From: Xanthomonas sontii
GTDB taxonomy: Bacteria; Pseudomonadota; Gammaproteobacteria; Xanthomonadales; Xanthomonadaceae
Length of the DNA: 64,000 nt
Reading direction: 5' to 3'
NCBI RefSeq assembly: GCF_040529055.1
Contig: NZ_CP132342.1
Coordinates: 3,222,001 to 3,286,000, forward strand
A model generated the notes under the pieces. That model was not told the origin of the DNA. It made no database searches and saw nothing but the letters and a program-made list of their open reading frames with translations. Each line of letters begins with the position of its first letter. The first letter of the stretch is position 1. Shown piece by piece: positions 1-64,000 of the stretch. The position numbers and the translations under genes were made by a program.

Positions 1-5
1 ACCTC

Positions 6-1088
6 ATGAGCACTGCCGTCCTGCGCCAGCACGCCGAACATCAATACGCCGAGGAACTGGAGGAACTGCGCCGCCAGGACAACCGCCAGCGGCCTGCCAA
101 CTGGCAGCTGTCGCCCTGGGCGGTGGTGACCTACCTGCTCGGCGGCACGCTGGAGAACGGCTTCGTGGTCAGCCCCAAGTACATCGGCGACCGCCGCCTG
201 ATGGAAGTGGCCGTGGCGACCATCGCCACCGATCGCGCCCTGCTGCTGTTCGGCGTACCGGGCACCGCCAAGTCCTGGGTGTCCGAACACATGACCGCGG
301 CGATCAGCGGCGATTCCACGCTGCTGGTGCAGGGCACCGCCGGCACCAGCGAAGAGCAGATCCGCTACGGCTGGAACTATGCGCAGCTGCTGGCCAACGG
401 GCCCAGCGAGAAGGCGCTGGTGCCGAGCCCGCTGATGCAGGCCATGCGCCTGGGCAAGATCGCCCGCATCGAGGAGCTCACCCGCATTCCGGCCGACGTG
501 CAGGACGCGCTGATCACCGTGCTGTCGGAAAAGACCCTGCCGATCCCGGAGCTGGGCAGCGAAGTGCAGGCGGTGCGCGGCTTCAGCGTGATCGCCACCG
601 CCAACAACCGCGACAAGGGCGTCAACGAACTGTCCAGCGCGCTGAAGCGCCGCTTCAACACCGTGATCCTGCCGGTGCCGTCCAGCGAGGAGGACGAAGT
701 GGCGATCGTGCGCAAGCGCGTGGCCGAAATGGGCGCGGCGCTGGACCTGCCGGCCGAGCCGCCGGCGCTGCAGGAAGTGGCGCGGGTGGTGCGCATCTTC
801 CGCGAGTTGCGCAATGGCGTGACCGAAGACGGCAAGGCCAAGCTGAAGAGCCCGACCGCCACGCTCTCCACCGCCGAGGCCATTTCCGTGATTAACAACG
901 GCATGGCCCTGGCCGGCCATTTCGGCGACGGCGTGTTGCGCCCCGGCGACATGGCCGCCGGCATGATCGGCGCCATCGTCAAGGATCCGGTGCAGGACGC
1001 GCTGGTGTGGAAGGAATACCTGGAAACCGTGGTGAAGGAGCGCGAGGACTGGAAGGACCTGTACCGCGCGTTCCGCGAGCAGGCCTGA
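6..1088 (+). CDS. MoxR-type AAA+ ATPase
   Basis: This 360-residue protein is a MoxR-family AAA+ ATPase, a class thought to remodel or load partner proteins, often vWA proteins. Visible motifs are Walker A GVPGTAKS (residues 83-90), an acidic Walker B-like stretch IARIEEL (152-158), a sensor-1 Asn in IATANN (about 200) and an arginine-finger region LKRRF (about 214-218). The length is normal for MoxR and there is no signal peptide, so it is cytoplasmic. It starts 5 nt into the window, so upstream operon members may lie outside. The DUF5682 gene follows after 14 nt and a vWA gene overlaps that one, forming a MoxR-DUF5682-vWA set. The family call is firm; the substrate is unknown. Confidence 0.9.
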   Translation: MSTAVLRQHAEHQYAEELEELRRQDNRQRPANWQLSPWAVVTYLLGGTLENGFVVSPKYIGDRRLMEVAVATIATDRALLLFGVPGTAKSWVSEHMTAAISGDSTLLVQGTAGTSEEQIRYGWNYAQLLANGPSEKALVPSPLMQAMRLGKIARIEELTRIPADVQDALITVLSEKTLPIPELGSEVQAVRGFSVIATANNRDKGVNELSSALKRRFNTVILPVPSSEEDEVAIVRKRVAEMGAALDLPAEPPALQEVARVVRIFRELRNGVTEDGKAKLKSPTATLSTAEAISVINNGMALAGHFGDGVLRPGDMAAGMIGAIVKDPVQDALVWKEYLETVVKEREDWKDLYRAFREQA

Positions 1089-1102
1089 GCGAGCCGGCCT
1101 CG

Positions 1103-3418
1103 ATGAGCGAAGCCATCTCCCTGTTCGGCATTCGCCACCACGGTCCCGGCTGCACGCGCAGCCTGGTGGCCGCGTTGACGGCGTTGCAGCCGGACTGCGT
1201 GCTGATCGAAGGGCCGGCAGGTAACGAGGCATTGCTGCCGCACGTGCTGGAGGAGGGCATGCAGCCGCCGGTGGCCCTGCTGTCCTATTGCGTCGACGAC
1301 CCGCAGTTGGCCGTGTTCCATCCGTATGCGGCGTACTCCCCGGAATGGCAGGCCATGCACTGGGCGCTGCGCAACGGCGTGGCGGTGCGCTTCATGGACG
1401 TGCCGCCGGCCTTGACCCTGGAATGGCAGGCGCAGGCGCGTGCCGAGCGCATGGCTGCGCCTGCAGACCAAATGCCGGAACCGGCGGACACGCCGCCACC
1501 GGCGCAGGACGACGCCGACGCAGCCGGGGACGAGCGCGCCGAGGTGCGCCCGTCCGATCCGCTGGACTGGCTGGCGCGCGCCGCCGGCCATGCCGACGGC
1601 GAGGCCTGGTGGAACCACATGGTGGAAGAGCGGGGCGACGGGCAGGGGCTGTTCGATGCCATCGCCGAGGCCATGGCCGCCGTGCGCGAACACACGCCGG
1701 AGCCTCCCGGCCTGCGCGGCGAACACGAGGCCGTGCGCGAAGCCCACATGCGCAGCGCGCTGCGCAGCGCCAGCAAGGCGTTCGCGCGTGTCGCGGTGGT
1801 TTGTGGCGCCTGGCATGTGCCGGCGTTGCAGCCGGCCGCGTTGCGCGCCAACAGCGCCACCGCGGATAGCCGCGTGCTCAAGGCCATGCCCAAGCGCAAG
1901 ACGCAGAGCACCTGGGTGCCATGGACCTATCGCCACCTGAGCATGGACAGCGGCTACGGCGCCGGCGTGGAAGCGCCGGGCTGGTACGACCACCTGTGGC
2001 GCAGCAATGGCGTCCACGACCAACGCGCTGTCGGCTGGTATGCGCGGGTGGGGCGCCTGTTGCGCGACCACGGACTCGACTGCTCGTCGGCGCATCTGAT
2101 TGAGGCCACACGCCTGGCCGACACCCTGGCCGCCTTGCGTGGTCATCCGGCCCCGGGCCTCGACGACATCGCCGAGGCCAGCCGCGCGGTCATCTGCAAC
2201 GGCGACGACGCGCCCATGCGGCTCATCCGCGAGCGCCTGATGGTCGGCGACGCCCTGGGTCAGGTACCCGACAGCGTGCCGGCGGTGCCGCTGCAGCGCG
2301 ACCTGGAGGCGCAGCAGAAGCGCCTGCGCCTGAAACCCGAAGCGCTGGAAAAAACCCTGGATCTGGATCTGCGCAAGGACACCGACCTGGCACGCAGCCA
2401 TCTGCTGCATCGGCTGCGCCTGATCGGCATCGAATGGGGCCGGCTGGCGCGCACCGGGCAGTCCGCACGCGGCACCTTCCACGAAATCTGGCAACTGGCC
2501 TGGCAGCCGCAGTTCCTGGTGGACCTGGTGCAAGCCAGCCGCCACGGGCAGACCCTGGCCGATGCCGCGTCCAGCATGGCCACCGCACAGGCACGCAAGG
2601 CCGAGGCGCTGCCGGCCTTGTCCGCGTTGGTGGACCAAGTGCTGCTGGCCGATCTGCCGCAGGCGGTCAGCGCGATCGCCGCCGAGCTCGAGGCCCGCGC
2701 CGCCACCGATGCCGACCCGCTGGCGCTGCTCGGCGCACTGCCGCCACTGGCCAACGTGTACCGCTACGGCAATGTCCGCCAGACCGAGGGCCACCAGGTC
2801 GCGCACCTGTTCGACAGCATGCTGGCGCGCGCGGTCATCGGCCTGACCCTGGCGCTGTCCAGCCTCGACGAGGCCCGCGCCGAGCAGGCGCGCAGCATCG
2901 TCCTGGACGCCGATCGCGCCATCGGCCTGCGCGGCGATGCGGACGGCAGCGCCAACTGGCAACAGGCGTTGCAACGCGTGGCGCTGTCGCCGGCATGCAA
3001 CGCGTTGCTGCAGGGCGTTGCGCTGCGGCTGCTGTTCGACACCCAGGCGGTGCAGGGCACCACCGTGTACCTGCAACTGCAGCAGCACCTGTCGCCGGGT
3101 GCCGAACCGCTGCAGGCCGCGCAATGGCTGGACGGCTTCCTCAACCGCAACGCCACCGTGCTGCTGCACGACGATGCCGTGTGGCAGATGATCGACGCCT
3201 GGGTCGTGGCGCTGGACGAGGCGCAACTGGTGCGCGTGCTGCCGCTGGTGCGGCGCACCTTCGCCGCCTTCCAGCCCGCCGACCGCCGCGACCTGGGAAC
3301 GCGCGTGCGCCAGGCGCCGGTGGAGAAAACCGAGGCCGCTGTCGTCCCCGATTGGAACCTGGCCCGCGCCGAGCGCGCGGTGCCGACGCTGCGCGAACTG
3401 CTGGGATTGCCCGCATGA
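1103..3418 (+). CDS. DUF5682 family protein
   Basis: This is a 771-residue cytoplasmic protein of the DUF5682 type that accompanies MoxR and vWA genes. The N-terminus carries FGIRHHGPGC (residues 8-17) and IEGPAGNE (about 35-42). A later VVCGAWHVPAL segment has a GxxH-like pattern reminiscent of the EreA/ChaN/TraB superfamily; that comparison is inference. A proline- and acid-rich linker sits near residues 120-160. The ATG at 1103 was chosen because the conserved GIRHHGPGC block begins eight residues later; an upstream in-frame ATG would overlap the MoxR gene. Its stop overlaps the vWA start (ATGA), so the two are translationally coupled. The biochemical function is unknown. Confidence 0.8.
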   Translation: MSEAISLFGIRHHGPGCTRSLVAALTALQPDCVLIEGPAGNEALLPHVLEEGMQPPVALLSYCVDDPQLAVFHPYAAYSPEWQAMHWALRNGVAVRFMDVPPALTLEWQAQARAERMAAPADQMPEPADTPPPAQDDADAAGDERAEVRPSDPLDWLARAAGHADGEAWWNHMVEERGDGQGLFDAIAEAMAAVREHTPEPPGLRGEHEAVREAHMRSALRSASKAFARVAVVCGAWHVPALQPAALRANSATADSRVLKAMPKRKTQSTWVPWTYRHLSMDSGYGAGVEAPGWYDHLWRSNGVHDQRAVGWYARVGRLLRDHGLDCSSAHLIEATRLADTLAALRGHPAPGLDDIAEASRAVICNGDDAPMRLIRERLMVGDALGQVPDSVPAVPLQRDLEAQQKRLRLKPEALEKTLDLDLRKDTDLARSHLLHRLRLIGIEWGRLARTGQSARGTFHEIWQLAWQPQFLVDLVQASRHGQTLADAASSMATAQARKAEALPALSALVDQVLLADLPQAVSAIAAELEARAATDADPLALLGALPPLANVYRYGNVRQTEGHQVAHLFDSMLARAVIGLTLALSSLDEARAEQARSIVLDADRAIGLRGDADGSANWQQALQRVALSPACNALLQGVALRLLFDTQAVQGTTVYLQLQQHLSPGAEPLQAAQWLDGFLNRNATVLLHDDAVWQMIDAWVVALDEAQLVRVLPLVRRTFAAFQPADRRDLGTRVRQAPVEKTEAAVVPDWNLARAERAVPTLRELLGLPA

Positions 3419-4596
3419 CCGACATGCCATCCACACCCGACACGCCCACCTCGCGCGCGCAGCGCTGGCGCCTGATCCTGGGGCAGGAGGCCGAATCCAG
3501 TTGCGGCGCCTTGCACAAGCCGCTGCAGGGCATCGACCAGGCGCTGGCCGCGCTGTACGAGCCCGACGGCCCAGGCGGCCTGGGGCGCCGCGGCGGGCGA
3601 GGGGCCTCCTCGCCCAATGTGGCCCGCTGGCTGGGCGACATCCGCCGCTACTTCCCCTCGTCGGTGGTGCAGGTGATGCAGCGCGACGCCCTGCAGCGCC
3701 TGGATCTGACCCAGATGCTGCTGGAAAAGGAAATGCTCGAGCAGGTGCAGCCCGACGTGCACCTGGTCGCCAACCTGATCGGCCTGAGCCAGGTGATTCC
3801 GGCGCAGACCAAGGACACCGCGCGCATGGTCGTGCGCCAGGTGGTGGAGAGCCTGCTGCGCCAGCTCGAGGAACCGATGCGCTCGGCGGTGACCGGCGCC
3901 CTGGACCGCGCTCGCCGCAACCGCCGCCCGCGGCTGGCCGAGATCGACTGGCACCGCACCATCCGCAGCAACCTGCGGCACTGGCAACCCGACCTGCGCA
4001 CCGTGGTACCGCAGGACCTGGTCGGCTACGGCCGCAAGGCCAGGAAGCCGCAACGCGAAGTCCTGCTGTGCATCGACCAGAGCGGCTCCATGGCCGCCTC
4101 GGTGGTGTATTCCAGCATTTTCGGCGCGGTGATGGCCTCGCTGCCGGCGGTGTCCACGCGCCTGGTGGTGTTCGACACCGAAGTGGTCGACATGAGCGAG
4201 CAACTGGACGATCCGGTGGACCTGCTGTTCGGCGTGCAACTGGGTGGCGGCACCGACATCCACCGCGCCGTGAGCTATTGCCAGAGCATCATCCGCGAAC
4301 CGCACAACGCCATCCTGGTGCTGATCTCCGACCTGTACGAAGGCGGCGTCGAGGAGCGGTTGCTGGCGCGTGCCCGCGAACTGGTCGAATCCGGCGTGCA
4401 GTTCATCGTGCTGCTGGCCCTCAGCGACGAAGGCACACCGTCCTACGACCGCGCCCTGGCCGCCAAGCTGGCGGCGCTAGGCGTGCCGTCGTTCGCTTGC
4501 ACCCCGGACGCATTCCCCGGCCTGATGGCCGCGGCGATCCGCCGTGACGACATCCAGCAGTGGGCGGGGGCGCAGGGGTTGGTGACAGTGCGGTGA
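3415..4596 (+). CDS. vWA (MIDAS) domain protein, partner of MoxR
   Basis: This 393-residue protein has a C-terminal von Willebrand A domain with a complete metal-ion-dependent adhesion site: DQSGS (D221, S223, S225), T280 in GGGTD and D306 in ISDLY. The N-terminal 200 residues look helical and carry a Gly/Arg-rich patch near residues 53-64. There is no signal peptide or membrane segment. The start overlaps the DUF5682 stop (ATGA). In characterised MoxR-vWA pairs the ATPase acts on the vWA protein or on a target held by it; that role is assumed here. It is the last gene of the operon, and the following 370 bases are noticeably less GC-rich. Confidence 0.85.
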   Translation: MTDMPSTPDTPTSRAQRWRLILGQEAESSCGALHKPLQGIDQALAALYEPDGPGGLGRRGGRGASSPNVARWLGDIRRYFPSSVVQVMQRDALQRLDLTQMLLEKEMLEQVQPDVHLVANLIGLSQVIPAQTKDTARMVVRQVVESLLRQLEEPMRSAVTGALDRARRNRRPRLAEIDWHRTIRSNLRHWQPDLRTVVPQDLVGYGRKARKPQREVLLCIDQSGSMAASVVYSSIFGAVMASLPAVSTRLVVFDTEVVDMSEQLDDPVDLLFGVQLGGGTDIHRAVSYCQSIIREPHNAILVLISDLYEGGVEERLLARARELVESGVQFIVLLALSDEGTPSYDRALAAKLAALGVPSFACTPDAFPGLMAAAIRRDDIQQWAGAQGLVTVR

Positions 4597-4668
4597 GGTT
4601 GGTGGGACTGATAGCGTCTTGGGTTGCGGGGCCACCTCTGGCCTGGTTGATCTTACATAAGATACATT

Positions 4669-4824
4669 ATGCGAAATAACGTGGTGCTGGTGGTTGTTGG
4701 CCTCGTCGTCATGGTGGCTGTGCAGTTTCCTTACAACGCACTCACCGCATGGCAGGCAGGCATCGGTATTCCATCAAGGAAGGTCTTCAGTGTGCTGAAA
4801 GAAACGGGGACCCTTTTGGGCTGA
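4669..4824 (+). CDS. possible 51-residue membrane peptide
   Basis: An ATG at 4669 opens a 51-codon frame ending at TGA 4822-4824. The first 20 residues are strongly hydrophobic and Val-rich (VVLVVVGLVVMVAV), followed by a short polar tail, as in a single-span membrane peptide. There is no convincing ribosome binding site and no family is recognised. It lies in the AT-richer junction between the vWA gene and the RloA gene, so it may be a remnant of inserted DNA. It is equally likely to be non-coding. Confidence 0.25.
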   Translation: MRNNVVLVVVGLVVMVAVQFPYNALTAWQAGIGIPSRKVFSVLKETGTLLG

Positions 4825-4918
4825 CAGTCTCGGCCTGGATCATCATGCCGCTCACGAACTCGTGTGGCTCCCCCCACCTTGTGTGGATGCCGTTGAGGAC
4901 TCGTACGCCTCCCTCTAG

Positions 4919-4943
4919 TGAGAAATTGTGCGATAATTTCTCA
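4919..4943 (+). promoter_or_regulatory. perfect inverted repeat, candidate operator/promoter of rloAB
   Basis: The arms TGAGAAATT (4919-4927) and AATTTCTCA (4935-4943) are perfect 9-bp inverted repeats around a 7-nt centre, ending 23 nt before the rloA ATG. A GATAAT hexamer (932-937 within the repeat) could be a -10 element, so a bound repressor would block it. The role is inferred from position; no regulator gene is adjacent. A GAAGG ribosome binding site follows about 8 nt before the ATG. Confidence 0.45.
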
Positions 4944-4966
4944 AATGAACACCCTGAAGGCTAGTC

Positions 4967-6298
4967 ATGTTGCTCCGATTTGGCGTTGAAAACCACAAAT
5001 CCATCAAGACTTATCAGGAGATTTCGTTAGTCGCGACTCCCCTGAAGGACGCTGAGCACGGTCTTCTCGAGGCGGTCGAGCTAGCGACCAATGTTACGGT
5101 GCGAAAAAAGCTTCAAGTAGTTCCAGTTCTTGCACTCTATGGCGCCAATGCTTCCGGAAAAACAACCTTACTTGATGCATTGCAGCACTTTGTCGGTGAA
5201 ATCGTATCTTCCCATGCGCGCTCTGCCACACGAAAAGTTCCGCATAGGCCTTTTTTGCTAGACGAAGAGGGGCGAAAGAAGCCATCACGGTATGATGTCG
5301 ATATAGTTCTAAGCGGCGTGCGCTATCATTATGGTTACATCATATCCAACGAGCGCGTATGCAGCGAGTGGCTTTACTCGTTTCCGGTAGATGGGTCGCG
5401 AAATGTTAGAACGACCTTGTTCACCCGAGACTTCGAAGCGGACGAAGAGTTCTATTTTGGGAAAAATTTAAAAGGCGAGAATCGCGTCATATCGAAACTT
5501 GTTCGTCCAAATAGCCTATTTCTTTCCGCGGCCGCTCAGAATTCACACTCTCAGCTTTCTCCTATTTTCAAGTTTTTTGCGCAAAAAATTACTAATAGAA
5601 TGCAGGAGACTTCTGAGATTCTCTTGCCGGAGCAGCTTCTGGCCTATTTTGGCGAAGACGAAGAACTAAGATCCAGGGCTATCCAGTTTTTGTCTTCTGC
5701 AGACACTGGCATAGTCGGAATAGACTTCTCAAAAGTTCCAATAGATGAAAAACGTCAGGCACTAGTGCAGGAATTTGAACGCGTCCTTAATAGTCATCTT
5801 GATGAGGAGAAAATCAACCTTCCCAAGAGAACGGAGGAGGCAAAGGTTGGAGTGAAGCACGTCGGGGCTGCAGGAAAAAGCTACTCGCTCGAAATGACCT
5901 GGGAGAGCGCCGGAACCATTGCACTCTTGGGGCTGCTCGGTCCAGTCCTTAAGAGGCTGATGGAAGGTGGCGTGCTGATTATTGATGAATTAAATAGTAC
6001 ACTCCATCCACTCGTTTCGCGCGAGATCATTGGACTTTTTTCGCATCCTGAGACAAACCCAGGGAAGGCCCAGCTCCTTTTCTCCACCCATGACACTAAT
6101 TTGCTTTCTGGAAGAATTCTTAGAAGAGACCAGATTTGGTTTGCAGAGAAGGATCGTGAGGGCGCTACTCATACCTATTCGTTAAGCGATATCAGAATTC
6201 GAGCGGACGATAACTTCGAAGCTGGATACCTTAGGGGCAGATTTGGTGCGATTCCATTCTTCGGCTTTGAAGACTCTCCACTTTACGTTTCGGAATAG
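4967..6298 (+). CDS. RloA/AbiLi-like AAA (SMC/ABC-type) ATPase
   Basis: This 443-residue ATPase is of the AAA_15/AAA_21 ABC-like class. Walker A GANASGKT is at 59-66, Walker B VLIIDE has D340-E341, and the H-loop His in FSTHD is H375; an ESAGT segment near 311 fits the signature region. Partnered with the RloB protein 8 nt downstream, it matches the RloAB / AbiL abortive-infection arrangement, in which the ATPase is thought to sense phage and control a TOPRIM-like nuclease. Codons such as AAA, TTT and ATA are common, unlike the neighbouring genes, which suggests horizontal acquisition. The family call is good; anti-phage activity is inferred. Confidence 0.8.
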   Translation: MLLRFGVENHKSIKTYQEISLVATPLKDAEHGLLEAVELATNVTVRKKLQVVPVLALYGANASGKTTLLDALQHFVGEIVSSHARSATRKVPHRPFLLDEEGRKKPSRYDVDIVLSGVRYHYGYIISNERVCSEWLYSFPVDGSRNVRTTLFTRDFEADEEFYFGKNLKGENRVISKLVRPNSLFLSAAAQNSHSQLSPIFKFFAQKITNRMQETSEILLPEQLLAYFGEDEELRSRAIQFLSSADTGIVGIDFSKVPIDEKRQALVQEFERVLNSHLDEEKINLPKRTEEAKVGVKHVGAAGKSYSLEMTWESAGTIALLGLLGPVLKRLMEGGVLIIDELNSTLHPLVSREIIGLFSHPETNPGKAQLLFSTHDTNLLSGRILRRDQIWFAEKDREGATHTYSLSDIRIRADDNFEAGYLRGRFGAIPFFGFEDSPLYVSE

Positions 6299-6305
6299 AC
6301 GAAAA

Positions 6306-6965
6306 ATGAGTCGCATCCCAAGCCCGCCATCACTTAAGCGAAGATCTCCTCATCTTGAATCCAAAGTTGAGGTTGTAATTGCTTGTGAAGGAACTGTTAC
6401 TGAGCCTGACTACTTTCAGAAGTGCATTGGCTATTACGGCGCGGGCCTCGTAAGGCTTCGAATCCTCCCCAGAACTGGGGTCCCGATGACTGTTGTGAAA
6501 GCCGCAGTTGCTGAGAAAGAGAAGCTCCAGTTAAAGGCGCGGAAGGCGCCTTTAGCGGACCGTATTCCGTTTAGCGTATGGGCAGTGTTTGATCGTGACG
6601 AACACGACGTTGAACCAGCATTTGCGCTTGCACGGACCAACAAAATTGGCCTGGCGTTCTCAAATCCTTGTTTTGAACTGTGGCCGCTCTTGCATTTAAA
6701 CCAGGAGTACGGGGCGCAGGAGGGGAGGCATGAAGTTCAACGACATCTCAACCTTGTGATGCCTGGCTATCATCACACAAATAACGCGCGCGTCGATTTT
6801 GAGATGATGAAGAGTCATGTCGGTGCGGCAATTTCCAGAGCCGCACACCTAAATATCTCAAGAGAGAATGAGGGCTGCCCTAACGGCTGCCCATCGACGA
6901 CTGTCGGTAATTTGGTACAGAAGATCATCGATAACGGTCGAATAAATTTCCGCATCAAAGCCTGA
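6306..6965 (+). CDS. RloB/AbiLii family protein, TOPRIM-like
   Basis: This 219-residue RloB-family protein is the usual partner of RloA. It carries the hallmark CEGTVTEPDYF block (E28 to F37) and a FDRDEH acidic motif (D96, D98). Together these resemble the Glu and DxD metal ligands of TOPRIM nucleases. The chosen ATG (6306) is 8 nt after the rloA stop and begins MSRIPS; an upstream ATG at 6243 would overlap rloA by 56 nt and adds a tail not expected for the family. Base composition is AT-rich like rloA. It is probably the effector of the pair; cleavage activity is inferred from family knowledge. Confidence 0.78.
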   Translation: MSRIPSPPSLKRRSPHLESKVEVVIACEGTVTEPDYFQKCIGYYGAGLVRLRILPRTGVPMTVVKAAVAEKEKLQLKARKAPLADRIPFSVWAVFDRDEHDVEPAFALARTNKIGLAFSNPCFELWPLLHLNQEYGAQEGRHEVQRHLNLVMPGYHHTNNARVDFEMMKSHVGAAISRAAHLNISRENEGCPNGCPSTTVGNLVQKIIDNGRINFRIKA

Positions 6966-7060
6966 ATTTGCCCCCTTCCCCCGCGCGAGTTTCTGTCTTG
7001 CTCAACTCTTGCTGTTGGCAGCGGTTTGCTTTCGCAGCGCAAAACACGAAATAACCATGC

Positions 7061-7867
7061 TCAGCGACAGGATTCCGGCAACTTCTCCAGCAAGCCCGCC
7101 ACCACCGGCGTCAGCCGTTTCGCGACCTCCGGCGGAATCGCCTCACCTGCCCCCTGCCCGCCTTCGCTACGGGCTTGTTCGCAGGCTTTGACGATCCGCG
7201 GGCGCATGCCGGACCACAGCGCTCTGCACTGCCAGCCATCCCGGCCCAGCGGCAGCACCGCGTAGGCGATCGACTGGCATTCCTGTGCCGCGCGGGTGCC
7301 CAGCGGCTGGCCGGCGTACTCGTGCGGCACGGTGTCCAGCGTGGGTTGGTAGTAGCTGTCGGGGAACGCCGCCGCGTAGCGTTCCGGGTCCAGTTGCAGC
7401 GGCAGGCCGGTCGCTGTCAGGTCGAGCGCGCGCCCGCAGGGCGCAGCGGCGGCGGTGCGCTGGATCGCCTGGTAGATCGGATGGTCCAGGTCGGGTTCGC
7501 GCGTCGTCACCTCGGATGTTGCGACCAGTACCGGCAGGCGCGCGCGGTTGGCCATCTTCGCCAGTTCACCAGAATGGGCCGGTGCGCAGCGTTCGCGGAC
7601 GCTGGCTACGATCAGGAATGTGGCGTCGCGCGCGAATGCGGGATCGCTGTGCAGCAGTGCGGTGATGCGTTTGTCGGCTGCATCTTCGGACAATGGTGCG
7701 ACATGAAATGCGGGCACCGTTGGCGGGTGGATCGCGGTGGTCGCAGCGGCACGCGGTGTCGGTGCCACATGCCCGTGCGTGCGCAATGCCAACAGCACGC
7801 CGCCGGCAACGACGACGCCACAGGCGGCGATCGCGATCGCCAAACGCATCGGCGACTTCAGGCGCAT
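7061..7867 (-). CDS. membrane-anchored periplasmic protein of unknown function
   Basis: This 268-residue protein has one N-terminal hydrophobic segment (about residues 8-26) followed by a soluble domain, so a periplasmic domain tethered to the inner membrane or a secreted protein is expected. Five Cys residues in the mature part could form disulfides. Two Met codons (7867 and 7849) both precede the hydrophobic segment and the start is uncertain. The gene is the last of the minus-strand zrg-like operon, 12 nt after the DUF3299 gene. That suggests a role in metal-linked envelope physiology, but no family was recognised. Confidence 0.6.
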   Translation of the reverse strand: MRLKSPMRLAIAIAACGVVVAGGVLLALRTHGHVAPTPRAAATTAIHPPTVPAFHVAPLSEDAADKRITALLHSDPAFARDATFLIVASVRERCAPAHSGELAKMANRARLPVLVATSEVTTREPDLDHPIYQAIQRTAAAAPCGRALDLTATGLPLQLDPERYAAAFPDSYYQPTLDTVPHEYAGQPLGTRAAQECQSIAYAVLPLGRDGWQCRALWSGMRPRIVKACEQARSEGGQGAGEAIPPEVAKRLTPVVAGLLEKLPESCR

Positions 7868-7879
7868 CGGACCGCGCCC

Positions 7880-8530
7880 TCAGCCCTGCACCGGGGTGAG
7901 CGTGGCGTCCTCCGCCTCGTAGGTGGCATTGGCGATATCGGCCTTGAAGTCGGCCAGATGCAGCCGCCCCTGCAGGTGGAACGGGTCCCACAACTCCGGC
8001 ACGTCGATCGGGGTGCGCAGCACCACGTGCAGGATCTGGTTCGGGGGCGGCGGCGGTACGTGGATGCAGGCGCCATAGAACGGCACGAACAGCAGTTCGC
8101 TGACCTTGCCCTGGTCGTCGCTTTCCAGCGGCACCACGTAGCCGTCCAGGGCGAAGCGTTTGCCTTCCAGGCCCTTCACCACTTGCGATGAACCGAACTG
8201 CGCGGCGCGCTGGGTGCCGGAATGGTCGATCGGCATGCCATTGACCACCGAGGGGCCATCGTCGACCGGCGCCGGCTGATCCAGCACCGCGGCGTCGCCC
8301 CGCCACGCGGTGCCGATCCGCGGCGGCGGGCGCTGGTAGATGTCGTTGGCCGGTGCCAGTTGTTCCCAGCGCTCCACTGTGTCCGGGACGGCGTCGGCGG
8401 CTGCGGTCGCATGCGTCGCTGCCGGCGATGGTGCCGGCGTCGTGTCAGGCTGCTTCCCGCCATCACCGTGGCAGCCCGCCAGCAGGCACAGCACTCCAGT
8501 CAGCAGGAAATGGCGATCAGCCTTTTTCAT
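7880..8530 (-). CDS. DUF3299 lipoprotein (copy 2)
   Basis: This 216-residue protein starts with a lipoprotein signal ending in a LLAGC lipobox (Cys near residue 19), followed by a Pro/Ala-rich linker. The C-terminal half has the DUF3299 pattern: GYVVPLESDDQGKVSELLFVPFYGACIHVPPPPPNQI. It closely matches the gene directly upstream, so this is a tandem duplication. The start overlaps the end of copy 1 by 14 nt, giving translational coupling. DUF3299 genes accompany ZrgA and its ABC transporter in Vibrio-type zinc uptake operons. A periplasmic metal or partner-binding role is inferred; no ligand set is defined. Confidence 0.8.
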   Translation of the reverse strand: MKKADRHFLLTGVLCLLAGCHGDGGKQPDTTPAPSPAATHATAAADAVPDTVERWEQLAPANDIYQRPPPRIGTAWRGDAAVLDQPAPVDDGPSVVNGMPIDHSGTQRAAQFGSSQVVKGLEGKRFALDGYVVPLESDDQGKVSELLFVPFYGACIHVPPPPPNQILHVVLRTPIDVPELWDPFHLQGRLHLADFKADIANATYEAEDATLTPVQG

Positions 8531-9110
8531 AGGGATGCAGGTGCGCCTGCTCCATCGTGTAGGCGGTGCCGGCGAGTTCGCCGTGGAGGGTTTCCGCGCG
8601 CAGTTGGCCGCTCAGGTAGAACGGGCTGTACATGTCGGGCGGGTCGATCGGGGTATCCAGGCGCACATGCACGATCTGGTTCGGTGGCGGGGGCGGCACG
8701 TGGATGCAGGCGCCGTAGTACGGCACGAACAGGAACTCGCGCACGCGGCCGGCGTCGTCGCTGTCCAGCGGCACCACGTAGCCCGGCAGGCGCACCTTGC
8801 GCGCCAGCACGGCGGCCACGGTGTTGTAGGTGCCGGTCTGCGGCATCGCACGCTTGCCGGTGTGGTCGACCGGCGCTTCGTCGCTGTTTTCCAGGGCCTT
8901 CAACTCGGCCGGCGGCAGCATCGCGCTCCAGTCCAGCTCACGATAGCCGTCGGCGTCGGGCTCGCCGAGTGGCGGGTTGATCGCCGCTTCGTTGGCCGGT
9001 GCTGGCTGCGCCGCCGGAGTCTCCTGCGTCTTTTTCGGGGCAGCGGCTTGCTGGCGGCCGCAGCCGCACAGCAGTGCGAGCGCCAGCAAGGGAAGGATCC
9101 AGCGGGTCAT
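8517..9110 (-). CDS. DUF3299 lipoprotein (copy 1)
   Basis: This 197-residue lipoprotein has the lipobox LLCGC near residue 16 and a low-complexity Lys/Pro/Ala linker. The DUF3299 domain includes GYVVPLDSDDAGRVREFLFVPYY and the same PPPPPNQI motif as the following gene. The ATG at 9110 begins just after the ABC permease stop (9113), consistent with coupled translation. It is predicted to sit in the periplasm attached to a membrane. Together with ZrgA, the ATPase and the permease it forms a complete zrg-like set; having two DUF3299 proteins side by side is unusual enough to note. Confidence 0.82.
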   Translation of the reverse strand: MTRWILPLLALALLCGCGRQQAAAPKKTQETPAAQPAPANEAAINPPLGEPDADGYRELDWSAMLPPAELKALENSDEAPVDHTGKRAMPQTGTYNTVAAVLARKVRLPGYVVPLDSDDAGRVREFLFVPYYGACIHVPPPPPNQIVHVRLDTPIDPPDMYSPFYLSGQLRAETLHGELAGTAYTMEQAHLHPYEKG

Positions 9111-9112
9111 GC

Positions 9113-10372
9113 TCACAGCTCCGGCGACAGGCCATCGGCCAGGGTGCGGCGATAGGCCAGCAGGGCCGGCACGATGCCGGCGAGCACGCCGGCCAGCAGC
9201 ACGCAGCCGAGCCAGCCCCACTCCGCCGCACTGGGTGCGATGCGGTTGATCGCCAGGCCGAAATGATCGAGCACCCAGCCGCGCGCCAGCCAGCTGGCCG
9301 CGGTCACCGCCAGCAGCGCCAGTACGCACGACACCACGGTGACCAGGCCGGCCTCGAACAGCAGCAGCCAGGCGATGTCGCGCGGCCGTGCGCCGACCGC
9401 GCGCAGGATCGCCATCTCGCGCCGGCGCTCCTGCAGCGTGGCCACCAGCAGCGCGACCATCGACACCAGGCCGAGCAGCACCACCAGCGAGGCGATCATC
9501 CGCAAGGCGCCTTCGGCCGTGCCCAGCGTGCCCCACAACTGTTGCAGGGTGACGCCCGGCATGATCGCCAGCATCGCTTCCTCCGGGTACTCGTTGATCC
9601 GCCGCTGGACCGAGAAGGTGGCGATGCGGGTCTTGAGGCCGAGCATGAAGGCGGTGATGGTGTCCGGGGTCAGGTCCATCGCCCGCGCCTGCGCGGCGCT
9701 GACGTGGTGGCCCGGCAGGCGCACGCCGGAGTGCCAATCGATATGGATCGCCTCGATCGCCTGCAGCGAGACCAGCACGCTGGAATCCACCGGCGTGCCG
9801 GTGCGGCGCAGGATGCCGACGATCCGGAACGGCTTGTCGGCATGGGTGGCCAGACTGATCCGGCCGGTGCCATGGGTCAGCACGATCTCGTCGCCGAGGT
9901 GGCGGCCGAGCGCGGCGGCGACGTCGGCACCGATCACCGCATCGTAGAGATCGTCGAACGCCCTGCCCTGCGCGAACGCCAGGGGATGCTTGGCGCCGTA
10001 GTGGTAGTGCTCGAAGAAGCCGGCGCTGGTGCCGACCACCCGGTAGCCGCGGTAGGAATCGCCCAGCGACAGCGGCACCGCCCACTTCACTTCGGGCATC
10101 GCGCTCAGGTCCTGGTAGCTCTTCCACGACACGTTGTTGGTGGCGTCGCCGATGTGGAACACCGAGTACAGCAACAGGTTCACCGGGCCCGAGCGCGCGC
10201 CGACGATCAGGTCGGTGCCGGACACGGTGCTGGCAAAACCTTCGTGCGCCTGCGTGCGGATCCGCTCCACGCCCAGCAGTAGGGTCACGCTCAGGGTGAT
10301 CACCAGTACGGTCAAGGCCACGCCCAGGCGCCGGCTGCGCAGGCTGGCCAGGGCCAGCTTCAACAGGCTCAT
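9113..10372 (-). CDS. ABC transporter permease, FtsX/MacB-like (zrg operon)
   Basis: This 419-residue inner-membrane protein has one N-terminal TM segment (about 20-38), a large periplasmic domain of the MacB_PCD kind, and three C-terminal TM segments including an FtsX core (ERRREMAILRAVGARPRDI). Its start overlaps the stop of the ATPase gene by 4 nt. The architecture is mechanotransmission-type rather than a classical importer. In Vibrio the homologous zrg operon is zinc-repressed and supports zinc acquisition; transfer of that function to this locus rests on operon content. Confidence 0.82.
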   Translation of the reverse strand: MSLLKLALASLRSRRLGVALTVLVITLSVTLLLGVERIRTQAHEGFASTVSGTDLIVGARSGPVNLLLYSVFHIGDATNNVSWKSYQDLSAMPEVKWAVPLSLGDSYRGYRVVGTSAGFFEHYHYGAKHPLAFAQGRAFDDLYDAVIGADVAAALGRHLGDEIVLTHGTGRISLATHADKPFRIVGILRRTGTPVDSSVLVSLQAIEAIHIDWHSGVRLPGHHVSAAQARAMDLTPDTITAFMLGLKTRIATFSVQRRINEYPEEAMLAIMPGVTLQQLWGTLGTAEGALRMIASLVVLLGLVSMVALLVATLQERRREMAILRAVGARPRDIAWLLLFEAGLVTVVSCVLALLAVTAASWLARGWVLDHFGLAINRIAPSAAEWGWLGCVLLAGVLAGIVPALLAYRRTLADGLSPEL

Positions 10373-11082
10373 CGCGCACCTCCGGCGCCGGCGCGGTTGA
10401 GCGTGGCCAGGTCGGCCTGGGCGTCGAACAGCGGCGCGATCGACGGATCGTGGCTGACCACGATCGAACTGGTGCCGCCCTGCCGGCACTCGGCGAACAG
10501 CAACTGCAGGAAGGCCTGCGCCGCGACCGGGTCGAGCGCGGAGGTGGGCTCGTCGGCGAGCAGCAGCGGCGGCCGTGCGATCAACGCGCGCGCGGCGGCC
10601 ACGCGTTGCTGCTGGCCGACGCTGAGGCGGGCAGCCGGTCGCGACCATAGCGCCGCCACGTCCAGGCCCAGCGCGACCATCAGCCGCTCGATCTCGGTGT
10701 CCAGCGCCTGCGTGCCCACCGCCAGCCGGCCGCGGCGCGCCGAGAACTGCAGGCCCAGCGCGATATTGTCGCGGGTGCTCAGGAACGGCAGCAGGTTGAA
10801 CTGCTGGAACACCACGCCGCAGTGGTCGGCGCGAAAGCGATCGCGTGCGGCCTTGCGCAAGGCCGCCAGGTCCTGCCCGGCCACGCGCACGCAGCCGGCC
10901 GTGGGCTGCAGCACGCCGGCGATCAAGGCAAGCAAGGTGCTCTTGCCCGATCCGCTGGCGCCGCGCAGCAACAGTTGCTGCCCACGCGGCAGCGCAAACG
11001 ATGCGATGTCCAGCACCGGTGCGGCGGCGCCGGGATAGCCGAAGCGCACCTCGGTCAGTTCGACGACGTGGTGCTGGTTCAT
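10369..11082 (-). CDS. ABC transporter ATP-binding protein (zrg operon)
   Basis: This 237-residue cytoplasmic ATPase is of the LolD/MacB type. Walker A is GASGSGKS (41-48), the signature region is LSVGQQQR and Walker B is LLLADEPTSALD. It overlaps both neighbours by 4 nt (ZrgA upstream, permease downstream), so the four genes are tightly coupled. It powers the FtsX-like permease. The operon as a whole is best explained as a zrg-like zinc uptake or envelope metal system. Confidence 0.85.
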   Translation of the reverse strand: MNQHHVVELTEVRFGYPGAAAPVLDIASFALPRGQQLLLRGASGSGKSTLLALIAGVLQPTAGCVRVAGQDLAALRKAARDRFRADHCGVVFQQFNLLPFLSTRDNIALGLQFSARRGRLAVGTQALDTEIERLMVALGLDVAALWSRPAARLSVGQQQRVAAARALIARPPLLLADEPTSALDPVAAQAFLQLLFAECRQGGTSSIVVSHDPSIAPLFDAQADLATLNRAGAGGAR

Positions 11083-11615
11083 TCCGGCAGCTTCACCCGG
11101 GTCTGCCCAGGCACCACCTCGGTTCGACCCTGGCCCGCAGCGGTGGCGACATCGACCAGCACCGTGTGCAGCCCGGGGAAACGTTGCGGCAACAGCACCT
11201 GCAGGTGATCCAGTCGCGCCGGCTGGGCGCAGTTGAACGCGTACCGGGCGTGGAACTCGGCGTGGCTGTGGCCGGGCTCGTCCGGATCGGCCATCGCCAC
11301 GTCGTAGCCCTCGGTGGTGACCTGCGCGCTGCGCAGCGAACAGGCCGCCGCGACCGGGAACTGCAACCAGCCCGCACCGCGCAGGGTGGCGACCGCGGCC
11401 TCCAGCCGCTGGCGCTCGCCGGCATCGCGCGTCGGGTGTTCGAAATCGAGGATGCCGATGCCGGGCGCGCTGAGCTGCACGTCCACGGCGGTGCCGTCGA
11501 CGGCGACCTCCAGGTTGGCCTGGCCGTGCACGTGCGGGCCATGGTGGCGGATCGCAGCGGTGGCTGGCGAACTGGCGGAGAGGAGCAACAGGATTAGGGG
11601 AATGCCAGGTCGCAT
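11079..11615 (-). CDS. zrgA: ZrgA-family (DUF2796) zinc-linked periplasmic protein
   Basis: This 178-residue exported protein has a signal peptide ending near ATAA (about residue 20) and an immediate His-rich HHGPHVHGQANLEVAVDG segment, the hallmark of DUF2796/ZrgA. A later GHSHAEFHARY segment supplies further histidines for metal binding. In Vibrio, zrgA is the first gene of a Zur-repressed zinc operon, and here it is also first, preceded by a candidate operator. It probably binds zinc in the periplasm and works with the ABC proteins downstream. Family assignment is strong; metal specificity is inferred. Confidence 0.82.
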   Translation of the reverse strand: MRPGIPLILLLLSASSPATAAIRHHGPHVHGQANLEVAVDGTAVDVQLSAPGIGILDFEHPTRDAGERQRLEAAVATLRGAGWLQFPVAAACSLRSAQVTTEGYDVAMADPDEPGHSHAEFHARYAFNCAQPARLDHLQVLLPQRFPGLHTVLVDVATAAGQGRTEVVPGQTRVKLPE

Positions 11616-11634
11616 ATGCAGCGCATCGGTTGAG

Positions 11635-11656
11635 TTACACTATAACAGTAGTGAAC
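11635..11656 (-). promoter_or_regulatory. candidate operator upstream of zrg operon
   Basis: A dyad with perfect arms CACTA (11638-11642) and TAGTG (11649-11653), extended by GTT and AAC outside, lies 20 nt upstream of the zrgA start. It embeds a TATAAC core resembling half of a Zur box. A zinc-responsive regulator binding here would fit the operon, but the match to a full Zur consensus is imperfect. Confidence 0.4.
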
Positions 11657-11778
11657 TATCGAGCGCGGGCGCAAGCCTGCCGTTGCCGTCAGTCAGCCGC
11701 GGTTCGCATCCGGCCACCACCGACGCGCCTCGCACGGCGGCCCTGTGCCGCGACGGGCGCCGAACTCCAGGGATCTTC

Positions 11779-12009
11779 ATGTCTTCATCCATCATTCCCG
11801 ACAGCTACACCGCCTGGCGCCACTGCATCGAGGTCGACTGCGGCCTGCGACTGGAGCCTGCCTACGTCGCGCAACGCATCGCCGCGCTCAACGACCTCAC
11901 CGACCACCACACCCAGCAGTTCGTGCGCTGCTGGGGCGAGCCGCATCGCCAGCAGGTGCTGCAGTGGTTTGCGCAGGCGCAGGCCGCATTCGCCGACGGT
12001 CGGGCATGA
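11779..12009 (+). CDS. small conserved-looking protein of unknown function
   Basis: This frame encodes a 76-residue soluble protein beginning MSSSIIPDSYTAWRHCIEV. It contains two Cys, several His and Trp residues, and no signal or membrane segment. The ATG at 11779 is the first start after the divergent zrg promoter region and is followed by regular GC-rich codons with high third-position GC, supporting coding. No family is recognised. It is divergent from zrgA and could share the intervening control region. Confidence 0.55.
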   Translation: MSSSIIPDSYTAWRHCIEVDCGLRLEPAYVAQRIAALNDLTDHHTQQFVRCWGEPHRQQVLQWFAQAQAAFADGRA

Positions 12010-12341
12010 ATCTTCTCGCACGGCACGACGTGGTCGCCGGTGCCGTTGGACGGCGATGCATTCCTTCTGCGAACGCCGCACGGCGCGGCATGGCGACGTC
12101 CTGATCCAATCAGGACCGTGAGTGGTCAAGCGATGAAGGTCGGCCGCGGCCTGCGTGCGCATTGGTGGCGCGCTCTGCCTTGAAGCGCTGACGCCCCTGG
12201 ACGGGAACGCCAACTTAGCCGTCACCATCTGACTGACATATGCGCTGCAAAGCAGGCTGCCAAGCTACGACAGCTGCCGGTAGCATGCACGCGCATCGCC
12301 GCCCGGCATCCACTTCCCACGCTCCCGCAAGGACACCCAAC
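12010..12341. other. 332-base stretch without a supported gene
   Basis: Nothing convincing was found between the 76-residue protein gene and the phospholipase D-like gene. A short frame overlaps the preceding stop but is only 32 codons and has no support. The right end supplies the likely promoter and the AAGGA ribosome binding site for the next gene. Confidence 0.5.
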
Positions 12342-13622
12342 GTGCCTCTCGTTTCCATCGCCAGCGTGCATCCCGCACGCCGCCTCCTGTCCACCGCCAT
12401 GGCCTGCCTGCTGCTGTCGGCAGCCACCGGCGCCCAGGCCCGGCCGCAGCCCTCGCAGTTCCATATCGTCGAGAGCGTGCCCGAGGCCAGCGTCTACGGC
12501 GAACCCGGCGTGCCGCGCACCCAGCAGACCTGGCTGGCGATGATCAACGGGGCCAGGCAGCGCATCGACATCGCCGCGTTCTACATCTCCGAGAAGCCCG
12601 GCACCGGCCTGACGCCGGTACTGGACGCACTGGCCGCCCGCGCCCGCGCCGGGGTGGCGGTCCACCTGCTGGTCGACCACACCTTCCTGGCCAAGAACCC
12701 GGACAGCGTCGCCTGGCTGGGCAAGGTGCCGGGCATCACCGTGCGGGTGCTGCCGGTCGATACGCTGACCGGCGGCGTGCTGCACGCCAAGTACATGATC
12801 GTCGACGACGCCAGCGTGTTCGTCGGCAGCCAGAACTGGGATTGGCGGGCGCTGGAGCAGATCCATGAGATCGGCGCGCGTATCGATGACGCGCGCTTCG
12901 CCAAGACCTTCGCCGCGAGCTTCGACTACAGCTGGCGCCTGGCCGACGAAGGCAATCTGGCCAAGGCGCAGGCGCGCGGTGTGCAGCCGCCGGATTTCGT
13001 TCCGGTCACCGCCACCGATCCGGTGCTGCTGGATGCCGGCAGCGATGCGCCGCTGGTCGCCTTCCCCGCGTTCAGCCCGCCGGCGCTGCAGCCGGCGTGG
13101 GTCAGCGCCGAGGAGCCGGCCCTGGTCGAGATGATCCGCGCCAGCCAGCATGCGCTGCGCATCCAGGTGATGACGCTCTCGGCGATCCGCAGCTTCGGGC
13201 CCAAGGGCTGGTGGGCGCCGGTCGACGGCGCCATCCGCGACGCCGCCGCCCGCGGCGTGCAGGTGCACATCATCGTCGCCGACTGGGCGCTGCGCGAACC
13301 GATGCAGGCCTATCTGAAAAGCCTGGCCGCACTGCCGAACATCGCGGTGAAGTTCAGCCGCCTGCCACCGGCGCCACAGGGCTTCATTCCGTATGCGCGG
13401 GTCGAGCACGCCAAGTACGCGGTGGCCGACGACCGCAGCAGCGTGATCGGCACCGGCAACTGGGAATGGAGCTACTTCAATACCGCGGTGGACGCCTCGG
13501 TGTTCGTCAAGGGCAAGGGGCCAGCCGAGACGCTGACGCGCATCTTCGACCGCGACTGGAACGGCCCCTACGTCACCACGCTGCAGCCTGGGCAGAACTA
13601 CGAGGCGCCGCGTACCGAGTAG
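12342..13622 (+). CDS. secreted phospholipase D-like protein (two HKD motifs)
   Basis: This 426-residue member of the PLD superfamily has two HxKxxxxD motifs: H148/K150/D155 in LHAKYMIVDDASVFVGSQNWD, and H356/K358/D363 in EHAKYAVADD followed by GTGNWEWS. Both half-sites needed for one active site are present. A GTG start at 12342 is favoured: AAGGA lies 8-10 nt upstream and the resulting N-terminus (ARRLL then a hydrophobic run ending ATGAQA) is a good signal peptide. The protein should be periplasmic or secreted. It could act on phospholipids or, like Nuc, on DNA; the substrate cannot be told from sequence. Confidence 0.8.
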   Translation: MPLVSIASVHPARRLLSTAMACLLLSAATGAQARPQPSQFHIVESVPEASVYGEPGVPRTQQTWLAMINGARQRIDIAAFYISEKPGTGLTPVLDALAARARAGVAVHLLVDHTFLAKNPDSVAWLGKVPGITVRVLPVDTLTGGVLHAKYMIVDDASVFVGSQNWDWRALEQIHEIGARIDDARFAKTFAASFDYSWRLADEGNLAKAQARGVQPPDFVPVTATDPVLLDAGSDAPLVAFPAFSPPALQPAWVSAEEPALVEMIRASQHALRIQVMTLSAIRSFGPKGWWAPVDGAIRDAAARGVQVHIIVADWALREPMQAYLKSLAALPNIAVKFSRLPPAPQGFIPYARVEHAKYAVADDRSSVIGTGNWEWSYFNTAVDASVFVKGKGPAETLTRIFDRDWNGPYVTTLQPGQNYEAPRTE

Positions 13623-13894
13623 TCGCTGAGTCGTCCTGCGCGGCCTGTGCGTCCATGGGCGAGCCGGCGCGTGTCAAAGCATGTGCTCGGCCCGAAGATC
13701 CAGCGCCGCGTCAATGCGCTGCGTTGACCCGTCGAATGTTGCTGCGACGGTCTTGCGCGCCGATCCCTACGAAGCCTTAACCAGCGCTCCCTATCCTAGC
13801 TCCGCGCTGGAGGGCGGCCGCGGCGCCGGGCATTGCCGCATGCGCCGCAACGCACGCCTCCCACCGCGTACGGACATCAAAACAAGGAGACGCC

Positions 13895-14170
13895 ATGAAG
13901 ACGCTGCACGCACTCGTGTTCGCAGGAAGCTTGTTGGGCCTCGCCTCGCCGGCCTTCGCCGAGGTCGCCAATCTCACCAACAGCGCCGACGGTGCCAACC
14001 GCGACGCCGGCATCGCCGCGGTCAAGAAGAAGTTGCAGGACGCCTGCACCGAACGCAAGGGCAAGCCGGACCCCAACTCGTTCGAGGTGGTGTTCGAAAA
14101 GACCAGCCAGAATCCGGACGTCCCCAAGCCGTACTACGTGGATGGAAAGATGAAGTGCGACATCCCGTAG
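13895..14170 (+). CDS. small secreted protein of unknown function
   Basis: This 91-residue protein has a clear Sec signal peptide (MKTLHALVFAGSLLGLASPAFA). The mature 69 residues are Lys/Asp-rich and have two Cys near residues 50 and 88 that could form one disulfide. An AAGGAGA ribosome binding site lies 7 nt before the ATG at 13895. An intrinsic terminator follows at 14224. It stands alone, so the surroundings say nothing about its role. No family was recognised. Confidence 0.75.
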   Translation: MKTLHALVFAGSLLGLASPAFAEVANLTNSADGANRDAGIAAVKKKLQDACTERKGKPDPNSFEVVFEKTSQNPDVPKPYYVDGKMKCDIP

Positions 14171-14223
14171 GGGGCGTGTGGCCATTTAGCCTTGCCTGTC
14201 CAGATGGCATGGCCTAGGAACAA

Positions 14224-14248
14224 GACCCCGCTTGCGGGGTTTTGTTTT
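14224..14248 (+). terminator. rho-independent terminator
   Basis: A stem CCCCGC (14226-14231), TT loop, GCGGGG (14234-14239) is followed by a T-rich run TTTTGTTTTT. It ends the transcript of the small secreted protein gene 54 nt after its stop. Confidence 0.8.
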
Positions 14249-14361
14249 TCTGCTGGTCCCAAATATCGGACTGCCTGACGCATACGAAGCAGTAGGCTGT
14301 AGCGGGCTGAGCGGAGTTCGGCCCCTGCTGATGAGTGCGACGCTGAGGGAATGCTGTCGGC

Positions 14362-16074
14362 TCAGGAAGCCCGATCAGCCAACAGCAGCGGCGACACGGT
14401 CCCGCGTTGCACCATCACGCACTGGTCGGCGATGGCAGTCAGGCCGAGGCGGTGCGAGACCGCGACCAGGGCGGTCTGCGGCAGCCGCCGCCGCAACGTG
14501 CTCAGGACCTGCTGTTCGGCGGCGGCGTCGAGCGCGCTGGTGGCTTCGTCGAGCAAGGCGACGCGCGGTTGCCGCAGCAGCACCTGGGCGAGCAGCAACC
14601 GCTGCAGTTCGCCGCCGGACAGGCGCGCGCCGGCGCCGTGCGCGGCGGTGTCCAGGCCGGCGCCGCCCTGCAGGCGCGCGGCCAGGCCGACGTCGCGTAG
14701 CGCTTCCCACATCGCCGCCTCGCTCGCCGCCGGCGCCGCCCAGGCCAGGCACTGCCGCACGCTGTGCTGCCAGGGCCGCACGCCCTGGGCGACATAGGCC
14801 AAGGGCTGCAGCGCGGCGCGATAGCCGGCCAAGTCGAGCGCACGGCCGTCGCAGTGCGCGGCGAACTGCGGTGGCGCGACCATGCCGGCCAGCGCGTCCA
14901 TCAGGCTGCTCTTGCCGACACCGGATGGGCCGCTGATCAGGGTCAGCGTGCCCGGTGCGAGGACCAGACCGGTCAAGGCCACCGCGGCCAGCGGCGGCGC
15001 CAGGCCGATGCGTTCGATCTGGATCGGCGCCGTCGCTTCTGTCGCCGCACTGGGCTGTGCCGCCACGGTGCCAGGTGGCGTTGGCAGCGCGCTGAGCGCG
15101 ACGTAGCGCTGCCACAATTCCAGCGCAGGCGCGGCCGAGCGCAGTTGCTGCACGCTCTGCCGGGTCGAGACCAAGTACGGCAGCAGCCGCCCCAGCAGCA
15201 GGCCGACGGTGATCAGCGCGCCGCGGTCGATGCCGTGCCACACTCCGGCCAGCAGCATGATCGCGGCGATGGCCGCCACCGCCGCCAGTTCCAGCAACAG
15301 GCGGCCGGAGGCGACCAGCGCCTGCTGGCGCGCGTAGCCATAGGCGAGCCGACCGGCGATCGCCTCGTAGGCTTCCTGCTCGCGCGCCTCGCGGGCGAAC
15401 GAGCGCACGTGGCGCAGGCGCCGCGGGAAATCCTCGCTGAGCCAGAACAGCCGAGTCATGTCGGCGACGTACTGGCGGCTGACCCGGGCCTGTTCGTGGC
15501 CGGCGATGCGGAAGGCGAGCAGGCCCAGCGCCAGCAGCGGCGGCAGCGCCAGCACCAGCATGGGCGAGACCAGGAACGCCGCGGCCAGGCTCACCGCCGC
15601 GGTGATCGCCGCCACCAGCAGTTGCAGTAGCGCGCTGAAGCCCTGCACCACGATCTCGACGTTGTAGGTGAGCAGGTTGGCGATTTCCGCCGAGCTGGCG
15701 TCGGCCAGGGCCGGCAGCGGCGCCTGCAGCAGCCGCGCATGTACCTGCCGGCGCAGGTCCAGCGCGTGGCGGCTGGCCAGGTCCGCGGCCTGTCGTGTGC
15801 CCCACCAACGCAGCAGGGCGAAGCCGCTGCTGGCGGCGACGAACAGCAGGGTCTGCGCGAGGAAGCCGGTCGGCAACGGCAATGCGTGGCCGGCCAGGGT
15901 CAGCACGTGGCCGGGTTGCACCAGCGGCACCAGCGCGACCGCGGCCAGCGCGCCGGCCAGCGCGCCGAGCAGCGACAGCAGCACGTACCCGGCGATGCGC
16001 AGGCGTTCGCCGCGGCCGAGCACGGCGACGAAGGCGCGCAGCAAGTGCGATGCCGGTTCCGGACGTGTGCTCAT
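14362..16074 (-). CDS. ABC exporter (fused TM and ATPase domains)
   Basis: This 570-residue half-transporter has six predicted TM segments in about the first 320 residues, then an NBD with Walker A GPSGVGKS (382-389), signature LSGGELQR and Walker B VALLDEATSALD. CydC/CydD-like and peptide exporters share this layout. There is no C39 peptidase domain. The start at 16074 (MSTRPEP) was chosen because the upstream extension is Arg-rich and precedes the membrane domain poorly. It is 99 nt downstream of the HprK-like kinase on the same strand and shares its ECF-type promoter. The exported molecule, perhaps a peptide or modified glycan precursor, is unknown. Confidence 0.8.
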   Translation of the reverse strand: MSTRPEPASHLLRAFVAVLGRGERLRIAGYVLLSLLGALAGALAAVALVPLVQPGHVLTLAGHALPLPTGFLAQTLLFVAASSGFALLRWWGTRQAADLASRHALDLRRQVHARLLQAPLPALADASSAEIANLLTYNVEIVVQGFSALLQLLVAAITAAVSLAAAFLVSPMLVLALPPLLALGLLAFRIAGHEQARVSRQYVADMTRLFWLSEDFPRRLRHVRSFAREAREQEAYEAIAGRLAYGYARQQALVASGRLLLELAAVAAIAAIMLLAGVWHGIDRGALITVGLLLGRLLPYLVSTRQSVQQLRSAAPALELWQRYVALSALPTPPGTVAAQPSAATEATAPIQIERIGLAPPLAAVALTGLVLAPGTLTLISGPSGVGKSSLMDALAGMVAPPQFAAHCDGRALDLAGYRAALQPLAYVAQGVRPWQHSVRQCLAWAAPAASEAAMWEALRDVGLAARLQGGAGLDTAAHGAGARLSGGELQRLLLAQVLLRQPRVALLDEATSALDAAAEQQVLSTLRRRLPQTALVAVSHRLGLTAIADQCVMVQRGTVSPLLLADRAS

Positions 16075-16173
16075 CGATGGGTATCCATGCGGCGGACCAT
16101 CGACGCGGTGCGCCATCCGCACTCCCCTGCGCCGGCGATGCACGTCGCCGGCACCGTCACGTTTTGCACGGGA

Positions 16174-17235
16174 TCAGGCCAATAGTGTCTGCAGCGCATC
16201 GACCGAGGCCTCCGGATGCGTGCCGCGCTGCAGTTCGTACACGCCCAGCCGCTGCAACTGGCGCGCGAACAACGGCCAGTGCGGCTGGCCCGCGGCGTAG
16301 GGCTGGTCCGCGGCCAGGCGTGCCGCCACGTCCGCGTCGGGCATCGGTTGCAGCAGCCGCTGCGGATCGGCGGCCATGGTGGCCGAGACGAACACGGCCG
16401 CGGCCAGCCGCAACGGTGCCTGTGCCAGGCGCCCCTCGCCCTGGCGGATGTCCACCTCGTGTTTCAGCGCGCCGCTGCGGCGGCGGATCATCGGCGCCGC
16501 GGCGATCCAGGCGCGGGTCTGCGGATCGAGCAGGTGCAACAGTTCCGGCCGCAGATGCAGGAAGTTGCCGATGCCGGTGGCGAGCAGGTAGTGCGGGGCG
16601 ACGAACAGCGCGTCCTCGGCAAGGAACTCCAGCCCACGCAGCAGGCTGTGCAGCGCCAGGGTCGACTTGCCGGCGCCGCTGCCGCCGAGCAGTAGCACGC
16701 CGCGGCCGTCGCGGCCGACGCAGGCGCCGTGCAGCGGCACCAGGCGCATGCCGTGCGCGGCAAGCACGAACACGGCGAACTCGATCAGTTCGTAACGCAC
16801 GTGGTAGGCGTGCGCGAGCATGTCCTCGGACACCACCACCAGCGCCCTGCGCTGCTCGGGCACCAGCACGACGTAGTTGTGCGCATCGATCACCCCGCTC
16901 AATACACCCGCGCCGGAATGGGTCTGCACCGGCGGCGGCTCCATTGCCAGCGCGTAGGGCGCGTCGCCACGGTCCACCAGGGTCAGTTCGATGCGGAACG
17001 CGGCGCTCTCCGGCAGACGATGCGCCGGCACCGCGCCGAATGCCGCTTCCACCAAGGCCAGCAGCGACGGACTGTTGCTCTCGAAGTGGAAGCGTCCACC
17101 GAGCAGTTGTTTGCTGAGGGTGTGGGGGCGCCGCAGCTGGGTGTGGAACGGATCGCAGGCACCGCCCGCAGCGACGACTGGCGTGGCGTGGTCGCTTGTT
17201 GCCACGTCCAGAACACGCACGGTCGATCGCTGCAT
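16174..17235 (-). CDS. HprK-related kinase
   Basis: This 353-residue protein resembles HPr kinase/phosphorylase-related proteins found beside polysaccharide and lasso-peptide genes. The P-loop is GGSGAGKST (184-192), preceded by VPLHGACV, the usual lead-in of the HprK C-terminal domain. The start at 17235 (MQRSTVRV) is preferred over an upstream Met at 17343, because the ECF-type promoter -10 element lies between them. The canonical HPr substrate system is not adjacent. In paeninodin-type clusters such kinases phosphorylate a precursor peptide; here a peptide, lipid or sugar acceptor is possible. Confidence 0.72.
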   Translation of the reverse strand: MQRSTVRVLDVATSDHATPVVAAGGACDPFHTQLRRPHTLSKQLLGGRFHFESNSPSLLALVEAAFGAVPAHRLPESAAFRIELTLVDRGDAPYALAMEPPPVQTHSGAGVLSGVIDAHNYVVLVPEQRRALVVVSEDMLAHAYHVRYELIEFAVFVLAAHGMRLVPLHGACVGRDGRGVLLLGGSGAGKSTLALHSLLRGLEFLAEDALFVAPHYLLATGIGNFLHLRPELLHLLDPQTRAWIAAAPMIRRRSGALKHEVDIRQGEGRLAQAPLRLAAAVFVSATMAADPQRLLQPMPDADVAARLAADQPYAAGQPHWPLFARQLQRLGVYELQRGTHPEASVDALQTLLA

Positions 17236-17265
17236 CGGAGAAGAGTCGCTTGGGTGGATGCAGCG

Positions 17266-17294
17266 TGGGTGCGCCTGCCGCGGCCAAAGGTTGC
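17266..17294 (-). promoter_or_regulatory. ECF-type promoter D (hprK-like / ABC exporter)
   Basis: On the minus strand GCAACC (17294-17289) followed by TTT, then exactly 15 nt after the hexamer, CGCAC (17273-17269) and CCA. The -10 element ends 34 nt before the kinase ATG. Five other sites in the window share the same two blocks and spacing. Confidence 0.72.
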
Positions 17295-17317
17295 GCGGGG
17301 TCATGCCGGTGTTTCGC

Positions 17318-17346
17318 GCAACCAAACGGCGCAGCCACGGCACCTA
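17318..17346 (+). promoter_or_regulatory. ECF-type promoter E (radical SAM / nucleotidyltransferase)
   Basis: GCAACC (17318-17323) then AAA, a 15-nt gap after the hexamer, and GGCAC (17339-17343) followed by CTA. It is divergent from promoter D with the -35 blocks 23 nt apart. The -10 block is 78 nt before the radical SAM ATG. The whole block, including spacer, closely resembles promoter F. Confidence 0.72.
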
Positions 17347-17420
17347 CCGCCACGGCCACCTGCGCGCGGCCATCGCTGCATGCGCCCCTCCCCCGCGGCG
17401 CCGAACGAGACCTTTCGCCG

Positions 17421-18929
17421 ATGCTCAAGATCCAGGTCAGCCACTCCTACTTCCTGCGCTACGACCCCAAGCAATGGGAACGCGGCAAGCCGTACCCGCC
17501 GCTGGCCACGCTGCAGGTGGCGGCACTGCTGCGTCAGCACGGACACCAGGTGACGCTGTTCGACGCGATGCTGGCCGAGGGCGTGGAGGACTACGACCAC
17601 GCCGTCCGCACGCAGCGGCCGGCCCTGGTGGTGTTCTACGAGGACAACTTCAACTTCCTCACCAAGATGTGCCTGAGCCGGATGCGCGAGGCCGCGTGCC
17701 GGATGATCGCCGAGGCGCGCGCCGGCGGCAGCCGGGTACTCGTCGCCGGCTCCGACGCCTCGGACCATCCGGAGGCGTTCCTTGCGGCCGGTGCCGACGC
17801 GGTGCTGATCGGCGAAGGCATCGCGGCCTTGCTGGACCTGGTGGCGCGGCTGCAGGCGGAACCGGACATCGACCCGGCGCGCTGGGTGGCCGGCCTCGCC
17901 GAGGTGGCCAGCGCGGTGCTGCCGCAACTCAAGCGCGCGCAGATCGGCGCGCGGCCGCCGGATCCGCGGCTGTCGGTGACGGCGGCCTGGGACCTGCTGG
18001 ATATCCCGCGCTACCGCGCGTTCTGGCAGCAGCGACACGGCCATTTCAGCCTGAACATGGCCGCCTCGCGCGGCTGCCCGTTCCGCTGCAACTGGTGCGC
18101 CAAGCCGATCTGGGGCAATCACTACAAGCGCCGCGAGGCGCAGGACGTGGCCGCGGAGATGACCCAGCTCAAGCGCAGCTTCGCGCCCGACCATGTGTGG
18201 ATGGCCGACGACATCTTCGGCTTCCACGTGGACTGGGTGGAGGACTTCGCCGATGCGCTGGCCGCCGCCGACGGCGCGGTGCCCTTCACCATCCAGACCC
18301 GTGCCGACCTATGCAGCGAGCGCATGACCGCCGCCCTGGCGCGAGCCGGCTGCCGCGAGGCCTGGATCGGCGCGGAGAGCGGTAGCCAGCGCATCCTCGA
18401 CAAGATGACCAAGGGCACCGATGTGGACGGCGTGATCGCCGCGCGCCAGCGACTTGGCGCGCAGGGCATCCGCGTCGGCTTCTTCCTGCAGCTGGGCTAC
18501 CTGGACGAGCAACTCGACGACATCCTCGCCACGCGCCGGCTGGTGGCGCAGGCGCGCCCGGACGACATCGGCGTCAGCGTGTCCTATCCCCTGCCCGGCA
18601 CCGTGTTCTACCAGCAGGTCAAGGACCAGCTCGGGCGCAAGACCCATTGGCAGGACAGCGACGACCTGGCGATGATGTTCCGTGGCGCCTACGACTCGGC
18701 GTTCTACCGCCAGGTACGCGATCTGCTGCACCGGCAGGTGGACCTGCAATGCCGCGAGGATGCACGCCCGGCGCCGACGCACGCGCAGGACTGGGCGGCG
18801 CTGGACGCCGACTGGGCAGCGCTGATCGCGCGCGAAGCCGAGCATCGGACCGACGCGCCGCCAGCGCCGGCGGCCAAGGCGGTCGCCGCCGGCGGCAGCC
18901 GCCGCATCCCGCTGGTGCAGCGCTCATGA
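17421..18929 (+). CDS. B12-binding-type radical SAM enzyme 1
   Basis: This 502-residue cytoplasmic protein has a Rossmann-like cobalamin-type N-terminal domain (about 20-150) and a radical SAM domain with the [4Fe-4S] motif CPFRCNWC (C219, C223, C226). Further landmarks are IGAESGSQRILDKMTKGT and a GFFLQLGY strand. No DxHxxG cobalamin lower-ligand motif is visible, as is common in this class. The ATG at 17421 starts the conserved MLKIQVSHSYF sequence. Such enzymes often methylate unreactive carbons. It is coupled by ATGA to the nucleotidyltransferase gene. The substrate is unknown; glycan or peptide are both plausible given the kinase and exporter opposite. Confidence 0.83.
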   Translation: MLKIQVSHSYFLRYDPKQWERGKPYPPLATLQVAALLRQHGHQVTLFDAMLAEGVEDYDHAVRTQRPALVVFYEDNFNFLTKMCLSRMREAACRMIAEARAGGSRVLVAGSDASDHPEAFLAAGADAVLIGEGIAALLDLVARLQAEPDIDPARWVAGLAEVASAVLPQLKRAQIGARPPDPRLSVTAAWDLLDIPRYRAFWQQRHGHFSLNMAASRGCPFRCNWCAKPIWGNHYKRREAQDVAAEMTQLKRSFAPDHVWMADDIFGFHVDWVEDFADALAAADGAVPFTIQTRADLCSERMTAALARAGCREAWIGAESGSQRILDKMTKGTDVDGVIAARQRLGAQGIRVGFFLQLGYLDEQLDDILATRRLVAQARPDDIGVSVSYPLPGTVFYQQVKDQLGRKTHWQDSDDLAMMFRGAYDSAFYRQVRDLLHRQVDLQCREDARPAPTHAQDWAALDADWAALIAREAEHRTDAPPAPAAKAVAAGGSRRIPLVQRS

Positions 18930-20209
18930 GCGACCTGGCGACGCCCTCGTCTCCGGCCGTGGCGGCCGACCTGCCGACAGCGGCAGCCGCGGCGACGCCG
19001 GCACACCTGCCGTTGCGGCGCATCGGCCGTGGCCTGCGCCTGACCACCGAAACCCTGGCGCACGAGCTGGCACGCCCCGGTGCGCCGATGCCGGACTGGA
19101 GCGGCCTGCACTGGCAACTGGCCGCAGCCGCGGCGGTCGCGCACGGCGTGGCGCCACTGCTGAGCCAGCGCTCGCAATGGCCGGACCGACCGTGGCGCGC
19201 GTTCCTGGAGGGACAACGCGAGCACGTGGCGCAGCGCTACCAGCGCATCGCCGCGTTGCTGCAGCGAATCGACGCCCTGGCGCAGACCGCCGGCCTGGCG
19301 ATCGTGCCGCTGAAAGGCGCGGCGCTGCATGCGCAAGGCCTGTATCGGCCGGGCGACCGGCCGATGGCCGACATCGACCTGCTGGTGCGCCCCGAGGACG
19401 CCGAGCGTGCCGCGACTTTGCTCGCCGCGCTGGGCTACGTGGCCGAGTTCGCGCAGTGGAAGCACCAGACCTTCCGTCCAGCGCAGGCGCAGGCGGTGGG
19501 TGGCCTGGGCGAGCACCGCGACACGCCGATCAACATCGAACTGCACGTGCGCATCCAGGAGCGCCTGCCGCTGCGCACGGTCGACCTTGGCACGCAGCTC
19601 CTGCCGGGCGACGGCAGGCCCGGCCTGAATCCCTACCCCAGCAACGGCGCGCTGATGCGTCACCTGCTGCTGCACGCGGCCGGCGGACTGTGCAGCCGCA
19701 GCCTGCGGCTGATGCACCTGCACGACCTGGCATTGCTCGCTCCGCGCATGCGCGCCAGCGACTGGCAGATGCTGACCGGCACCGACGCCTGGTGGGCATG
19801 GCCGCCGCTGCGGTTGATGCTGCGTTACTACCGCGCGGCGATTCCGTCGGCGGTGCTCAAGCAACTGCGCGCGCAGTGTCCGCCGCTGTTGCGTCTGCGC
19901 GCGCGCGGATTGGACCTGACCGCGGCGTCGTGCTCGCACCTGTGGCTGCCGGCGCTGCCGGGCATCGAATGGGCGCGTTCGGGCGGCGAGGTGCTGGACT
20001 ATCTGCGCCAGCGCCTGCAGCCCTCGGCGGAAAGCCGCCAGGAACGCGCCGAGATGATCCGTACCCAACTGTGGTTGCAGGGCCAGGACTGGGTGCGCCT
20101 GCCGCAGCGCCGCCGCGTGCTGCAGCGCCTGCTGCGCCCGGTGCCGCGGATGGACACGCTGTACGCGGTGCGCACCGCGCTGCAGGGCTATGCGCCGTCG
20201 TCGGAGTGA
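18926..20209 (+). CDS. nucleotidyltransferase-fold protein (NTP_transf_5-like)
   Basis: This 427-residue protein contains a minimal nucleotidyltransferase core: a Lys/Gly-rich VPLKGAALHAQGLY segment and the metal-binding pair D149/D151 in MADIDLLV, followed by ELHVRI. The N-terminal 40 residues are Ala/Pro-rich and poorly conserved in character. Proteins of this family occur beside HprK-like kinases in lasso-peptide and exopolysaccharide loci. The start overlaps the radical SAM stop (ATGA). It could transfer a nucleotidyl group to a product made or exported by the neighbours; that is inference. Confidence 0.75.
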   Translation: MSDLATPSSPAVAADLPTAAAAATPAHLPLRRIGRGLRLTTETLAHELARPGAPMPDWSGLHWQLAAAAAVAHGVAPLLSQRSQWPDRPWRAFLEGQREHVAQRYQRIAALLQRIDALAQTAGLAIVPLKGAALHAQGLYRPGDRPMADIDLLVRPEDAERAATLLAALGYVAEFAQWKHQTFRPAQAQAVGGLGEHRDTPINIELHVRIQERLPLRTVDLGTQLLPGDGRPGLNPYPSNGALMRHLLLHAAGGLCSRSLRLMHLHDLALLAPRMRASDWQMLTGTDAWWAWPPLRLMLRYYRAAIPSAVLKQLRAQCPPLLRLRARGLDLTAASCSHLWLPALPGIEWARSGGEVLDYLRQRLQPSAESRQERAEMIRTQLWLQGQDWVRLPQRRRVLQRLLRPVPRMDTLYAVRTALQGYAPSSE

Positions 20210-20242
20210 CGCACGCCCTCCTAGAGCGCGCAGTAAACGACC

Positions 20243-20313
20243 GTCGCAGGAGCGGCTTCAGCCGCGACACACGCCACAGGAATGGCTGTCGCGGCTGAAG
20301 CCTCTCCTACGAC
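20243..20313. repeat. long inverted repeat between convergent operons (REP-like)
   Basis: Two 26-nt arms (20243-20268 and 20288-20313) are inverted copies with three mismatches, separated by 19 nt. The arm core, AGGAGCGGCTTCAGCCGCGA, looks like the dispersed REP-like elements common in Xanthomonas and pseudomonads, and each arm also folds on itself (GCGGCTTCAGCCGC). It lies between the ends of convergent genes and may act as a bidirectional transcription stop. Confidence 0.7.
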
Positions 20314-20363
20314 AAAACGCGATGCCCTCTTAAAGGCGAAGCGCCGGCACGCCGCGCTGCGCG

Positions 20364-21500
20364 TCAACCGTTCTGCGCCGCGCGCCGCTCATCGGTGCGG
20401 CGCGGTGCGCACAGGCGCTGGTACAGCGCGGTGAAGCCGCGCACGCTGCAGTCGGCGTCCTCGCGCAAGGCCCGGCATTGCGCCGCCCAGGCCAGGCGCA
20501 GGCGCAGGTCGTCGTCGCTGAGTACCTGGCGCAGCGCATCGGCCAGCCCGGCCCAGTCGCCCACGGGCACCGCCAGCGCCGCCGACGGCGCCCACTCCTG
20601 CAGATGCCCGACCGCGGTGCCCACGGTCGGCACGCCGGCCACCGCCGCTTCCAGCAACACCAGCGGCCCGGCCTCGTGCTGCGACGACAACACCAGCAGA
20701 TCCGCCGCCTCCACCAGCGGCCGCAGGTCGCGCTGGGTCTTGAAGCCGAGGAAGCGCACGCGCGCGCTCAGGCCCAGCGTGGCGACCAGGCGCTGCATCG
20801 CGCCGTCGAGGGTGTCCACGCCGACCAAGTCGATGCGGAAGTCGACCCCGGCGCGGGCCAGCGCAGCGAGTGCGCGCAACAGGGTCGTCTGGTCCTTCAC
20901 CGGATTGAGGCTGGCCACGTGCAACAGCCGCGCCGGACCCTCCCCGCGCGGGCGCGGCGGGCGCGGTGGCCAGGCGCGCAGGTCCACGCCCAGCGGCACG
21001 CGTTCGGCGGCGATGCCCAACGCCCGCAAGCTGTCGAGGATGGGCGCGCTGGCGGCGGTCACCGCACTCGCCAGGCGCAACACCAGCGCTTCGCGCAGCC
21101 GCCCCTGCCATTTGCGCCGGCCGCCGTAGCCGATCGCATGCAGTGCGACCAGTTCGCCGCCGGCGATGTGCACCAGGCTCGGCCGCCGCAGCCAGCGCGC
21201 TGCCGCCACCGCGATCAGGCTGCAGTGGCCGGAAAACAGCGACTGCACCACGTCGAACGGCGCGCGGCGGTGCTCGGCGCGGATCGCGGCGATCGCGCGC
21301 CAGCGCGTACGCGCCGCACCGATGTTGTGGATCCGCGCACCCAGCAGGTCCCATTGCGCCGGCAGCGGTTCCTGGTGCAGCACGAAGACGTGTAATTCAT
21401 GCATGCGCGCCAGGCGTTCGATCAGGCTCAGGAAGGCCGGAATCACCCGGTACTCGCCGCTGCGGTCGACGCCGCCCGGCACCACCAGCGCCAGCTTCAT
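20364..21500 (-). CDS. family 4-like glycosyltransferase
   Basis: This 378-residue GT-B fold protein begins MKLALVVPGGVDRSGEYRVI. It carries ARLLHVASLNPVKDQTTLL before the nucleotide-sugar domain and the E-x7-E type motif region SSQHEAGPLVLLEAAVAGVPTV. These are typical of retaining GT4 enzymes that use nucleotide sugars in the cytoplasm. It is the last gene of the minus-strand unit and overlaps the upstream glycosyltransferase by 4 nt. Its sugar donor and acceptor are unknown. Confidence 0.8.
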   Translation of the reverse strand: MKLALVVPGGVDRSGEYRVIPAFLSLIERLARMHELHVFVLHQEPLPAQWDLLGARIHNIGAARTRWRAIAAIRAEHRRAPFDVVQSLFSGHCSLIAVAAARWLRRPSLVHIAGGELVALHAIGYGGRRKWQGRLREALVLRLASAVTAASAPILDSLRALGIAAERVPLGVDLRAWPPRPPRPRGEGPARLLHVASLNPVKDQTTLLRALAALARAGVDFRIDLVGVDTLDGAMQRLVATLGLSARVRFLGFKTQRDLRPLVEAADLLVLSSQHEAGPLVLLEAAVAGVPTVGTAVGHLQEWAPSAALAVPVGDWAGLADALRQVLSDDDLRLRLAWAAQCRALREDADCSVRGFTALYQRLCAPRRTDERRAAQNG

Positions 21501-22645
21501 GCCGCGCTCCGCGACGTGGCACCGAGCAACTGCGCATAGGCGCGCGCCCAGCGCCGTCCGACTGCCGCGAACGACAGCTGCGCATCGAAATGCGCGCGCA
21601 CCAGCGCCCGCGACGGCCCGTCGCGCGAGGCCCGCAGCAGCGCGGTGGCCAGGCGTTCGGCGTCGCCGCAGGGCCACAGCGCGCCGACCCGGCCGCCGTC
21701 GCTGAGCGCACGGAACGCCGGGATGTCGGTCAACACCGGCACCGTGCCGCAGGCATAGGCCTCCAGCGCCGCGTAGCCGCAGCTCTCGCCCAGGCTGCCG
21801 GACACGAACAGGTCGGCCGCGCGCATCAGGGTCTGGATCTGCGCGTGCTCCATTCGGCCCAGCAGGTGCACGCGGCCGGCCAGCCGCGGATCGGCCTGGA
21901 TGCGCTGTTGCACCACCGGCAGCAGCGGCGCATCGCCGAACGCGCAGAACAGCTGCAGCCCGCTCAGTTGCTCGCTGGCGCGGGCCACGCCGTCGAGCAC
22001 GGTGAGCGGATCCTTGCCCTCGCTCAGATGGCCGACCCACAGCACGCAGGGCGCGCCATGCAGCCCGCTGTCGCGGCGCGCCTGATCGCGCTCGCCGGGA
22101 GTGAAGCGGCAACTGGATTCGGGAATGGCGAACAGGCGCGTGGATCCGGCGAACAGTCCGGCGCCGACGAAACCGCGCGCCAGCTCCAGCGAGGTGAAGG
22201 CGATGCCGGCGGCGGCGGCGTACCAGCGCCGCCACTGCGGCCGCCGCCACCAGCGCGGCGGACGGTTGGCGTGGTCCTGCAGCAGGATCGGCCGCGACGG
22301 CCGCCAGCGCGCCAGCGTCGCCGCCTCGCGCGCGAACTGCAGGCCATGCACGTGCACCACGTCGGCCTCCAGCTCGGCCAGCAGCGCGGCGATGCGGCGC
22401 AGATGGCGCCGGCGCCCGCTCTCGGCACGGCGCACGAAGTGATAGTTCACGCCGTTGCGCTGCAGGTGCGCATCGACCGCGGCGGCCTGGATCACCGAAA
22501 CGCGGGTGCCGGCGCTGGCCACCGCCTCGGCGATGTCGACCAGCGACGGCCACAGCGCGAACGCCTGCTCCGGCGTCACCCCGTCCGGCAACGGCACGAA
22601 GTTGAGTTGCACGGCATGCACGGCGCGGTCGACGTTGCCGTCCAT
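21497..22645 (-). CDS. family 4-like glycosyltransferase
   Basis: This 382-residue GT-B protein has an N-terminal Rossmann domain with VVHVHGLQFA, then CVLWVGHLSEGKDPLTVL and GSLGESCGYAALEAYACGTVPVLT, the usual GT4 donor-binding region. No membrane segment is apparent. The start at 22645 follows the radical SAM stop (22648) with 2 nt between. It probably adds one residue to the repeat unit or to a modified acceptor in the same pathway as the two methyltransferases and the radical SAM enzyme. Confidence 0.8.
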   Translation of the reverse strand: MDGNVDRAVHAVQLNFVPLPDGVTPEQAFALWPSLVDIAEAVASAGTRVSVIQAAAVDAHLQRNGVNYHFVRRAESGRRRHLRRIAALLAELEADVVHVHGLQFAREAATLARWRPSRPILLQDHANRPPRWWRRPQWRRWYAAAAGIAFTSLELARGFVGAGLFAGSTRLFAIPESSCRFTPGERDQARRDSGLHGAPCVLWVGHLSEGKDPLTVLDGVARASEQLSGLQLFCAFGDAPLLPVVQQRIQADPRLAGRVHLLGRMEHAQIQTLMRAADLFVSGSLGESCGYAALEAYACGTVPVLTDIPAFRALSDGGRVGALWPCGDAERLATALLRASRDGPSRALVRAHFDAQLSFAAVGRRWARAYAQLLGATSRSAA

Positions 22646-22647
22646 GC

Positions 22648-24159
22648 TCAGATCCCGGACACCTGCGGCCGGTGCAGGCGCACCAGCCGGTTGGCCAGGT
22701 TCAGTTCCCATGGCCGGTCGTAGCGCCGGTAGCGGTAGCGCCACGCGGCCAGCGCGCTGAGGCCGCGCTTGGCCCAGCCCGGCGAGCGCTGGTCCTGCGC
22801 GGTGGGATAGCGGCAGCCGAGCACGGTGACGAAATCGCGGATGCGCTGGCGCAGCGCATCGGTGAGCCAGGGCGCATCGGCGTGGCAGGCGTAGTCCACC
22901 CACTGCGGCTGGGCCCATTCCTCCGGCGTGCGCGGGAACTGCACCGGCACGCCGTCGCGGTCGAGCAAGGGCGTGCCGGCGCGGCGGCCGCGGTCCTTCT
23001 CGTGGCGGCTGCTGTCCGGCAGCGGCGTGTACACGTAGACGATGATTTCCGACTGCGGGTTGATCCGCTTCAGCTCGCGGATGAACTCGAACGTCTGCTC
23101 GGTCTCGCGTTCGCTGTCCTGCGGCGGCGCGACCATGAACGACAGCTCCGGGATCACCCCGTTGCGCCGGCACAGTTCGGCCACTTCCAGCGTCTGGTCC
23201 GGCCGCGTGCCCTTGCGGATCTCCTTGAGCATCGCCCCGCTCGGCGACTCGGCGCCGATGTAGGCCATGCGCAGGCGGCTCTTGCGCACCAGCTTCCAGG
23301 TGCTCTCGGACAGGTTGAGCAGCGCGTCGGCGCGGGCGTAGCACCACCACGGCAGTTCCAGCTTCGCCATCACCTCCAGCAGCGGGATCATGTCGGCTTC
23401 GCGGTCGAAGAAGTTGTGGTCGAAGAACTGGATCGAGTCCGCGCCCAGGCCGTATTTCAGATAGCCCAGCTCGCGTTCCAGGCGGGCCGCGGTCGGCAAG
23501 GCGGTGGCGCCGCCGAACATCGCCGCCACCCCGCAGAAGGTGCAGCGGAAGCGGCAACCCAGCGCGGCCTGGTGCGAGGCGGTGCGCTGGCCGAGAAAGG
23601 TGCGGCCGAGGTAGCGGCGCGGCTCACCCAGCTTCTCGTAGGGGAGCGACGGCAGTGCATCGCCACGCTGGAACGCGCGGTTGCGGTTGTGCACCACCGC
23701 CCCGTCCTGCTTCCAGGACAGCCCGTCGACCTGCGCCAGCGTCGGCCCTTCGCCACGCAAGGCGGCCAGCAGTTCCGGCAAGGTGTCCTCGCCCTGCGCG
23801 CGGATCGCATAGTCCACGTACGGCGCGGCCAGCGCGGTGTCCGGGTACAGCGTGGGAAAATAGCCGCCCCAGACGATCGGCAGTGCCGGGAAGCGCGCAC
23901 GGATGGCCTGCGACAGTGCGATCGACGGTGCCAGTTGCGGCCCGCCCATCACGCTGATGCCGACCGCATCGAAGCGCTGCTCCTGCAGCGCCTGCAGGCT
24001 GCGGTCGATGAAGTCGCGGTCGACATTGCCGTCGATGATGCGGCTGTCGCCAGTGCGATCCAGCGCCGCCGCCAGGTTCAGCAGCGACAGCGGAAAGCGG
24101 GCGCTGGACGGCTTGGTGATGGTGGGATTGACCAGCAGCGTGTTGGGTGTGGAGGACAT
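22648..24159 (-). CDS. B12-binding-type radical SAM enzyme 2
   Basis: This 503-residue protein has an N-terminal cobalamin-type domain (about 1-150, with ISVMGGPQLAPSI and IVWGGYFPTLYPD) and a radical SAM core with CRFRCTFC (C202, C206, C209). Later segments YIGAESPSGAMLKEIRKGTR and FMVAPPQDSERETEQTF fit the P-methylase/BchE-like class. It is the second such enzyme in the island and differs clearly from the first. The gene lies between a methyltransferase and a glycosyltransferase gene in the unit driven by promoter F. Likely roles are C-methylation or oxidative rearrangement of a glycan or lipid; the substrate is unknown. Confidence 0.83.
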   Translation of the reverse strand: MSSTPNTLLVNPTITKPSSARFPLSLLNLAAALDRTGDSRIIDGNVDRDFIDRSLQALQEQRFDAVGISVMGGPQLAPSIALSQAIRARFPALPIVWGGYFPTLYPDTALAAPYVDYAIRAQGEDTLPELLAALRGEGPTLAQVDGLSWKQDGAVVHNRNRAFQRGDALPSLPYEKLGEPRRYLGRTFLGQRTASHQAALGCRFRCTFCGVAAMFGGATALPTAARLERELGYLKYGLGADSIQFFDHNFFDREADMIPLLEVMAKLELPWWCYARADALLNLSESTWKLVRKSRLRMAYIGAESPSGAMLKEIRKGTRPDQTLEVAELCRRNGVIPELSFMVAPPQDSERETEQTFEFIRELKRINPQSEIIVYVYTPLPDSSRHEKDRGRRAGTPLLDRDGVPVQFPRTPEEWAQPQWVDYACHADAPWLTDALRQRIRDFVTVLGCRYPTAQDQRSPGWAKRGLSALAAWRYRYRRYDRPWELNLANRLVRLHRPQVSGI

Positions 24160-24182
24160 ACGGGGCGAACGCAGGACGGGGG

Positions 24183-24878
24183 TCACGGCAGGCGCCGCAG
24201 GCGCAGCACCAGGGCCACCGGCACCTCCAATGCAGCGGGATCGAAATGGGCGCCGGCAGGGATGTCCGCCGGGTCGAGCATCGGTTCGCTGACTGCGTCG
24301 ATAGCCAGCCCGAGCGCGGCGCAGGCGGCGTGCCAGTGGCTGTACAGGTGCTGGGTGTGGCGCACCGCGTAGCGCTGGCCGCCGGCCTTGAAGTCGCGGC
24401 GCCAGCCCAGCGCCGGGCCGATCGGGTGCACGTCGCTGCACAGCACCCAGCCGCCGGGACGGGTGACCCGGCGCAGTTCCGCCAGGGCCGGCGGCAGCTG
24501 CGGCAGGTGCCCCAGCGCCAGCGCGCAAAGGCTCAGATCGGCGCTGGCGTCGGCCAGCGGCAAGGCCTCCAGGCGGCCTTCGCGCAGCGTGTAGCGGCCG
24601 GTATCGACGTCGCCCAGTTCCTGCGCGGCGCGTGTCAGCATCTGTGGCGACAGGTCCACGCCGGTGACGTGGCCGGCGCCACGCTGCAGCGCATGCAGCA
24701 GGTAGCGGCCGCTGCCGCAGCCGGCATCTAGCACGTGCTGGCCGCGCAACGACAGCGGCAGCAAGGCCAGCATGGCGCGCTGCTCGGCCTGCATCACCGG
24801 GTTGTGCGCCTGCGCCGGGTAGCTGTCCGCCCACAGCGCATAGGCGGTCAGCGGATCGAGGGTCGGGACGGCGCTCAT
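24183..24878 (-). CDS. class I SAM-dependent methyltransferase
   Basis: This 231-residue enzyme has motif I VLDAGCGSGRY (49-59), an acidic residue after TGVD for SAM ribose binding, and LRRVTRPGGWVLCSD (post-motif III). It resembles UbiE/Methyltransf_11 small-molecule enzymes. The start overlaps the amidohydrolase stop by 4 nt. Together with the other methyltransferase and radical SAM genes it suggests a heavily methylated product. The acceptor atom is not predictable. Confidence 0.85.
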   Translation of the reverse strand: MSAVPTLDPLTAYALWADSYPAQAHNPVMQAEQRAMLALLPLSLRGQHVLDAGCGSGRYLLHALQRGAGHVTGVDLSPQMLTRAAQELGDVDTGRYTLREGRLEALPLADASADLSLCALALGHLPQLPPALAELRRVTRPGGWVLCSDVHPIGPALGWRRDFKAGGQRYAVRHTQHLYSHWHAACAALGLAIDAVSEPMLDPADIPAGAHFDPAALEVPVALVLRLRRLP

Positions 24879-26107
24879 GCGGGGCATTCCTGCGACAAAT
24901 GGGTCAGTCGTGAACGCGGCGGCGCAATCTGGACTTCCAGGCCCGGCTCCAGCGCGAGCAGCGCCGGGTCGGCGAGATCTGTGGCCAGCAGCTTCGGCAC
25001 GCCGTCCAGCGTCACCGGCACCGTATCCACCCCGGACGCGGCGAACCATGGGGCGAAATCGGGATCGGCGATGCGCGGACGACCATCGCGCACCACCGCG
25101 CGCAGCGCGCTGCGCGGCAGCCCGACCAGGCTCTGCGCCGGCGCCCCGCCACGGTCGGCGACGATCAGCAGATCGGCGTGTGCGCCCGGCGCCAGATGCC
25201 CACGATCCGGCACGCGCAGGATGTCGGCCGCGGCGGTCGTGGCCAGGCGCAGTGCCTGGGTCGCGTCCAGGCCGTGGGCGGCAGCCAGGCGCAGATCCTC
25301 GAGCAGGTCGCGTCCGCCGCTGACCCGCGCATCGCTGCCCAGCGCCAGGCGCCCGGCCGCGCTCAGGCGCTGCGGATCGAGGGTGCGTCCGAGCAGGGTC
25401 AGGTTGCTGCTCGGGCACCACACCACCGCCGCGCCGCAGGCGAGCACGCGGGCGACGTCGTCCGCGCCCAGGCCCACGCCGTGGATCAGCACCGTGTTGT
25501 CCGCCAGATAGCCGCGCCGCTCCAACTCGGCGAGTTCGCCGGCGGCCACCGCGTCGGTACCTTCGGCCAGGTGGATCATCCACGGCCAGCCGGCGGCGGA
25601 CGCCGCGGCGAAGCTCCGTGCCAGCGGCGGTCCGTAGTCGGGGCCGTGCAAGGTGTAGCTCCAGCCGAACTCGCGCAGCAGCGCCACCGGGAAGTCGGCC
25701 GCGTCCAGCGCGGCATGCCAGGGATCGTGGTGGGCCACGCAGGTCACCCCGGCCAGCAGGTTCTTCAGCCCGCCATGGCGCAGCCGCAGCGACTTGGGCA
25801 GGGCCAGCGCGGCGGTCACCGCCGGCGTGCGGAAATGCGCGGCGAAGGCGCCGATCCAGGCGTAGCTGTTGGCGAATGGTGCGGCCTGCGGCAGCGGCGG
25901 CACCGCATTGACGTGCAGATGCTCGTGGGCGTTGATCAAGCCGGGCAGCACCAATTGCCCGTGCAGATCGATGCGCAGCGCGGCCGGCGTGGCCGCCGCG
26001 GCGATCCGGCCGGCGCGCAGCGCCAGCGGCGCGTGCACCGCCCCACAGGCGTGCGCGACGCGCGCACCCTCCAGGCAGAGGTCGATGGGGGCGGCAGACG
26101 CGGCCAT
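24875..26107 (-). CDS. metal-dependent amidohydrolase
   Basis: This 410-residue TIM-barrel amidohydrolase has the metal-binding HxH in NAHEHLH (H61, H63), further histidines in MIHLAEGTD and VLIHGVGL, and the catalytic Asp in LALGSDARVSGG. It most resembles the chlorohydrolase/cytosine-deaminase branch (WCPSSNLTLLGR). The start lies 2 nt past the end of the upstream methyltransferase gene. An amidohydrolase inside a glycan cluster is unusual; it could remove an amide or amino group from a modified sugar or a small precursor. There is no signal peptide. Confidence 0.82.
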   Translation of the reverse strand: MAASAAPIDLCLEGARVAHACGAVHAPLALRAGRIAAAATPAALRIDLHGQLVLPGLINAHEHLHVNAVPPLPQAAPFANSYAWIGAFAAHFRTPAVTAALALPKSLRLRHGGLKNLLAGVTCVAHHDPWHAALDAADFPVALLREFGWSYTLHGPDYGPPLARSFAAASAAGWPWMIHLAEGTDAVAAGELAELERRGYLADNTVLIHGVGLGADDVARVLACGAAVVWCPSSNLTLLGRTLDPQRLSAAGRLALGSDARVSGGRDLLEDLRLAAAHGLDATQALRLATTAAADILRVPDRGHLAPGAHADLLIVADRGGAPAQSLVGLPRSALRAVVRDGRPRIADPDFAPWFAASGVDTVPVTLDGVPKLLATDLADPALLALEPGLEVQIAPPRSRLTHLSQECPA

Positions 26108-26109
26108 GC

Positions 26110-26964
26110 TCAGCGCTTGCGCATCACGATCAGGAAGTGATCGCCCATGTCGCGCAGCAGCGGCCAGCCGCCGACGCGGTCATCGAGGCGGCCGAGCGCC
26201 TCGCCCAGGCGCGGATGGCGCTGGTAGTGGTCGACCAGGTACGGCGGCGGCAGGCACAGGCTGAGCGCGCGATACGACTCCAGCGCGAAATGCGGCGCGA
26301 ACGCGCGGTAGAACTCGCGTGGGAAGTAGTACCAGGTCCAGATCGTGTGCCCGTTCATGCCCACGGCGGTGGCGCCACGTGCGGCGCGGACGGCGGCACG
26401 GCGAACGCGGCCGCGCAGCAGGTAGTGGCCCAGCTCCCACGGGCACAGGCGACCGATCACCGAGAACACCAGGCGGCCGTCGCGGCGCAGCAGCCGTGCG
26501 CAGTGGCGCGCGACGTCGGGCAGATCCGGCGCGCAGTTGAGCGGGCCGAAGTTGGAGTACATGCCGTCGAACTCGCCGTCGAGCAGATCCAGTTGCTGGA
26601 TGCCGACATGGGCCACGCTGAGCCGGCCGCGCAGACTGGGATCCTGCGCGCGGGCACGGGTGCGCTCCACCATCTGCGGCGACCAGTCGGTGGCCAGTAC
26701 GCGGTAGCCGCGCTGGGCGAAGGCGTGCGCATCCAGGCCGGTGCCGCAGCCCAGATCGACCAGCCGCGAGCCGACCGGCAACTGCGTCGCCACCGTGTCC
26801 CACAGGGTGGTGCGCATGCGCTGGATCAGCGCGTTGTTGCCGCGCGGGCCGTCGTAATCGGCGGCCACGCTGTCGAAGGCGCGCTGCGTGTCCAGCAACC
26901 GCACCGGGTCCAGAGTGGTCGTGTGCGCCGTTGCACCCGCCTTGCCATTCGCTGTCACCTGCAC
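26110..26964 (-). CDS. class I SAM-dependent methyltransferase
   Basis: This 284-residue methyltransferase has motif I LVDLGCGTGLDAHAF (68-82) and LRRDGRLVFSVIG. A middle segment (GMNGHTIWTWYYFPREFY) is typical of Methyltransf_11/25 proteins acting on small molecules or glycans. It is the first gene of a six-gene unit and lies 62 nt downstream of ECF-type promoter F. Starting at ATG 26964 places the whole conserved AdoMet domain in frame. Confidence 0.83.
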   Translation of the reverse strand: MQVTANGKAGATAHTTTLDPVRLLDTQRAFDSVAADYDGPRGNNALIQRMRTTLWDTVATQLPVGSRLVDLGCGTGLDAHAFAQRGYRVLATDWSPQMVERTRARAQDPSLRGRLSVAHVGIQQLDLLDGEFDGMYSNFGPLNCAPDLPDVARHCARLLRRDGRLVFSVIGRLCPWELGHYLLRGRVRRAAVRAARGATAVGMNGHTIWTWYYFPREFYRAFAPHFALESYRALSLCLPPPYLVDHYQRHPRLGEALGRLDDRVGGWPLLRDMGDHFLIVMRKR

Positions 26965-27022
26965 CTCTCCACTGCCCTGCCCTTGTCGGAATCCGCGCGC
27001 ATCGAGCGCGCGGTACTGCAGG

Positions 27023-27050
27023 TAGGTGCGGCGGCAGCGCCGTTTGGTTG
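27023..27050 (-). promoter_or_regulatory. ECF-type promoter F (methyltransferase / amidohydrolase / radical SAM / GT unit)
   Basis: On the minus strand CAACC (27050-27046) preceded by T, then AAA, a 15-nt gap after the block, CGCAC (27030-27026) and CTA. It resembles promoter E across almost the whole length, including the spacer. It sits in the 102-nt gap between the Wzz gene and the methyltransferase gene, showing that the downstream six genes have their own start. Confidence 0.7.
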
Positions 27051-27066
27051 AATCGACGAGCTGCTG

Positions 27067-27930
27067 TTATGCGGCGGCGACGCTTGCCTCTGTCGGCCGC
27101 GCCTGCCGCCGGCGCAGCGCATTGCGCACCACCGCGGCCAGCACGCCGCCGCCGAGCCCGGCCAGCAGCGCCGCCGCCAGCACCAGCACCGGGTTGGGAA
27201 ACGCCGCGCGCGGCGGCACGTAGGTCTCCCAGGGCGCCGAGGTGTCGTAGGTGTAGCGCGTGCCGAGCCGGCCGAGCAGATCCTCGCGCTCGGCTTTGAG
27301 GCCGCGCAGCGTGGTGGTCTTCTCCGACAACAGCATGTTGCCGAGCAATTGCTGCTCGACGCTGCCGCGGCCTTCGCGCTGCTGCTGCAGCAGGCGGTCG
27401 CGCTCGGCCTGGGTCGCGGCGATGTCCGCGGCCAGCTCCTGCAGCCGCGCGGTGGCCTGCTGCAGCGGACCGGCCTGGATGCGCCGGTGCAGCGCCTGCA
27501 ACTGTGCGATGGTGGCCGTGGCCAGTTGTCGCGCCTGCTGCGGCGATTGCGCGCGCAGGGTCAACTGGATCAGGTTGGCGTACGGGTCGGGGTCCAGCTT
27601 CAGGCTGTCGCGGTATAGCGCGGCCTGGCGGCTGTCCAGGGCCACGCCGGCGCTGTGCAGCACCTGTTCCTGGAACTGCCGGGTCTTGATCCGGTCGATC
27701 ACCCGCTGGAACGGCTCCAGCTTGGGGTCGCGCCCGGCCGGGGTCGGGCCGAACTCGCCGACCTGCACCCAGGCGGTGGCCTGCCACTGGCGGGTCGCGC
27801 CGTGCAGGAACAGTGCCGCCAGCGCCAATGCCAGCAGCAGCGGCAGCAGGCACCAGCGCCATTCGCACCGCAGGATCCGCCACAGGTCGAGCAGGTAGAT
27901 TTCGTCTTGGGGCATGGCGGTGTCGGTCAT
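27067..27930 (-). CDS. Wzz-type polysaccharide chain-length determinant
   Basis: This 287-residue inner-membrane protein has TM1 (about 22-42), a long periplasmic coiled-coil-rich domain with Gln-rich helices (about 130-215), and TM2 (about 247-268) preceded by a Pro-rich PPRAAFPNPV motif. This is the Wzz/PCP layout, without a BY-kinase domain. It overlaps the Wzy-like gene by 4 nt. It should set the chain length of the polymer made by the Wzy-like protein. Confidence 0.82.
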   Translation of the reverse strand: MTDTAMPQDEIYLLDLWRILRCEWRWCLLPLLLALALAALFLHGATRQWQATAWVQVGEFGPTPAGRDPKLEPFQRVIDRIKTRQFQEQVLHSAGVALDSRQAALYRDSLKLDPDPYANLIQLTLRAQSPQQARQLATATIAQLQALHRRIQAGPLQQATARLQELAADIAATQAERDRLLQQQREGRGSVEQQLLGNMLLSEKTTTLRGLKAEREDLLGRLGTRYTYDTSAPWETYVPPRAAFPNPVLVLAAALLAGLGGGVLAAVVRNALRRRQARPTEASVAAA

Positions 27931-29093
27931 GGCAGCGGGGATCTCGGGGAAACGGAAGGCAGGGCCGCGTCCGCGGCGGGCTCGCGGCGGTTCGGCAGCA
28001 AGGCGCTGCAGGCGTGCAGCAGCAGGCACAGCGCGACGAAGCCGGCATTGGTCCAGGTGAACGCCTGCGGCGCGAACGGCGACATCACGCAGGCGTAGGC
28101 GATGCGCAGGAACACCAGCAGGTTGAACAGCGCCACGCCGCGTCCGAGCAGGCGAACGCTCCACAGCAGCGCCGCGTACAGCGCCAGCATCGCCGCCAGC
28201 GCGGCACCGGGGCCGCCGGCCAGCAGGAACGGCAGGAACTCGGTGCCGACATTGATGTTCGGCGCATCCAACGGGATGCCGGTCCCTGCCGTGGCGATGG
28301 AACCGCTGAGCGGCACCAGTTGGTTGATCAGGAAACTGGCGTTGGCGTAGCCCTTGCTGAGCAGCGCGCCGAAGTTGTACGGGCCGGCGCCGATGTACAG
28401 CAGCAGCCACTTGATGCCCTGCGGCGCGGCCCGGTACAGCGCACCGAACGGCAGCGCCACCGAATCCAGCGAGCCCGAGCGCAGCGTGCCCAACAGCGAG
28501 AACGCGGCGGCGCCGGCGCACAGCAGCGCCAGTACCCGTTTCCACGGCAGCGGCCGTGCCGGGTCGCGGCGCAGCAACAGCAACAGGCCGACGCTGAACA
28601 CTGCCGCGAACAGGCGGTTGCGGTCGATCACCAACACCGGGAACGCGAAGCCGGCCAACAGCAGCGCATTGCGCACGCTGCGCTCGCGCACGCACAGCAG
28701 GCCGATCGGCGGCAGGATCCAGCATATGTTCGACACATGCCGCACGTGCGCTTGCAGCGGGCTCAGGTCGGCGTAGGCGGAGGGGTTGTGCAGCAACGGG
28801 ATCGGGAACAGCAGCAGGTCCAGCAGGCAGAACAGCCCCACCGCCGCGGCGAGGCCGAGCGCGACGAAGGCCTCGCGCGTGCCGGCGTACTCGCGCGACC
28901 GGAACGCCGCCAGCGGCGGCAGGCGGATGCCGAGCAGCGCATCCAGGCCCAGCGTCGCCAGCGCCACGGCGGCCAGCAGTGCGATGCCGGCAAGATAGCC
29001 CGGCGGCAGGTCGAAGGTGAGCAGGGTCAGCGCGCAGCTCAGCAGCAGCGGCAGGCCGAAATACGCCGACGGCAGGCGCAGCAGCCGGCTCAT
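27927..29093 (-). CDS. Wzy/O-antigen-ligase-like membrane protein
   Basis: This 388-residue protein is almost entirely hydrophobic, with about ten predicted TM segments and a large loop between about residues 200 and 290 (GPYNFGALLSKGYANASF). That profile is typical of Wzy polymerases and WaaL ligases, whose sequences are poorly conserved. Its place between Wzz and a glycosyltransferase, in the same operon as a Wzx-like flippase, favours Wzy polymerase. It overlaps both neighbours by 4 nt. Confidence 0.7.
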   Translation of the reverse strand: MSRLLRLPSAYFGLPLLLSCALTLLTFDLPPGYLAGIALLAAVALATLGLDALLGIRLPPLAAFRSREYAGTREAFVALGLAAAVGLFCLLDLLLFPIPLLHNPSAYADLSPLQAHVRHVSNICWILPPIGLLCVRERSVRNALLLAGFAFPVLVIDRNRLFAAVFSVGLLLLLRRDPARPLPWKRVLALLCAGAAAFSLLGTLRSGSLDSVALPFGALYRAAPQGIKWLLLYIGAGPYNFGALLSKGYANASFLINQLVPLSGSIATAGTGIPLDAPNINVGTEFLPFLLAGGPGAALAAMLALYAALLWSVRLLGRGVALFNLLVFLRIAYACVMSPFAPQAFTWTNAGFVALCLLLHACSALLPNRREPAADAALPSVSPRSPLP

Positions 29094-30031
29094 CCGCGCT
29101 GGGCCAGCGTCGGTTGGCCGCCCTGGCGCAGCCGCGCCAACAGCGACAGCCACGCATGCGCCAGCAGATGCCCGCCCAGCGCCAGCGGGCTGCGCCGCAG
29201 GAACGCGATCTTGGCGGCGATGTAGTGCGCCTGCGCGTGCAGCAGGGTGCGGCAGGCCGGATCGAACAAGCGTGCGCGGCGCAACGCCACCTGCCGCGAC
29301 TCGGCCAGGTTGGCCAGGCGGCTGGGCAGATGCCGGGTGCGGCTGGCGTTGTGGTCGTGCACGCGGTAGGCGCAGACCGCCACATCCAGGAAGCCCAGGG
29401 CGTCGCGCGCGACCAGGCGCAGGAAGAAGTCCCAGTCCTCGATGCGCAGGCCCTCGTCCCATTCGGCGCCCGGCTGCAGCGCGCTGCGCCGGACCAGCGC
29501 CACCGCCCCGCTCACCGCCCAGTGCCGGATCACCGCGCGGCGGATGCCGGCCTCGCTCAGGTACAGGCGTTTGTCCACGCCGTGCAGGTCGCGCATGCTG
29601 CTCTGGTGCACGGTGCGGCCCTGGGTGTCGACCACGATGGCGTCGCCGATCACCGCGGCCTTGTGCGGATGCGCGCTCAGGTAGGCCACCTGTACGCCCA
29701 GCCCGCCGGGCAGCAGATAGTCGTCGCTGGCCCCCAGGCGCAGGAACTCGCCGCGCGCCATCGCCACCAGGTGGTTGAGCGTGGCGGCGATGCCGAGGTT
29801 CTCGCGCGGCCAGAAGCGCACGTGCAATCTGTCGCCGTGCTGCGCGATCCACTCGGCGATGCGCTCGGCGGTGCCGTCGCTGGACCCGTCGTCGACGATC
29901 ACCAGCTCCTTGTTCGGGTACGGGTCTTCCAGCACGCTGTCCAGGCAGCGCTGCACGAAGCGCGCGTGGTTGTAGGCCGGAATCAGCACCGACACCAGCG
30001 GCAGCGTCGTCAGGGTATACATTGCGTCCAT
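29090..30031 (-). CDS. family 2 glycosyltransferase
   Basis: This 313-residue GT-A enzyme has the N-terminal VSVLIPAYNHARFV and VIVDDGSSDGT motifs. The region FLRLGASDDYL supplies the metal-binding DD, and EDWDFFLRL is the ED(W/Y) catalytic-base motif. The start at 30031 overlaps the flippase stop by one base (TGATG). It likely builds the repeat unit on the cytoplasmic face; donor and linkage are unknown. Confidence 0.85.
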   Translation of the reverse strand: MDAMYTLTTLPLVSVLIPAYNHARFVQRCLDSVLEDPYPNKELVIVDDGSSDGTAERIAEWIAQHGDRLHVRFWPRENLGIAATLNHLVAMARGEFLRLGASDDYLLPGGLGVQVAYLSAHPHKAAVIGDAIVVDTQGRTVHQSSMRDLHGVDKRLYLSEAGIRRAVIRHWAVSGAVALVRRSALQPGAEWDEGLRIEDWDFFLRLVARDALGFLDVAVCAYRVHDHNASRTRHLPSRLANLAESRQVALRRARLFDPACRTLLHAQAHYIAAKIAFLRRSPLALGGHLLAHAWLSLLARLRQGGQPTLAQRG

Positions 30032-31284
30032 CAGCCCAGTCCTCGCAGGTAGCGGCGCACCACCAGCATGTTGAATGCCAGGTACAGCGCGTAGTTGCAG
30101 GCGAACGCGTAGACCGCGCCGATCAGGCCCATGCGCGCGGTGAACAGCACCACCAGGCCGAGGTAGCTGGCGGCGAACAGGCATTCGGAGAGCACGAACA
30201 GCCGCGTCATCGCCTTGGCCAGCATCAGGTAGGACAGCACGAAGGAGGCGATCTTGAGCACGTCGCCGAGCAGTTGCGGCGCGTACAGCGGCAATGCAGC
30301 GGCGAAATCGGCCGAGAACAGCAGCCGGGTGATCCAGTCGCGGCACAGGTACACCGCCGCTGCGGCGAGGAGCACCGCCGGCAGCACGTAGCGATAGGCA
30401 CCGCGCAGTTCCTGCCACAGCGCCTGCCGCGTATGCAACGCCGCCAACTTGGGCAGGTAGTAGACGTTGATGGCGGTGGTGAAGAACAGCAGATAGGCAT
30501 CGGACACGCGGCTCACCGCCTGCCAGTAACCGACCTGCTGCCAGCCGAACTGGCCGGCCAGATGATCGCGCACGCCGATGTTGACCAGCAGCGGCAGCAG
30601 CGCGGAGGCCAGGGTCATGACCGAGAAGCCGGCCAGTCGCCGCACCATCGCCGGATCGAAACGGATGCGCAGCATCTCGCGGCGGAAATACGGGCTGCGT
30701 CGCAGCGCCGGCACGCCGGCGCACAGCCAGGCCACCTGCCCCAGCACCAGGCCCAGCAGCGCCCCGGACAGGCCCATGCCGTGCGCCAGTGCGGCCACCA
30801 GCAGCACGCTCAGCACCGCGCCGCTGACCTGGACGAAGGCCAGCCGACGCACGTCCATGAAACCGTTGACCACCGCCAGGATGTAGTTGGCCAGCGCGAT
30901 GCCGAGCTGCGCCACCGCCAGCACGCAGATCAGCGGCTGGTACTGCGCGTCGCCGAGCAGGCGCTCGGCGATCAGGCGGCTGCACAGCAGCGCGGCCACG
31001 CCCATCGCGATCGCGGCGGCGCAGGCGTAGCCCAGTGCGCTGCCGAGCAATCGGTTCAGCGCAGCCGTATCATCGCGGTACTCGGCCACGTACTTGACCA
31101 CGCCTGCGCCGATGCCGCCGCCGGCCACCACCGCCAGCAGCGACATCAGGCTGGTGAACTGGCCGAGCCGGGCGACCCCGGCCGGGCCGGCGTACACCGC
31201 CACCAGCTTCAGCACCAGCAATGCGGACAGCAGCTTGGCCGCGGTGGCCACGCCGCTGTACACGCCGCTGCGCAGCACGTTCAT
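30031..31284 (-). CDS. Wzx-like lipid-linked repeat-unit flippase
   Basis: This 417-residue protein has about 12 predicted TM segments and starts [26 protein letters not shown], the usual N-terminus of WzxE-like translocases of the MATE/MOP superfamily. It would flip an undecaprenyl-linked oligosaccharide to the periplasm. It overlaps the aminotransferase upstream by 4 nt and the glycosyltransferase downstream by one base. The similarity is to the WzxE/WzxB type, whose substrates often carry 3- or 4-amino sugars, fitting the FdtABC-like genes. Confidence 0.82.
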
Positions 31285-32411
31285 GCCGCCACACCCCCGA
31301 AACGCTGGCAGGCATCGATCACCTGCGCCACTGCCGCAGCGTCCAGCGTCGGGCCGATCGGCAGGCTCAACACCTCGGCGCCCAAGCGCTCGCACAGCGG
31401 CAACTGCAGGGTGGCCAGTTCCGGATAGGCCGGCTGCCGATGCGGCGGCGTCGGATAATGCACCAGGCAGTGCACGCCCTGAGCCTGCAGATGCCGTTGC
31501 AGCGCGTCGCGTTGCGCGCAGCGCACCACGAACAGGTGCCACGCATGCGCCGCCGGGTCGGCCACCTGCGGCACGGCGATCTGCGGATGCGCGATGCCGT
31601 CGAGATAGCAATGGGCGATCGCGCGGCGCGCGGCGATATCGGCATCCAGGTGACGCAGCTTGACCCGCAACAGCGCCGCCTGCAGCTCGTCCAGGCGCGA
31701 GTTCACGCCCTGCACCAGATGCCGGTACTTGATGTCCGAGCCGTAGTTGCGCAGCACGCGGAGTTGCGCCGCAAGTTCGGCGTCGTCGGTGGTCACGGCG
31801 CCGGCGTCGCCCAACGCGCCCAGGTTCTTGCCAGGGAAGAAGCTGAAGCCGGCGGCGTGGCCGAAGCTGCCCGCATGGCGGCCGTTGCGGCGCGCGCCAT
31901 GCGCCTGCGCGGCGTCCTCGAGCAGCAGCACCCCATGGCGTTCGGCGATGGCACGCAGTGCGGTCATGTCGGCCAGCTGTCCATACAGGTGCACCGCCAG
32001 GATCGCCCTGGTGCGCGGGCCGATCGCCCGCTCCACCTGCGCCGGATCCAGATTGAAGCTGGCCGCCTCCGGCTCCAGCGGTACCGGCCGCAGCCGGTTC
32101 TCGCTGATCGCCAGGAAGCTGGCGATGAAGGTGTTGCCCGGCACCAGCACCTCGTCGCCTTCGTGCAGCCGGCCCAGCGCGCGGTAGCCGCGCAGGATCA
32201 GGGTCAGCGCGTCCATGCCGTTGCCGACGCCGATGGCGTGAGCGGTGCCGCAGTAGGCGGCGAACTCGCGCTCGAACGCCTCCAGCTCCTCGCCGAGCAC
32301 ATACCAGCCCGAATCGATCACCCGTGCCGCTGCGGCCTTGAGCTCATCGGCATAGCGTGCATTGCTTGCCCGCAGATCCAGGAACGGCACGCTGGCCGGC
32401 GGCAGGCTCAT
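31281..32411 (-). CDS. DegT/DnrJ/EryC1 sugar aminotransferase (FdtB/QdtB-like)
   Basis: This 376-residue PLP-dependent enzyme has the early [13 protein letters not shown] sequence, [25 protein letters not shown] segment, EDAAQAHGA (PLP-binding Asp) and the catalytic Lys in [16 protein letters not shown]. With the ketoisomerase and acetyltransferase in the same operon it fits synthesis of a dTDP-3-acetamido-3,6-dideoxyhexose (Fuc3NAc or Qui3NAc). The start at 32411 overlaps the upstream stop; an in-frame ATG at 32423 is possible. Confidence 0.83.
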
Positions 32412-33349
32412 TGCAACTCCCAACGGTAGAAATCGTGAACCACCGCGCGCGCGCCGAAGCGCTCCTTCTGCTCGACCAGGCCGGCATTGAGCACCTGGCC
32501 CTGCTGCTCGGTGGAAATGCCCAGGCTGAGGAAGTCGCGCTGCGCGTAGACCTGCTCGATCAGCTCGGCCAGCAGCAGGCTCAGCGCATCGGCGCGGCGG
32601 CCCTGCTCCGAGCAGGCCAGGTATTGGGTGTGGACGACGTGGCCGAAGTCGTACACCAGCGTGCCGGCCAGCAGGTCCACGCCGTCGCGGACTTCATACG
32701 GCACGATCTGCGCCGGGAAGCGCGCGCACAGCAGGCGCAGTTCGTCCAGGCTGTGGGTCGGACGCGCGTCGTGGCGTTGCAGGACCTCGCCCAGCAGCGC
32801 ATGCAGCGGCGCCGGGTCGTCCACACGCTGCACGCGCAGCCCGGCGCGGCGCGCCTTGGCCACCGAGCGCTTGCGTGCGGCAGCGAAGCGCGGCGGCACG
32901 CGCAGCGGCACCGCCGAGGACAGGTCGCGACGGTAGAGGCGCGCATCCAACCGATGCAGCGCGTACAGATCCTCCTCCGCCGGACTGCGGTGGAACAGAT
33001 GCGGCACCGCCTTGTACAGCAGTATGCGCACGCCGGCGTCGCGGTAATGCGCCGCGATGCGCTCGAACACTTCCAGCGTGGCCGTCGCGCGCAGCGCGTG
33101 GGTCGACACCAGACCGGCATAGCTGAGTCCGGCATGGCTGGTCACCACGTCGCCGTCGCGGTTGGCCGGGAACACCGCCACCGGCGTGCCGGCGTCCTCG
33201 ACCAGCAAGGAGGCATCGACGAAGCGCGCCGCGTGATAGTCCATGTAGCCGCGCCGGTGCAGCAGATTGCCGTTGCGTGAGGCCTCCACCACGGCATCCC
33301 ACAGCGGTGCGTCGGCCGCGGTGTAGGCCCTAACCGACAGCATCGTCAT
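32408..33349 (-). CDS. FemAB/GNAT-like acyltransferase
   Basis: This 313-residue protein has a tandem GNAT fold of the FemAB/BioF2-like kind, starting [31 protein letters not shown]. It includes [14 protein letters not shown] and a [24 protein letters not shown] segment near the C-terminus. FemAB-like proteins are common in exopolysaccharide loci and may add an aminoacyl or acyl group to a lipid-linked sugar. The start at 33349 overlaps the preceding gene by 20 nt; a second Met lies two codons later. The acyl donor is unknown. Confidence 0.75.
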
Positions 33350-34289
33350 CCTCCCAGACGGTGCCAGCGGGCAGCACCGCCTCGGCCACGCCGAAGCCGT
33401 CGCGGCCCATGTCGTTGCCGTTGTAGAACAGCAACAGCCGCTCGTCGTGGCGGAGCAGCGCCGGGTAGCACAGCGTGCGCGCATCCCAGCCCTCGGCCGA
33501 CAGCGGCAGGCCCAGCGCCGTGTCGCAGCGCTGCCAGTGGCGGCCGTCGTCGCTGACGGCCATGCCTGGCAGATAGGCACCATCGCGGCTGCCGTGGGTG
33601 AAACACATCAGATAGCGGCCACCGTGCCGGTACACCCGCGGGCGGCCGATACGGTATTCGTCGCCTTGCGGTTGCAGGCAGACGGTGTCCTGCCGCGGGA
33701 CCGCCTGCAGGTCGTCGGTCTCCACGCAGCGGATGTGGTAGCGCGGATACGGCGTGCCGCCGAGCCATTCCCAGTCGTCGCCCACCGCGTACCAGAGCTG
33801 CCAGCGGCCAGCGCGATAGCGCGCCGAATGCACCGCGGCGATGGTGCTGCGGCCCGGCGCGCGGTCCAGCAGCGGCGTGTCCTGGCGGCGCTGGAAGGTG
33901 TCGCCGTCGTCGGTGGACACCGCCAGGCCGGTGAAGGCCAGGAACTTGGCCTTCGCCACCTGCTGGAAGCCGACGTAGAACATGTAGAGACCGTCCGGCC
34001 CCTGCACCACGTCGCCGAGGATCATGCCGTTGTCGTCGAAACAGCCGGCGCGGCCGATGTCCAGTACGGGTGCTGCGCTGACGCCCAGCACCCGGGTCGG
34101 ATCGTCGGCGCGCACGTCGACGTAGCCGATGCGGCTGACCCCCGCGTCGTCACGGAAGCCGGCGTAGATGCGCAGACGCTCGGCATCCAGCCGCAGCGGC
34201 GTCGGCGTCAGCGCCGAATGCCGCATCCAGCCGCCGACGCCATCGCGTGCGGTATCGAAGACAAGACCACGTTTGTGCCAGGCGAACAT
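33330..34289 (-). CDS. glycosidase-like five-blade propeller protein (GH43/GH130-like)
   Basis: This 319-residue protein resembles the GH32/43/68/130 beta-propeller fold found in some O-antigen loci. Repeated blades are visible: LRIYAGFRDDAGVSRIGYVDV, GCFDDNGMILGDVVQGPDGLYMFYVGF, and YRIGRPRVYRHGGRYLMCF. Several Asp/Glu residues occur at blade starts. It has no signal peptide, so it would act in the cytoplasm, which is odd for a hydrolase and suggests a transferase or phosphorylase-like role on a nucleotide- or lipid-linked sugar. The FemAB-like gene overlaps its end. The catalytic set cannot be assigned by eye. Confidence 0.65.
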   Translation of the reverse strand: MFAWHKRGLVFDTARDGVGGWMRHSALTPTPLRLDAERLRIYAGFRDDAGVSRIGYVDVRADDPTRVLGVSAAPVLDIGRAGCFDDNGMILGDVVQGPDGLYMFYVGFQQVAKAKFLAFTGLAVSTDDGDTFQRRQDTPLLDRAPGRSTIAAVHSARYRAGRWQLWYAVGDDWEWLGGTPYPRYHIRCVETDDLQAVPRQDTVCLQPQGDEYRIGRPRVYRHGGRYLMCFTHGSRDGAYLPGMAVSDDGRHWQRCDTALGLPLSAEGWDARTLCYPALLRHDERLLLFYNGNDMGRDGFGVAEAVLPAGTVWEDDDAVG

Positions 34290-34294
34290 GTGCC

Positions 34295-34960
34295 TCACAG
34301 GTCCACGTCGAAGCTGGATTTGCCGGCCACCGCCCGCGCCGGCGCACCGACGTAGACGCGTCCCGGCTCGGTGTCGCGGGTCAGCAGCGCGCCGGCGCCG
34401 ATCACGTTGTCGGCGGCCACCTTGACCCGGTCGCTCAGCGTGGCGTTGACCCCGACGAAGCTGCCCGCGCCGATCTCGCAGTAGCCGGAAATCACCGCGT
34501 GCGAGGCCACGAACACGTGGTCGTGGATCACCGTGCGGTGGCCGACGTGGTTGCCGCTCCACAGGATGCAGTTGGAGCCGATGCGGGTGAACGGCTGCAG
34601 CACGTTGTGCTCGAACACGAAGCAGTGCTCGCCCAGTTCCACGTTGCGCCAGACGAAGGCGTGCGAACTGACGTAGCTGGCCATGCGGTAGCCGCGGCGC
34701 TTGGCGTCCAGGTAGAAGCGCGTGCGCAACCGGTTGAGGCCGCTGGCGGGAATCGCCACGAACACCTCCACCTGCGACGGCGGATAGCGTTGCTCGAGTT
34801 CCTCGTAGGCCACCACCGGCAGGCCGGCCAGGGTGGGCGTGGACAGGTAGTCGCGCTCCACGCTGAAGGCCAGCACGGCGTAGTCGCTGTCGTGGGTGAA
34901 GTATTCGCAGGCGATCTGCGCCAGTTCGCCGGCGCCGACGATGACCAGGGGACGTGCCAT
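34295..34960 (-). CDS. left-handed beta-helix sugar acyltransferase (FdtC/PglD-like)
   Basis: This 221-residue protein has an N-terminal Rossmann-like segment (LVIVGAGELAQIACEYF) followed by hexapeptide repeats from about residue 100 (VELGEHCFVFEHNVLQPFTRIGSNCILW) and a C-terminal RVYVGAPARAV. PglD- and NeuD-type acetyltransferases have this layout. Lying next to a dTDP-sugar ketoisomerase and aminotransferase, it probably N-acetylates the amino sugar. It lies 4 nt downstream of the ketoisomerase gene. Confidence 0.8.
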   Translation of the reverse strand: MARPLVIVGAGELAQIACEYFTHDSDYAVLAFSVERDYLSTPTLAGLPVVAYEELEQRYPPSQVEVFVAIPASGLNRLRTRFYLDAKRRGYRMASYVSSHAFVWRNVELGEHCFVFEHNVLQPFTRIGSNCILWSGNHVGHRTVIHDHVFVASHAVISGYCEIGAGSFVGVNATLSDRVKVAADNVIGAGALLTRDTEPGRVYVGAPARAVAGKSSFDVDL

Positions 34961-34964
34961 GGCT

Positions 34965-35381
34965 TCAGGCCTCCTGCCGGCGCAGGCCCGCGGCTTCGCG
35001 CAGGAACTCGTCGTAGTCGAAGATGTAGTCGGTGGGATCGTAGGCCTGGTCGGCGAGCACCATCAGCACGCAGTCTTCGCTGAAGTCGTAGAGATCGCGC
35101 CAGACCATGCTGCCGAGCAGCAGGCCCTGCCGCGGATCGTCCAGCACCACCTGCATCGGTCCACTGCCATCGTCGAGCAGGAACGACACCGAACCGTGCA
35201 GCGCCACCGCCAACTGGTTGAGATGGCGGTGCGCGTGCTGGCCGCGGTGCACGCCGTTGCGGGTGGCGAACAGGTAGTACACGCGGCGGATGTCGAAAGG
35301 CACGTCGCGCTGTTGTTCCAGCGCCACGAGCTGTCCGCGCGCATCGCCGTGCGTCCGCAACTGGATTCGTTCGATTGCCAT
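34965..35381 (-). CDS. WxcM/FdtA-like dTDP-4-oxo-6-deoxyglucose 3,4-ketoisomerase
   Basis: This 138-residue cupin has the family sequence DVPFDIRRVYYLFATRNGVHRGQHAHRHLNQL. The histidines HRGQHAHR (about residues 45-52) form the active-site region of FdtA/QdtA. It converts dTDP-4-oxo-6-deoxyglucose to the 3-oxo isomer for the downstream aminotransferase; which epimer (FdtA or QdtA) is made cannot be told here. RmlA and RmlB, which make the substrate, are not in the window. It is the first gene of the long minus-strand glycan operon, 43 nt after promoter B. Confidence 0.83.
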   Translation of the reverse strand: MAIERIQLRTHGDARGQLVALEQQRDVPFDIRRVYYLFATRNGVHRGQHAHRHLNQLAVALHGSVSFLLDDGSGPMQVVLDDPRQGLLLGSMVWRDLYDFSEDCVLMVLADQAYDPTDYIFDYDEFLREAAGLRRQEA

Positions 35382-35420
35382 CAGAGTGCCCGACCGGGCT
35401 CCACATCGGAGTGTCCAGGC

Positions 35421-35449
35421 TGAGTGCCGCGGGTCTGCGGAAAGGTTGC
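35421..35449 (-). promoter_or_regulatory. ECF-type promoter B (glycan operon)
   Basis: On the minus strand GCAACC (35449-35444) TTT, 15-nt gap after the hexamer, GGCAC (35428-35424) then TCA. The -10 block ends 43 nt before the ketoisomerase ATG. It faces promoter A: the two -35 blocks form an inverted repeat about 24 nt apart. Confidence 0.75.
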
Positions 35450-35472
35450 GCGAAGCCGACGCGCCGCGCGAC

Positions 35473-35501
35473 GCAACCTTTCGCCGCAGCGCCGGCACCC
35501 A
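35473..35501 (+). promoter_or_regulatory. ECF-type promoter A (cytochrome / Cyc2-like operon)
   Basis: GCAACC (35473-35478) TTT, a 15-nt gap after the hexamer, GGCAC (35494-35498) followed by CCA. It lies 85 nt before the cytochrome b561 ATG and is divergent from promoter B, so one sigma factor could fire both glycan and redox operons. Confidence 0.75.
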
Positions 35502-35582
35502 TCGACGACCACCGCTGCCGCGATGCCCCGCCGGCGTCGGGCTGCGCCCCACTTCGTTGCCCCAAGGACACCGCGTACCGCC

Positions 35583-36170
35583 ATGACCTCGCCCACGCCG
35601 GCCGCTCCGAAACCACCTGTGTCCCCCGCTGCCGCATCGGCCGCGTTGCCGCGGCCGATGGTGTGGCTGCACTGGCTCACCGTGCTGTGCCTGGTGCTGG
35701 CGGCGGGGCTGATCCTGCTGCGCGAAGAGGTCGAAGGCCGCATGTGGCGGCAGTGGCTGCTGGAAGGCCACCGCCACTTCGGTCTGTTCGTGCTCGGCCT
35801 GTTCTGCCTGCGCGTCGTGCTGCGGATGCGCCTGGGCAAGCGCCACGACCCGGAGGCAGGTTCGGCGCTGATGCGCCTGCTGGCCGGCGCCACCCACGTG
35901 GTGATGTACGCGCTGCTGCTGACCCTGCCGGTGCTGGGCTGGGCGCTGAGCCAATCGATGGGCAAACCGGTGCATCTGTTCGGCGCGACGCTGCCGGAGC
36001 TGGTCGCGCCCGATCCCGATCTCGCCGACACCCTGGGCGCCTGGCACGTGGACGCGGCCTGGCTGCTGCTCGGCCTGATCCTGCTGCACATCGGCGCGGC
36101 GCTGTGGCACCACCTCGTCCGCCGCGACGCGGTGCTGCAACGGATGCTGCCGTTCCTGCGCCGCCGCTGA
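35583..36170 (+). CDS. cytochrome b561-type membrane protein
   Basis: This 195-residue protein has four predicted TM helices and histidines suited to bind two b hemes (H30 in TM1, H63/H65, H105 in TM3, H155 and H169 near TM4). That is the pattern of the bacterial cytochrome b561/Ni-hydrogenase b-type family. It would move electrons between the quinone pool and periplasmic cytochromes. The N-terminal 25 residues are Pro/Ala-rich. It is first in an operon with two c-type cytochrome genes. The ATG at 35583 is the first Met that preserves TM1. Confidence 0.83.
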   Translation: MTSPTPAAPKPPVSPAAASAALPRPMVWLHWLTVLCLVLAAGLILLREEVEGRMWRQWLLEGHRHFGLFVLGLFCLRVVLRMRLGKRHDPEAGSALMRLLAGATHVVMYALLLTLPVLGWALSQSMGKPVHLFGATLPELVAPDPDLADTLGAWHVDAAWLLLGLILLHIGAALWHHLVRRDAVLQRMLPFLRRR

Positions 36171-36235
36171 GCCACGTCTCCCTTCCCCGTTTGCGTCCGT
36201 CGCCGCCCCCACCCGCCCGCCAAAGGACTTTCCGC

Positions 36236-37600
36236 ATGCACCAGGCCCCGTCGTCCCCCTCCACCTTCTCCCGCAGCGATAGGACGCGCGGCGCCGAGCA
36301 GGCGCTGCTGTGGTCGGCGCTCGGTTCGCTGCTGCTGGTGCTGAGCCCGCGCGCGGCCGCGGTGCCGGCATTCGCGCGGCAGACCGGCTCGTCCTGCGCC
36401 GACTGCCACATCGGCGCCTACGGCCCAGCGCTGACCCCGTACGGCATGCGCTTCAAGCTCGGCGGCTACACCGACAGCGACGGCAACGGCACCAAGATCC
36501 CGGTCTCCGCCCAGCTCACCGCCACCCGCAGCGTGCCGGCGCGCGGCGAGAGCCGCACCCGCTTCAGCGAAGCCGACCTGTACCTGGCCGGACGCATCAC
36601 CGACAACGTCGGCGGCTACGTCAAGGTCGCCAGGACCAACAACGGCAAGAACGACTACACCACGCGCCTGGACAACGTGGACCTGCGCGCGGTGGTCAAG
36701 AGCTTCCAGCTCGGCGGCAAGGACACCCTGCTCGGCGTCAGCGTCAACAACAATCCCGGCAGCCAGGATCCGATCGGCATGCTGCCCAACGCCTCCGGCC
36801 TGGGTCCGGCCTCGGCCTATGCCAGTTCGACCACCCTGCTCAACCAGTCGTCGCTGTCCAACCGGGTGATCGGCACCAGCGTCTACGGCCTGTACGACCG
36901 CAACTGGTACGGCGAACTCGGCACCTACACCGCCCTGCCTGTGTCGACCCAGGACGATCTCGGCTACGCCATCGGCGGCGATCCGGGCAAGCTCAGCGAC
37001 ACCGGCTACCTGCGCCTGAGCTACATGAAGGACCTCAAGCGGCAGTTCTTCTCCGCCGGCGTGGTCGCGCTGACCACGCGCCGGCAGCTGCCGCGCAGCA
37101 CCGGCCCGCGCGACGACTTCACCGATCTCGGCTACGACCTCAACTACCAGTTCCTGGGCACCCGCGAGCACATCCTCAAGCTCGGCTACCTCAACATCTA
37201 CGAGCGCCGCCGCTACGGCAGCGCACTGATCGACCCGACCAACCCGGCCCTGGCCGGCCCGCGCCGGGCCAGCGTGCGCGACCAGTCGATCAGCCTCAAC
37301 TACACCTACAAGCAGAGCTACAGCCTGCTGCTGGCGCACTTCATCAACACCGGCTCGGACGATCCGTTCCGCTACCGCCCGTACGGCGCGCCGGACACCA
37401 CCAGCAACCTGATCAGCGCCTCGTGGGCACCGTTCGGCAAGGACGACAGTTACTCGTCGATCTCCAACCTGCGCCTGTCCGCGACCTGGTTCCGTTTCAG
37501 CAAGTTCAACGGCAGCACGGGCAACGTGTTCGGGGCCACCCCGGTCACCCGCCCGCGCGACCTCAACCAGTTCGCGCTGAGCCTGAGCCTCGCTTTCTGA
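36236..37600 (+). CDS. Cyc2-like fused monoheme cytochrome c and outer-membrane porin
   Basis: This 454-residue exported protein has a signal segment (about 23-42) and, right after it, one heme c site in VPAFARQTGSSCADCHIG (C54, C57, H58), followed by LTPYGMRFKLGGYT. The rest is a beta-barrel: alternating hydrophobic strands ending in Phe (LSLSLAF), an outer-membrane signature. This is the layout of Cyc2, the fused cytochrome-porin of Fe(II)-oxidising bacteria, and the length matches. An AAGGA lies about 9 nt before the ATG. It could carry electrons across the outer membrane; direction and donor are unknown. General similarity to Cyc2 is read by eye, not by alignment. Confidence 0.75.
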   Translation: MHQAPSSPSTFSRSDRTRGAEQALLWSALGSLLLVLSPRAAAVPAFARQTGSSCADCHIGAYGPALTPYGMRFKLGGYTDSDGNGTKIPVSAQLTATRSVPARGESRTRFSEADLYLAGRITDNVGGYVKVARTNNGKNDYTTRLDNVDLRAVVKSFQLGGKDTLLGVSVNNNPGSQDPIGMLPNASGLGPASAYASSTTLLNQSSLSNRVIGTSVYGLYDRNWYGELGTYTALPVSTQDDLGYAIGGDPGKLSDTGYLRLSYMKDLKRQFFSAGVVALTTRRQLPRSTGPRDDFTDLGYDLNYQFLGTREHILKLGYLNIYERRRYGSALIDPTNPALAGPRRASVRDQSISLNYTYKQSYSLLLAHFINTGSDDPFRYRPYGAPDTTSNLISASWAPFGKDDSYSSISNLRLSATWFRFSKFNGSTGNVFGATPVTRPRDLNQFALSLSLAF

Positions 37601-37623
37601 TTCCCCCGCACGGAGCTTCCCCC

Positions 37624-38019
37624 ATGAAACGCACCCATGCCCTCTCCCTGTGCACCCTGCTGGCCGGCCTGCTGCCGCTGGCCGCCGTGGTGGCGCCGTC
37701 CGCACGGGCCGCCGGCGGCATGCCCGGCGCCGGCGTGTTCGCCAGCGAATGTGCCGAATGCCACAGCGCCGCGCCGGCCAAGAACAAGAAGGGCCCGACC
37801 CTGTTCGGCGTGGCCGGGCGTCGCGCCGGCAGCGTGCCGGACTACGCCTATTCCGACGCGATGAAGCAGAGCCAGTGGACCTGGAGCGACGACAAGCTGC
37901 GCAGCTACCTCTCGCAACCGGCGTCCAAGGCGCTGCCCGGCGGCAAGATGAAGTACGACGGCCTGGACGATGCCAAGCAGTTGCAGGACCTGATCGCCTA
38001 CCTGCACAGCCTGCATTGA
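37624..38019 (+). CDS. periplasmic class I cytochrome c
   Basis: This 131-residue protein has a Sec signal (cleaved after about residue 29, ARA), the heme site CAECH (C43, C46, H47) and an axial-ligand Met in GGKMKYDG (M109). That is the c2/c550 small cytochrome layout, with GPTLFGVAGR after the heme. It sits between the Cyc2-like porin and a TorF-like porin gene, so it is the natural periplasmic electron carrier between the porin and the b561. It starts 23 nt after the porin gene. Confidence 0.9.
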   Translation: MKRTHALSLCTLLAGLLPLAAVVAPSARAAGGMPGAGVFASECAECHSAAPAKNKKGPTLFGVAGRRAGSVPDYAYSDAMKQSQWTWSDDKLRSYLSQPASKALPGGKMKYDGLDDAKQLQDLIAYLHSLH

Positions 38020-38113
38020 ACTCGCTGCCCGATCCGGTCATATTCGGCGCCCGACGGGCCGGCCAGCGTGCCGCGCCCGTGCCCGATTCCTGACCTGCGA
38101 GCATCGAGTCACC

Positions 38114-38905
38114 GTGCGTTTTTTGCCTGCCGTCCGCGGTGCCTCGTCCCGGCCACCCGCCGTCGCCCAGCGTTGCAGGACGGGCACCGCGGCCCGGCGG
38201 TCAGCGCATCCGTGCGCCGGCGCGGCGCTGGCCCTGGCGCTGGCCGCCCTGCACGCCCCGGCGGCGACGGCCGGCGACATCGGCGGCGCCGCCGGGATCA
38301 GCTCGCAACTGGTCGACCGCGGCATCGCCGTGACCCGCGCGACCCCGACCTTGCAGGGCGCGCTGTTCTGGCTGCCGGCGCCGGGCTGGTCGCTGAGCGG
38401 CTCGGCCAGCGTGGCGCTGGACGCGCCGGGCACGGTGCTGATGAGCAGCCTCGGCCTGTCGCGCAGCTGGACCGTGTCCGACAGCTGGCTACTGCAGGCC
38501 GAGGTGCTGCTGTACCGCTACCCCGGCGCGCGCGCCAACCGCCTGTTCAACCGCGACGAGGTCAGCCTGGGCTGGAGCTACCGCGACCGCCTGAGCCTGT
38601 CGCTGGCCGCCTTCCGCATGCCCGACAGCGGCCTGCAGCAGCGCTGGTACGGGGCGCTGGACCTGACCGCGCACCAGCCGCTGACCGGCCCACTGTCGCT
38701 GTCGGTGGGCGCCGGCGTCAGCCAGGCGCCGCCGACCCTGTACGGACTGGAGTACACGGCGCACTATCGCTACGGCCACGCCGGGCTGATCTGGAACGCC
38801 GGGCGCTGGAGCCTGGAGGTGGACCGTGTGTTCAGCAACGCCCGCACCGGCTATGCCGACCGCGGCCTGTGGCCGTGGGTGGCCAGCGTCTCCCGCAGCT
38901 TCTGA
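38114..38905 (+). CDS. TorF-like outer-membrane protein
   Basis: This 263-residue protein has an Arg-rich N-terminus, a signal-like hydrophobic stretch ending near residue 53 (AATAG), then amphipathic beta strands ending in Phe (ASVSRSF). The segment ISSQLVDRGIAVTRATPTLQGALFWLPAPGWSLSG matches the TorF putative porin family. The only plausible start is GTG at 38114. It is the last gene of the cytochrome operon, 94 nt after the cytochrome c gene. Its role is unknown, perhaps a pore or partner of the Cyc2-like protein. Confidence 0.72.
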   Translation: MRFLPAVRGASSRPPAVAQRCRTGTAARRSAHPCAGAALALALAALHAPAATAGDIGGAAGISSQLVDRGIAVTRATPTLQGALFWLPAPGWSLSGSASVALDAPGTVLMSSLGLSRSWTVSDSWLLQAEVLLYRYPGARANRLFNRDEVSLGWSYRDRLSLSLAAFRMPDSGLQQRWYGALDLTAHQPLTGPLSLSVGAGVSQAPPTLYGLEYTAHYRYGHAGLIWNAGRWSLEVDRVFSNARTGYADRGLWPWVASVSRSF

Positions 38906-38912
38906 GGCGAGC

Positions 38913-38941
38913 GCAACCTTTCCGTGCCGCCCCGGCACATA
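38913..38941 (+). promoter_or_regulatory. ECF-type promoter C (sigma factor autoregulation)
   Basis: GCAACC (38913-38918) TTT, 15-nt gap after the hexamer, GGCAC (38934-38938) then ATA. The -10 block is 31 nt before the sigma factor ATG at 38969. A GTG at 38924 lies inside the promoter and so is not a likely start. Confidence 0.75.
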
Positions 38942-38968
38942 CCGGCGCCCGTTGCCACACCTGCCCCC

Positions 38969-39550
38969 ATGAACGACACCGACCTGCTCGGCGATGCCAC
39001 CGACCGCATGCTGCTCCGGCGCATGGCCGCCAGCGACCGCGAGGCGCTGACCCGCCTGTACCGCGCCTACCACGGGCGCCTGTGCCGGTTCCTGTCGCGG
39101 CTGACCCGGCGCCCGGACATCATCGAGGAAGCGATCAACGACTGCTTCTGGATCGTCTGGCAGAAGGCCGGCGACTTCCGCGGCGATTCGCAGGTCTCGA
39201 CCTGGATCATGGGCATCGCCTACCGCTGCGGGCTCAAGGCGATCCGCCACCACAGCGACGACGCCATCGACGACGGCGTGGCCGCCGAGGAACACGCCGC
39301 GGCGGCCGACCCGGACGAGGACCGCGAGCTGCGCGACTGGCTGGGCAAGGGCCTGGAACGCCTGTCGGCCGACCAGCGCCTGGTGGTGGAACTGGTCTAC
39401 GGCCTCGGCCACAAGCTGGAAGAGGTCGCCGCGATCATGCAGTGCCCGGTGGGCACCATCAAAGCCCGGTTGTTCCATGCCCGGGTCAAACTTCGCAACG
39501 TGTTGCCGGGATTGGCCGGCGATGCGTCCACGCTGACGGAGAGCGCGTGA
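38969..39550 (+). CDS. ECF-type RNA polymerase sigma factor
   Basis: This 193-residue protein has a sigma-2 domain (about 26-95, with RPDIIEEAINDCFWIVWQKAG and STWIMGIAYRCGLKAIR) and a sigma-4 helix-turn-helix (about 125-178, EEVAAIMQCPVGTIKARLFHARVKLR). No sigma-1/3 is present, as in ECF factors. The start at 38969 is set by the upstream promoter; a longer GTG start would place it inside the -10 spacer. It overlaps the anti-sigma start by one base. Its own promoter matches five other promoters here, so it is very likely the factor that recognises them. Confidence 0.88.
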   Translation: MNDTDLLGDATDRMLLRRMAASDREALTRLYRAYHGRLCRFLSRLTRRPDIIEEAINDCFWIVWQKAGDFRGDSQVSTWIMGIAYRCGLKAIRHHSDDAIDDGVAAEEHAAAADPDEDRELRDWLGKGLERLSADQRLVVELVYGLGHKLEEVAAIMQCPVGTIKARLFHARVKLRNVLPGLAGDASTLTESA

Positions 39551-40191
39551 TGAAAACGGGCTTCAACGAGCCGGGCAACGAGTGCGCGCATGCCTGGGAC
39601 CTGATGCCGTGGGTGCTGCAGGACAGCGCCACGGAAGCCGAAAACGAGTGGCTGGTCGCGCACCTGGCCAAATGCCGGCACTGCAGCGCCGAGTTCGCCC
39701 AGCAGAGCCGTCTGCGCATGGCCATGACCCTGCCCAGCGACGTGCCGGTGGACGCCGAGGCCGGGCTGCAGCGCCTGCTGCAGCGCCTGGACGCGCCGGT
39801 TCCGCAGGCGCCGCCGCAGCGCAGCCGCGCCAGCTGGACCACGCGGGCGCTGGTCGCCGCCGCGCTGCTGCAGGCGGTGGGCCTGGGCGTGCTGGGCATG
39901 CGCCTGTCCGCCGAGCACGAGCGCAGCACCGCCTACCGCACCCTCAGCGATGCCGCGCAGCCGCTGGCGGCCGACGCGATCCGGGTGGTGCCGGACGCGC
40001 GCATGACCCTGGCCGACTGGGACGCGCTGTTGCGCAAGCTGCAGTTGCGGGTGATCGGCGGCCCCAACGCGGCCGGCGCCTACACCGTGGTGCCGATCCA
40101 GGCCGGGTCGCCGGCGCAGCCGCAGCGCAGCGTGCAGCAGTTGCGCGCCACCGCCGGCATCCGCCTGGCGGAGCCGATCGCCGCGCCATGA
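39550..40191 (+). CDS. zinc-binding (ZAS-type) anti-sigma factor
   Basis: This 213-residue protein starts with a zf-HC2/ZAS domain with the H-x3-C-x2-C motif (H38, C42, C45). A single TM helix lies at about 98-120, followed by a periplasmic domain (about 120-213). That is the usual layout of membrane anti-sigma factors that release an ECF factor on an envelope signal or by proteolysis. Its start overlaps the sigma gene stop. The C-terminal periplasmic domain (DWDALLRKLQLRVIGGPNAAGAYTV) has no recognised fold and may sense the signal. Confidence 0.85.
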   Translation: MKTGFNEPGNECAHAWDLMPWVLQDSATEAENEWLVAHLAKCRHCSAEFAQQSRLRMAMTLPSDVPVDAEAGLQRLLQRLDAPVPQAPPQRSRASWTTRALVAAALLQAVGLGVLGMRLSAEHERSTAYRTLSDAAQPLAADAIRVVPDARMTLADWDALLRKLQLRVIGGPNAAGAYTVVPIQAGSPAQPQRSVQQLRATAGIRLAEPIAAP

Positions 40192-41516
40192 AGCTGCGTC
40201 TCGCCAGCCTGCTCCTCGCCTGCCTGGGCCTGGGCGCCTGCGCCCAGGCCGCGCCGGCGGCCGTCGCCGATCCGGCGCCCGCCACGGACGCCAAGGCGCC
40301 GAGCCTGGATCCGTCGCCGGCGCTGGACAGCCAACGCCAGATCGTCCTCGCCGTGGCCAACCCAATGGCCGCGCCGAGCCGCCACGCCGGCTCCAACCTG
40401 CTCGGCTACGCCTCCGCCCGCTACTACGGCGCCGGCACCCAGGCGGTCGCCACCCTGGACGCGCTGAACAAGCGCTACGGCCTGCGCCAGGTCGCCGGCT
40501 GGCCGATCAAGGCGCTGGGGCTGTACTGCGTGGTGCTGGAGCCGGCGCCGGGCAGCGACCGCGCCGCGCTGCTGGCGCAACTGGCCAAGGACGACCGGGT
40601 GGCGCTGTCGCAGCCGCTGCAGGACTTCGGCACCTATTCGACCGACAGCCAGGCTGCGGCCGCACCGGCGCAGCCGCTGCGCTACAACGATCCCTACGTG
40701 GACATGCAGCGCGGCTTCGCCGCGACCAACGCGGCCACCGCGCAGGCGCTGAGCCAGGGCCAGGGCGTGGACGTGGCGATCGTCGACACCGGTGTGGACA
40801 CCGCGCACCCGGACCTGCGCGGGCGCCTGCGCAACACCCGCGATCTGGTCGCCGCCGACCCGGGGGCGTTCAATCGCGACCACCACGGCACCGAGGTCGC
40901 CGGCATCATCGCCGCCGGCAGCAACAACCACCTGGGCATCGTCGGCATCGCGCCGAAGGCGATGCTCGACGTGTACAAGGCCTGCTGGTATCCGCAGCGC
41001 CCCGGCGCCGGCGCCGGCTGCAACTCCTTCACCCTGGCCAAGGCGCTGGCGGCGATCGGCGACACCCGCACCCGCATCATCAATCTCAGCCTCGGCGGCC
41101 CGGCCGACCCGCTGCTGCGCAAGCTGCTGGAACAGCTGCTGCGCGATGGCCGCATCGTGGTCGCGGCAATGCCGCCCAACGGCCGCCTGGACGGGTTTCC
41201 CGACGGCATTCCCGGAGTGATCGTGGTGCGCAGCAGTGCCGCCGCCCCGGCGCCGGCGGGCGTGCTCAGCGCGCCGGGCGAGGACATCCTCACCACCCAG
41301 CCCAACGGCGGCTACGACTTCACTTCCGGCTCGTCGATGGCCACTGCCCACGTCAGCGGCGTGGTCGCGCTGCTGCTGGCGCTGGCCCCGCAACTGGACG
41401 CGCGCAGCGTGCACGAGCTGCTGCTGCGCACCAGCCGCACGCGCGACGGCCTGCTGCAGGTCGACGCCGCCGCCGCGGTACAGGCGTTGCCGCGCAGCGC
41501 GCCCCTCGCCCGCTGA
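40188..41516 (+). CDS. lipoprotein subtilisin-like (S8) serine protease
   Basis: This 442-residue protein starts with a lipobox (LGLGAC, Cys at about 18) and an Ala/Pro linker. The S8 domain carries the triad D200 (VAIVDTGVD), H233 (DHHGTEVAG) and S383 (SGSSMATAH). The usual oxyanion Asn segment AAxGN is replaced by AAMPPNG, so that hole may differ. It overlaps the anti-sigma stop by 4 nt and is tethered outside the cytoplasm. A role in processing the anti-sigma factor or an exported product is plausible but inferred. Confidence 0.85.
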   Translation: MKLRLASLLLACLGLGACAQAAPAAVADPAPATDAKAPSLDPSPALDSQRQIVLAVANPMAAPSRHAGSNLLGYASARYYGAGTQAVATLDALNKRYGLRQVAGWPIKALGLYCVVLEPAPGSDRAALLAQLAKDDRVALSQPLQDFGTYSTDSQAAAAPAQPLRYNDPYVDMQRGFAATNAATAQALSQGQGVDVAIVDTGVDTAHPDLRGRLRNTRDLVAADPGAFNRDHHGTEVAGIIAAGSNNHLGIVGIAPKAMLDVYKACWYPQRPGAGAGCNSFTLAKALAAIGDTRTRIINLSLGGPADPLLRKLLEQLLRDGRIVVAAMPPNGRLDGFPDGIPGVIVVRSSAAAPAPAGVLSAPGEDILTTQPNGGYDFTSGSSMATAHVSGVVALLLALAPQLDARSVHELLLRTSRTRDGLLQVDAAAAVQALPRSAPLAR

Positions 41517-41526
41517 GGTCATCGCC

Positions 41527-42333
41527 ATGCGTTCCTGGATCCCGCTCTGGTTGCACCGGCTCGGCGCGCCGCCGACAGCCTATCGCGTCGCCGGCGCGGT
41601 GCGCCCGTGGAGCCTGACCGCGGCCATGCTGCTCGGTGCCGTGGCCGCCTACGGCGGGCTGGTGCTGGCGCCGCCGGATTACCAGCAGCATGACGCCTAC
41701 CGCATCATGTTCGTGCACGTGCCGTGCGCGTGGATGAGCCTGTTCGTCTACGCCGCGATGGGCCTGGCCGGCCTGGTCGCGCTGGTGTGGCGGGTGAAAC
41801 TGGCGGAAATCGCCTGCATGGCCTCGGCGCCGATCGGCGCGGCCTTTACCTTCGTCACCCTGTGCACCGGCTCGCTGTGGGGCCGGCCGATGTGGGGCAC
41901 CTGGTGGACCTGGGACGCGCGGCTGACCTCGGAACTGGTGCTGCTGTTCCTGTATCTGGGCGTGATCGGCCTGCACCGTGCCATCGACGATCCGCGCCAG
42001 GGCGCGCGCGCCGCCGCGCTGCTGGCGCTGGTCGGGCTGATCAACCTGCCGATCGTGCATTACTCGGTGGTCTGGTGGAACACCCTGCACCAGGGCTCCA
42101 CGGTGCGCGTGCTGGGCCCGTCGAAGATGCCGCTGTCGATGCTGTGGCCGCTGCTGATCGGCGTGGTCGCCAGCAAGTGCTACTACGTCGCCAGCCTGTG
42201 CGGGCGCCTGCGCACCGACCTGCTGGCGCTGGAGCGCGGCAAGGCCTGGGTGCGTGCGATCGCGCTGCAGGCCGCGCCGGTGCCGGCGACGCCCGCCGAT
42301 GTCGTGCCGCTGCCCGCGGAACACGCGGCATGA
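41527..42333 (+). CDS. ccmC: heme exporter/handling protein CcmC
   Basis: This 268-residue protein has six predicted TM segments and the WWD-type heme-binding motif in WGTWWTWDARLTSELVLLFLY, flanked by conserved His residues in IMFVHVPCAWMS and IVHYSVVWWNTLHQG. It binds heme for transfer to CcmE in system I cytochrome c maturation. It begins 10 nt after the S8 protease stop. The usual ccmA and ccmB genes are not upstream. Confidence 0.93.
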   Translation: MRSWIPLWLHRLGAPPTAYRVAGAVRPWSLTAAMLLGAVAAYGGLVLAPPDYQQHDAYRIMFVHVPCAWMSLFVYAAMGLAGLVALVWRVKLAEIACMASAPIGAAFTFVTLCTGSLWGRPMWGTWWTWDARLTSELVLLFLYLGVIGLHRAIDDPRQGARAAALLALVGLINLPIVHYSVVWWNTLHQGSTVRVLGPSKMPLSMLWPLLIGVVASKCYYVASLCGRLRTDLLALERGKAWVRAIALQAAPVPATPADVVPLPAEHAA

Positions 42334-42542
42334 GCGGGTTCTGGGCGATGGGCGGCTACGCCGTCTACGTATGGAGCGCGTACGCGCTGGCCTTGCTGGT
42401 GCTGATTCTGGACAGCCTGCTGCCGCGCCGCCGCCAGCGCCGCCTGCTCGCCGACATCCGTGCGCAAGTGGCGCGCGAACAGGCACGCCGTGCCCGCGGC
42501 AACGTTGCGACCAACGGAGCGCGCAATGCATCCCACCCGTAA
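42330..42542 (+). CDS. ccmD: heme exporter subunit CcmD
   Basis: This 70-residue protein has one TM segment ([23 protein letters not shown]) followed by a basic tail (RRRQRRLL), the standard CcmD form. It overlaps ccmC by 4 nt and ccmE by 17 nt. CcmD helps release holo-CcmE from the CcmABC complex. Confidence 0.9.
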
Positions 42543-43005
42543 GCGCCGCCTGCTGCTGGTGCTGCTGTTGCTCGGCGCCGCGGCGCTGGCCACCGGCCTG
42601 TTCGTGCTGGCCCTGCAGCACAACGTCAGCTACCTGTTCACCCCCAGCCAGGTGCAGGCCGGCGCGGCCCGGGACTACCGGGTGTTTCGGCTCGGCGGCA
42701 TGGTCAAGGCCGGCTCGATCACACGCAGCGCCGATGCGCTGCAGGTGCAGTTCACCGTGATCGACAAGGCCGGTGCCACCGCCGTGGCCTACACCGGCAT
42801 CCTGCCCGACCTGTTCCGCGACAACCAGGCGGTGATCGCCACCGGCTCAATGCAGGGTGCGCGCTTCGTCGCCACCGAGGTGCTGGCCAAGCACGACGAG
42901 ACCTACATGCCGCAGGAACTGAAGGACGCGATGGCGCAGGCGCATGCTGGGCGCGCCCACGTCGGCAACACCGCGGCGGCCGCCGCAGCGACGGCACGGC
43001 CATGA
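42526..43005 (+). CDS. ccmE: cytochrome c maturation heme chaperone CcmE
   Basis: This 159-residue protein has an N-terminal TM anchor and an OB-fold domain. It carries the heme-linking HxxxY motif [10 protein letters not shown] (H123, Y127), where heme is bound covalently before transfer to CcmF. An Ala-rich tail ends the protein. Translation is coupled to ccmD by overlap. Confidence 0.93.
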
Positions 43006-43042
43006 GGCCGATCGCGCCCCACCGCGCCGGGAGCGCCGCGCG

Positions 43043-45013
43043 ATGAGCGCCGAACTCGGCCAGTGCGCGCTGATCCTGGCCCTGCTGCTGGCATTGGTGC
43101 AGGCCGTATTGCCGCTGCTCGGCGCCTGGCGCGGCCAGCGCGCCTGGATGGCGGTGGCGCGGCCGGCCGCCTACGCCCAGGCCGGCTTCGCCTGGCTGGC
43201 CTTCGGCCTGCTCGGCTACGTGTTGCTGCAACTGGATTTCTCGGTGCGCTATGTCGCTGCCAACGCCAACCTGGCGCAACCCTGGTACTACCGGCTGGCC
43301 GCGGTGTGGGGCGCGCACGAAGGCTCGCTGCTGCTGTGGATCGCCATCCTCAACCTGTGGACGGTGGCGCTGGCGCGCAGCGGCCGGCATCTGCCCGAGG
43401 CCTTCGCCGCGCGCGTGCTCGGCGTGCTCGGGCTGATCTCCAGCGGCTTCCTGGCCTTCGTCCTGTTCACCTCCAATCCGTTCGTGCGGCTCTCACCAAT
43501 GCCACGCGACGGCAGCGAACTCAACCCGGTGCTGCAGGACCCGGGCATGGTGCTGCATCCGCCGGTGCTGTACACCGGCTATGTCGGCTTCTCGGTGGCC
43601 TTCGCCTTCGCCATCGCCGCCCTGCTCGGCGGCGAGCAACAGCAGGCCTGGGTGCGCTGGGCGCGGCCGTGGACCAATGTCGCCTGGGGCTTCCTCAGCG
43701 CCGGCATCGTCGCCGGCAGCTGGTGGGCCTATGCCGAGTTGGGCTGGGGCGGCTGGTGGTTCTGGGATCCGGTGGAGAACGCCAGCTTCATGCCGTGGCT
43801 GGTCGGCGCGGCGCTGATCCACACCCAGGCGGTCACCGAGAAGCGCGGCGCGCTCGGCGCCTGGACCCTGCTGCTGTCGATCCTGGCGTTCTCGCTGTCG
43901 TTGCTGGGCACCTTCCTGGTGCGCTCGGGCGTGCTGACCTCGGTGCATGCCTTCGCCGCCGACCCGCGTCGCGGCCTGTACATCCTCGGCTTCCTGGTAC
44001 TGGTGGTCGGCGGCTCGCTGCTGCTGTACGCACTGCGCGCGCCGCGTCTGGCCGCGGGCAAGCCGTTCGCCGCGCTGTCGCGGGAGACCGCGATCCTGGT
44101 CGGCAACCTGATGCTCAGCGTGGCCGCGGCGATGGTGCTGCTGGGCACGCTGTTCCCGCTGCTCGGCGATGCGCTGCGGCTGGGCAAGATTTCGGTGGGG
44201 CCGCCCTACTTCGGCCTGCTGTTCCCGCTGCTGATGTTGCCGGTGGTCTTGCTGTTGCCGTTCGGCCCCTACCTGCGCTGGGGACGCACCGAACCCGGCG
44301 CACTGCGCGCGGTCGCCGCCCGCGCCGGGCTGGCCGCGCTCGGCTGCGCGCTGCTGGCTTGGCTGTTGAGCGCGGGCACGCTGCGTGCGGTGGCCGGCGT
44401 CGCCGCCGCGGCCTGGGTCGGCGTCGGCACCGCGTTGTATGCACTCACCCGCTGGCGCAGCGCGCCGCGTGGCCGCCGCTTCCCCGCCGAACTGGCCGGC
44501 ATGCTGCTGGCGCATGCCGGGGTTGCGGTGTTCGTGGCCGGCGTGCTGCTGTCGGAAAGCCTGTCGGTGGAACGCGATGTGCGCCTGGATCCCGGCCAGA
44601 GCGCGCAGATCGGCGCGCACAGCTTTCGATTCGATGGCGTGCAGTTGATCGATGGCCCCAACTGGAAGGCCGAGCAAGGCACGGTGAGCGTGCTGCGCGA
44701 CGGCGCCGTGGTGGCGGTGTTGCATCCGCAGAAGCGCCTGTACAGCAGCGAGCGGATCCAGACCGAGGCGGCGATCGACGCCGGCGTGCTGCGCGACCTG
44801 TACGTCGCCCTGGGCGAACCGGTGGACGACCAGCACATCGAGTACGGCTGGACCCTGCGCCTGTACGACAAGCCGTTCATCCGCTGGATCTGGGCCGGCG
44901 GCCTGCTGATGATGCTCGGCGGCTTCGTCAGCGCCGGCGCGCGCCGCTTGCGTGCGCAGCCGGCTGCGACAAGCGCTACCGCGCCGGCCGCGCTCGCCGG
45001 AGCCGCGCCATGA
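43043..45013 (+). CDS. ccmF: cytochrome c heme lyase subunit CcmF
   Basis: This 656-residue membrane protein has about 14 TM segments, a WWD motif in GWGGWWFWDPVENASFMPW and conserved His residues (MVLHPPVLYTGY, LIHTQAV). It is the main subunit of the heme ligation complex that attaches heme to apocytochromes in the periplasm. The length is normal for CcmF. The start at 43043 is the first Met before TM1, 37 nt after ccmE. Confidence 0.94.
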   Translation: MSAELGQCALILALLLALVQAVLPLLGAWRGQRAWMAVARPAAYAQAGFAWLAFGLLGYVLLQLDFSVRYVAANANLAQPWYYRLAAVWGAHEGSLLLWIAILNLWTVALARSGRHLPEAFAARVLGVLGLISSGFLAFVLFTSNPFVRLSPMPRDGSELNPVLQDPGMVLHPPVLYTGYVGFSVAFAFAIAALLGGEQQQAWVRWARPWTNVAWGFLSAGIVAGSWWAYAELGWGGWWFWDPVENASFMPWLVGAALIHTQAVTEKRGALGAWTLLLSILAFSLSLLGTFLVRSGVLTSVHAFAADPRRGLYILGFLVLVVGGSLLLYALRAPRLAAGKPFAALSRETAILVGNLMLSVAAAMVLLGTLFPLLGDALRLGKISVGPPYFGLLFPLLMLPVVLLLPFGPYLRWGRTEPGALRAVAARAGLAALGCALLAWLLSAGTLRAVAGVAAAAWVGVGTALYALTRWRSAPRGRRFPAELAGMLLAHAGVAVFVAGVLLSESLSVERDVRLDPGQSAQIGAHSFRFDGVQLIDGPNWKAEQGTVSVLRDGAVVAVLHPQKRLYSSERIQTEAAIDAGVLRDLYVALGEPVDDQHIEYGWTLRLYDKPFIRWIWAGGLLMMLGGFVSAGARRLRAQPAATSATAPAALAGAAP

Positions 45014-45552
45014 GCCGGCTGCTGCCGCTGGCCACGTTCGTGCTGCTGGCCGCGCTATTCGGATTCGGCCTGTGGTGGAGCCGCAGCCACGACCTGCGCG
45101 AGGTCCCTTCGCCGCTGCTGGGCAAGCCGGTGCCGGCATTCGCGTTGCCGCGCCTGGACCGCCCGGACCTGCGCAGCGGCAGCCAGGAACTGCGCGGCCG
45201 CCCGTATCTGCTCAACGTGTTCGGCAGTTGGTGCATGGCCTGCAGCGAGGAGCATCCGCTGCTGATGGCGCAGGCCCGGCAACTCGGTGTGCTCCTGGTC
45301 GGCTACGCCTACCGCGACGATCCGCACGACACCGCCGCCTGGCTGGCGCAGCGCGGCAATCCGTATGCGCTGGTGCTGGTGGACGTCGATGGCCAGCAGG
45401 CGATCGACCTGGGTGTGTACGGCGCGCCTGAGACCTTCCTGATCGATGCCGATGGCGTGGTCCGCTACAAGCACGTCGGCGTACTGACGCCGCAGGTGCT
45501 GGCCGACGAACTGCGTCCGGCGATTGCCGCGCTCAAGGGAGCACGTCGATGA
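45010..45552 (+). CDS. ccmG: thiol:disulfide interchange protein CcmG/DsbE
   Basis: This 180-residue membrane-anchored thioredoxin-like protein has a TM anchor (about 5-22) and WCMAC active site (C75, C78), with GAPETFLID as the cis-Pro region. It reduces apocytochrome or CcmH thiols. The middle residues Met-Ala are unusual for the family, which mostly has Pro-Thr or Pro-Ser. It overlaps ccmF by 4 nt. Confidence 0.92.
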   Translation: MSRLLPLATFVLLAALFGFGLWWSRSHDLREVPSPLLGKPVPAFALPRLDRPDLRSGSQELRGRPYLLNVFGSWCMACSEEHPLLMAQARQLGVLLVGYAYRDDPHDTAAWLAQRGNPYALVLVDVDGQQAIDLGVYGAPETFLIDADGVVRYKHVGVLTPQVLADELRPAIAALKGARR

Positions 45553-46019
45553 GCGTGCTGGTCGCACGGACGCGCAGGCGCACGCCGTGGTGGCGGCTGT
45601 TGGTGCTGCTGTGGCTATTGGGCGGTGCAGTGCCGGCCTTCGCCCAGGCGGTGGACCCACTCCCCTTCAAGGACCGCGCGCAGGAGCAGCGCTTCCAGCA
45701 ACTGACCGCGCAGTTGCGCTGTCTGGTGTGCCAGAACGAGAACCTGGCCGATTCCGACGCGACGCTGGCGCGCGACCTGCGCCACCAGGTGTTCGCGCAA
45801 CTGCAGGCCGGGCGCAGCGATACGCAGATCAAGCAGTACATGGTCGATCGCTACTCGGCCTTCGTGCTGTACGACCCGCCGCTGGCGCCGGGCACCTGGC
45901 TGCTGTGGTTCGGGCCGGCGCTGTTGCTGCTGGGCGGTGCCGCGATGGTGCTGGCGACGCTGCGGCAACGCCGCCGCGCCCTTGGCGCCGTCACGACGGA
46001 AGCGGAGGACGCCTGGTGA
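45549..46019 (+). CDS. ccmH: cytochrome c-type biogenesis protein CcmH
   Basis: This 156-residue protein has a signal peptide, the redox motif LRCLVCQN (C58, C61) and a C-terminal TM segment. It accepts electrons from CcmG and keeps the CXXCH cysteines reduced. It overlaps ccmG by 4 nt and ccmI by 4 nt. Confidence 0.92.
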   Translation: MSVLVARTRRRTPWWRLLVLLWLLGGAVPAFAQAVDPLPFKDRAQEQRFQQLTAQLRCLVCQNENLADSDATLARDLRHQVFAQLQAGRSDTQIKQYMVDRYSAFVLYDPPLAPGTWLLWFGPALLLLGGAAMVLATLRQRRRALGAVTTEAEDAW

Positions 46020-46666
46020 CGCCCGGCTTTCTGCTCGCCGCCGCCGCGATGCTGGGCATTGCCCTGTTCGCGGTGTTGCGCCCGTTGCTCGTCCAGCGTT
46101 CCGGCGCAGGTCGGCAACGCGGCGTCGCGCTGCTGCTTGCGCTGCTGCTGCCGTTGCTGGGCGCCGGCCTGTACTGGCGCATCGGCACACCCGCTGCCCT
46201 GGCCGGCGTCCCGCTGCAACCGCTGCCGCCGCCCGCGCCGGACCAGACCGCGCAACTGCTGCAAGGCTGGCTGCAGCAGGCCTGGGATGCGCAACAGGCG
46301 CAGCACCCACACGAAGCGCAGCAGGCCTATGCGCAGGCGCTGCGGATCGCCCCGGACAACGTCGAGGCCCTGCTCGGCTGGGCCGAGACCGACATGGCGC
46401 AACGCACCGATCTCACGGTGGGCAGCGCCGCACGCGCCATGCTCGACCGGGTGCTGGCGCAGCAGCCGGACAACCAGCGGGCGCTGTGGATGCACGGCAT
46501 CGCCGCCTTCCAGCAGCAGCGCTATGCCGATGCGGCCGGCGACTGGCGCCACTTGTCGACCCTGCTGCCCGCCGCATCGCCACTGCGCGAGGCGGTGACG
46601 CAGAAGATCGCCGCCGCCGAAGCGATGGTCGCAAAAACAGGCGCAGCGGCCGCCACGCCACACTGA
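46016..46666 (+). CDS. ccmI: cytochrome c-type biogenesis protein CcmI (TPR)
   Basis: This 216-residue protein has two N-terminal TM segments and a periplasmic TPR domain (AYAQALRIAPDNVEALLGWAE, ALWMHGIAAFQQQRYADAAGDW). It presents apocytochromes to the ligation complex. The GTG start at 46016 overlaps the ccmH stop. It is shorter than the long E. coli fusion, as in Xanthomonas and Pseudomonas-type CcmI. Confidence 0.85.
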   Translation: MTPGFLLAAAAMLGIALFAVLRPLLVQRSGAGRQRGVALLLALLLPLLGAGLYWRIGTPAALAGVPLQPLPPPAPDQTAQLLQGWLQQAWDAQQAQHPHEAQQAYAQALRIAPDNVEALLGWAETDMAQRTDLTVGSAARAMLDRVLAQQPDNQRALWMHGIAAFQQQRYADAAGDWRHLSTLLPAASPLREAVTQKIAAAEAMVAKTGAAAATPH

Positions 46667-46703
46667 TGCGAGCACCAGATCGCACCTGCGCTCGGCGGTC
46701 CAC

Positions 46704-47063
46704 TCACAGCGCGGACGCGATCTTCTCCTTCAGCATGTCCGCATTGAACGGCTTGACGATGTAGCCGCTGACACCGGCTTCGCGGATCTCGATCACCTTG
46801 TCGCTGCGCCCCTCGGTGACCGTCATCAGGAACGGCGTGCCTTTCAGCTGTGCGTCGCTGCGAACCGCCCGCAGCAGCTCCAGACCGGTCATCGGCGCCA
46901 TGTTCCAGTCGGAAATGACCAGGCCGATCTTCTCCGCCCGCATCGCGGCCAGCGCCGCCTCGCCGTCGGCGGCTTCGACAACGTCGTCATAGCCGAGCTG
47001 GCCCAACAGCATGCGGATGACGCGCCGCATCGTGCGGTAGTCGTCGACGACCAGAATCTTCAT
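46704..47063 (-). CDS. CheY-like single-domain response regulator
   Basis: This 119-residue receiver domain has the acidic pair D7/D8, the phospho-acceptor D52 (SDWNM), T81 and K104 (YIVKPF), all expected for CheY. There is no output domain, so it acts by protein interaction. The gene is alone on the minus strand, between ccmI and the iron operon, without a nearby histidine kinase. Its partner kinase or motor is elsewhere. Confidence 0.9.
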   Translation of the reverse strand: MKILVVDDYRTMRRVIRMLLGQLGYDDVVEAADGEAALAAMRAEKIGLVISDWNMAPMTGLELLRAVRSDAQLKGTPFLMTVTEGRSDKVIEIREAGVSGYIVKPFNADMLKEKIASAL

Positions 47064-47198
47064 GACGTCCCCAGGCAGTCCGATGGCAGGACCGATGGTG
47101 CAGGAGTCCTGCCCCCGATGCCACCGACCAAGCCGGGCATACCGGGCTCGCCCTGCAGACGCCGCAGTGCCGATCCACCTGCACATTGCGCCGAAAAT

Positions 47199-47217
47199 AG
47201 GAATGCGTATCATTAAC
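47199..47217 (+). promoter_or_regulatory. Fur-like box
   Basis: A 19-nt site matches 12 of 19 positions of the Fur consensus (GATAATGATAATCATTATC), including the ATCATTA block. It lies 76 nt before the DUF3649 ATG and would explain iron repression of the PepSY operon. The match is moderate. Confidence 0.5.
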
Positions 47218-47292
47218 TAACCGGTAGCTCTCGCTGCCATTCCGCTCCGCCTAGCCCTGTCGCCAAGCCGGTGCCTCTCCCGACGGGCCCCC

Positions 47293-47631
47293 ATGCATCC
47301 AGTTCCGCCAGCGCCGCCGCGCCTCTCCACGCCGCCCACCGCCGCCTCGCGCGGGCTGCCGCCCTGGCTGGGCGTGCTGGCGCGGACCCTGGCCGCGATC
47401 GTCGGCGGCTATGCGCTGGCCGCGGCCACCTCCGTGCTGCTGCCGATGCTGTGGCCATCGGCGCGCGCGCAGGCGGTGTTGAGCGGCATGATGCTGGGCA
47501 TCCTGGTCTGCGCCTGCACCGCGCTGTGGGCGTTCGCCGCCCGTAGTGCCGGGCGCGCCTGGCTGGGCATCGCGGCATTGCTGGCACCTATGGCGCTGAC
47601 CATCGCCTGGCTGCAGCAGCACGCGCCATGA
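47293..47631 (+). CDS. DUF3649 membrane protein
   Basis: This 112-residue protein has three predicted TM segments after a Pro-rich N-terminus, with the typical RTLAAIVGGYALAA block of DUF3649. It is first in a three-gene operon with the PepSY reductase and a DUF3325 protein, a set that often accompanies TonB-dependent siderophore receptors. Its role is likely auxiliary to iron release. It overlaps the next gene by 4 nt. Confidence 0.83.
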   Translation: MHPVPPAPPRLSTPPTAASRGLPPWLGVLARTLAAIVGGYALAAATSVLLPMLWPSARAQAVLSGMMLGILVCACTALWAFAARSAGRAWLGIAALLAPMALTIAWLQQHAP

Positions 47632-49244
47632 AGCAGGGATTCCGCCAATCGATGGCCTGGCTGCACACCTGGAGCGGCCTGCTGGTGTCGTGGGTGCTGC
47701 TGCTGATCTTCATGGCCGGCACCGCCAGCTATTTCCGCAACGAGATCAGCCAGTGGATGCGTCCGGAACTGCCGCGTACGCAGCCGAGCACCGACGTGGT
47801 GGCCGCACGCGCGGTGGCGCTGCTGCAGCGCGAGGCGCCACGGTCGCCGCAGTGGTTCGTGTCGCTGGCCAACCCGCGCGCGCCGTTCACCGACCTGTTC
47901 TGGCGCAATCCGCCGCCGACCGACGGCACCCGCCCGAGTCGCAAGGAACTGTTCGGCAGCGCCCTGCTCGACCCGGTCAGCGGCGAGGCCAGCCAGACCC
48001 GCGAGACCCGCGGCGGCGACTTCTTCTACCGCCTGCACTTCGACCTGCACTACATGCCGGCGCTGTGGGCGCGCTACATCGTCGGCTTCTGCGCGATGTT
48101 CATGCTGGTGGCGATCATCAGCGGCGTGATCACCCACAAGAAGATCTTCAAGGACTTCTTCACCTTCCGCCCGGCCAAGGGCCAGCGCTCGTGGCTGGAC
48201 TTCCATAACGCCAGCGCGGTGCTCGCCCTGCCCTACCACGCGATGATCACCTACACCGGGCTGGTCACGCTGATGCTGATGTACCTGCCCTGGGGCATCC
48301 AGACCGCCTATCCGGACGCCGAGCAGGCGTTCTACGCCGAGGCCTTCCAGGAGCCGCAGAACCTGCGCGAAGCCAGCGGCACGCCCGGCCACATGCTGCC
48401 GATCGCGCAACTGCTGGACGTGGCGCGCCGCGAATGGGGCGCGCAGGCGCCGATCGCCGGCTTCACTGTCTACAACGCCGGCGACGCTGCCGCCGCCATC
48501 CAGATCCGCCAGGGCGACGGCCAGCGCCTGGGCTACACCACGCCCTCGCTGCTGCTGGACGCGGCCAGCGGGCAGATCCTGGGCCGCAGCGGCGAACTCG
48601 GCGCCGCCGCGGAAACCCGCAGCACCCTGTACGGCCTGCACCTGGCGCACTTCGCCGGTCCCTGGCTGCGCTGGCTGTTCTTCGGCTGCGGCCTGCTCGG
48701 CTGCCTGATGGTGGCCAGCGGCGCGATCCTGTGGGCGGTCAAGGAGCGGCCCAAGCACGCCAAGGCCGGGCGCATCGGTCTGGGCCTGCGCCTGGTCGAC
48801 GCGCTCAACATCGGCACCGTGGCCGGGCTGCCGATCGCCTTCGCCGCCTATTTCTGGGGCAACCGGCTGCTGCCGCTGCACCTGGAATCGCGCCCGGAAA
48901 GCGAAGCGGCGGTGTTCTTCCTGGCCTGGGCCGCGGCCCTGGTCGCCGCGCAGGTGTGGCCGAAGCGCGCGATGTGGGCCTGGCAATTGTATGTGGGCGC
49001 GGCACTGTTCGGATTGCTGCCGCTGCTCAACGCCGTCACCACCGATGCGCACCTGGGCGTGAGCCTGCTGGCCGGAGACTGGGCGCTGGCCGGATTCGAC
49101 CTGGTCTGCCTGTTCCTCGGTATCGCGCTGGCGCTGGCCGCGCGGCGCATGCAGCGCTGGCAACCGCCGCTGTCGGCGGCCGAACGCCGCGCCCGCGACC
49201 GCGGCGGATCCGGCAAGCCGGTCCTGGTCACGGAGGGCGCATGA
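47628..49244 (+). CDS. PepSY-associated membrane protein (FsrB/PiuB-like iron reductase)
   Basis: This 538-residue protein has a PepSY_TM N-terminus (MAWLHTWSGLLVSWVLLLIF), a periplasmic insertion, and further TM segments with His residues suited to heme (IVGFCAMFMLVAIISGVITHKK, FHNASAVLALPYHAMI). Such proteins act as inner-membrane siderophore reductases for iron release. It is the core of the DUF3649/PepSY/DUF3325 operon behind a Fur-like box. No TonB receptor is next to it here. Confidence 0.85.
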   Translation: MKQGFRQSMAWLHTWSGLLVSWVLLLIFMAGTASYFRNEISQWMRPELPRTQPSTDVVAARAVALLQREAPRSPQWFVSLANPRAPFTDLFWRNPPPTDGTRPSRKELFGSALLDPVSGEASQTRETRGGDFFYRLHFDLHYMPALWARYIVGFCAMFMLVAIISGVITHKKIFKDFFTFRPAKGQRSWLDFHNASAVLALPYHAMITYTGLVTLMLMYLPWGIQTAYPDAEQAFYAEAFQEPQNLREASGTPGHMLPIAQLLDVARREWGAQAPIAGFTVYNAGDAAAAIQIRQGDGQRLGYTTPSLLLDAASGQILGRSGELGAAAETRSTLYGLHLAHFAGPWLRWLFFGCGLLGCLMVASGAILWAVKERPKHAKAGRIGLGLRLVDALNIGTVAGLPIAFAAYFWGNRLLPLHLESRPESEAAVFFLAWAAALVAAQVWPKRAMWAWQLYVGAALFGLLPLLNAVTTDAHLGVSLLAGDWALAGFDLVCLFLGIALALAARRMQRWQPPLSAAERRARDRGGSGKPVLVTEGA

Positions 49245-49573
49245 CCGTCCTCGGCCTGTGCCTGGCCTTCTCCGGCTTCGTCGCGCTGTGCCTGGGCATG
49301 GAGAAGCACCAGCTCGACCTGTACGGCGCACGCCGCGCCGCCGCGCCGCGCCTGCGGCAACTGCAGGCCGCCGGCTGGCTGCTGTTGAGCGCGGCGTTCG
49401 CCTGCTGCGTGGCCGCGCGCGGCTGGGGCATCGGCCCGGTGCTGTGGGTGGGTTCGCTCAGCGCCAGCGCGGCGCTGCTGACCCTGGGCCTGCTGCCGTA
49501 CCGGCCGCGGCTGATCGTGCCGCTGGCGTTGCTGGCGCCGCCGCTGGGCGTCGGCGCCGCCCTGCTGGGTTGA
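49241..49573 (+). CDS. DUF3325 membrane protein
   Basis: This 110-residue protein has three predicted TM segments and the conserved LCLGMEKHQLDLYG N-terminal region of DUF3325. It is the last gene of the iron-linked operon and overlaps the PepSY gene by 4 nt. Its function is unknown; co-occurrence with PepSY reductases suggests a helper role. Confidence 0.85.
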   Translation: MTVLGLCLAFSGFVALCLGMEKHQLDLYGARRAAAPRLRQLQAAGWLLLSAAFACCVAARGWGIGPVLWVGSLSASAALLTLGLLPYRPRLIVPLALLAPPLGVGAALLG

Positions 49574-49614
49574 CCTCGACCATGCACCGTCGGCGATGAT
49601 GCGCCGCAGGTCGC

Positions 49615-49956
49615 CTAGGCGACCGCCTTGCCCACGCGTCCATACTCGACCGGCACTTTCACGTAGCTCAGATCGAGTTCTTCCTCCGCCAAGGCCTGCA
49701 TCAGCCGCTGGCAGGCGGCCTCGTCCACCGACACGGTGACCGCGAGTGGCTGTTCGGCCAGCTCGAAAAAGTGCGTGGCGTGCAGGTGGCCGCCGTGATC
49801 GAAGCCTTCGAGCCCGCCGATCACCGTGCCGCCGCAGGCGCCATGCGCCTTGGCGAACTGCAGCAACCATTCGCCGATCGGCGCATGTCGGTGCCGCCGC
49901 TCCTGTTCGGTGAAGAACGTCAGTTGATAGCCTTGCATCGTCCTCGCCTCGCTCAT
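49615..49956 (-). CDS. DUF190 protein
   Basis: This protein of 113 residues has the DUF190 sequence MQGYQLTFFTEQERRH, with GFDHGGHLHATHFFELAEQPLAVTVSV and LSYVKVPVEYGRV, a PII-like ferredoxin-type fold. A start at 49956 (MSEART) overlaps the crcB stop by 4 nt; a start at 49938 (MQGYQL) matches the usual family N-terminus. It is the last gene of the fluoride operon. DUF190 genes commonly follow crcB; a sensing or regulatory role is inferred. Confidence 0.85.
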   Translation of the reverse strand: MSEARTMQGYQLTFFTEQERRHRHAPIGEWLLQFAKAHGACGGTVIGGLEGFDHGGHLHATHFFELAEQPLAVTVSVDEAACQRLMQALAEEELDLSYVKVPVEYGRVGKAVA

Positions 49957-50342
49957 GCGTTGCGGACCAGTGAGATGGTGAACATGCCCAGCAACGTCAT
50001 CAGCAGCGAGCCGCCCACATGCATCGCCAGCATTGCCGCCGACCAGCCCAGACGGCCATCGCGCAACAGCAATAACAGCTCGGCCGAGAACGTCGAGAAC
50101 GTCGACAACCCCCCAGCCAGCCCGGTGATCACGAACAGGCGCCACGCCGGCGACAGCGTCGGCATCGCCGCGAAGAAGGCGATGCCGGCCCCGACGATGT
50201 AGGCCGCGATCAGGTTGGACGCCAGCGTTCCCATCGGGATCTGCGGCACCACGCCGTTCATCGCCAGGCTCAAGGCGTAGCGCGCCAAGGCGCCGATCAT
50301 CGCGCCGATCCCGATCGCGACAATGGTCTGGAGCGTGTTCAT
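49953..50342 (-). CDS. crcB: fluoride channel CrcB/Fluc
   Basis: This 129-residue protein has four TM segments and the Fluc hallmarks GALARYALS (TM1 end), TLASNLIAAYIVG and the GLAGGLSTFSTF central motif. It forms a dual-topology fluoride channel in the inner membrane. It overlaps both neighbours by 4 nt and follows the CLC-F gene and a small protein in one operon controlled by a fluoride riboswitch. Confidence 0.93.
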   Translation of the reverse strand: MNTLQTIVAIGIGAMIGALARYALSLAMNGVVPQIPMGTLASNLIAAYIVGAGIAFFAAMPTLSPAWRLFVITGLAGGLSTFSTFSAELLLLLRDGRLGWSAAMLAMHVGGSLLMTLLGMFTISLVRNA

Positions 50343-50746
50343 GGAGCGGCACCCTGGGCGCGGAAGGCGGAGTGAGAGCCCCCATTGTGCGCAAGCGGCA
50401 GCTCGCAGAGGAAGAGCACGGCGTGGACCTTGCGCAACTCCTCGGCATGGTCGGCCACAAAATCGCGCAGGCGCTGCTCGGTGTCCAGCAGTTCCAGGCA
50501 ATGCGGATGGCGCATGCCGCTCAACTCCGGATGCCGCTGCGACAGACCAGCGCCGGGCAGATAGCCACGCTCGACCGGATGCAGCATGGCTTGGGCAATA
50601 CGGCTGCGGCGCGCCATCGCCAGCAGGTGATCGGCGAGCGCCGGCGCGGTCAGCCGATGCCAGAAGCGCGTGGGCCGCCCGGCCTTGGTGGAGAACGGAA
50701 AATACAGGCGCAAGGCCGCCATCTGCGCTGGAAGCGGCCGGTTCAC
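50339..50746 (-). CDS. small soluble protein of the fluoride operon (DUF190-like)
   Basis: This frame of 135 residues encodes a soluble protein with LRLYFPFSTKAGRPTRFWHRL and RHPHCLELLDTEQRLRDFVADHAEELR. The general shape resembles a second DUF190-like (PII-like) protein, though the match is weaker than for the other. A GTG start at 50746 overlaps the CLC-F stop (GTGA); an ATG at 50722 is also possible. Sitting between the antiporter and crcB, it is likely part of fluoride handling. Confidence 0.65.
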   Translation of the reverse strand: MNRPLPAQMAALRLYFPFSTKAGRPTRFWHRLTAPALADHLLAMARRSRIAQAMLHPVERGYLPGAGLSQRHPELSGMRHPHCLELLDTEQRLRDFVADHAEELRKVHAVLFLCELPLAHNGGSHSAFRAQGAAP

Positions 50747-52083
50747 GGCAACCGCTCCGCGTCGGCGTCCACCGCCGTGTCCTGCACAGGCAACGGCCGG
50801 CGCCGCAACTGCCCCAGGTCGGCGATCCGCAGCGCCTCCGGCATCGGACCTGCGGCGCGACGATGCTTGCCGTGCCCGACGCGTTGCGCGTGATAGATGC
50901 CGGTGTGCCCCGAAAACAGGAAGGCGGTGACGCAGCCGATCGCCGCCAGCGGTCCGATATCGGCGCCGAACAGTTCCATCGCCATCAACGTGGTGGCGAT
51001 CGGCGTGTTGGCCGCTCCCGCGAAGACCGCCACGAAGCCGATGCCGGCAAGCAAGGGGAACGGCAGGTGCAGCAGCGGCGCCAGCGCATTGCCCAGGGTC
51101 GCGCCGATGTAGAACAAGGGCGTCACTTCCCCACCCTTGAAGCCGCTGCCCAGCGAGGCCACGGTGAACGCGAACTTGCCCAGGAAATCCCACGGCGCCA
51201 TCGGCTGCCGAAAGGACCGCACGATGTCGGGAATGCCCAGTCCGACATAGTGGTAGGCATCCAGCGCCCACACTGCCGTGGCGATCACGATGCCACCAAG
51301 GGCCGGTCGCAGGGGCGCATACGCGACCGTGCGCTTGACCAGTCCACCGACGTGGTGCGTCGCGGTGGCGAACAGCATGCCGACCAGGCCGAACACGATG
51401 CCCGCGGCGACCACGGCCATCACGCTGGCGCCGCTTACCGGCACCACCTGGCCGATCGCATACGCGGTGTGCTGGACGCCCCAGGCGCGGCACACCTGGT
51501 CGGCGACGATCGCGGCGACGACGCAGGGGAACAGCGCGTCGTAGCGCATGCGGCCGATCGCCAGCACTTCCAGGCCGAACACCGCGCCCGCCAGCGGCGT
51601 GCCGAACACCGAGGCGAAACCGGCGCTGATGCCGGCCATCAACAGCATGCGCCGGTCCGGACGCTGCAGACGCAGCACATGCGTGAGCTGGTCTGCCAAG
51701 GCCCCGCCCATCTGCACCGCGGTCCCTTCGCGACCCACCGATGCGCCGAACAGGTGCGACACCACCGTCCCACCCAGTACCAGCGGCACCATCCGCAGCG
51801 GCACGACCTTCTTCGGATCGTGGATCTCGTCGATGATGAGGTTGTTGCCGCCATCGACCGCCTTGCCCAGCAGGTGGTAGACCAGGCCGACGCCGAATCC
51901 GGCGACGGGCAGCAACCAGATCGCCCAGCGATGCGCTTCGCGCCAGGCCGTGGCGCCGTCGAGGGAAAACAGGAACAACGCCGACGCGCTGCCTGCCAGC
52001 GTGCCGACGATCAGGGCAATAACCAACCATTTGCCCAGGTAGGGCAGCAATTCGAACTGTTCCAGGCGTTGCAACTTGGGCAT
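50743..52083 (-). CDS. CLC-F type fluoride/proton antiporter
   Basis: This 446-residue CLC protein has the gating-glutamate motif GREGTAVQMGG (E119) and, in place of the chloride-type GSGIP, GGNNLIIDEIH (N80-N81), the signature of the fluoride-selective CLC-F branch. Other CLC features are AGISAGFASVFGTPLAGAVFGLE and GSGFKGGEVTPLFYIGA. It expels fluoride from the cytoplasm in exchange for protons. The ATG at 52083 follows a GAGG site and the fluoride riboswitch. Confidence 0.88.
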   Translation of the reverse strand: MPKLQRLEQFELLPYLGKWLVIALIVGTLAGSASALFLFSLDGATAWREAHRWAIWLLPVAGFGVGLVYHLLGKAVDGGNNLIIDEIHDPKKVVPLRMVPLVLGGTVVSHLFGASVGREGTAVQMGGALADQLTHVLRLQRPDRRMLLMAGISAGFASVFGTPLAGAVFGLEVLAIGRMRYDALFPCVVAAIVADQVCRAWGVQHTAYAIGQVVPVSGASVMAVVAAGIVFGLVGMLFATATHHVGGLVKRTVAYAPLRPALGGIVIATAVWALDAYHYVGLGIPDIVRSFRQPMAPWDFLGKFAFTVASLGSGFKGGEVTPLFYIGATLGNALAPLLHLPFPLLAGIGFVAVFAGAANTPIATTLMAMELFGADIGPLAAIGCVTAFLFSGHTGIYHAQRVGHGKHRRAAGPMPEALRIADLGQLRRRPLPVQDTAVDADAERLP

Positions 52084-52139
52084 CGGTCCTCTCCTCAGCC
52101 ACGGATTGGGCCGACCGGAGCGAGGGATGCGGACGCGCG

Positions 52140-52229
52140 CGCCTACAGCCCCGACCTGGTCGGGCGACTGTAGGCGTCATCAACCACGCCGAGCGCGTGG
52201 TGGTTAAAGGAGGAACGCCATCTCCTGCC
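52140..52229 (-). promoter_or_regulatory. fluoride riboswitch (crcB motif) with expression platform
   Basis: On the minus strand GGAGATGGCGTTCCTCC (52225-52209) is followed by a TTTAACC linker, a GC-rich hairpin and TGATGACGCCTAC (52182-52170), which are the conserved parts of the fluoride aptamer. The end of the aptamer can instead pair in a long stem, GCCTACAG with CTGTAGGC (52141-52176), giving a switchable hairpin. It precedes the CLC-F/crcB operon. Confidence 0.9.
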
Positions 52230-52292
52230 GCGAGTATGCGGGGCGTTGCGCGCGGGTGTCCAGCGGCATCGCGCGCCGCGGTTCGGTGGCCG

Positions 52293-53663
52293 TCAGCCGC
52301 GCGTCCCGGCCTTCTCTGCCCGCGCCTGCTCGCGCGCGGCGCGCAGGCGGTCGAGCTTGTCCTTGAGCTTGATCTCCAGGCCGCGCTCCACCGGCCGGTA
52401 GTACACGCGCTCGCCCATCGCATCGGGGAAGCCGGTCTGGTCCAGGGCGATGCCGCCTTCGGCGTCGTGGTCGTACTGGTAATCCGCACCGTAGCCCAGG
52501 GTCTTCATCAGTTTGGTCGGCGCGTTGCGCAGATGCAGCGGCACCTCCTGGGTGCCGGTCTCGCGCACCTCGGCCTTGGCCTGGTTGAACGCGGCATAGC
52601 CGGCGTTGGACTTGGCGGTGCTGGCCAGGTACAGCACCAGTTGCGCGAAGGCCAGTTCGCCTTCGGGGCTGCCCAGGCGCTCGTAGATGTCCCAGGCTTC
52701 CAGCGCCATCGACTGCGCACGCGGGTCGGCCAGGCCAATGTCCTCGATCGCCATGCGGGTCAGCCGCCGCGCCAGGTAGGACGGGTCGCAGCCGCCGTCG
52801 AGCATGCGTGTGAGCCAGTACAGCGCCGCATCAGGATTGGAACTGCGCACCGACTTGTGCAGCGCCGAGATCTGGTCGTAGAACTGCTCGCCGCCCTTGT
52901 CGAAGCGGCGGGTGCGGTCGGCCAGCACCTGCTGCAGGGTCTGCGCGGTGATCTCCCCGCCCTCGTCCTGGGCCAGCTCGGCGGCGATTTCCAGCAATGT
53001 CAGCGCGCGCCGCACGTCGCCATCGGCGGCGCCGGCGATCTCCAGCAAGGCCGCATCGGAGACCTGCAGGTGCTCGGCACCGAGCCCACGCTCTGGATCG
53101 TGCAGCGCCCGCTGCAGCGCCTCGGCGATGTCCTGCGGCGACACCGCCTCCAGCACGTGCACGCGGCAGCGCGACAGCAGCGCCGAATTCAGCTCGAACG
53201 AGGGATTCTCGGTGGTGGCGCCGACGAACAGGATGGTGCCGCGCTCGATGTGCGGCAGGAACGCGTCCTGCTGCGCCTTGTTGAAGCGGTGCACCTCGTC
53301 GACGAACAGCACCGTGCGGCGGCCATCGGCGAAACGCTGCGCGGCCTCGGCCAGTACCCCCCGCACCTCCGGCAGGCCGGACAGCACCGCCGAGATCGCC
53401 TTGAACTCGGCTTCGGCGTACTGCGCCAGCAGCAGCGCCAGGGTGGTCTTGCCGCAGCCGGGCGGCCCCCACAGGATCATCGAATGCACGCGTCCGGACG
53501 CGACCGCGCGGCGCAACGCGCTGGTCGGCGCCAGCAGGCGCTTCTGCCCGACCATCTCGTCGAGCGTGCGCGGTCGCATGCGCTCGGCCAGCGGGCGCAT
53601 GGCCTCGCGGTCGACGCTCAACAGGTCTGGGGTATCGGAAGCGAAGGGTCTGCGTTTGGCCAT
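52293..53663 (-). CDS. rarA: replication-associated recombination protein RarA (MgsA)
   Basis: This 456-residue AAA+ ATPase has Walker A GPPGCGKT (66-73), Walker B FVDEVHRF (D121, E122), ATTENPSFELNSALLSR and a C-terminal MgsA domain (DADAALYWLTRMLDGG-like, AIEDIGLADPRAQ). It acts at stalled replication forks. The length is typical. It sits near lolA and ftsK, an order that is common in Xanthomonas. Confidence 0.93.
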   Translation of the reverse strand: MAKRRPFASDTPDLLSVDREAMRPLAERMRPRTLDEMVGQKRLLAPTSALRRAVASGRVHSMILWGPPGCGKTTLALLLAQYAEAEFKAISAVLSGLPEVRGVLAEAAQRFADGRRTVLFVDEVHRFNKAQQDAFLPHIERGTILFVGATTENPSFELNSALLSRCRVHVLEAVSPQDIAEALQRALHDPERGLGAEHLQVSDAALLEIAGAADGDVRRALTLLEIAAELAQDEGGEITAQTLQQVLADRTRRFDKGGEQFYDQISALHKSVRSSNPDAALYWLTRMLDGGCDPSYLARRLTRMAIEDIGLADPRAQSMALEAWDIYERLGSPEGELAFAQLVLYLASTAKSNAGYAAFNQAKAEVRETGTQEVPLHLRNAPTKLMKTLGYGADYQYDHDAEGGIALDQTGFPDAMGERVYYRPVERGLEIKLKDKLDRLRAAREQARAEKAGTRG

Positions 53664-53719
53664 CTGCCCATTCTATCGCCGCGGCCCGTATACGCCGTGC
53701 TGCGGCCGGCAGTCGGCGT

Positions 53720-53920
53720 TCAGCCGACCAGGATGCGAAGGAGCGGCCAGTGATACAGACGTGCGATGTCGCGCAGGATCGACGGTTCCAGGCCGGTGCC
53801 GTTGTCCCTGTTGGTCATCACCACTACGCCCTGGCAACGCGGCGCATTTATTCCATAGATCGCGCGATAGCCTGCATTCACACCGGTGTGTGAAAAACAA
53901 GGTTTCTCCGGTGTCCAAAG
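53720..53920 (-). pseudogene. C-terminal remnant of a serine hydrolase (beta-lactamase family)
   Basis: The frame reads FSHTGVNAGYRAIYGINAP then CQGVVVMTNRDNGTGLEPSILRDIARLYHWP. That matches the C-terminal end of class C beta-lactamase-like serine hydrolases (HxGxNxGYR and GxVVMTNGDNG motifs). The N-terminal domain with the SxxK active site is absent upstream, so this is a truncated remnant. Confidence 0.6.
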
Positions 53921-54014
53921 CCGCGGAGCGGAACCCCAGGCCAAACGGCTTGGGGAACGCGCTCTGCGGCCGCGCGCATCCTCGACGGTGCTATCTCGGC
54001 GCTAGCGCTTTAGC

Positions 54015-55151
54015 TCATTTTAGCAGTCGGGCGACCTTCGCCTTGAGCGCGGCAATGCGCCGCGAAACCGACGCGTGGCCGCGCAGACCCGACTCGCGCG
54101 CGATGGTGGAAGCACTCTTGCCAAGCCGCAGAGCTACCATCAAGCGACGCTCTTTTTGATCGAGCATTGCGATCACATCGCGGAATAGAACCTGCTCGTA
54201 CGGCTCGTTGGGCTCCAGCGCGTAAGCCGGGGCATCGTCGATGGTCTCGACTAGATCGACTTTCAATTTGGCCCGCTTGGAATAGAAGCTGCGCTCGAAA
54301 TCCTCTTTGATCCAGGAGTTCGCGCCCGAGAAGTCCTCGTGCATCCGGTGGCGGTGCAGCAACTCAATCACCGGATCGAGCGACTCAAGGACCCCGTCGC
54401 CGTCAATCGCGCTTTGAAGCACCTCCTCGCGCTCGTCGGCATCAAACTCGTCCCAGATGTCGCCGCCTATTAGTGGCCGCTGGATATCGAACAGGTGTCT
54501 CTCTTCTTCAGGCAGGTCGGCCAAGATACCGGCGCGTAACTCTGGTAGCGGCCTCCAGGTCTCGTCTTCGTGCGTAGTGGGAGCGAAGAACTCATCACGC
54601 CTTGCCAGTGCTAGGCGATATAGGCGGTGTGCCCAGTACAGGGTGTCGCCGGCGAGCAGTCGCAGCGGCGAGCGCGCGTTGAAGGCGCCTTTACCCAAAC
54701 GCGCTCGCGGAGACAAACGCGTCCAGATGTAGTGCGCAAATGCAGTTCGTGCCCGCGGACCGTAGTCCGCCGGCAAGTCGTTGTGCATGTACATCAGGCC
54801 CATCATGGAGCGTCGGCGTTCGAGACCAGCCTTGGCCAGGATGTCATCGGGCAACAGGCCGGCCAGCATGACGTCGAGCTCGGAGTTCCCGCCGTAGGTC
54901 GGCACCAGGATCATGTTCGGGTTGCGCCGCTCTTCAAGATAAGGCACGAACGGCTTCAACCCTTCGATGGCTTTTCCCGACCGCACAAATCCTGCCCTTT
55001 GCGTGGCATTCCAATCGTGTAGGTGAGCCGTCCATTCCAGGCGACCTGTCGCCGGCTCGGATAGGAACGCGAGCTCGAGTGGACCGTGCTCCCATCGATC
55101 TATCTGGGTAATTTCGGCCTGGTAAAAGAACGCATTGGAAATTGAACGCAT
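54015..55151 (-). CDS. orphan protein with C-terminal HTH-like region
   Basis: This 378-residue soluble protein has no signal or TM segment. Its C-terminal 60 residues (FRDVIAMLDQKERRLMVALRLGKSASTIARESGLRGHASVSRRIAALKAKV) look like a sigma-70 region 4-like helix-turn-helix. The rest has no recognised domain; Trp, Arg and acidic residues are frequent. The start at 55151 has a GAGG site 6 nt upstream; an upstream Met at 55193 is possible. Codon use is less GC-biased than neighbours. It lies beside the hydrolase remnant between rarA and the metal exporter, a likely insertion spot. Function unknown. Confidence 0.65.
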   Translation of the reverse strand: MRSISNAFFYQAEITQIDRWEHGPLELAFLSEPATGRLEWTAHLHDWNATQRAGFVRSGKAIEGLKPFVPYLEERRNPNMILVPTYGGNSELDVMLAGLLPDDILAKAGLERRRSMMGLMYMHNDLPADYGPRARTAFAHYIWTRLSPRARLGKGAFNARSPLRLLAGDTLYWAHRLYRLALARRDEFFAPTTHEDETWRPLPELRAGILADLPEEERHLFDIQRPLIGGDIWDEFDADEREEVLQSAIDGDGVLESLDPVIELLHRHRMHEDFSGANSWIKEDFERSFYSKRAKLKVDLVETIDDAPAYALEPNEPYEQVLFRDVIAMLDQKERRLMVALRLGKSASTIARESGLRGHASVSRRIAALKAKVARLLK

Positions 55152-55507
55152 GGATATCCTCGGAATAGGGGAACTCCTTCCTATCCGGCACAAGTATGAG
55201 CAGTTGTGACCTAGAGGTAGCAGCGATGTCCGTTCGCACCACGATTAGCACGCCATTTGAGATGCGTAAAATTTCAGAATTTACCGAATTATCAGTGCCT
55301 TAGCGGATATTTTGCTATATTCTTAGTTATCCTCCAACAGCCCTTATTAGGCTGCGTGCCGCGGTCGTGTCCAGTGCGGAACGGCAGAGCCGGCATCGAA
55401 GTGGGCGGTGGCGATGCGGAGCGGCCGCCATCTCGACGCGCCCGCCGCCGCGCCGTAGGGCGCCGGCGCTAGAATCCGCGGCATCCCCCTGCCTGGCCGA
55501 CCCCGCC
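55152..55507. other. AT-rich intergenic region with no gene seen
   Basis: A 356-base gap between divergent genes is unusually AT-rich between about 55250 and 55345. It probably holds the promoters of the orphan gene and the metal exporter. No small gene, RNA or repeat was identified. Confidence 0.5.
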
Positions 55508-56605
55508 ATGAGCCACCACGACACCCTGGACACCTTTACCCACCAGCACGACTTCCTCGGCACGCGCCACGAGCGCAATGCGCGCCGCACCTGGTCGGTG
55601 GTGGCGCTGACCGCCGCGATGATGGTCGTGGAGATCGTCGCCGGCTGGTGGACCGGCTCGATGGCGCTGCTGGCCGACGGCCTGCACATGGCCACCCACG
55701 CCGGGGCGCTGTCGCTGGCCGGCTTCGCCTACTGGTTCGCGCGCCGGCACCGGCACAACCCGCGCTTCACCTTCGGCACCGGCAAGGTCGGCGACCTGGC
55801 CGGCTTCTCCAGCGCGCTGATCCTGGCGCTGATCGCCCTGGGCATCGGCGTGGAGTCGGCACTGCGCCTGGCGCAGCCGGTGCACATCGCCTACGACGAG
55901 GCCCTGTGGATCGCGGCGCTGGGCCTGCTGGTGAACCTGCTCAGCGCCTGGATGCTGGGCGCCGACCACCATCACGATCATGGGCATGGGCACGGCGATC
56001 ATCACGACCACGATCACGGCCATGCCCACGCCGCGCATCGGCATGACGACCATGCGCACGCGCACCACGATGGGCATGACCACCATCACGCGCACGGTCA
56101 CGACCATCACCGCCCTCACGATCACCACGGTCACGCGCACGCCCATGCCGCGCCCGCGCACAGCCACGACCGCCACGCGCACGCCGATCACAACCTGCGC
56201 TCGGCCTACATGCACGTGCTGGCCGACGCGCTGACCTCGGTGATGGCGATCGTCGCCCTGTTGCTGGCCAAGTACCTGGGCTGGACCTGGACGGATGCGT
56301 TGATGGGCATCGTCGGCGCCATCGTCATCGCCCGCTGGTCGCTGGCGCTGCTGCGCGACACCGGCGCGGTGCTGCTCGACGCCTCGGCGCCGGCGGCGCT
56401 GCAGGCGCAGATCCGCGACCGCCTGCAGCAGGACGACGAGCGCATCGCCGACCTGCACGTGTGGCGGGTCGGCCCCGGCCAGCATGCGGCGATCGTGTCG
56501 CTGGTGACGCACAAGCCGCGGCCGGCGGCGTTCTACCACGCACGCCTGCAGGGCGTGGCCACGCTGGGCCACGTCAGTATCGAAGTGCAGACCTGCCCCA
56601 ACTGA
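55508..56605 (+). CDS. CDF cation efflux protein with long His-rich loop (DmeF-like)
   Basis: This 365-residue cation-diffusion-facilitator protein has six TM segments and metal ligands in the TM2 and TM5 regions (LLADGLHMATHAG; HVLADALTSV). Between TM4 and TM5 lies a long His/Asp loop (about residues 152-230) made of repeated DHHHDHGHGHGD-like units. DmeF-type exporters of cobalt, nickel or zinc carry such loops. A C-terminal cytoplasmic domain (ADLHVWRVGPGQHAAIVSLVTH) follows. The ion is not certain. Confidence 0.85.
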   Translation: MSHHDTLDTFTHQHDFLGTRHERNARRTWSVVALTAAMMVVEIVAGWWTGSMALLADGLHMATHAGALSLAGFAYWFARRHRHNPRFTFGTGKVGDLAGFSSALILALIALGIGVESALRLAQPVHIAYDEALWIAALGLLVNLLSAWMLGADHHHDHGHGHGDHHDHDHGHAHAAHRHDDHAHAHHDGHDHHHAHGHDHHRPHDHHGHAHAHAAPAHSHDRHAHADHNLRSAYMHVLADALTSVMAIVALLLAKYLGWTWTDALMGIVGAIVIARWSLALLRDTGAVLLDASAPAALQAQIRDRLQQDDERIADLHVWRVGPGQHAAIVSLVTHKPRPAAFYHARLQGVATLGHVSIEVQTCPN

Positions 56606-56656
56606 GCGGAAAGGCCGCCGCGCACCGACCCGGCGCGCGGCGGCGGGGCGGCCGGC

Positions 56657-57283
56657 TCAGCGGTCGCCGACCACGTCCACGTCCTTGTCCGGGACGTAGC
56701 GGAAGGTGCCGGCGGCGAAGGCCGGATTGCGCTTCCAGTCGCTGAAGCTGATGTCGGTGCGCTGGCCGACCGGGTCGACCACTTCCATGCGCGCCAGGCC
56801 GTTGCGGTCGAAGCCGAGCTTGGCCATCTGGAAGCTGGCCTCGGTGTCCACCTTCGGCGTCATGGTCAGCCATTGCAGCCCGTCGCGGGCCACCGCCTCT
56901 TCGCTGACGTCGTACTGGCGGTCGAGCTTGCCCGGGTCGATCAGCGCGGTCAGCGGGCTGTTCTGTTCCTCGCTGCCCTGCGCGCGCACCGTGGCCTGCT
57001 TCAGGTCCGGGTCGTAGACCCAGACCTTGCTGCCGTCGGCGACGATCAGCTGGGTATAGGGCTTGCGGTACTCCCAGCGGAACAGGCGCGGCGCCGACAG
57101 CGCGACGCGGCCGCTGGAGCTTTCCTTCAGCGTGCCCTTGCCGTCGTAGACCTTCTGCGCGAACTGGCCGTCCAGGCCCTTCAGCCCGCGGGTGAAGGCG
57201 GTGAGGTCCTCGCGGGCGCCGGCGAAGGCGGAGCCGGCCAGCAGCGCGGTGGCGAGGATGGTGTAGCGGAGTGTGCGAAGCAT
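56657..57283 (-). CDS. lolA: outer-membrane lipoprotein carrier LolA
   Basis: This 208-residue protein has a signal peptide (cleaved near GSAFA) and the LolA sequence LKGLDGQFAQKVYDGKGTLKESSSGRVALSAPRLFRWEYRKPY. It carries lipoproteins across the periplasm from LolCDE to LolB. A DUF3857 gene lies upstream on the same strand, 84 nt away. Confidence 0.92.
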   Translation of the reverse strand: MLRTLRYTILATALLAGSAFAGAREDLTAFTRGLKGLDGQFAQKVYDGKGTLKESSSGRVALSAPRLFRWEYRKPYTQLIVADGSKVWVYDPDLKQATVRAQGSEEQNSPLTALIDPGKLDRQYDVSEEAVARDGLQWLTMTPKVDTEASFQMAKLGFDRNGLARMEVVDPVGQRTDISFSDWKRNPAFAAGTFRYVPDKDVDVVGDR

Positions 57284-57367
57284 GCGGATGGATTTCCGGA
57301 TGGAGTGTGGGAAGTGTGACGCGCCGCGCCTGAATAGGCGATCAGAGGATGGCCGGCCGCGCCAGGT

Positions 57368-59314
57368 CTACGGCCCGGTCTGCATCCGGCCGAGGTCGCC
57401 GTACAGGATCTGGCCGCGGAAGCCGCGCCGCACCTGCTGGTACAGCTCGCGGAAGGCGGCGTAGTCCTGTGGCTGGCACAGCGCCGCCGGGCCGTGGATC
57501 GCGCGCCGGTGCAGCGTATGCGTGGCGGTCACGGTCTGCCCGTCGCGCACCCAGGTCGCGGCGTACTCGCCGGCGGCGTTGCGGAAATGGGTGTCGGCCG
57601 GGATCGCGATGATCGGCACGCTGTCCGGGAAGGTGAGCCGGTAGGTTTCGCTGCGCGCGTTGTCGTTGCAGTAGAACGGAGTCAGGTTGCGCTCGGCCGA
57701 GGCGGTGCTGTAGACCCCGCGCACCGAATCGGCGCCGGGCATCAACGGCAGGCTCATGCCGCCGACCACGCCGAAGTCGACGTAGTCGTGGGCCTGGAAG
57801 CGGTAGGCGTAGCCGAACGGCCGGCTCAGGTCCTGCGGCGTGCCCTGCAGCAGCAACGCGCCGCTGCCGTCGAAGCCGGACGCGGCGACGATCGACTCCT
57901 CGATGCGGGTGCGGTTCTGCGCGTTGAGCTGCACGAACATCGTGCGCAGGCCGACCTCGCCGACGTCGCCGCTGTCCAGCCGGGTGATCCCGCTCACGCT
58001 GCCGTCGGCGGCGAAGCGGTAGTCGGTCTCGACCAGATAGCGGTTGCGCCTGGCGTCGTCCGGCGGCGTGCGCGCCACGGTGCCGTCGGCGGTGTGCAGC
58101 ACCGGCACGCCGAGGTCGCCGGCCGGCAACTGGCCGAAGCGCGCGTACGGGCTGGTCGAGTCCACGTACAGCTTGAATTCGGGCAGATAGGTGATGGCGT
58201 GGTTGAACCGACCCAGCACCGGCACCTCGGGCAGGGTCGGCCCGCCCTGCGCACCGAGCAGCACCGGCGTGCTGGCAATGCCCTTGGCCGCCAGCAGCGC
58301 TTCCAGCACCACGGTGTGGTCCTTGCAGTCGCCGTAGTGGTTGTCGAGGATGCTGTCGGCGCTGTTCGGCTGCAGGCCGCCGTTGCCCAGGTACACCGCC
58401 ACGTAGCGGATGTTGCGAGCCACCCACTCGTACAGCGCGGCGGCCTGCGCGCGGCGATCGCCGATGCCGGCGGTGATCTGCTCGGCGCGGGCGCGCACCT
58501 TGGGCGTGACCTGTGCGGCGGCCGCGCTGCTGTGCTGGTAGGCCTGGGCCATCTGCGACCAGCGGCGGAAGCTGCTGGCCATGATGGTCGGGCTGAATTC
58601 CCAGGTGGCCGCCGACCAGTTCTGGCTCTTCATCGGTTCGCGGCGGCTGTAGCGCCACTCCCAGCGCGCCTGCTCGCCGGCGATCGTCGGCGTATCGCTG
58701 CCCTGCACGCCGCGGGTGTACAGGTGCATCTGCAGGCGCCGCGGCGCCACCAGGGTCACGGTGGCGTCGTCGTACTGGGAGAACACGCTGAAGGTCTCCC
58801 ACAGGCTGAAGTAGCCGGGGAAGTACGGCACGGTCTGGGTGCGCCGCACCCGGTACACCAGGCGCGCGCCGGGCATCAGGTTCGGGAACACCACTACCTT
58901 GACCTTGCGGTCGGCGTACATCGCCGCCGTCGCGCTGGAATAGCTCTCCTGGGTATAGATCTTGTCGGCCGGCACGTCGTGGCGCAGCCCGTCCGGGGTC
59001 AGCGTGTAGGCGGCCAGCACCTCCAGCGTCTCCAGCTTCTCGCTGTAGCCCAGCCGCACCTGGCTGAACTGGTCGACGCCGGCCTTGGTCTTGAGCAGCA
59101 ACTCGTACTCGTCGGTCTCGACGCTGGTGGCGTCCTCGCGCACCTCGTAGTCGGCGCGGTAGCGCACGTAGCTGTAGTTGTTGCTGACCACGGGGGCAGT
59201 CGCCGCGCCCGCGGCCTGGTCGGCCTCGGGATGCGCGGCCGGCGCCGGTTGCGCGCCGGCGAGGCCGGACAGCGCCAGCAGCGCCGCGCCGAACAGCCAG
59301 CGCGCGGTGTGCAC
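57368..59314 (-). CDS. DUF3857 transglutaminase-like exported protein
   Basis: This 648-residue protein has a signal peptide (LFGAALLALSGLAGAQ), a DUF3857 domain and a transglutaminase-like domain with the catalytic Cys and context YGDCKDHTVVLEALLAAKGI and a later His in RFNHAITYL and Asp in YVDSTSPYA. The GTG start at 59314 is chosen because GGAGG precedes it by 5 nt and the signal peptide follows. A longer open frame upstream is in the shadow of ftsK. Its role in the periplasm is unknown. Confidence 0.85.
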   Translation of the reverse strand: MHTARWLFGAALLALSGLAGAQPAPAAHPEADQAAGAATAPVVSNNYSYVRYRADYEVREDATSVETDEYELLLKTKAGVDQFSQVRLGYSEKLETLEVLAAYTLTPDGLRHDVPADKIYTQESYSSATAAMYADRKVKVVVFPNLMPGARLVYRVRRTQTVPYFPGYFSLWETFSVFSQYDDATVTLVAPRRLQMHLYTRGVQGSDTPTIAGEQARWEWRYSRREPMKSQNWSAATWEFSPTIMASSFRRWSQMAQAYQHSSAAAAQVTPKVRARAEQITAGIGDRRAQAAALYEWVARNIRYVAVYLGNGGLQPNSADSILDNHYGDCKDHTVVLEALLAAKGIASTPVLLGAQGGPTLPEVPVLGRFNHAITYLPEFKLYVDSTSPYARFGQLPAGDLGVPVLHTADGTVARTPPDDARRNRYLVETDYRFAADGSVSGITRLDSGDVGEVGLRTMFVQLNAQNRTRIEESIVAASGFDGSGALLLQGTPQDLSRPFGYAYRFQAHDYVDFGVVGGMSLPLMPGADSVRGVYSTASAERNLTPFYCNDNARSETYRLTFPDSVPIIAIPADTHFRNAAGEYAATWVRDGQTVTATHTLHRRAIHGPAALCQPQDYAAFRELYQQVRRGFRGQILYGDLGRMQTGP

Positions 59315-59367
59315 AGGCCTCCGGCCAGGCAGACGCCGGCCATGGCCGGCGGGCGGCGCGGTGCGGC

Positions 59368-61725
59368 TCACTTCGGCGGCGGCGGCGCCAGCACGCTGCG
59401 GTCGCCGTTGTGTTCGGGCGGGCTGACCACGCCGGCGGCTTCCATCGCCTCGATCAGCCGCGCGGCGCGGTTGTAGCCGATCTTCAGCCGCCGCTGCACG
59501 CCGGAGATCGAGGCGCGGCGGGTCTCGGTGACGATGCGCAGGGCCTCGTCGTACAGCGGGTCGGATTCGTCGCCGCCCCCGCCGCCGGCCTCGGGCAGGC
59601 CGGTGGCGCCGATCACGGTGCCGTCGCCCATGGTCTGCACCTCGTCGAGCACACCCTCGATGTAGTCGGCCGGGCCGCTGGCCTTGAGGTGCTCCACCAC
59701 CCGGTGCACTTCCTCGTCGCTGACGAAGGCACCGTGCACGCGGTCCGGCATCGCCGTGCCCGGCGGCAGGTACAGCATGTCGCCATGGCCCAGCAGGGTT
59801 TCGGCGCCGGACTGGTCGAGGATGGTGCGCGAGTCGATCTTGGAGCTGACCTGGAAGGCGATGCGGGTCGGGATATTGGCCTTGATCAGGCCGGTGATCA
59901 CGTCCACCGACGGGCGCTGGGTGGCCAGGATCAGGTGGATGCCGGCGGCACGGGCCTTCTGCGCCAGGCGCGCGATCAGCTCTTCGACCTTCTTGCCGAC
60001 GATCATCATCATGTCGGCGAATTCGTCGATGAAGATGACGATGAACGGCAGCGTGTCCAGCGGCCGCGGCGCCTCGGCCAGGTCCGGATTGGGCTTGAAC
60101 AGCGGGTCCATCAGCGGCTGCCCGGCGTCCTGCGCATCCTTGACCTTCTTGTTGAAGCCGGCCAGGTTGCGCACGCCGACCGCGCTCATCAGCTTGTAGC
60201 GGCGCTCCATCTCCGCCACGCACCAGCGCAGGCCGTTGGCGGCCTCCTTCATGTCGGTGACCACCGGCGCCAGCAGATGCGGGATGCCCTGGTAGACGCT
60301 CAGTTCGAGCATCTTCGGGTCGATCATCAGCATCCGCAGGTCCTTGGCCGAGGCCTTGTACAGCAGGCTCAGCACCATCGCGTTGACCGCCACCGACTTG
60401 CCCGAGCCGGTAGTACCGGCGACCAGCAGGTGCGGCATGCGCGCCAGGTCGGCCACGGTCGGACGCCCGGCGATGTCCTTGCCCAGCGCCAGGGTCAGCG
60501 GGCTGGCCGACTTGTCGTATTCCTTGGAGCGCAGCAGCTCGCTGAGATAGATCATCTCGCGGCTGACGTTGGGGATTTCCAGGCCGATCACCGACTTGCC
60601 CGGGATCACATCGACCACGCGCACCGACTTCACCGACAGGCCGCGGGCGATGTCCTTGTCCAGCGAGCTGATCTGGCTGACCTTGATGCCCGGCGCCGGC
60701 TCGATCTCGAAGCGGGTGATGACCGGGCCCGGATAGGCCCCGACCACCTGCGCCTCGATGCGGAAGTCCTTGAGCTTGAACTCGATCTGCCGCGACAGGG
60801 TTTCCAGGGTCTCCTCGGAATAGCCCTTGGCCTGCGGCTTGGGGTCGTCCAGCAGGGCCAGCGGCGGCACCCCGGACGGGTCGCTGCCGGTACCGTGGAA
60901 CAGCGGGATCTGCTGCTCGCGCTTGGCGCGCTCGCTCTTCTCCACCACCGGCGCCGGCGGCGGCTCGATCTTGACCGGCTCGCGCTTGGCGCGCTGCACC
61001 GCGTCGACCTTGCGCACTTCCTCGCGTTCCTCGCGCATGGCGCGGGTCTGCTGCCATTCGTTGGCCTGCTGGGTGCCGCGCCGGGCCAGCGCCGGCAGGG
61101 TCATCACCGCCTTGCCGATGCGCTCCATCACCGCGAACCAGGACAGCCCGGTGGCCAGGGTCACCGACACCAGCAACAGCACCAGCACGAACAGGTTGGC
61201 GCCGAGCGCGCCGAACCCGGCGCCCAGCGAATTGCCGACCAGCTTGCCGAGGATGCCGCCGGCCCCGGCCACGTCGCCGGCGAACAGGCGCAGGTGCAGC
61301 AGTCCGGTGGCGGCGATCAAAAAGCCGACGATGCCGACCAGGCGCAGCGCCGGGCCGAGGTCGGCCTCGCCGTCGCCGTCCTGGTCCATGCCGAACAGCG
61401 CGATCCAGGAGATCGCGCCGATCACCACCGGCAGCAGGAAAGCCACGTAGCCGAACAGTTGCAGCAGCACGTCGGCGATCCAGGCGCCGAACTTGCCGCC
61501 CATGTTGTGCACCGGCGCGACCACGCTGCCGGTATGCGACCAGCCCGGATCGGTCGCCGAGTACGTGGCCAGGCTGGCCAGCAGGTACAGCAGCAGCGGC
61601 GCGATCGCGATCAGCGCCAGATCGCGCCACAGCTTCTGCCGGCGTGGGTTGGGCGCGGCGCCCTGCTTGCGTGCCGCCGCATTGGCGCCCTGGGTTTTGC
61701 CGCGTTCCGGAACCTGCTTCGCCAC
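59368..61725 (-). CDS. ftsK: DNA translocase FtsK
   Basis: This 785-residue protein has four N-terminal TM segments, a linker, and a motor domain with Walker A GTTGSGKS (437-444), Walker [12 protein letters not shown] and a C-terminal gamma winged helix ([21 protein letters not shown]). It coordinates chromosome segregation with division at the septum. The GTG start at 61725 gives [10 protein letters not shown]. Confidence 0.95.
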
Positions 61726-62981
<1,256 letters not shown>

Positions 62982-63095
62982 GTCCGCGCACGCCTTGAAC
63001 TGCCGGCGTCAGGCCGGCAGCGGCCGTGCGCCCGCGCGCGCGGCCGGTGGCGCCGGCGGCCGCTGCGCCGCCTTCCACCGCGAGCAGCGCCGGCG

Positions 63096-64000
63096 ATGAG
63101 CCGGATCCGCTGGCTGCACCAGCTCGATGCGGTCGCCGCCGCCGACTGGGACGCCCTGCACGACGGTCGCAATCCCTTCGTCGCCCACGCCTTCCTGGCC
63201 GGCCTGGAGCAGCACGGCTGCCTGCGCCCGGACTGGGGCTGGAGTCCGCTGCATCTCACCGTGTGGGACGGCGCGGCGCTGGTCGCGGCAGCGCCCGGCT
63301 ACGTCAAAAGCAACTCGCACGGCGAATTCGTGTTCGACCATGCCTGGGCGCATGCCTACGCGCGCTACGGCCAGGACTACTTCCCAAAGTGGCTGTGCGC
63401 GGTGCCCTACTCGCCGGTGACCGGGCCGCGGCTGCTCGCCCGCGATCTGGCGGCGCAGCAGGAACTGCTCGCGGCCATGCAGGCGCTGACCGAGCGCACC
63501 GGCCTGTCCTCGGCCCACGTCAATTTCCACCGCGCCGACGAGGACGCCGCGTTCGACGCCGACTGGCTGGAACGCAACGACGTGCAGTACCAGTGGCACA
63601 ACGATACCGGCTGGACCGGGTTCGACGATTACCTGGGCGCGATGGACCACAAACACCGCAAGAACATCCGCCAGGAGCGAGCCAAGGTGCAGCGCGCCGG
63701 CATCGGCTTCCGCGTGCTGCACGGCGACGAGGCCAGCGCCGCCGACCTGCAGGCGATGTACGGCTTCTATCTGCGCACCTTCGACGACTACGGCAATTCG
63801 CCGGCGCTGACCCTGAACTTCTTTTCGCACCTTGCGCGCACGATGCCGCGCAACCTGCTGATCTTCCTGGCCATCCATGACGGCACGCCAGTGGCCGGTG
63901 CGTTCTGCCTGCGCGGCGGCGACACCCTGTACGGCCGTTACTGGGGCGGCGAGCCCCTGCCCGGCCTGCACTTCGAGACCTGCTACTACCAGGGCATCGA
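63096..64000 (+). CDS. FemAB/GNAT-type (DUF482-like) protein, cut by window end
   Basis: The frame from ATG 63096 stays open to the window end, so the last residues are missing. It begins MSRIRWLHQLDAVAAADWD and includes APGYVKSNSHGEFVFDHAWAHAYARYG and KHRKNIRQERAKVQRAGIGFRVL, typical of the DUF482/peptidogalycan-biosynthesis GNAT family. No signal peptide. It follows trxB by 114 nt. It is a common housekeeping neighbour in this order. Confidence 0.8.
   Translation, partial: MSRIRWLHQLDAVAAADWDALHDGRNPFVAHAFLAGLEQHGCLRPDWGWSPLHLTVWDGAALVAAAPGYVKSNSHGEFVFDHAWAHAYARYGQDYFPKWLCAVPYSPVTGPRLLARDLAAQQELLAAMQALTERTGLSSAHVNFHRADEDAAFDADWLERNDVQYQWHNDTGWTGFDDYLGAMDHKHRKNIRQERAKVQRAGIGFRVLHGDEASAADLQAMYGFYLRTFDDYGNSPALTLNFFSHLARTMPRNLLIFLAIHDGTPVAGAFCLRGGDTLYGRYWGGEPLPGLHFETCYYQGI

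What the first reader, a model, noticed from the sequence alone, without database searches (positions are those of the whole stretch)
17266..38941. Six promoters with one fixed two-part motif define an ECF regulon
Six sites on both strands share (G/T)CAACC, then exactly 15 nt, then (G/C)GCAC followed by an A three bases on. Positions: 17294-17266 (-), 17318-17346 (+), 27050-27023 (-), 35449-35421 (-), 35473-35501 (+), 38913-38941 (+). Each lies 31-85 nt before the first gene of a separate transcription unit, and one lies before an ECF sigma gene. In the spacing and the conserved AAC of the -35 block this matches what is known of ECF promoters. The -10 block GGCAC differs from the common CGTC type. 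The regulon would include glycan, radical SAM, kinase/exporter and cytochrome genes.
Basis: partly seen in the sequence, partly recalled or inferred. Interest (0 to 1): 0.92.

Follow-up and report, generated by a model that had tools for sequence, protein, structure and literature searches.

The report
Sugar-coat gene cluster with private sigma switch
A Xanthomonas chromosome carries a 27-kb block of surface-sugar, cytochrome and transport genes whose six promoter-like sites share one rare sequence that is almost confined to that block, probably read by a dedicated sigma factor that may be held in check by a membrane protein resembling the pro-piece of the protease encoded beside it.

Summary
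The six sites are real (one coordinate off by one). The motif occurs 6 times in the window against 0.05 expected; the 5.02-Mb genome has 7 matches, 6 of them in this 22-kb stretch. It precedes the orthologous sigma gene in 58 of 79 relatives (strict) or 74 of 79 (relaxed), as far as Burkholderiales, while the spacer drifts. Of 19 other same-genus genomes, 16 carry the sigma gene and 2-6 sites each in one locus; the 3 without it have none. The ECF-regulon reading is supported by sequence; I saw no transcription data. The regulon is local: six units, about 23 genes (Wzx-type glycan, radical SAM, HprK-like kinase/exporter, cytochromes, the sigma operon).

New here: the sigma gene overlaps a ZAS-type anti-sigma gene, which overlaps an S8 protease gene. 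The anti-sigma factor's periplasmic domain appears related to that protease's prodomain (profile P 5.8e-6, 0 of 200 shuffles; subtilase prodomains lead the fold matches, but the fold is common). I propose a tethered prodomain mimic through which the protease controls sigma release. A published ECF22-dependent promoter may already cover the motif; I could not check.

The parts
17266..17294 (-). site 1, promoter-like element before the HprK-like kinase / ABC exporter unit
   Evidence: a divergent pair of relaxed sites lies upstream in each of the 18 HprK-like loci, own genome included
17318..17346 (+). site 2, before the B12-radical SAM 1 / nucleotidyltransferase unit
   Evidence: often ACAACC in relatives; that the second site of each pair faces the radical SAM gene in the relatives was not checked gene by gene
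27023..27051 (-). site 3, before the methyltransferase / amidohydrolase / B12-radical SAM 2 / GT4 unit
   Evidence: site before the methyltransferase in 8 of the 11 loci that hold this gene with upstream DNA
35421..35449 (-). site 4, before the FdtA-led glycan unit
   Evidence: strict 46 of 63, relaxed 59 of 63 loci
35473..35501 (+). site 5, before the cytochrome b561-led unit
   Evidence: strict 50 of 61, relaxed 57 of 61 loci
38913..38941 (+). site 6, element before the sigma gene (presumed autoregulation)
   Evidence: strict 58 of 79, relaxed 74 of 79 loci
38969..39550 (+). ECF sigma factor, 193 aa
   Evidence: Pfam sigma-70 r2 and r4 above cut-off; E. coli sigma-E E 2.4e-16
39550..40191 (+). 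anti-sigma factor, 213 aa: zinc-binding ZAS part, one long hydrophobic helix, then a subtilase-prodomain-like domain (about 141-210) presumed periplasmic
   Evidence: zf-HC2 at E up to 1 in 32 of 33 homologs (window's own 20.4 bits, cut-off 22.2); Hx3Cx2C in 79 of 79; model pLDDT 83; relation to the S8 prodomain
40188..41516 (+). S8 (subtilisin-type) protease with its own prodomain, triad residues present, possible lipoprotein
   Evidence: Pfam Peptidase_S8 E 4e-32; D200, H233, S383 invariant in 29 homologs; model
35583..36170 (+). cytochrome b561-type membrane protein
   Evidence: Pfam E 3.1e-25
36236..37600 (+). outer-membrane barrel-like protein (my reading of the sequence) with a CxxCH haem motif near its N-terminus
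   Evidence: sequence; no NCBIfam or Pfam hit at E 0.001; found in syntenic loci
37624..38019 (+). small cytochrome c
   Evidence: Pfam Cytochrom_C
38117..38905 (+). TorF-like putative porin (start not fixed)
   Evidence: TIGR02001 E 2.4e-8, below its cut-off; next to the sigma gene in 6 of 8 Burkholderiales loci
34965..35381 (-). FdtA/WxcM-like sugar ketoisomerase (name from recall of the sequence)
   Evidence: sequence and synteny; no NCBIfam hit
34295..34960 (-). NeuD-type sugar acetyltransferase
   Evidence: TIGR03570 above cut-off
33330..34289 (-). glycosidase/phosphorylase-like protein
   Evidence: weak NCBIfam hit, synteny
32408..33583 (-). GNAT-type acyltransferase
   Evidence: Pfam Acetyltransf_6
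31281..32423 (-). DegT-type sugar aminotransferase
   Evidence: Pfam E 2.2e-107
30031..31611 (-). Wzx-type flippase (start uncertain)
   Evidence: Pfam Polysacc_synt; WzxE model 275.7 bits against cut-off 325
29090..30985 (-). family-2 glycosyltransferase (start uncertain)
27067..27930 (-). Wzz-type chain-length protein
26110..26964 (-). methyltransferase (GTG start assumed)
24875..26107 (-). amidohydrolase
22648..24834 (-). B12-binding radical SAM protein 2 (start uncertain)
20364..22553 (-). GT4-type glycosyltransferase (start uncertain)
17421..18929 (+). B12-binding radical SAM protein 1
18926..20209 (+). NTP_transf_5 nucleotidyltransferase-like protein
   Evidence: Pfam E 1.3e-29
16174..17235 (-). 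HprK-like kinase
   Evidence: Pfam Hpr_kinase_C E 3e-6, below cut-off
14362..16143 (-). ABC exporter (ORF limits; probable ATG near 16074)
   Evidence: Pfam ABC_tran and ABC_membrane

Best explanation
The six elements are promoters of one dedicated ECF sigma factor: GCAACCTTT or KCAACCAAA as the -35 element and GYACNNA as the -10 element, with a fixed 15-nt gap between CAACY and NGYAC. The sigma factor transcribes its own operon and five neighbouring units, so one signal switches on the whole glycan-assembly, radical-SAM, export and cytochrome block and little or nothing else in the genome. The sigma factor is held by the zinc-binding cytoplasmic part of the co-encoded membrane anti-sigma factor. 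The anti-sigma factor's periplasmic part is a subtilase-prodomain-like domain. I propose that the co-encoded periplasmic S8 protease docks on it as on its own prodomain, and that cleavage (first step of regulated proteolysis) or loss of this docking releases the sigma factor; autoregulation then amplifies the response. Shown by sequence: motif, its near-confinement to the locus, conservation, gene overlaps, domain relation. Inferred: promoter activity, sigma-motif pairing, membrane topology, protease action, direction of the switch, signal.
Confidence: 0.72

Rival explanations
1. ECF regulon as above, but the S8 protease is only a regulon product (for example processing a surface protein) and the prodomain-like domain of the anti-sigma factor senses something else; release goes through the standard DegS/RseP-type proteases.
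Against: Sigma, anti-sigma and protease stay adjacent in 8 of 8 Burkholderiales loci, and a protease gene lies next to the sigma gene in 3 of 3 homologs at 42-52 percent sigma identity. The domain resembles this protease's own prodomain.
Confidence: 0.25
2. The motif is a binding site of an activator or repressor, not a sigma-factor promoter.
For: Four of the six sites form two divergent pairs, an arrangement regulators often use. No start sites mapped.
Against: Non-palindromic, two blocks with a fixed gap, pointing at the first gene 27-81 nt downstream, tied to the presence of the sigma gene within the genus, and with the AAC core known for ECF -35 boxes (PMC8103513 passage).
Confidence: 0.05
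3. Chance or a shared repeat: the sites are copies of a small mobile or duplicated sequence.
For: Sites in one genome resemble each other, and two divergent pairs look alike.
Against: Spacer sequences differ between the six sites and between species, whereas the two blocks persist; chance expectation 0.05.
Confidence: 0.01

Closest known systems
ECF sigma / ZAS anti-sigma pairs such as SigW-RsiW, and RpoE-RseA
   Different: The part after the membrane helix is subtilase-prodomain-like and the third operon gene is an S8 protease; the -10 block is GYACNNA; the regulon is nearly one locus.
ECF22 group (PMC10880074 names an ECF22 from Xanthomonas campestris, inactive in S. meliloti; PMC6883643 uses an ECF22-dependent promoter with its anti-sigma factor in E. 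coli; passages)
   Same: Same genus; sigma, anti-sigma and a dedicated promoter. PMC3817407 (passages) made 29 promoter models for 43 ECF subgroups by the autoregulation logic; ECF22 is not named in its main text.
   Different: Whether this sigma factor is an ECF22 member could not be tested: the passages give no sequence, logos are figures, and the 2021 reclassification paper is not held.
RpoE4 of X. campestris (XC_2566 = XCC1665 = XAC1682), PMC6085468 sections 20 and 21
   Same: Guess by the conservation pattern in its Table 2 (93 percent between Xcc and other species) and recalled ccm adjacency; not verified.
   Different: Section 21 reports no virulence effect of deleting sigma factors other than RpoE1; I saw no regulon for RpoE4 in the parts read.
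I9-type and fervidolysin-type subtilase prodomains, and POIA1, a free subtilisin inhibitor with that fold
   Same: Topology and alignment to subtilisin prosegments; sequence relation to the neighbouring protease's prodomain.
   Different: Here the domain is on a membrane anti-sigma factor and is not followed by a protease domain in the same chain.

Membership tests
ECF sigma factor | sigma-70 regions 2 and 4, no region 3 | tested here: met
   Pfam Sigma70_r2 and r4 above cut-off and no region 3 family listed; sigma-E E 2.4e-16
ECF sigma factor | directs transcription from a bipartite promoter incl. its own gene | not testable with these tools
   element conserved before the sigma gene in 74 of 79; no transcription data
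ZAS-type class I anti-sigma factor | Hx3Cx2C zinc motif, gene next to an ECF gene | tested here: met
   79 of 79; zf-HC2 in 32 of 33 at E up to 1, the window's own protein 20.4 bits against a cut-off of 22.2
ZAS-type class I anti-sigma factor | one membrane helix with a periplasmic part | tested here: inconclusive
   predicted helix 96-125 followed by a compact domain; no membrane predictor was run
ECF22 group | position in the published ECF group models | not testable with these tools
   models and sequences not held
S8 subtilase | Asp/His/Ser triad in a Peptidase_S8 domain | tested here: met
   PF00082 in 29 of 29; D200, H233, S383 invariant
Subtilase prodomain (I9 / fervidolysin-like) for the anti-sigma domain | beta-alpha-beta-beta-alpha-beta fold | tested here: met
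   a common fold, so weak alone
Subtilase prodomain (I9 / fervidolysin-like) for the anti-sigma domain | match to a Pfam prodomain model | tested here: inconclusive
   8 of 33 weak hits to PF22148, best E 0.011; no I9 family among the 15 listed; the window's own protein has neither
Subtilase prodomain (I9 / fervidolysin-like) for the anti-sigma domain | binds and inhibits a cognate subtilase | not testable with these tools
   binding not measured
HprK-related kinase A or B | NCBIfam cut-off | tested here: not met
   B 33.8 and A 32.6 bits against 200 each
WzxE-type flippase | NCBIfam PRK15099 cut-off | tested here: not met
   275.7 bits against 325; Pfam Polysacc_synt above cut-off

The most novel reading that the evidence does not exclude
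A bacterial anti-sigma factor works as a membrane-tethered protease prodomain: its periplasmic domain descends from (or with) the prodomain of the S8 protease encoded in the same operon, its conserved C-terminal tail occupies the protease active site, and the state of that protease decides whether a dedicated sigma factor turns on a whole surface-glycan and redox locus.
Probability: 0.45. Interest if true: 0.8.

Novelty: new variant of a known kind. Interest (0 to 1): 0.62.

Why it matters
It gives a complete, testable wiring diagram (sigma, anti-sigma, protease, six promoters, about 23 genes) for a surface-glycan and cytochrome locus found in most Xanthomonas and Rhodanobacteraceae loci examined here, with the sigma-anti-sigma-protease core reaching Burkholderiales. 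If the prodomain reading holds, it adds a way to couple an extracytoplasmic protease to transcription: a tethered copy of the protease's own inhibitor. The motif is specific enough that much of the regulon of this sigma factor can be read from genome sequence.

Tried and rejected
Rejected: chance; repeat copies (spacers differ); a genome-wide regulon in the window's own genome (one strict match outside the locus, G000:C1:3042754, without the TTT/AAA block). A differently relaxed pattern on the own genome (CAACY...GYACNYAC) gave 8 matches, 4 of them in the locus and 4 scattered, with 2 control matches; it misses sites 4 and 5. So a few distant weak sites cannot be excluded. Outside the genus (40 genomes), G035 has 3 of 8 matches away from its locus, 8 other genomes have 10 matches in all without a close sigma ortholog (the reversed control has 6 matches in the 40), and G055 has the sigma gene but no match. 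A lasso-peptide or RiPP role for the HprK-like/NTP_transf_5/ABC set was considered from recall and not pursued. Pfam scans of 19 proteins, a part of the ORFs, from three Burkholderiales neighbourhoods (10 of L086, 6 of L081, 3 of L087) showed no glycan cluster. NCBIfam and Pfam gave nothing for the putative Wzy stretch. VIA-align families not listed are not excluded. Literature: ten searches listed no paper whose title or abstract start describes this sigma regulon or a prodomain-like anti-sigma factor; the library lacks most subscription papers, and supplements could not be read.

Errors of mine: and protein 2 used the HprK-like gene in the wrong frame (start 17233 instead of 17235); I repeated both correctly and use only those. 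In one search the FdtA query lacked its first codon, and therefore printed a non-start codon for it. The query called CcmC was the whole ORF, part of which lies over the protease gene in another frame, so its matches outside Xanthomonas are not taken as CcmC.
Full report
WHERE. The window is bases 3222001-3286000 of a single-contig 5,019,584-base genome.

THE OBSERVATION. Pattern KCAACC-N15-SGCACNNA has exactly six matches in the window against a mean of 0.05 in 100 dinucleotide-preserving shuffles, largest 1. They are the six sites of the finding (site 3 starts at 27051, not 27050). In the whole genome it has seven matches, six of them here (control 3); the seventh, at 3042754, lacks the TTT/AAA that follows CAACC in all six. 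With A/T required at the first two of those positions (KCAACCWW), the genome has six matches, all here, and none for the reversed control. The remaining 12 spacer bases differ from site to site.

CONSERVATION. A scan of species-representative genomes with the sigma protein gave 80 loci, the best 80 of 139: Xanthomonas, Dyella, Luteibacter, Rhodanobacter, Frateuria, Pinirhizobacter, some metagenome bins, and Burkholderiales (Paracidovorax, Acidovorax, Paucibacter, Aquabacterium, Piscinibacter, Ideonella, Methylibium). In 79 of the 80 the upstream region is held (L084 is cut off). The relaxed pattern (CAACY, GYAC) lies nearby in 74 of 79; GGTAC replaces GGCAC in several. When gaps of 15-17 were allowed, all 74 matched loci had 15. 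In that table CAAC, G, AC and the final A are imposed by the pattern; T at positions 6-8 (64, 69 and 62 of 70 distinct sites) is not, and the leading base (G in 67 of 70) only in part (G, T or A allowed). The five exceptions are L010, L060, L063, L076 and L085. Strict sites also precede cytochrome b561 in 50 of 61 loci, FdtA in 46 of 63 and the methyltransferase in 8 of 11 (relaxed 57, 59 and 8); only 7 other strict matches exist in 1,493,239 bases. In each of the 18 loci found with the HprK-like protein (own genome included) a divergent pair of relaxed sites lies upstream of it; that protein is present in 15 of the 19 other same-genus genomes, in G035 and in G055.

SPECIFICITY. Of 60 genomes searched, own included, 22 have a sigma match at E 1e-20 or better. 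Of the 19 others in the genus, 16 have the ortholog and 2-6 pattern matches each, 77 in all, each set in one locus by reading the list; the three without it (G001, G009, G013) have none; the reversed control has 3 matches in these 19. Of 40 genomes outside the genus, G035 (ortholog, 82 percent) has eight matches, five in its locus; G055 (ortholog, 74 percent) has none to this stricter pattern; of the other 38, eight have one or two matches (10 in all), one of them G026 with a distant homolog. The reversed control has 6 matches in the 40.

THE LOCUS. Six units leave the six sites. Site 1: HprK-like kinase, ABC exporter. Site 2: B12-radical SAM 1, NTP_transf_5 protein. Site 3: methyltransferase, amidohydrolase, B12-radical SAM 2, GT4. 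Site 4: FdtA-like, NeuD-type acetyltransferase, a glycosidase-like protein, GNAT, DegT aminotransferase, Wzx, GT2, an unassigned stretch, Wzz. Site 5: cytochrome b561, outer-membrane barrel-like protein with CxxCH, cytochrome c, TorF-like porin. Site 6: sigma, anti-sigma, S8 protease. Co-transcription within units is assumed from gene order. The order is kept in most Xanthomonas and Rhodanobacteraceae loci, as far as the contigs reach; exceptions are, for example, L010 and L012 (other or no glycan genes beside the cytochromes), L060, and L072, L073 and L075-L077 (no b561 unit matched). Sigma, anti-sigma and S8 genes stay together in 8 of 8 Burkholderiales loci, with the TorF-like gene in 6 of 8 (L084 holds no upstream DNA; L085 gave no match). 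In Xanthomonas, ccm genes for cytochrome c maturation follow the protease. In Paucibacter (L081) strict sites precede an outer-membrane barrel-like protein with a CxxCH motif and a membrane protein instead, so an outer-membrane haem protein may be the older target and the glycan a later one; that is inference from one genome.

THE SWITCH. Sigma and anti-sigma genes overlap (TGATG), as do anti-sigma and protease genes (ATGA). The anti-sigma factor has Hx3Cx2C in 79 of 79 homologs, zf-HC2 in 32 of 33 at E up to 1 (the window's own below Pfam's cut-off), and a weak profile match to RsiW (E 0.01). Its model (mean pLDDT 83, pTM 0.43) has N-terminal helices, a long helix 96-125 and a domain with strand 144-148, helix 154-163, strands 166-170 and 178-182, helix 191-200, strand 204-209, ending at 213. 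The protease has PF00082 in 29 of 29, an invariant triad, and a prodomain with the same order of elements (strand 52-57, helix 84-97, strands 99-107 and 112-119, helix 125-134, strand 138-143).

HOW IT MAY WORK. Promoter recognition and autoregulation are inferred from the element and its tie to the sigma gene. In subtilisins the prodomain's C-terminal tail lies in the active site (established knowledge). By analogy the anti-sigma domain could hold the protease at the membrane or be cut by it. I favour cutting or displacement that frees the sigma factor, but the opposite sign (protease needed to keep the system off) is not excluded.

KNOWN WORK. PMC6085468 (outline, passages, sections 20-21) deleted the X. 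campestris ECF genes and saw no virulence effect except for RpoE1; which of them is this sigma factor I could not establish, and RpoE4 is my guess. PMC13147305 (passages) lists XAC1682 only as a modelled sigma factor. PMC3817407 (passages) made promoter models for 29 of 43 ECF subgroups by the autoregulation logic used here; ECF22 is not named in its main text. PMC10880074 (passages) names an ECF22 from X. campestris, inactive in S. meliloti, and PMC6883643 (passages) uses an ECF22-dependent promoter and its anti-sigma factor in E. coli. If this is ECF22, the promoter motif is already catalogued; the local regulon and the prodomain relation would still be new as far as the listings of my ten searches show. 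PMC8999054 (passages) mentions subtilases in ECF54 contexts without anti-sigma factors, a different arrangement. PMC8103513 and PMC7406223 were seen as passages only; other papers only as search listings.

VERDICT. The finding is right and ordinary in kind (a presumably autoregulated ECF sigma factor with a local regulon) but unusually clean, and its anti-sigma/protease pair is the more interesting part.

Noticed in passing
41527-45013 (+): Cytochrome c maturation genes (CcmC-like, CcmE, CcmF) start 10 bases after the protease stop codon, so the sigma operon may read into them; CcmF was matched only in the Xanthomonas loci among the 80.
   Followed up: partly
L081:7419-8531 (-) and L081:12651-13265 (+): In Paucibacter the element precedes an outer-membrane barrel-like protein with CxxCH and a membrane protein, both without Pfam hit, pointing to a different regulon of the same sigma type.
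   Followed up: partly
window 4001-8000: G+C drops to 0.567 against about 0.70 in most other blocks, perhaps acquired DNA.
   Followed up: no
36236-37600 (+): Outer-membrane barrel-like protein with one haem motif and no Pfam or NCBIfam match.
   Followed up: no
14362-20209: HprK-like kinase, NTP_transf_5 protein, ABC exporter and radical SAM protein together recall peptide-tailoring clusters (recall only); substrate unknown.
   Followed up: no
1007-3418 (+): Large DUF5682 protein (Pfam E 3.7e-247) with no assigned function.
   Followed up: no
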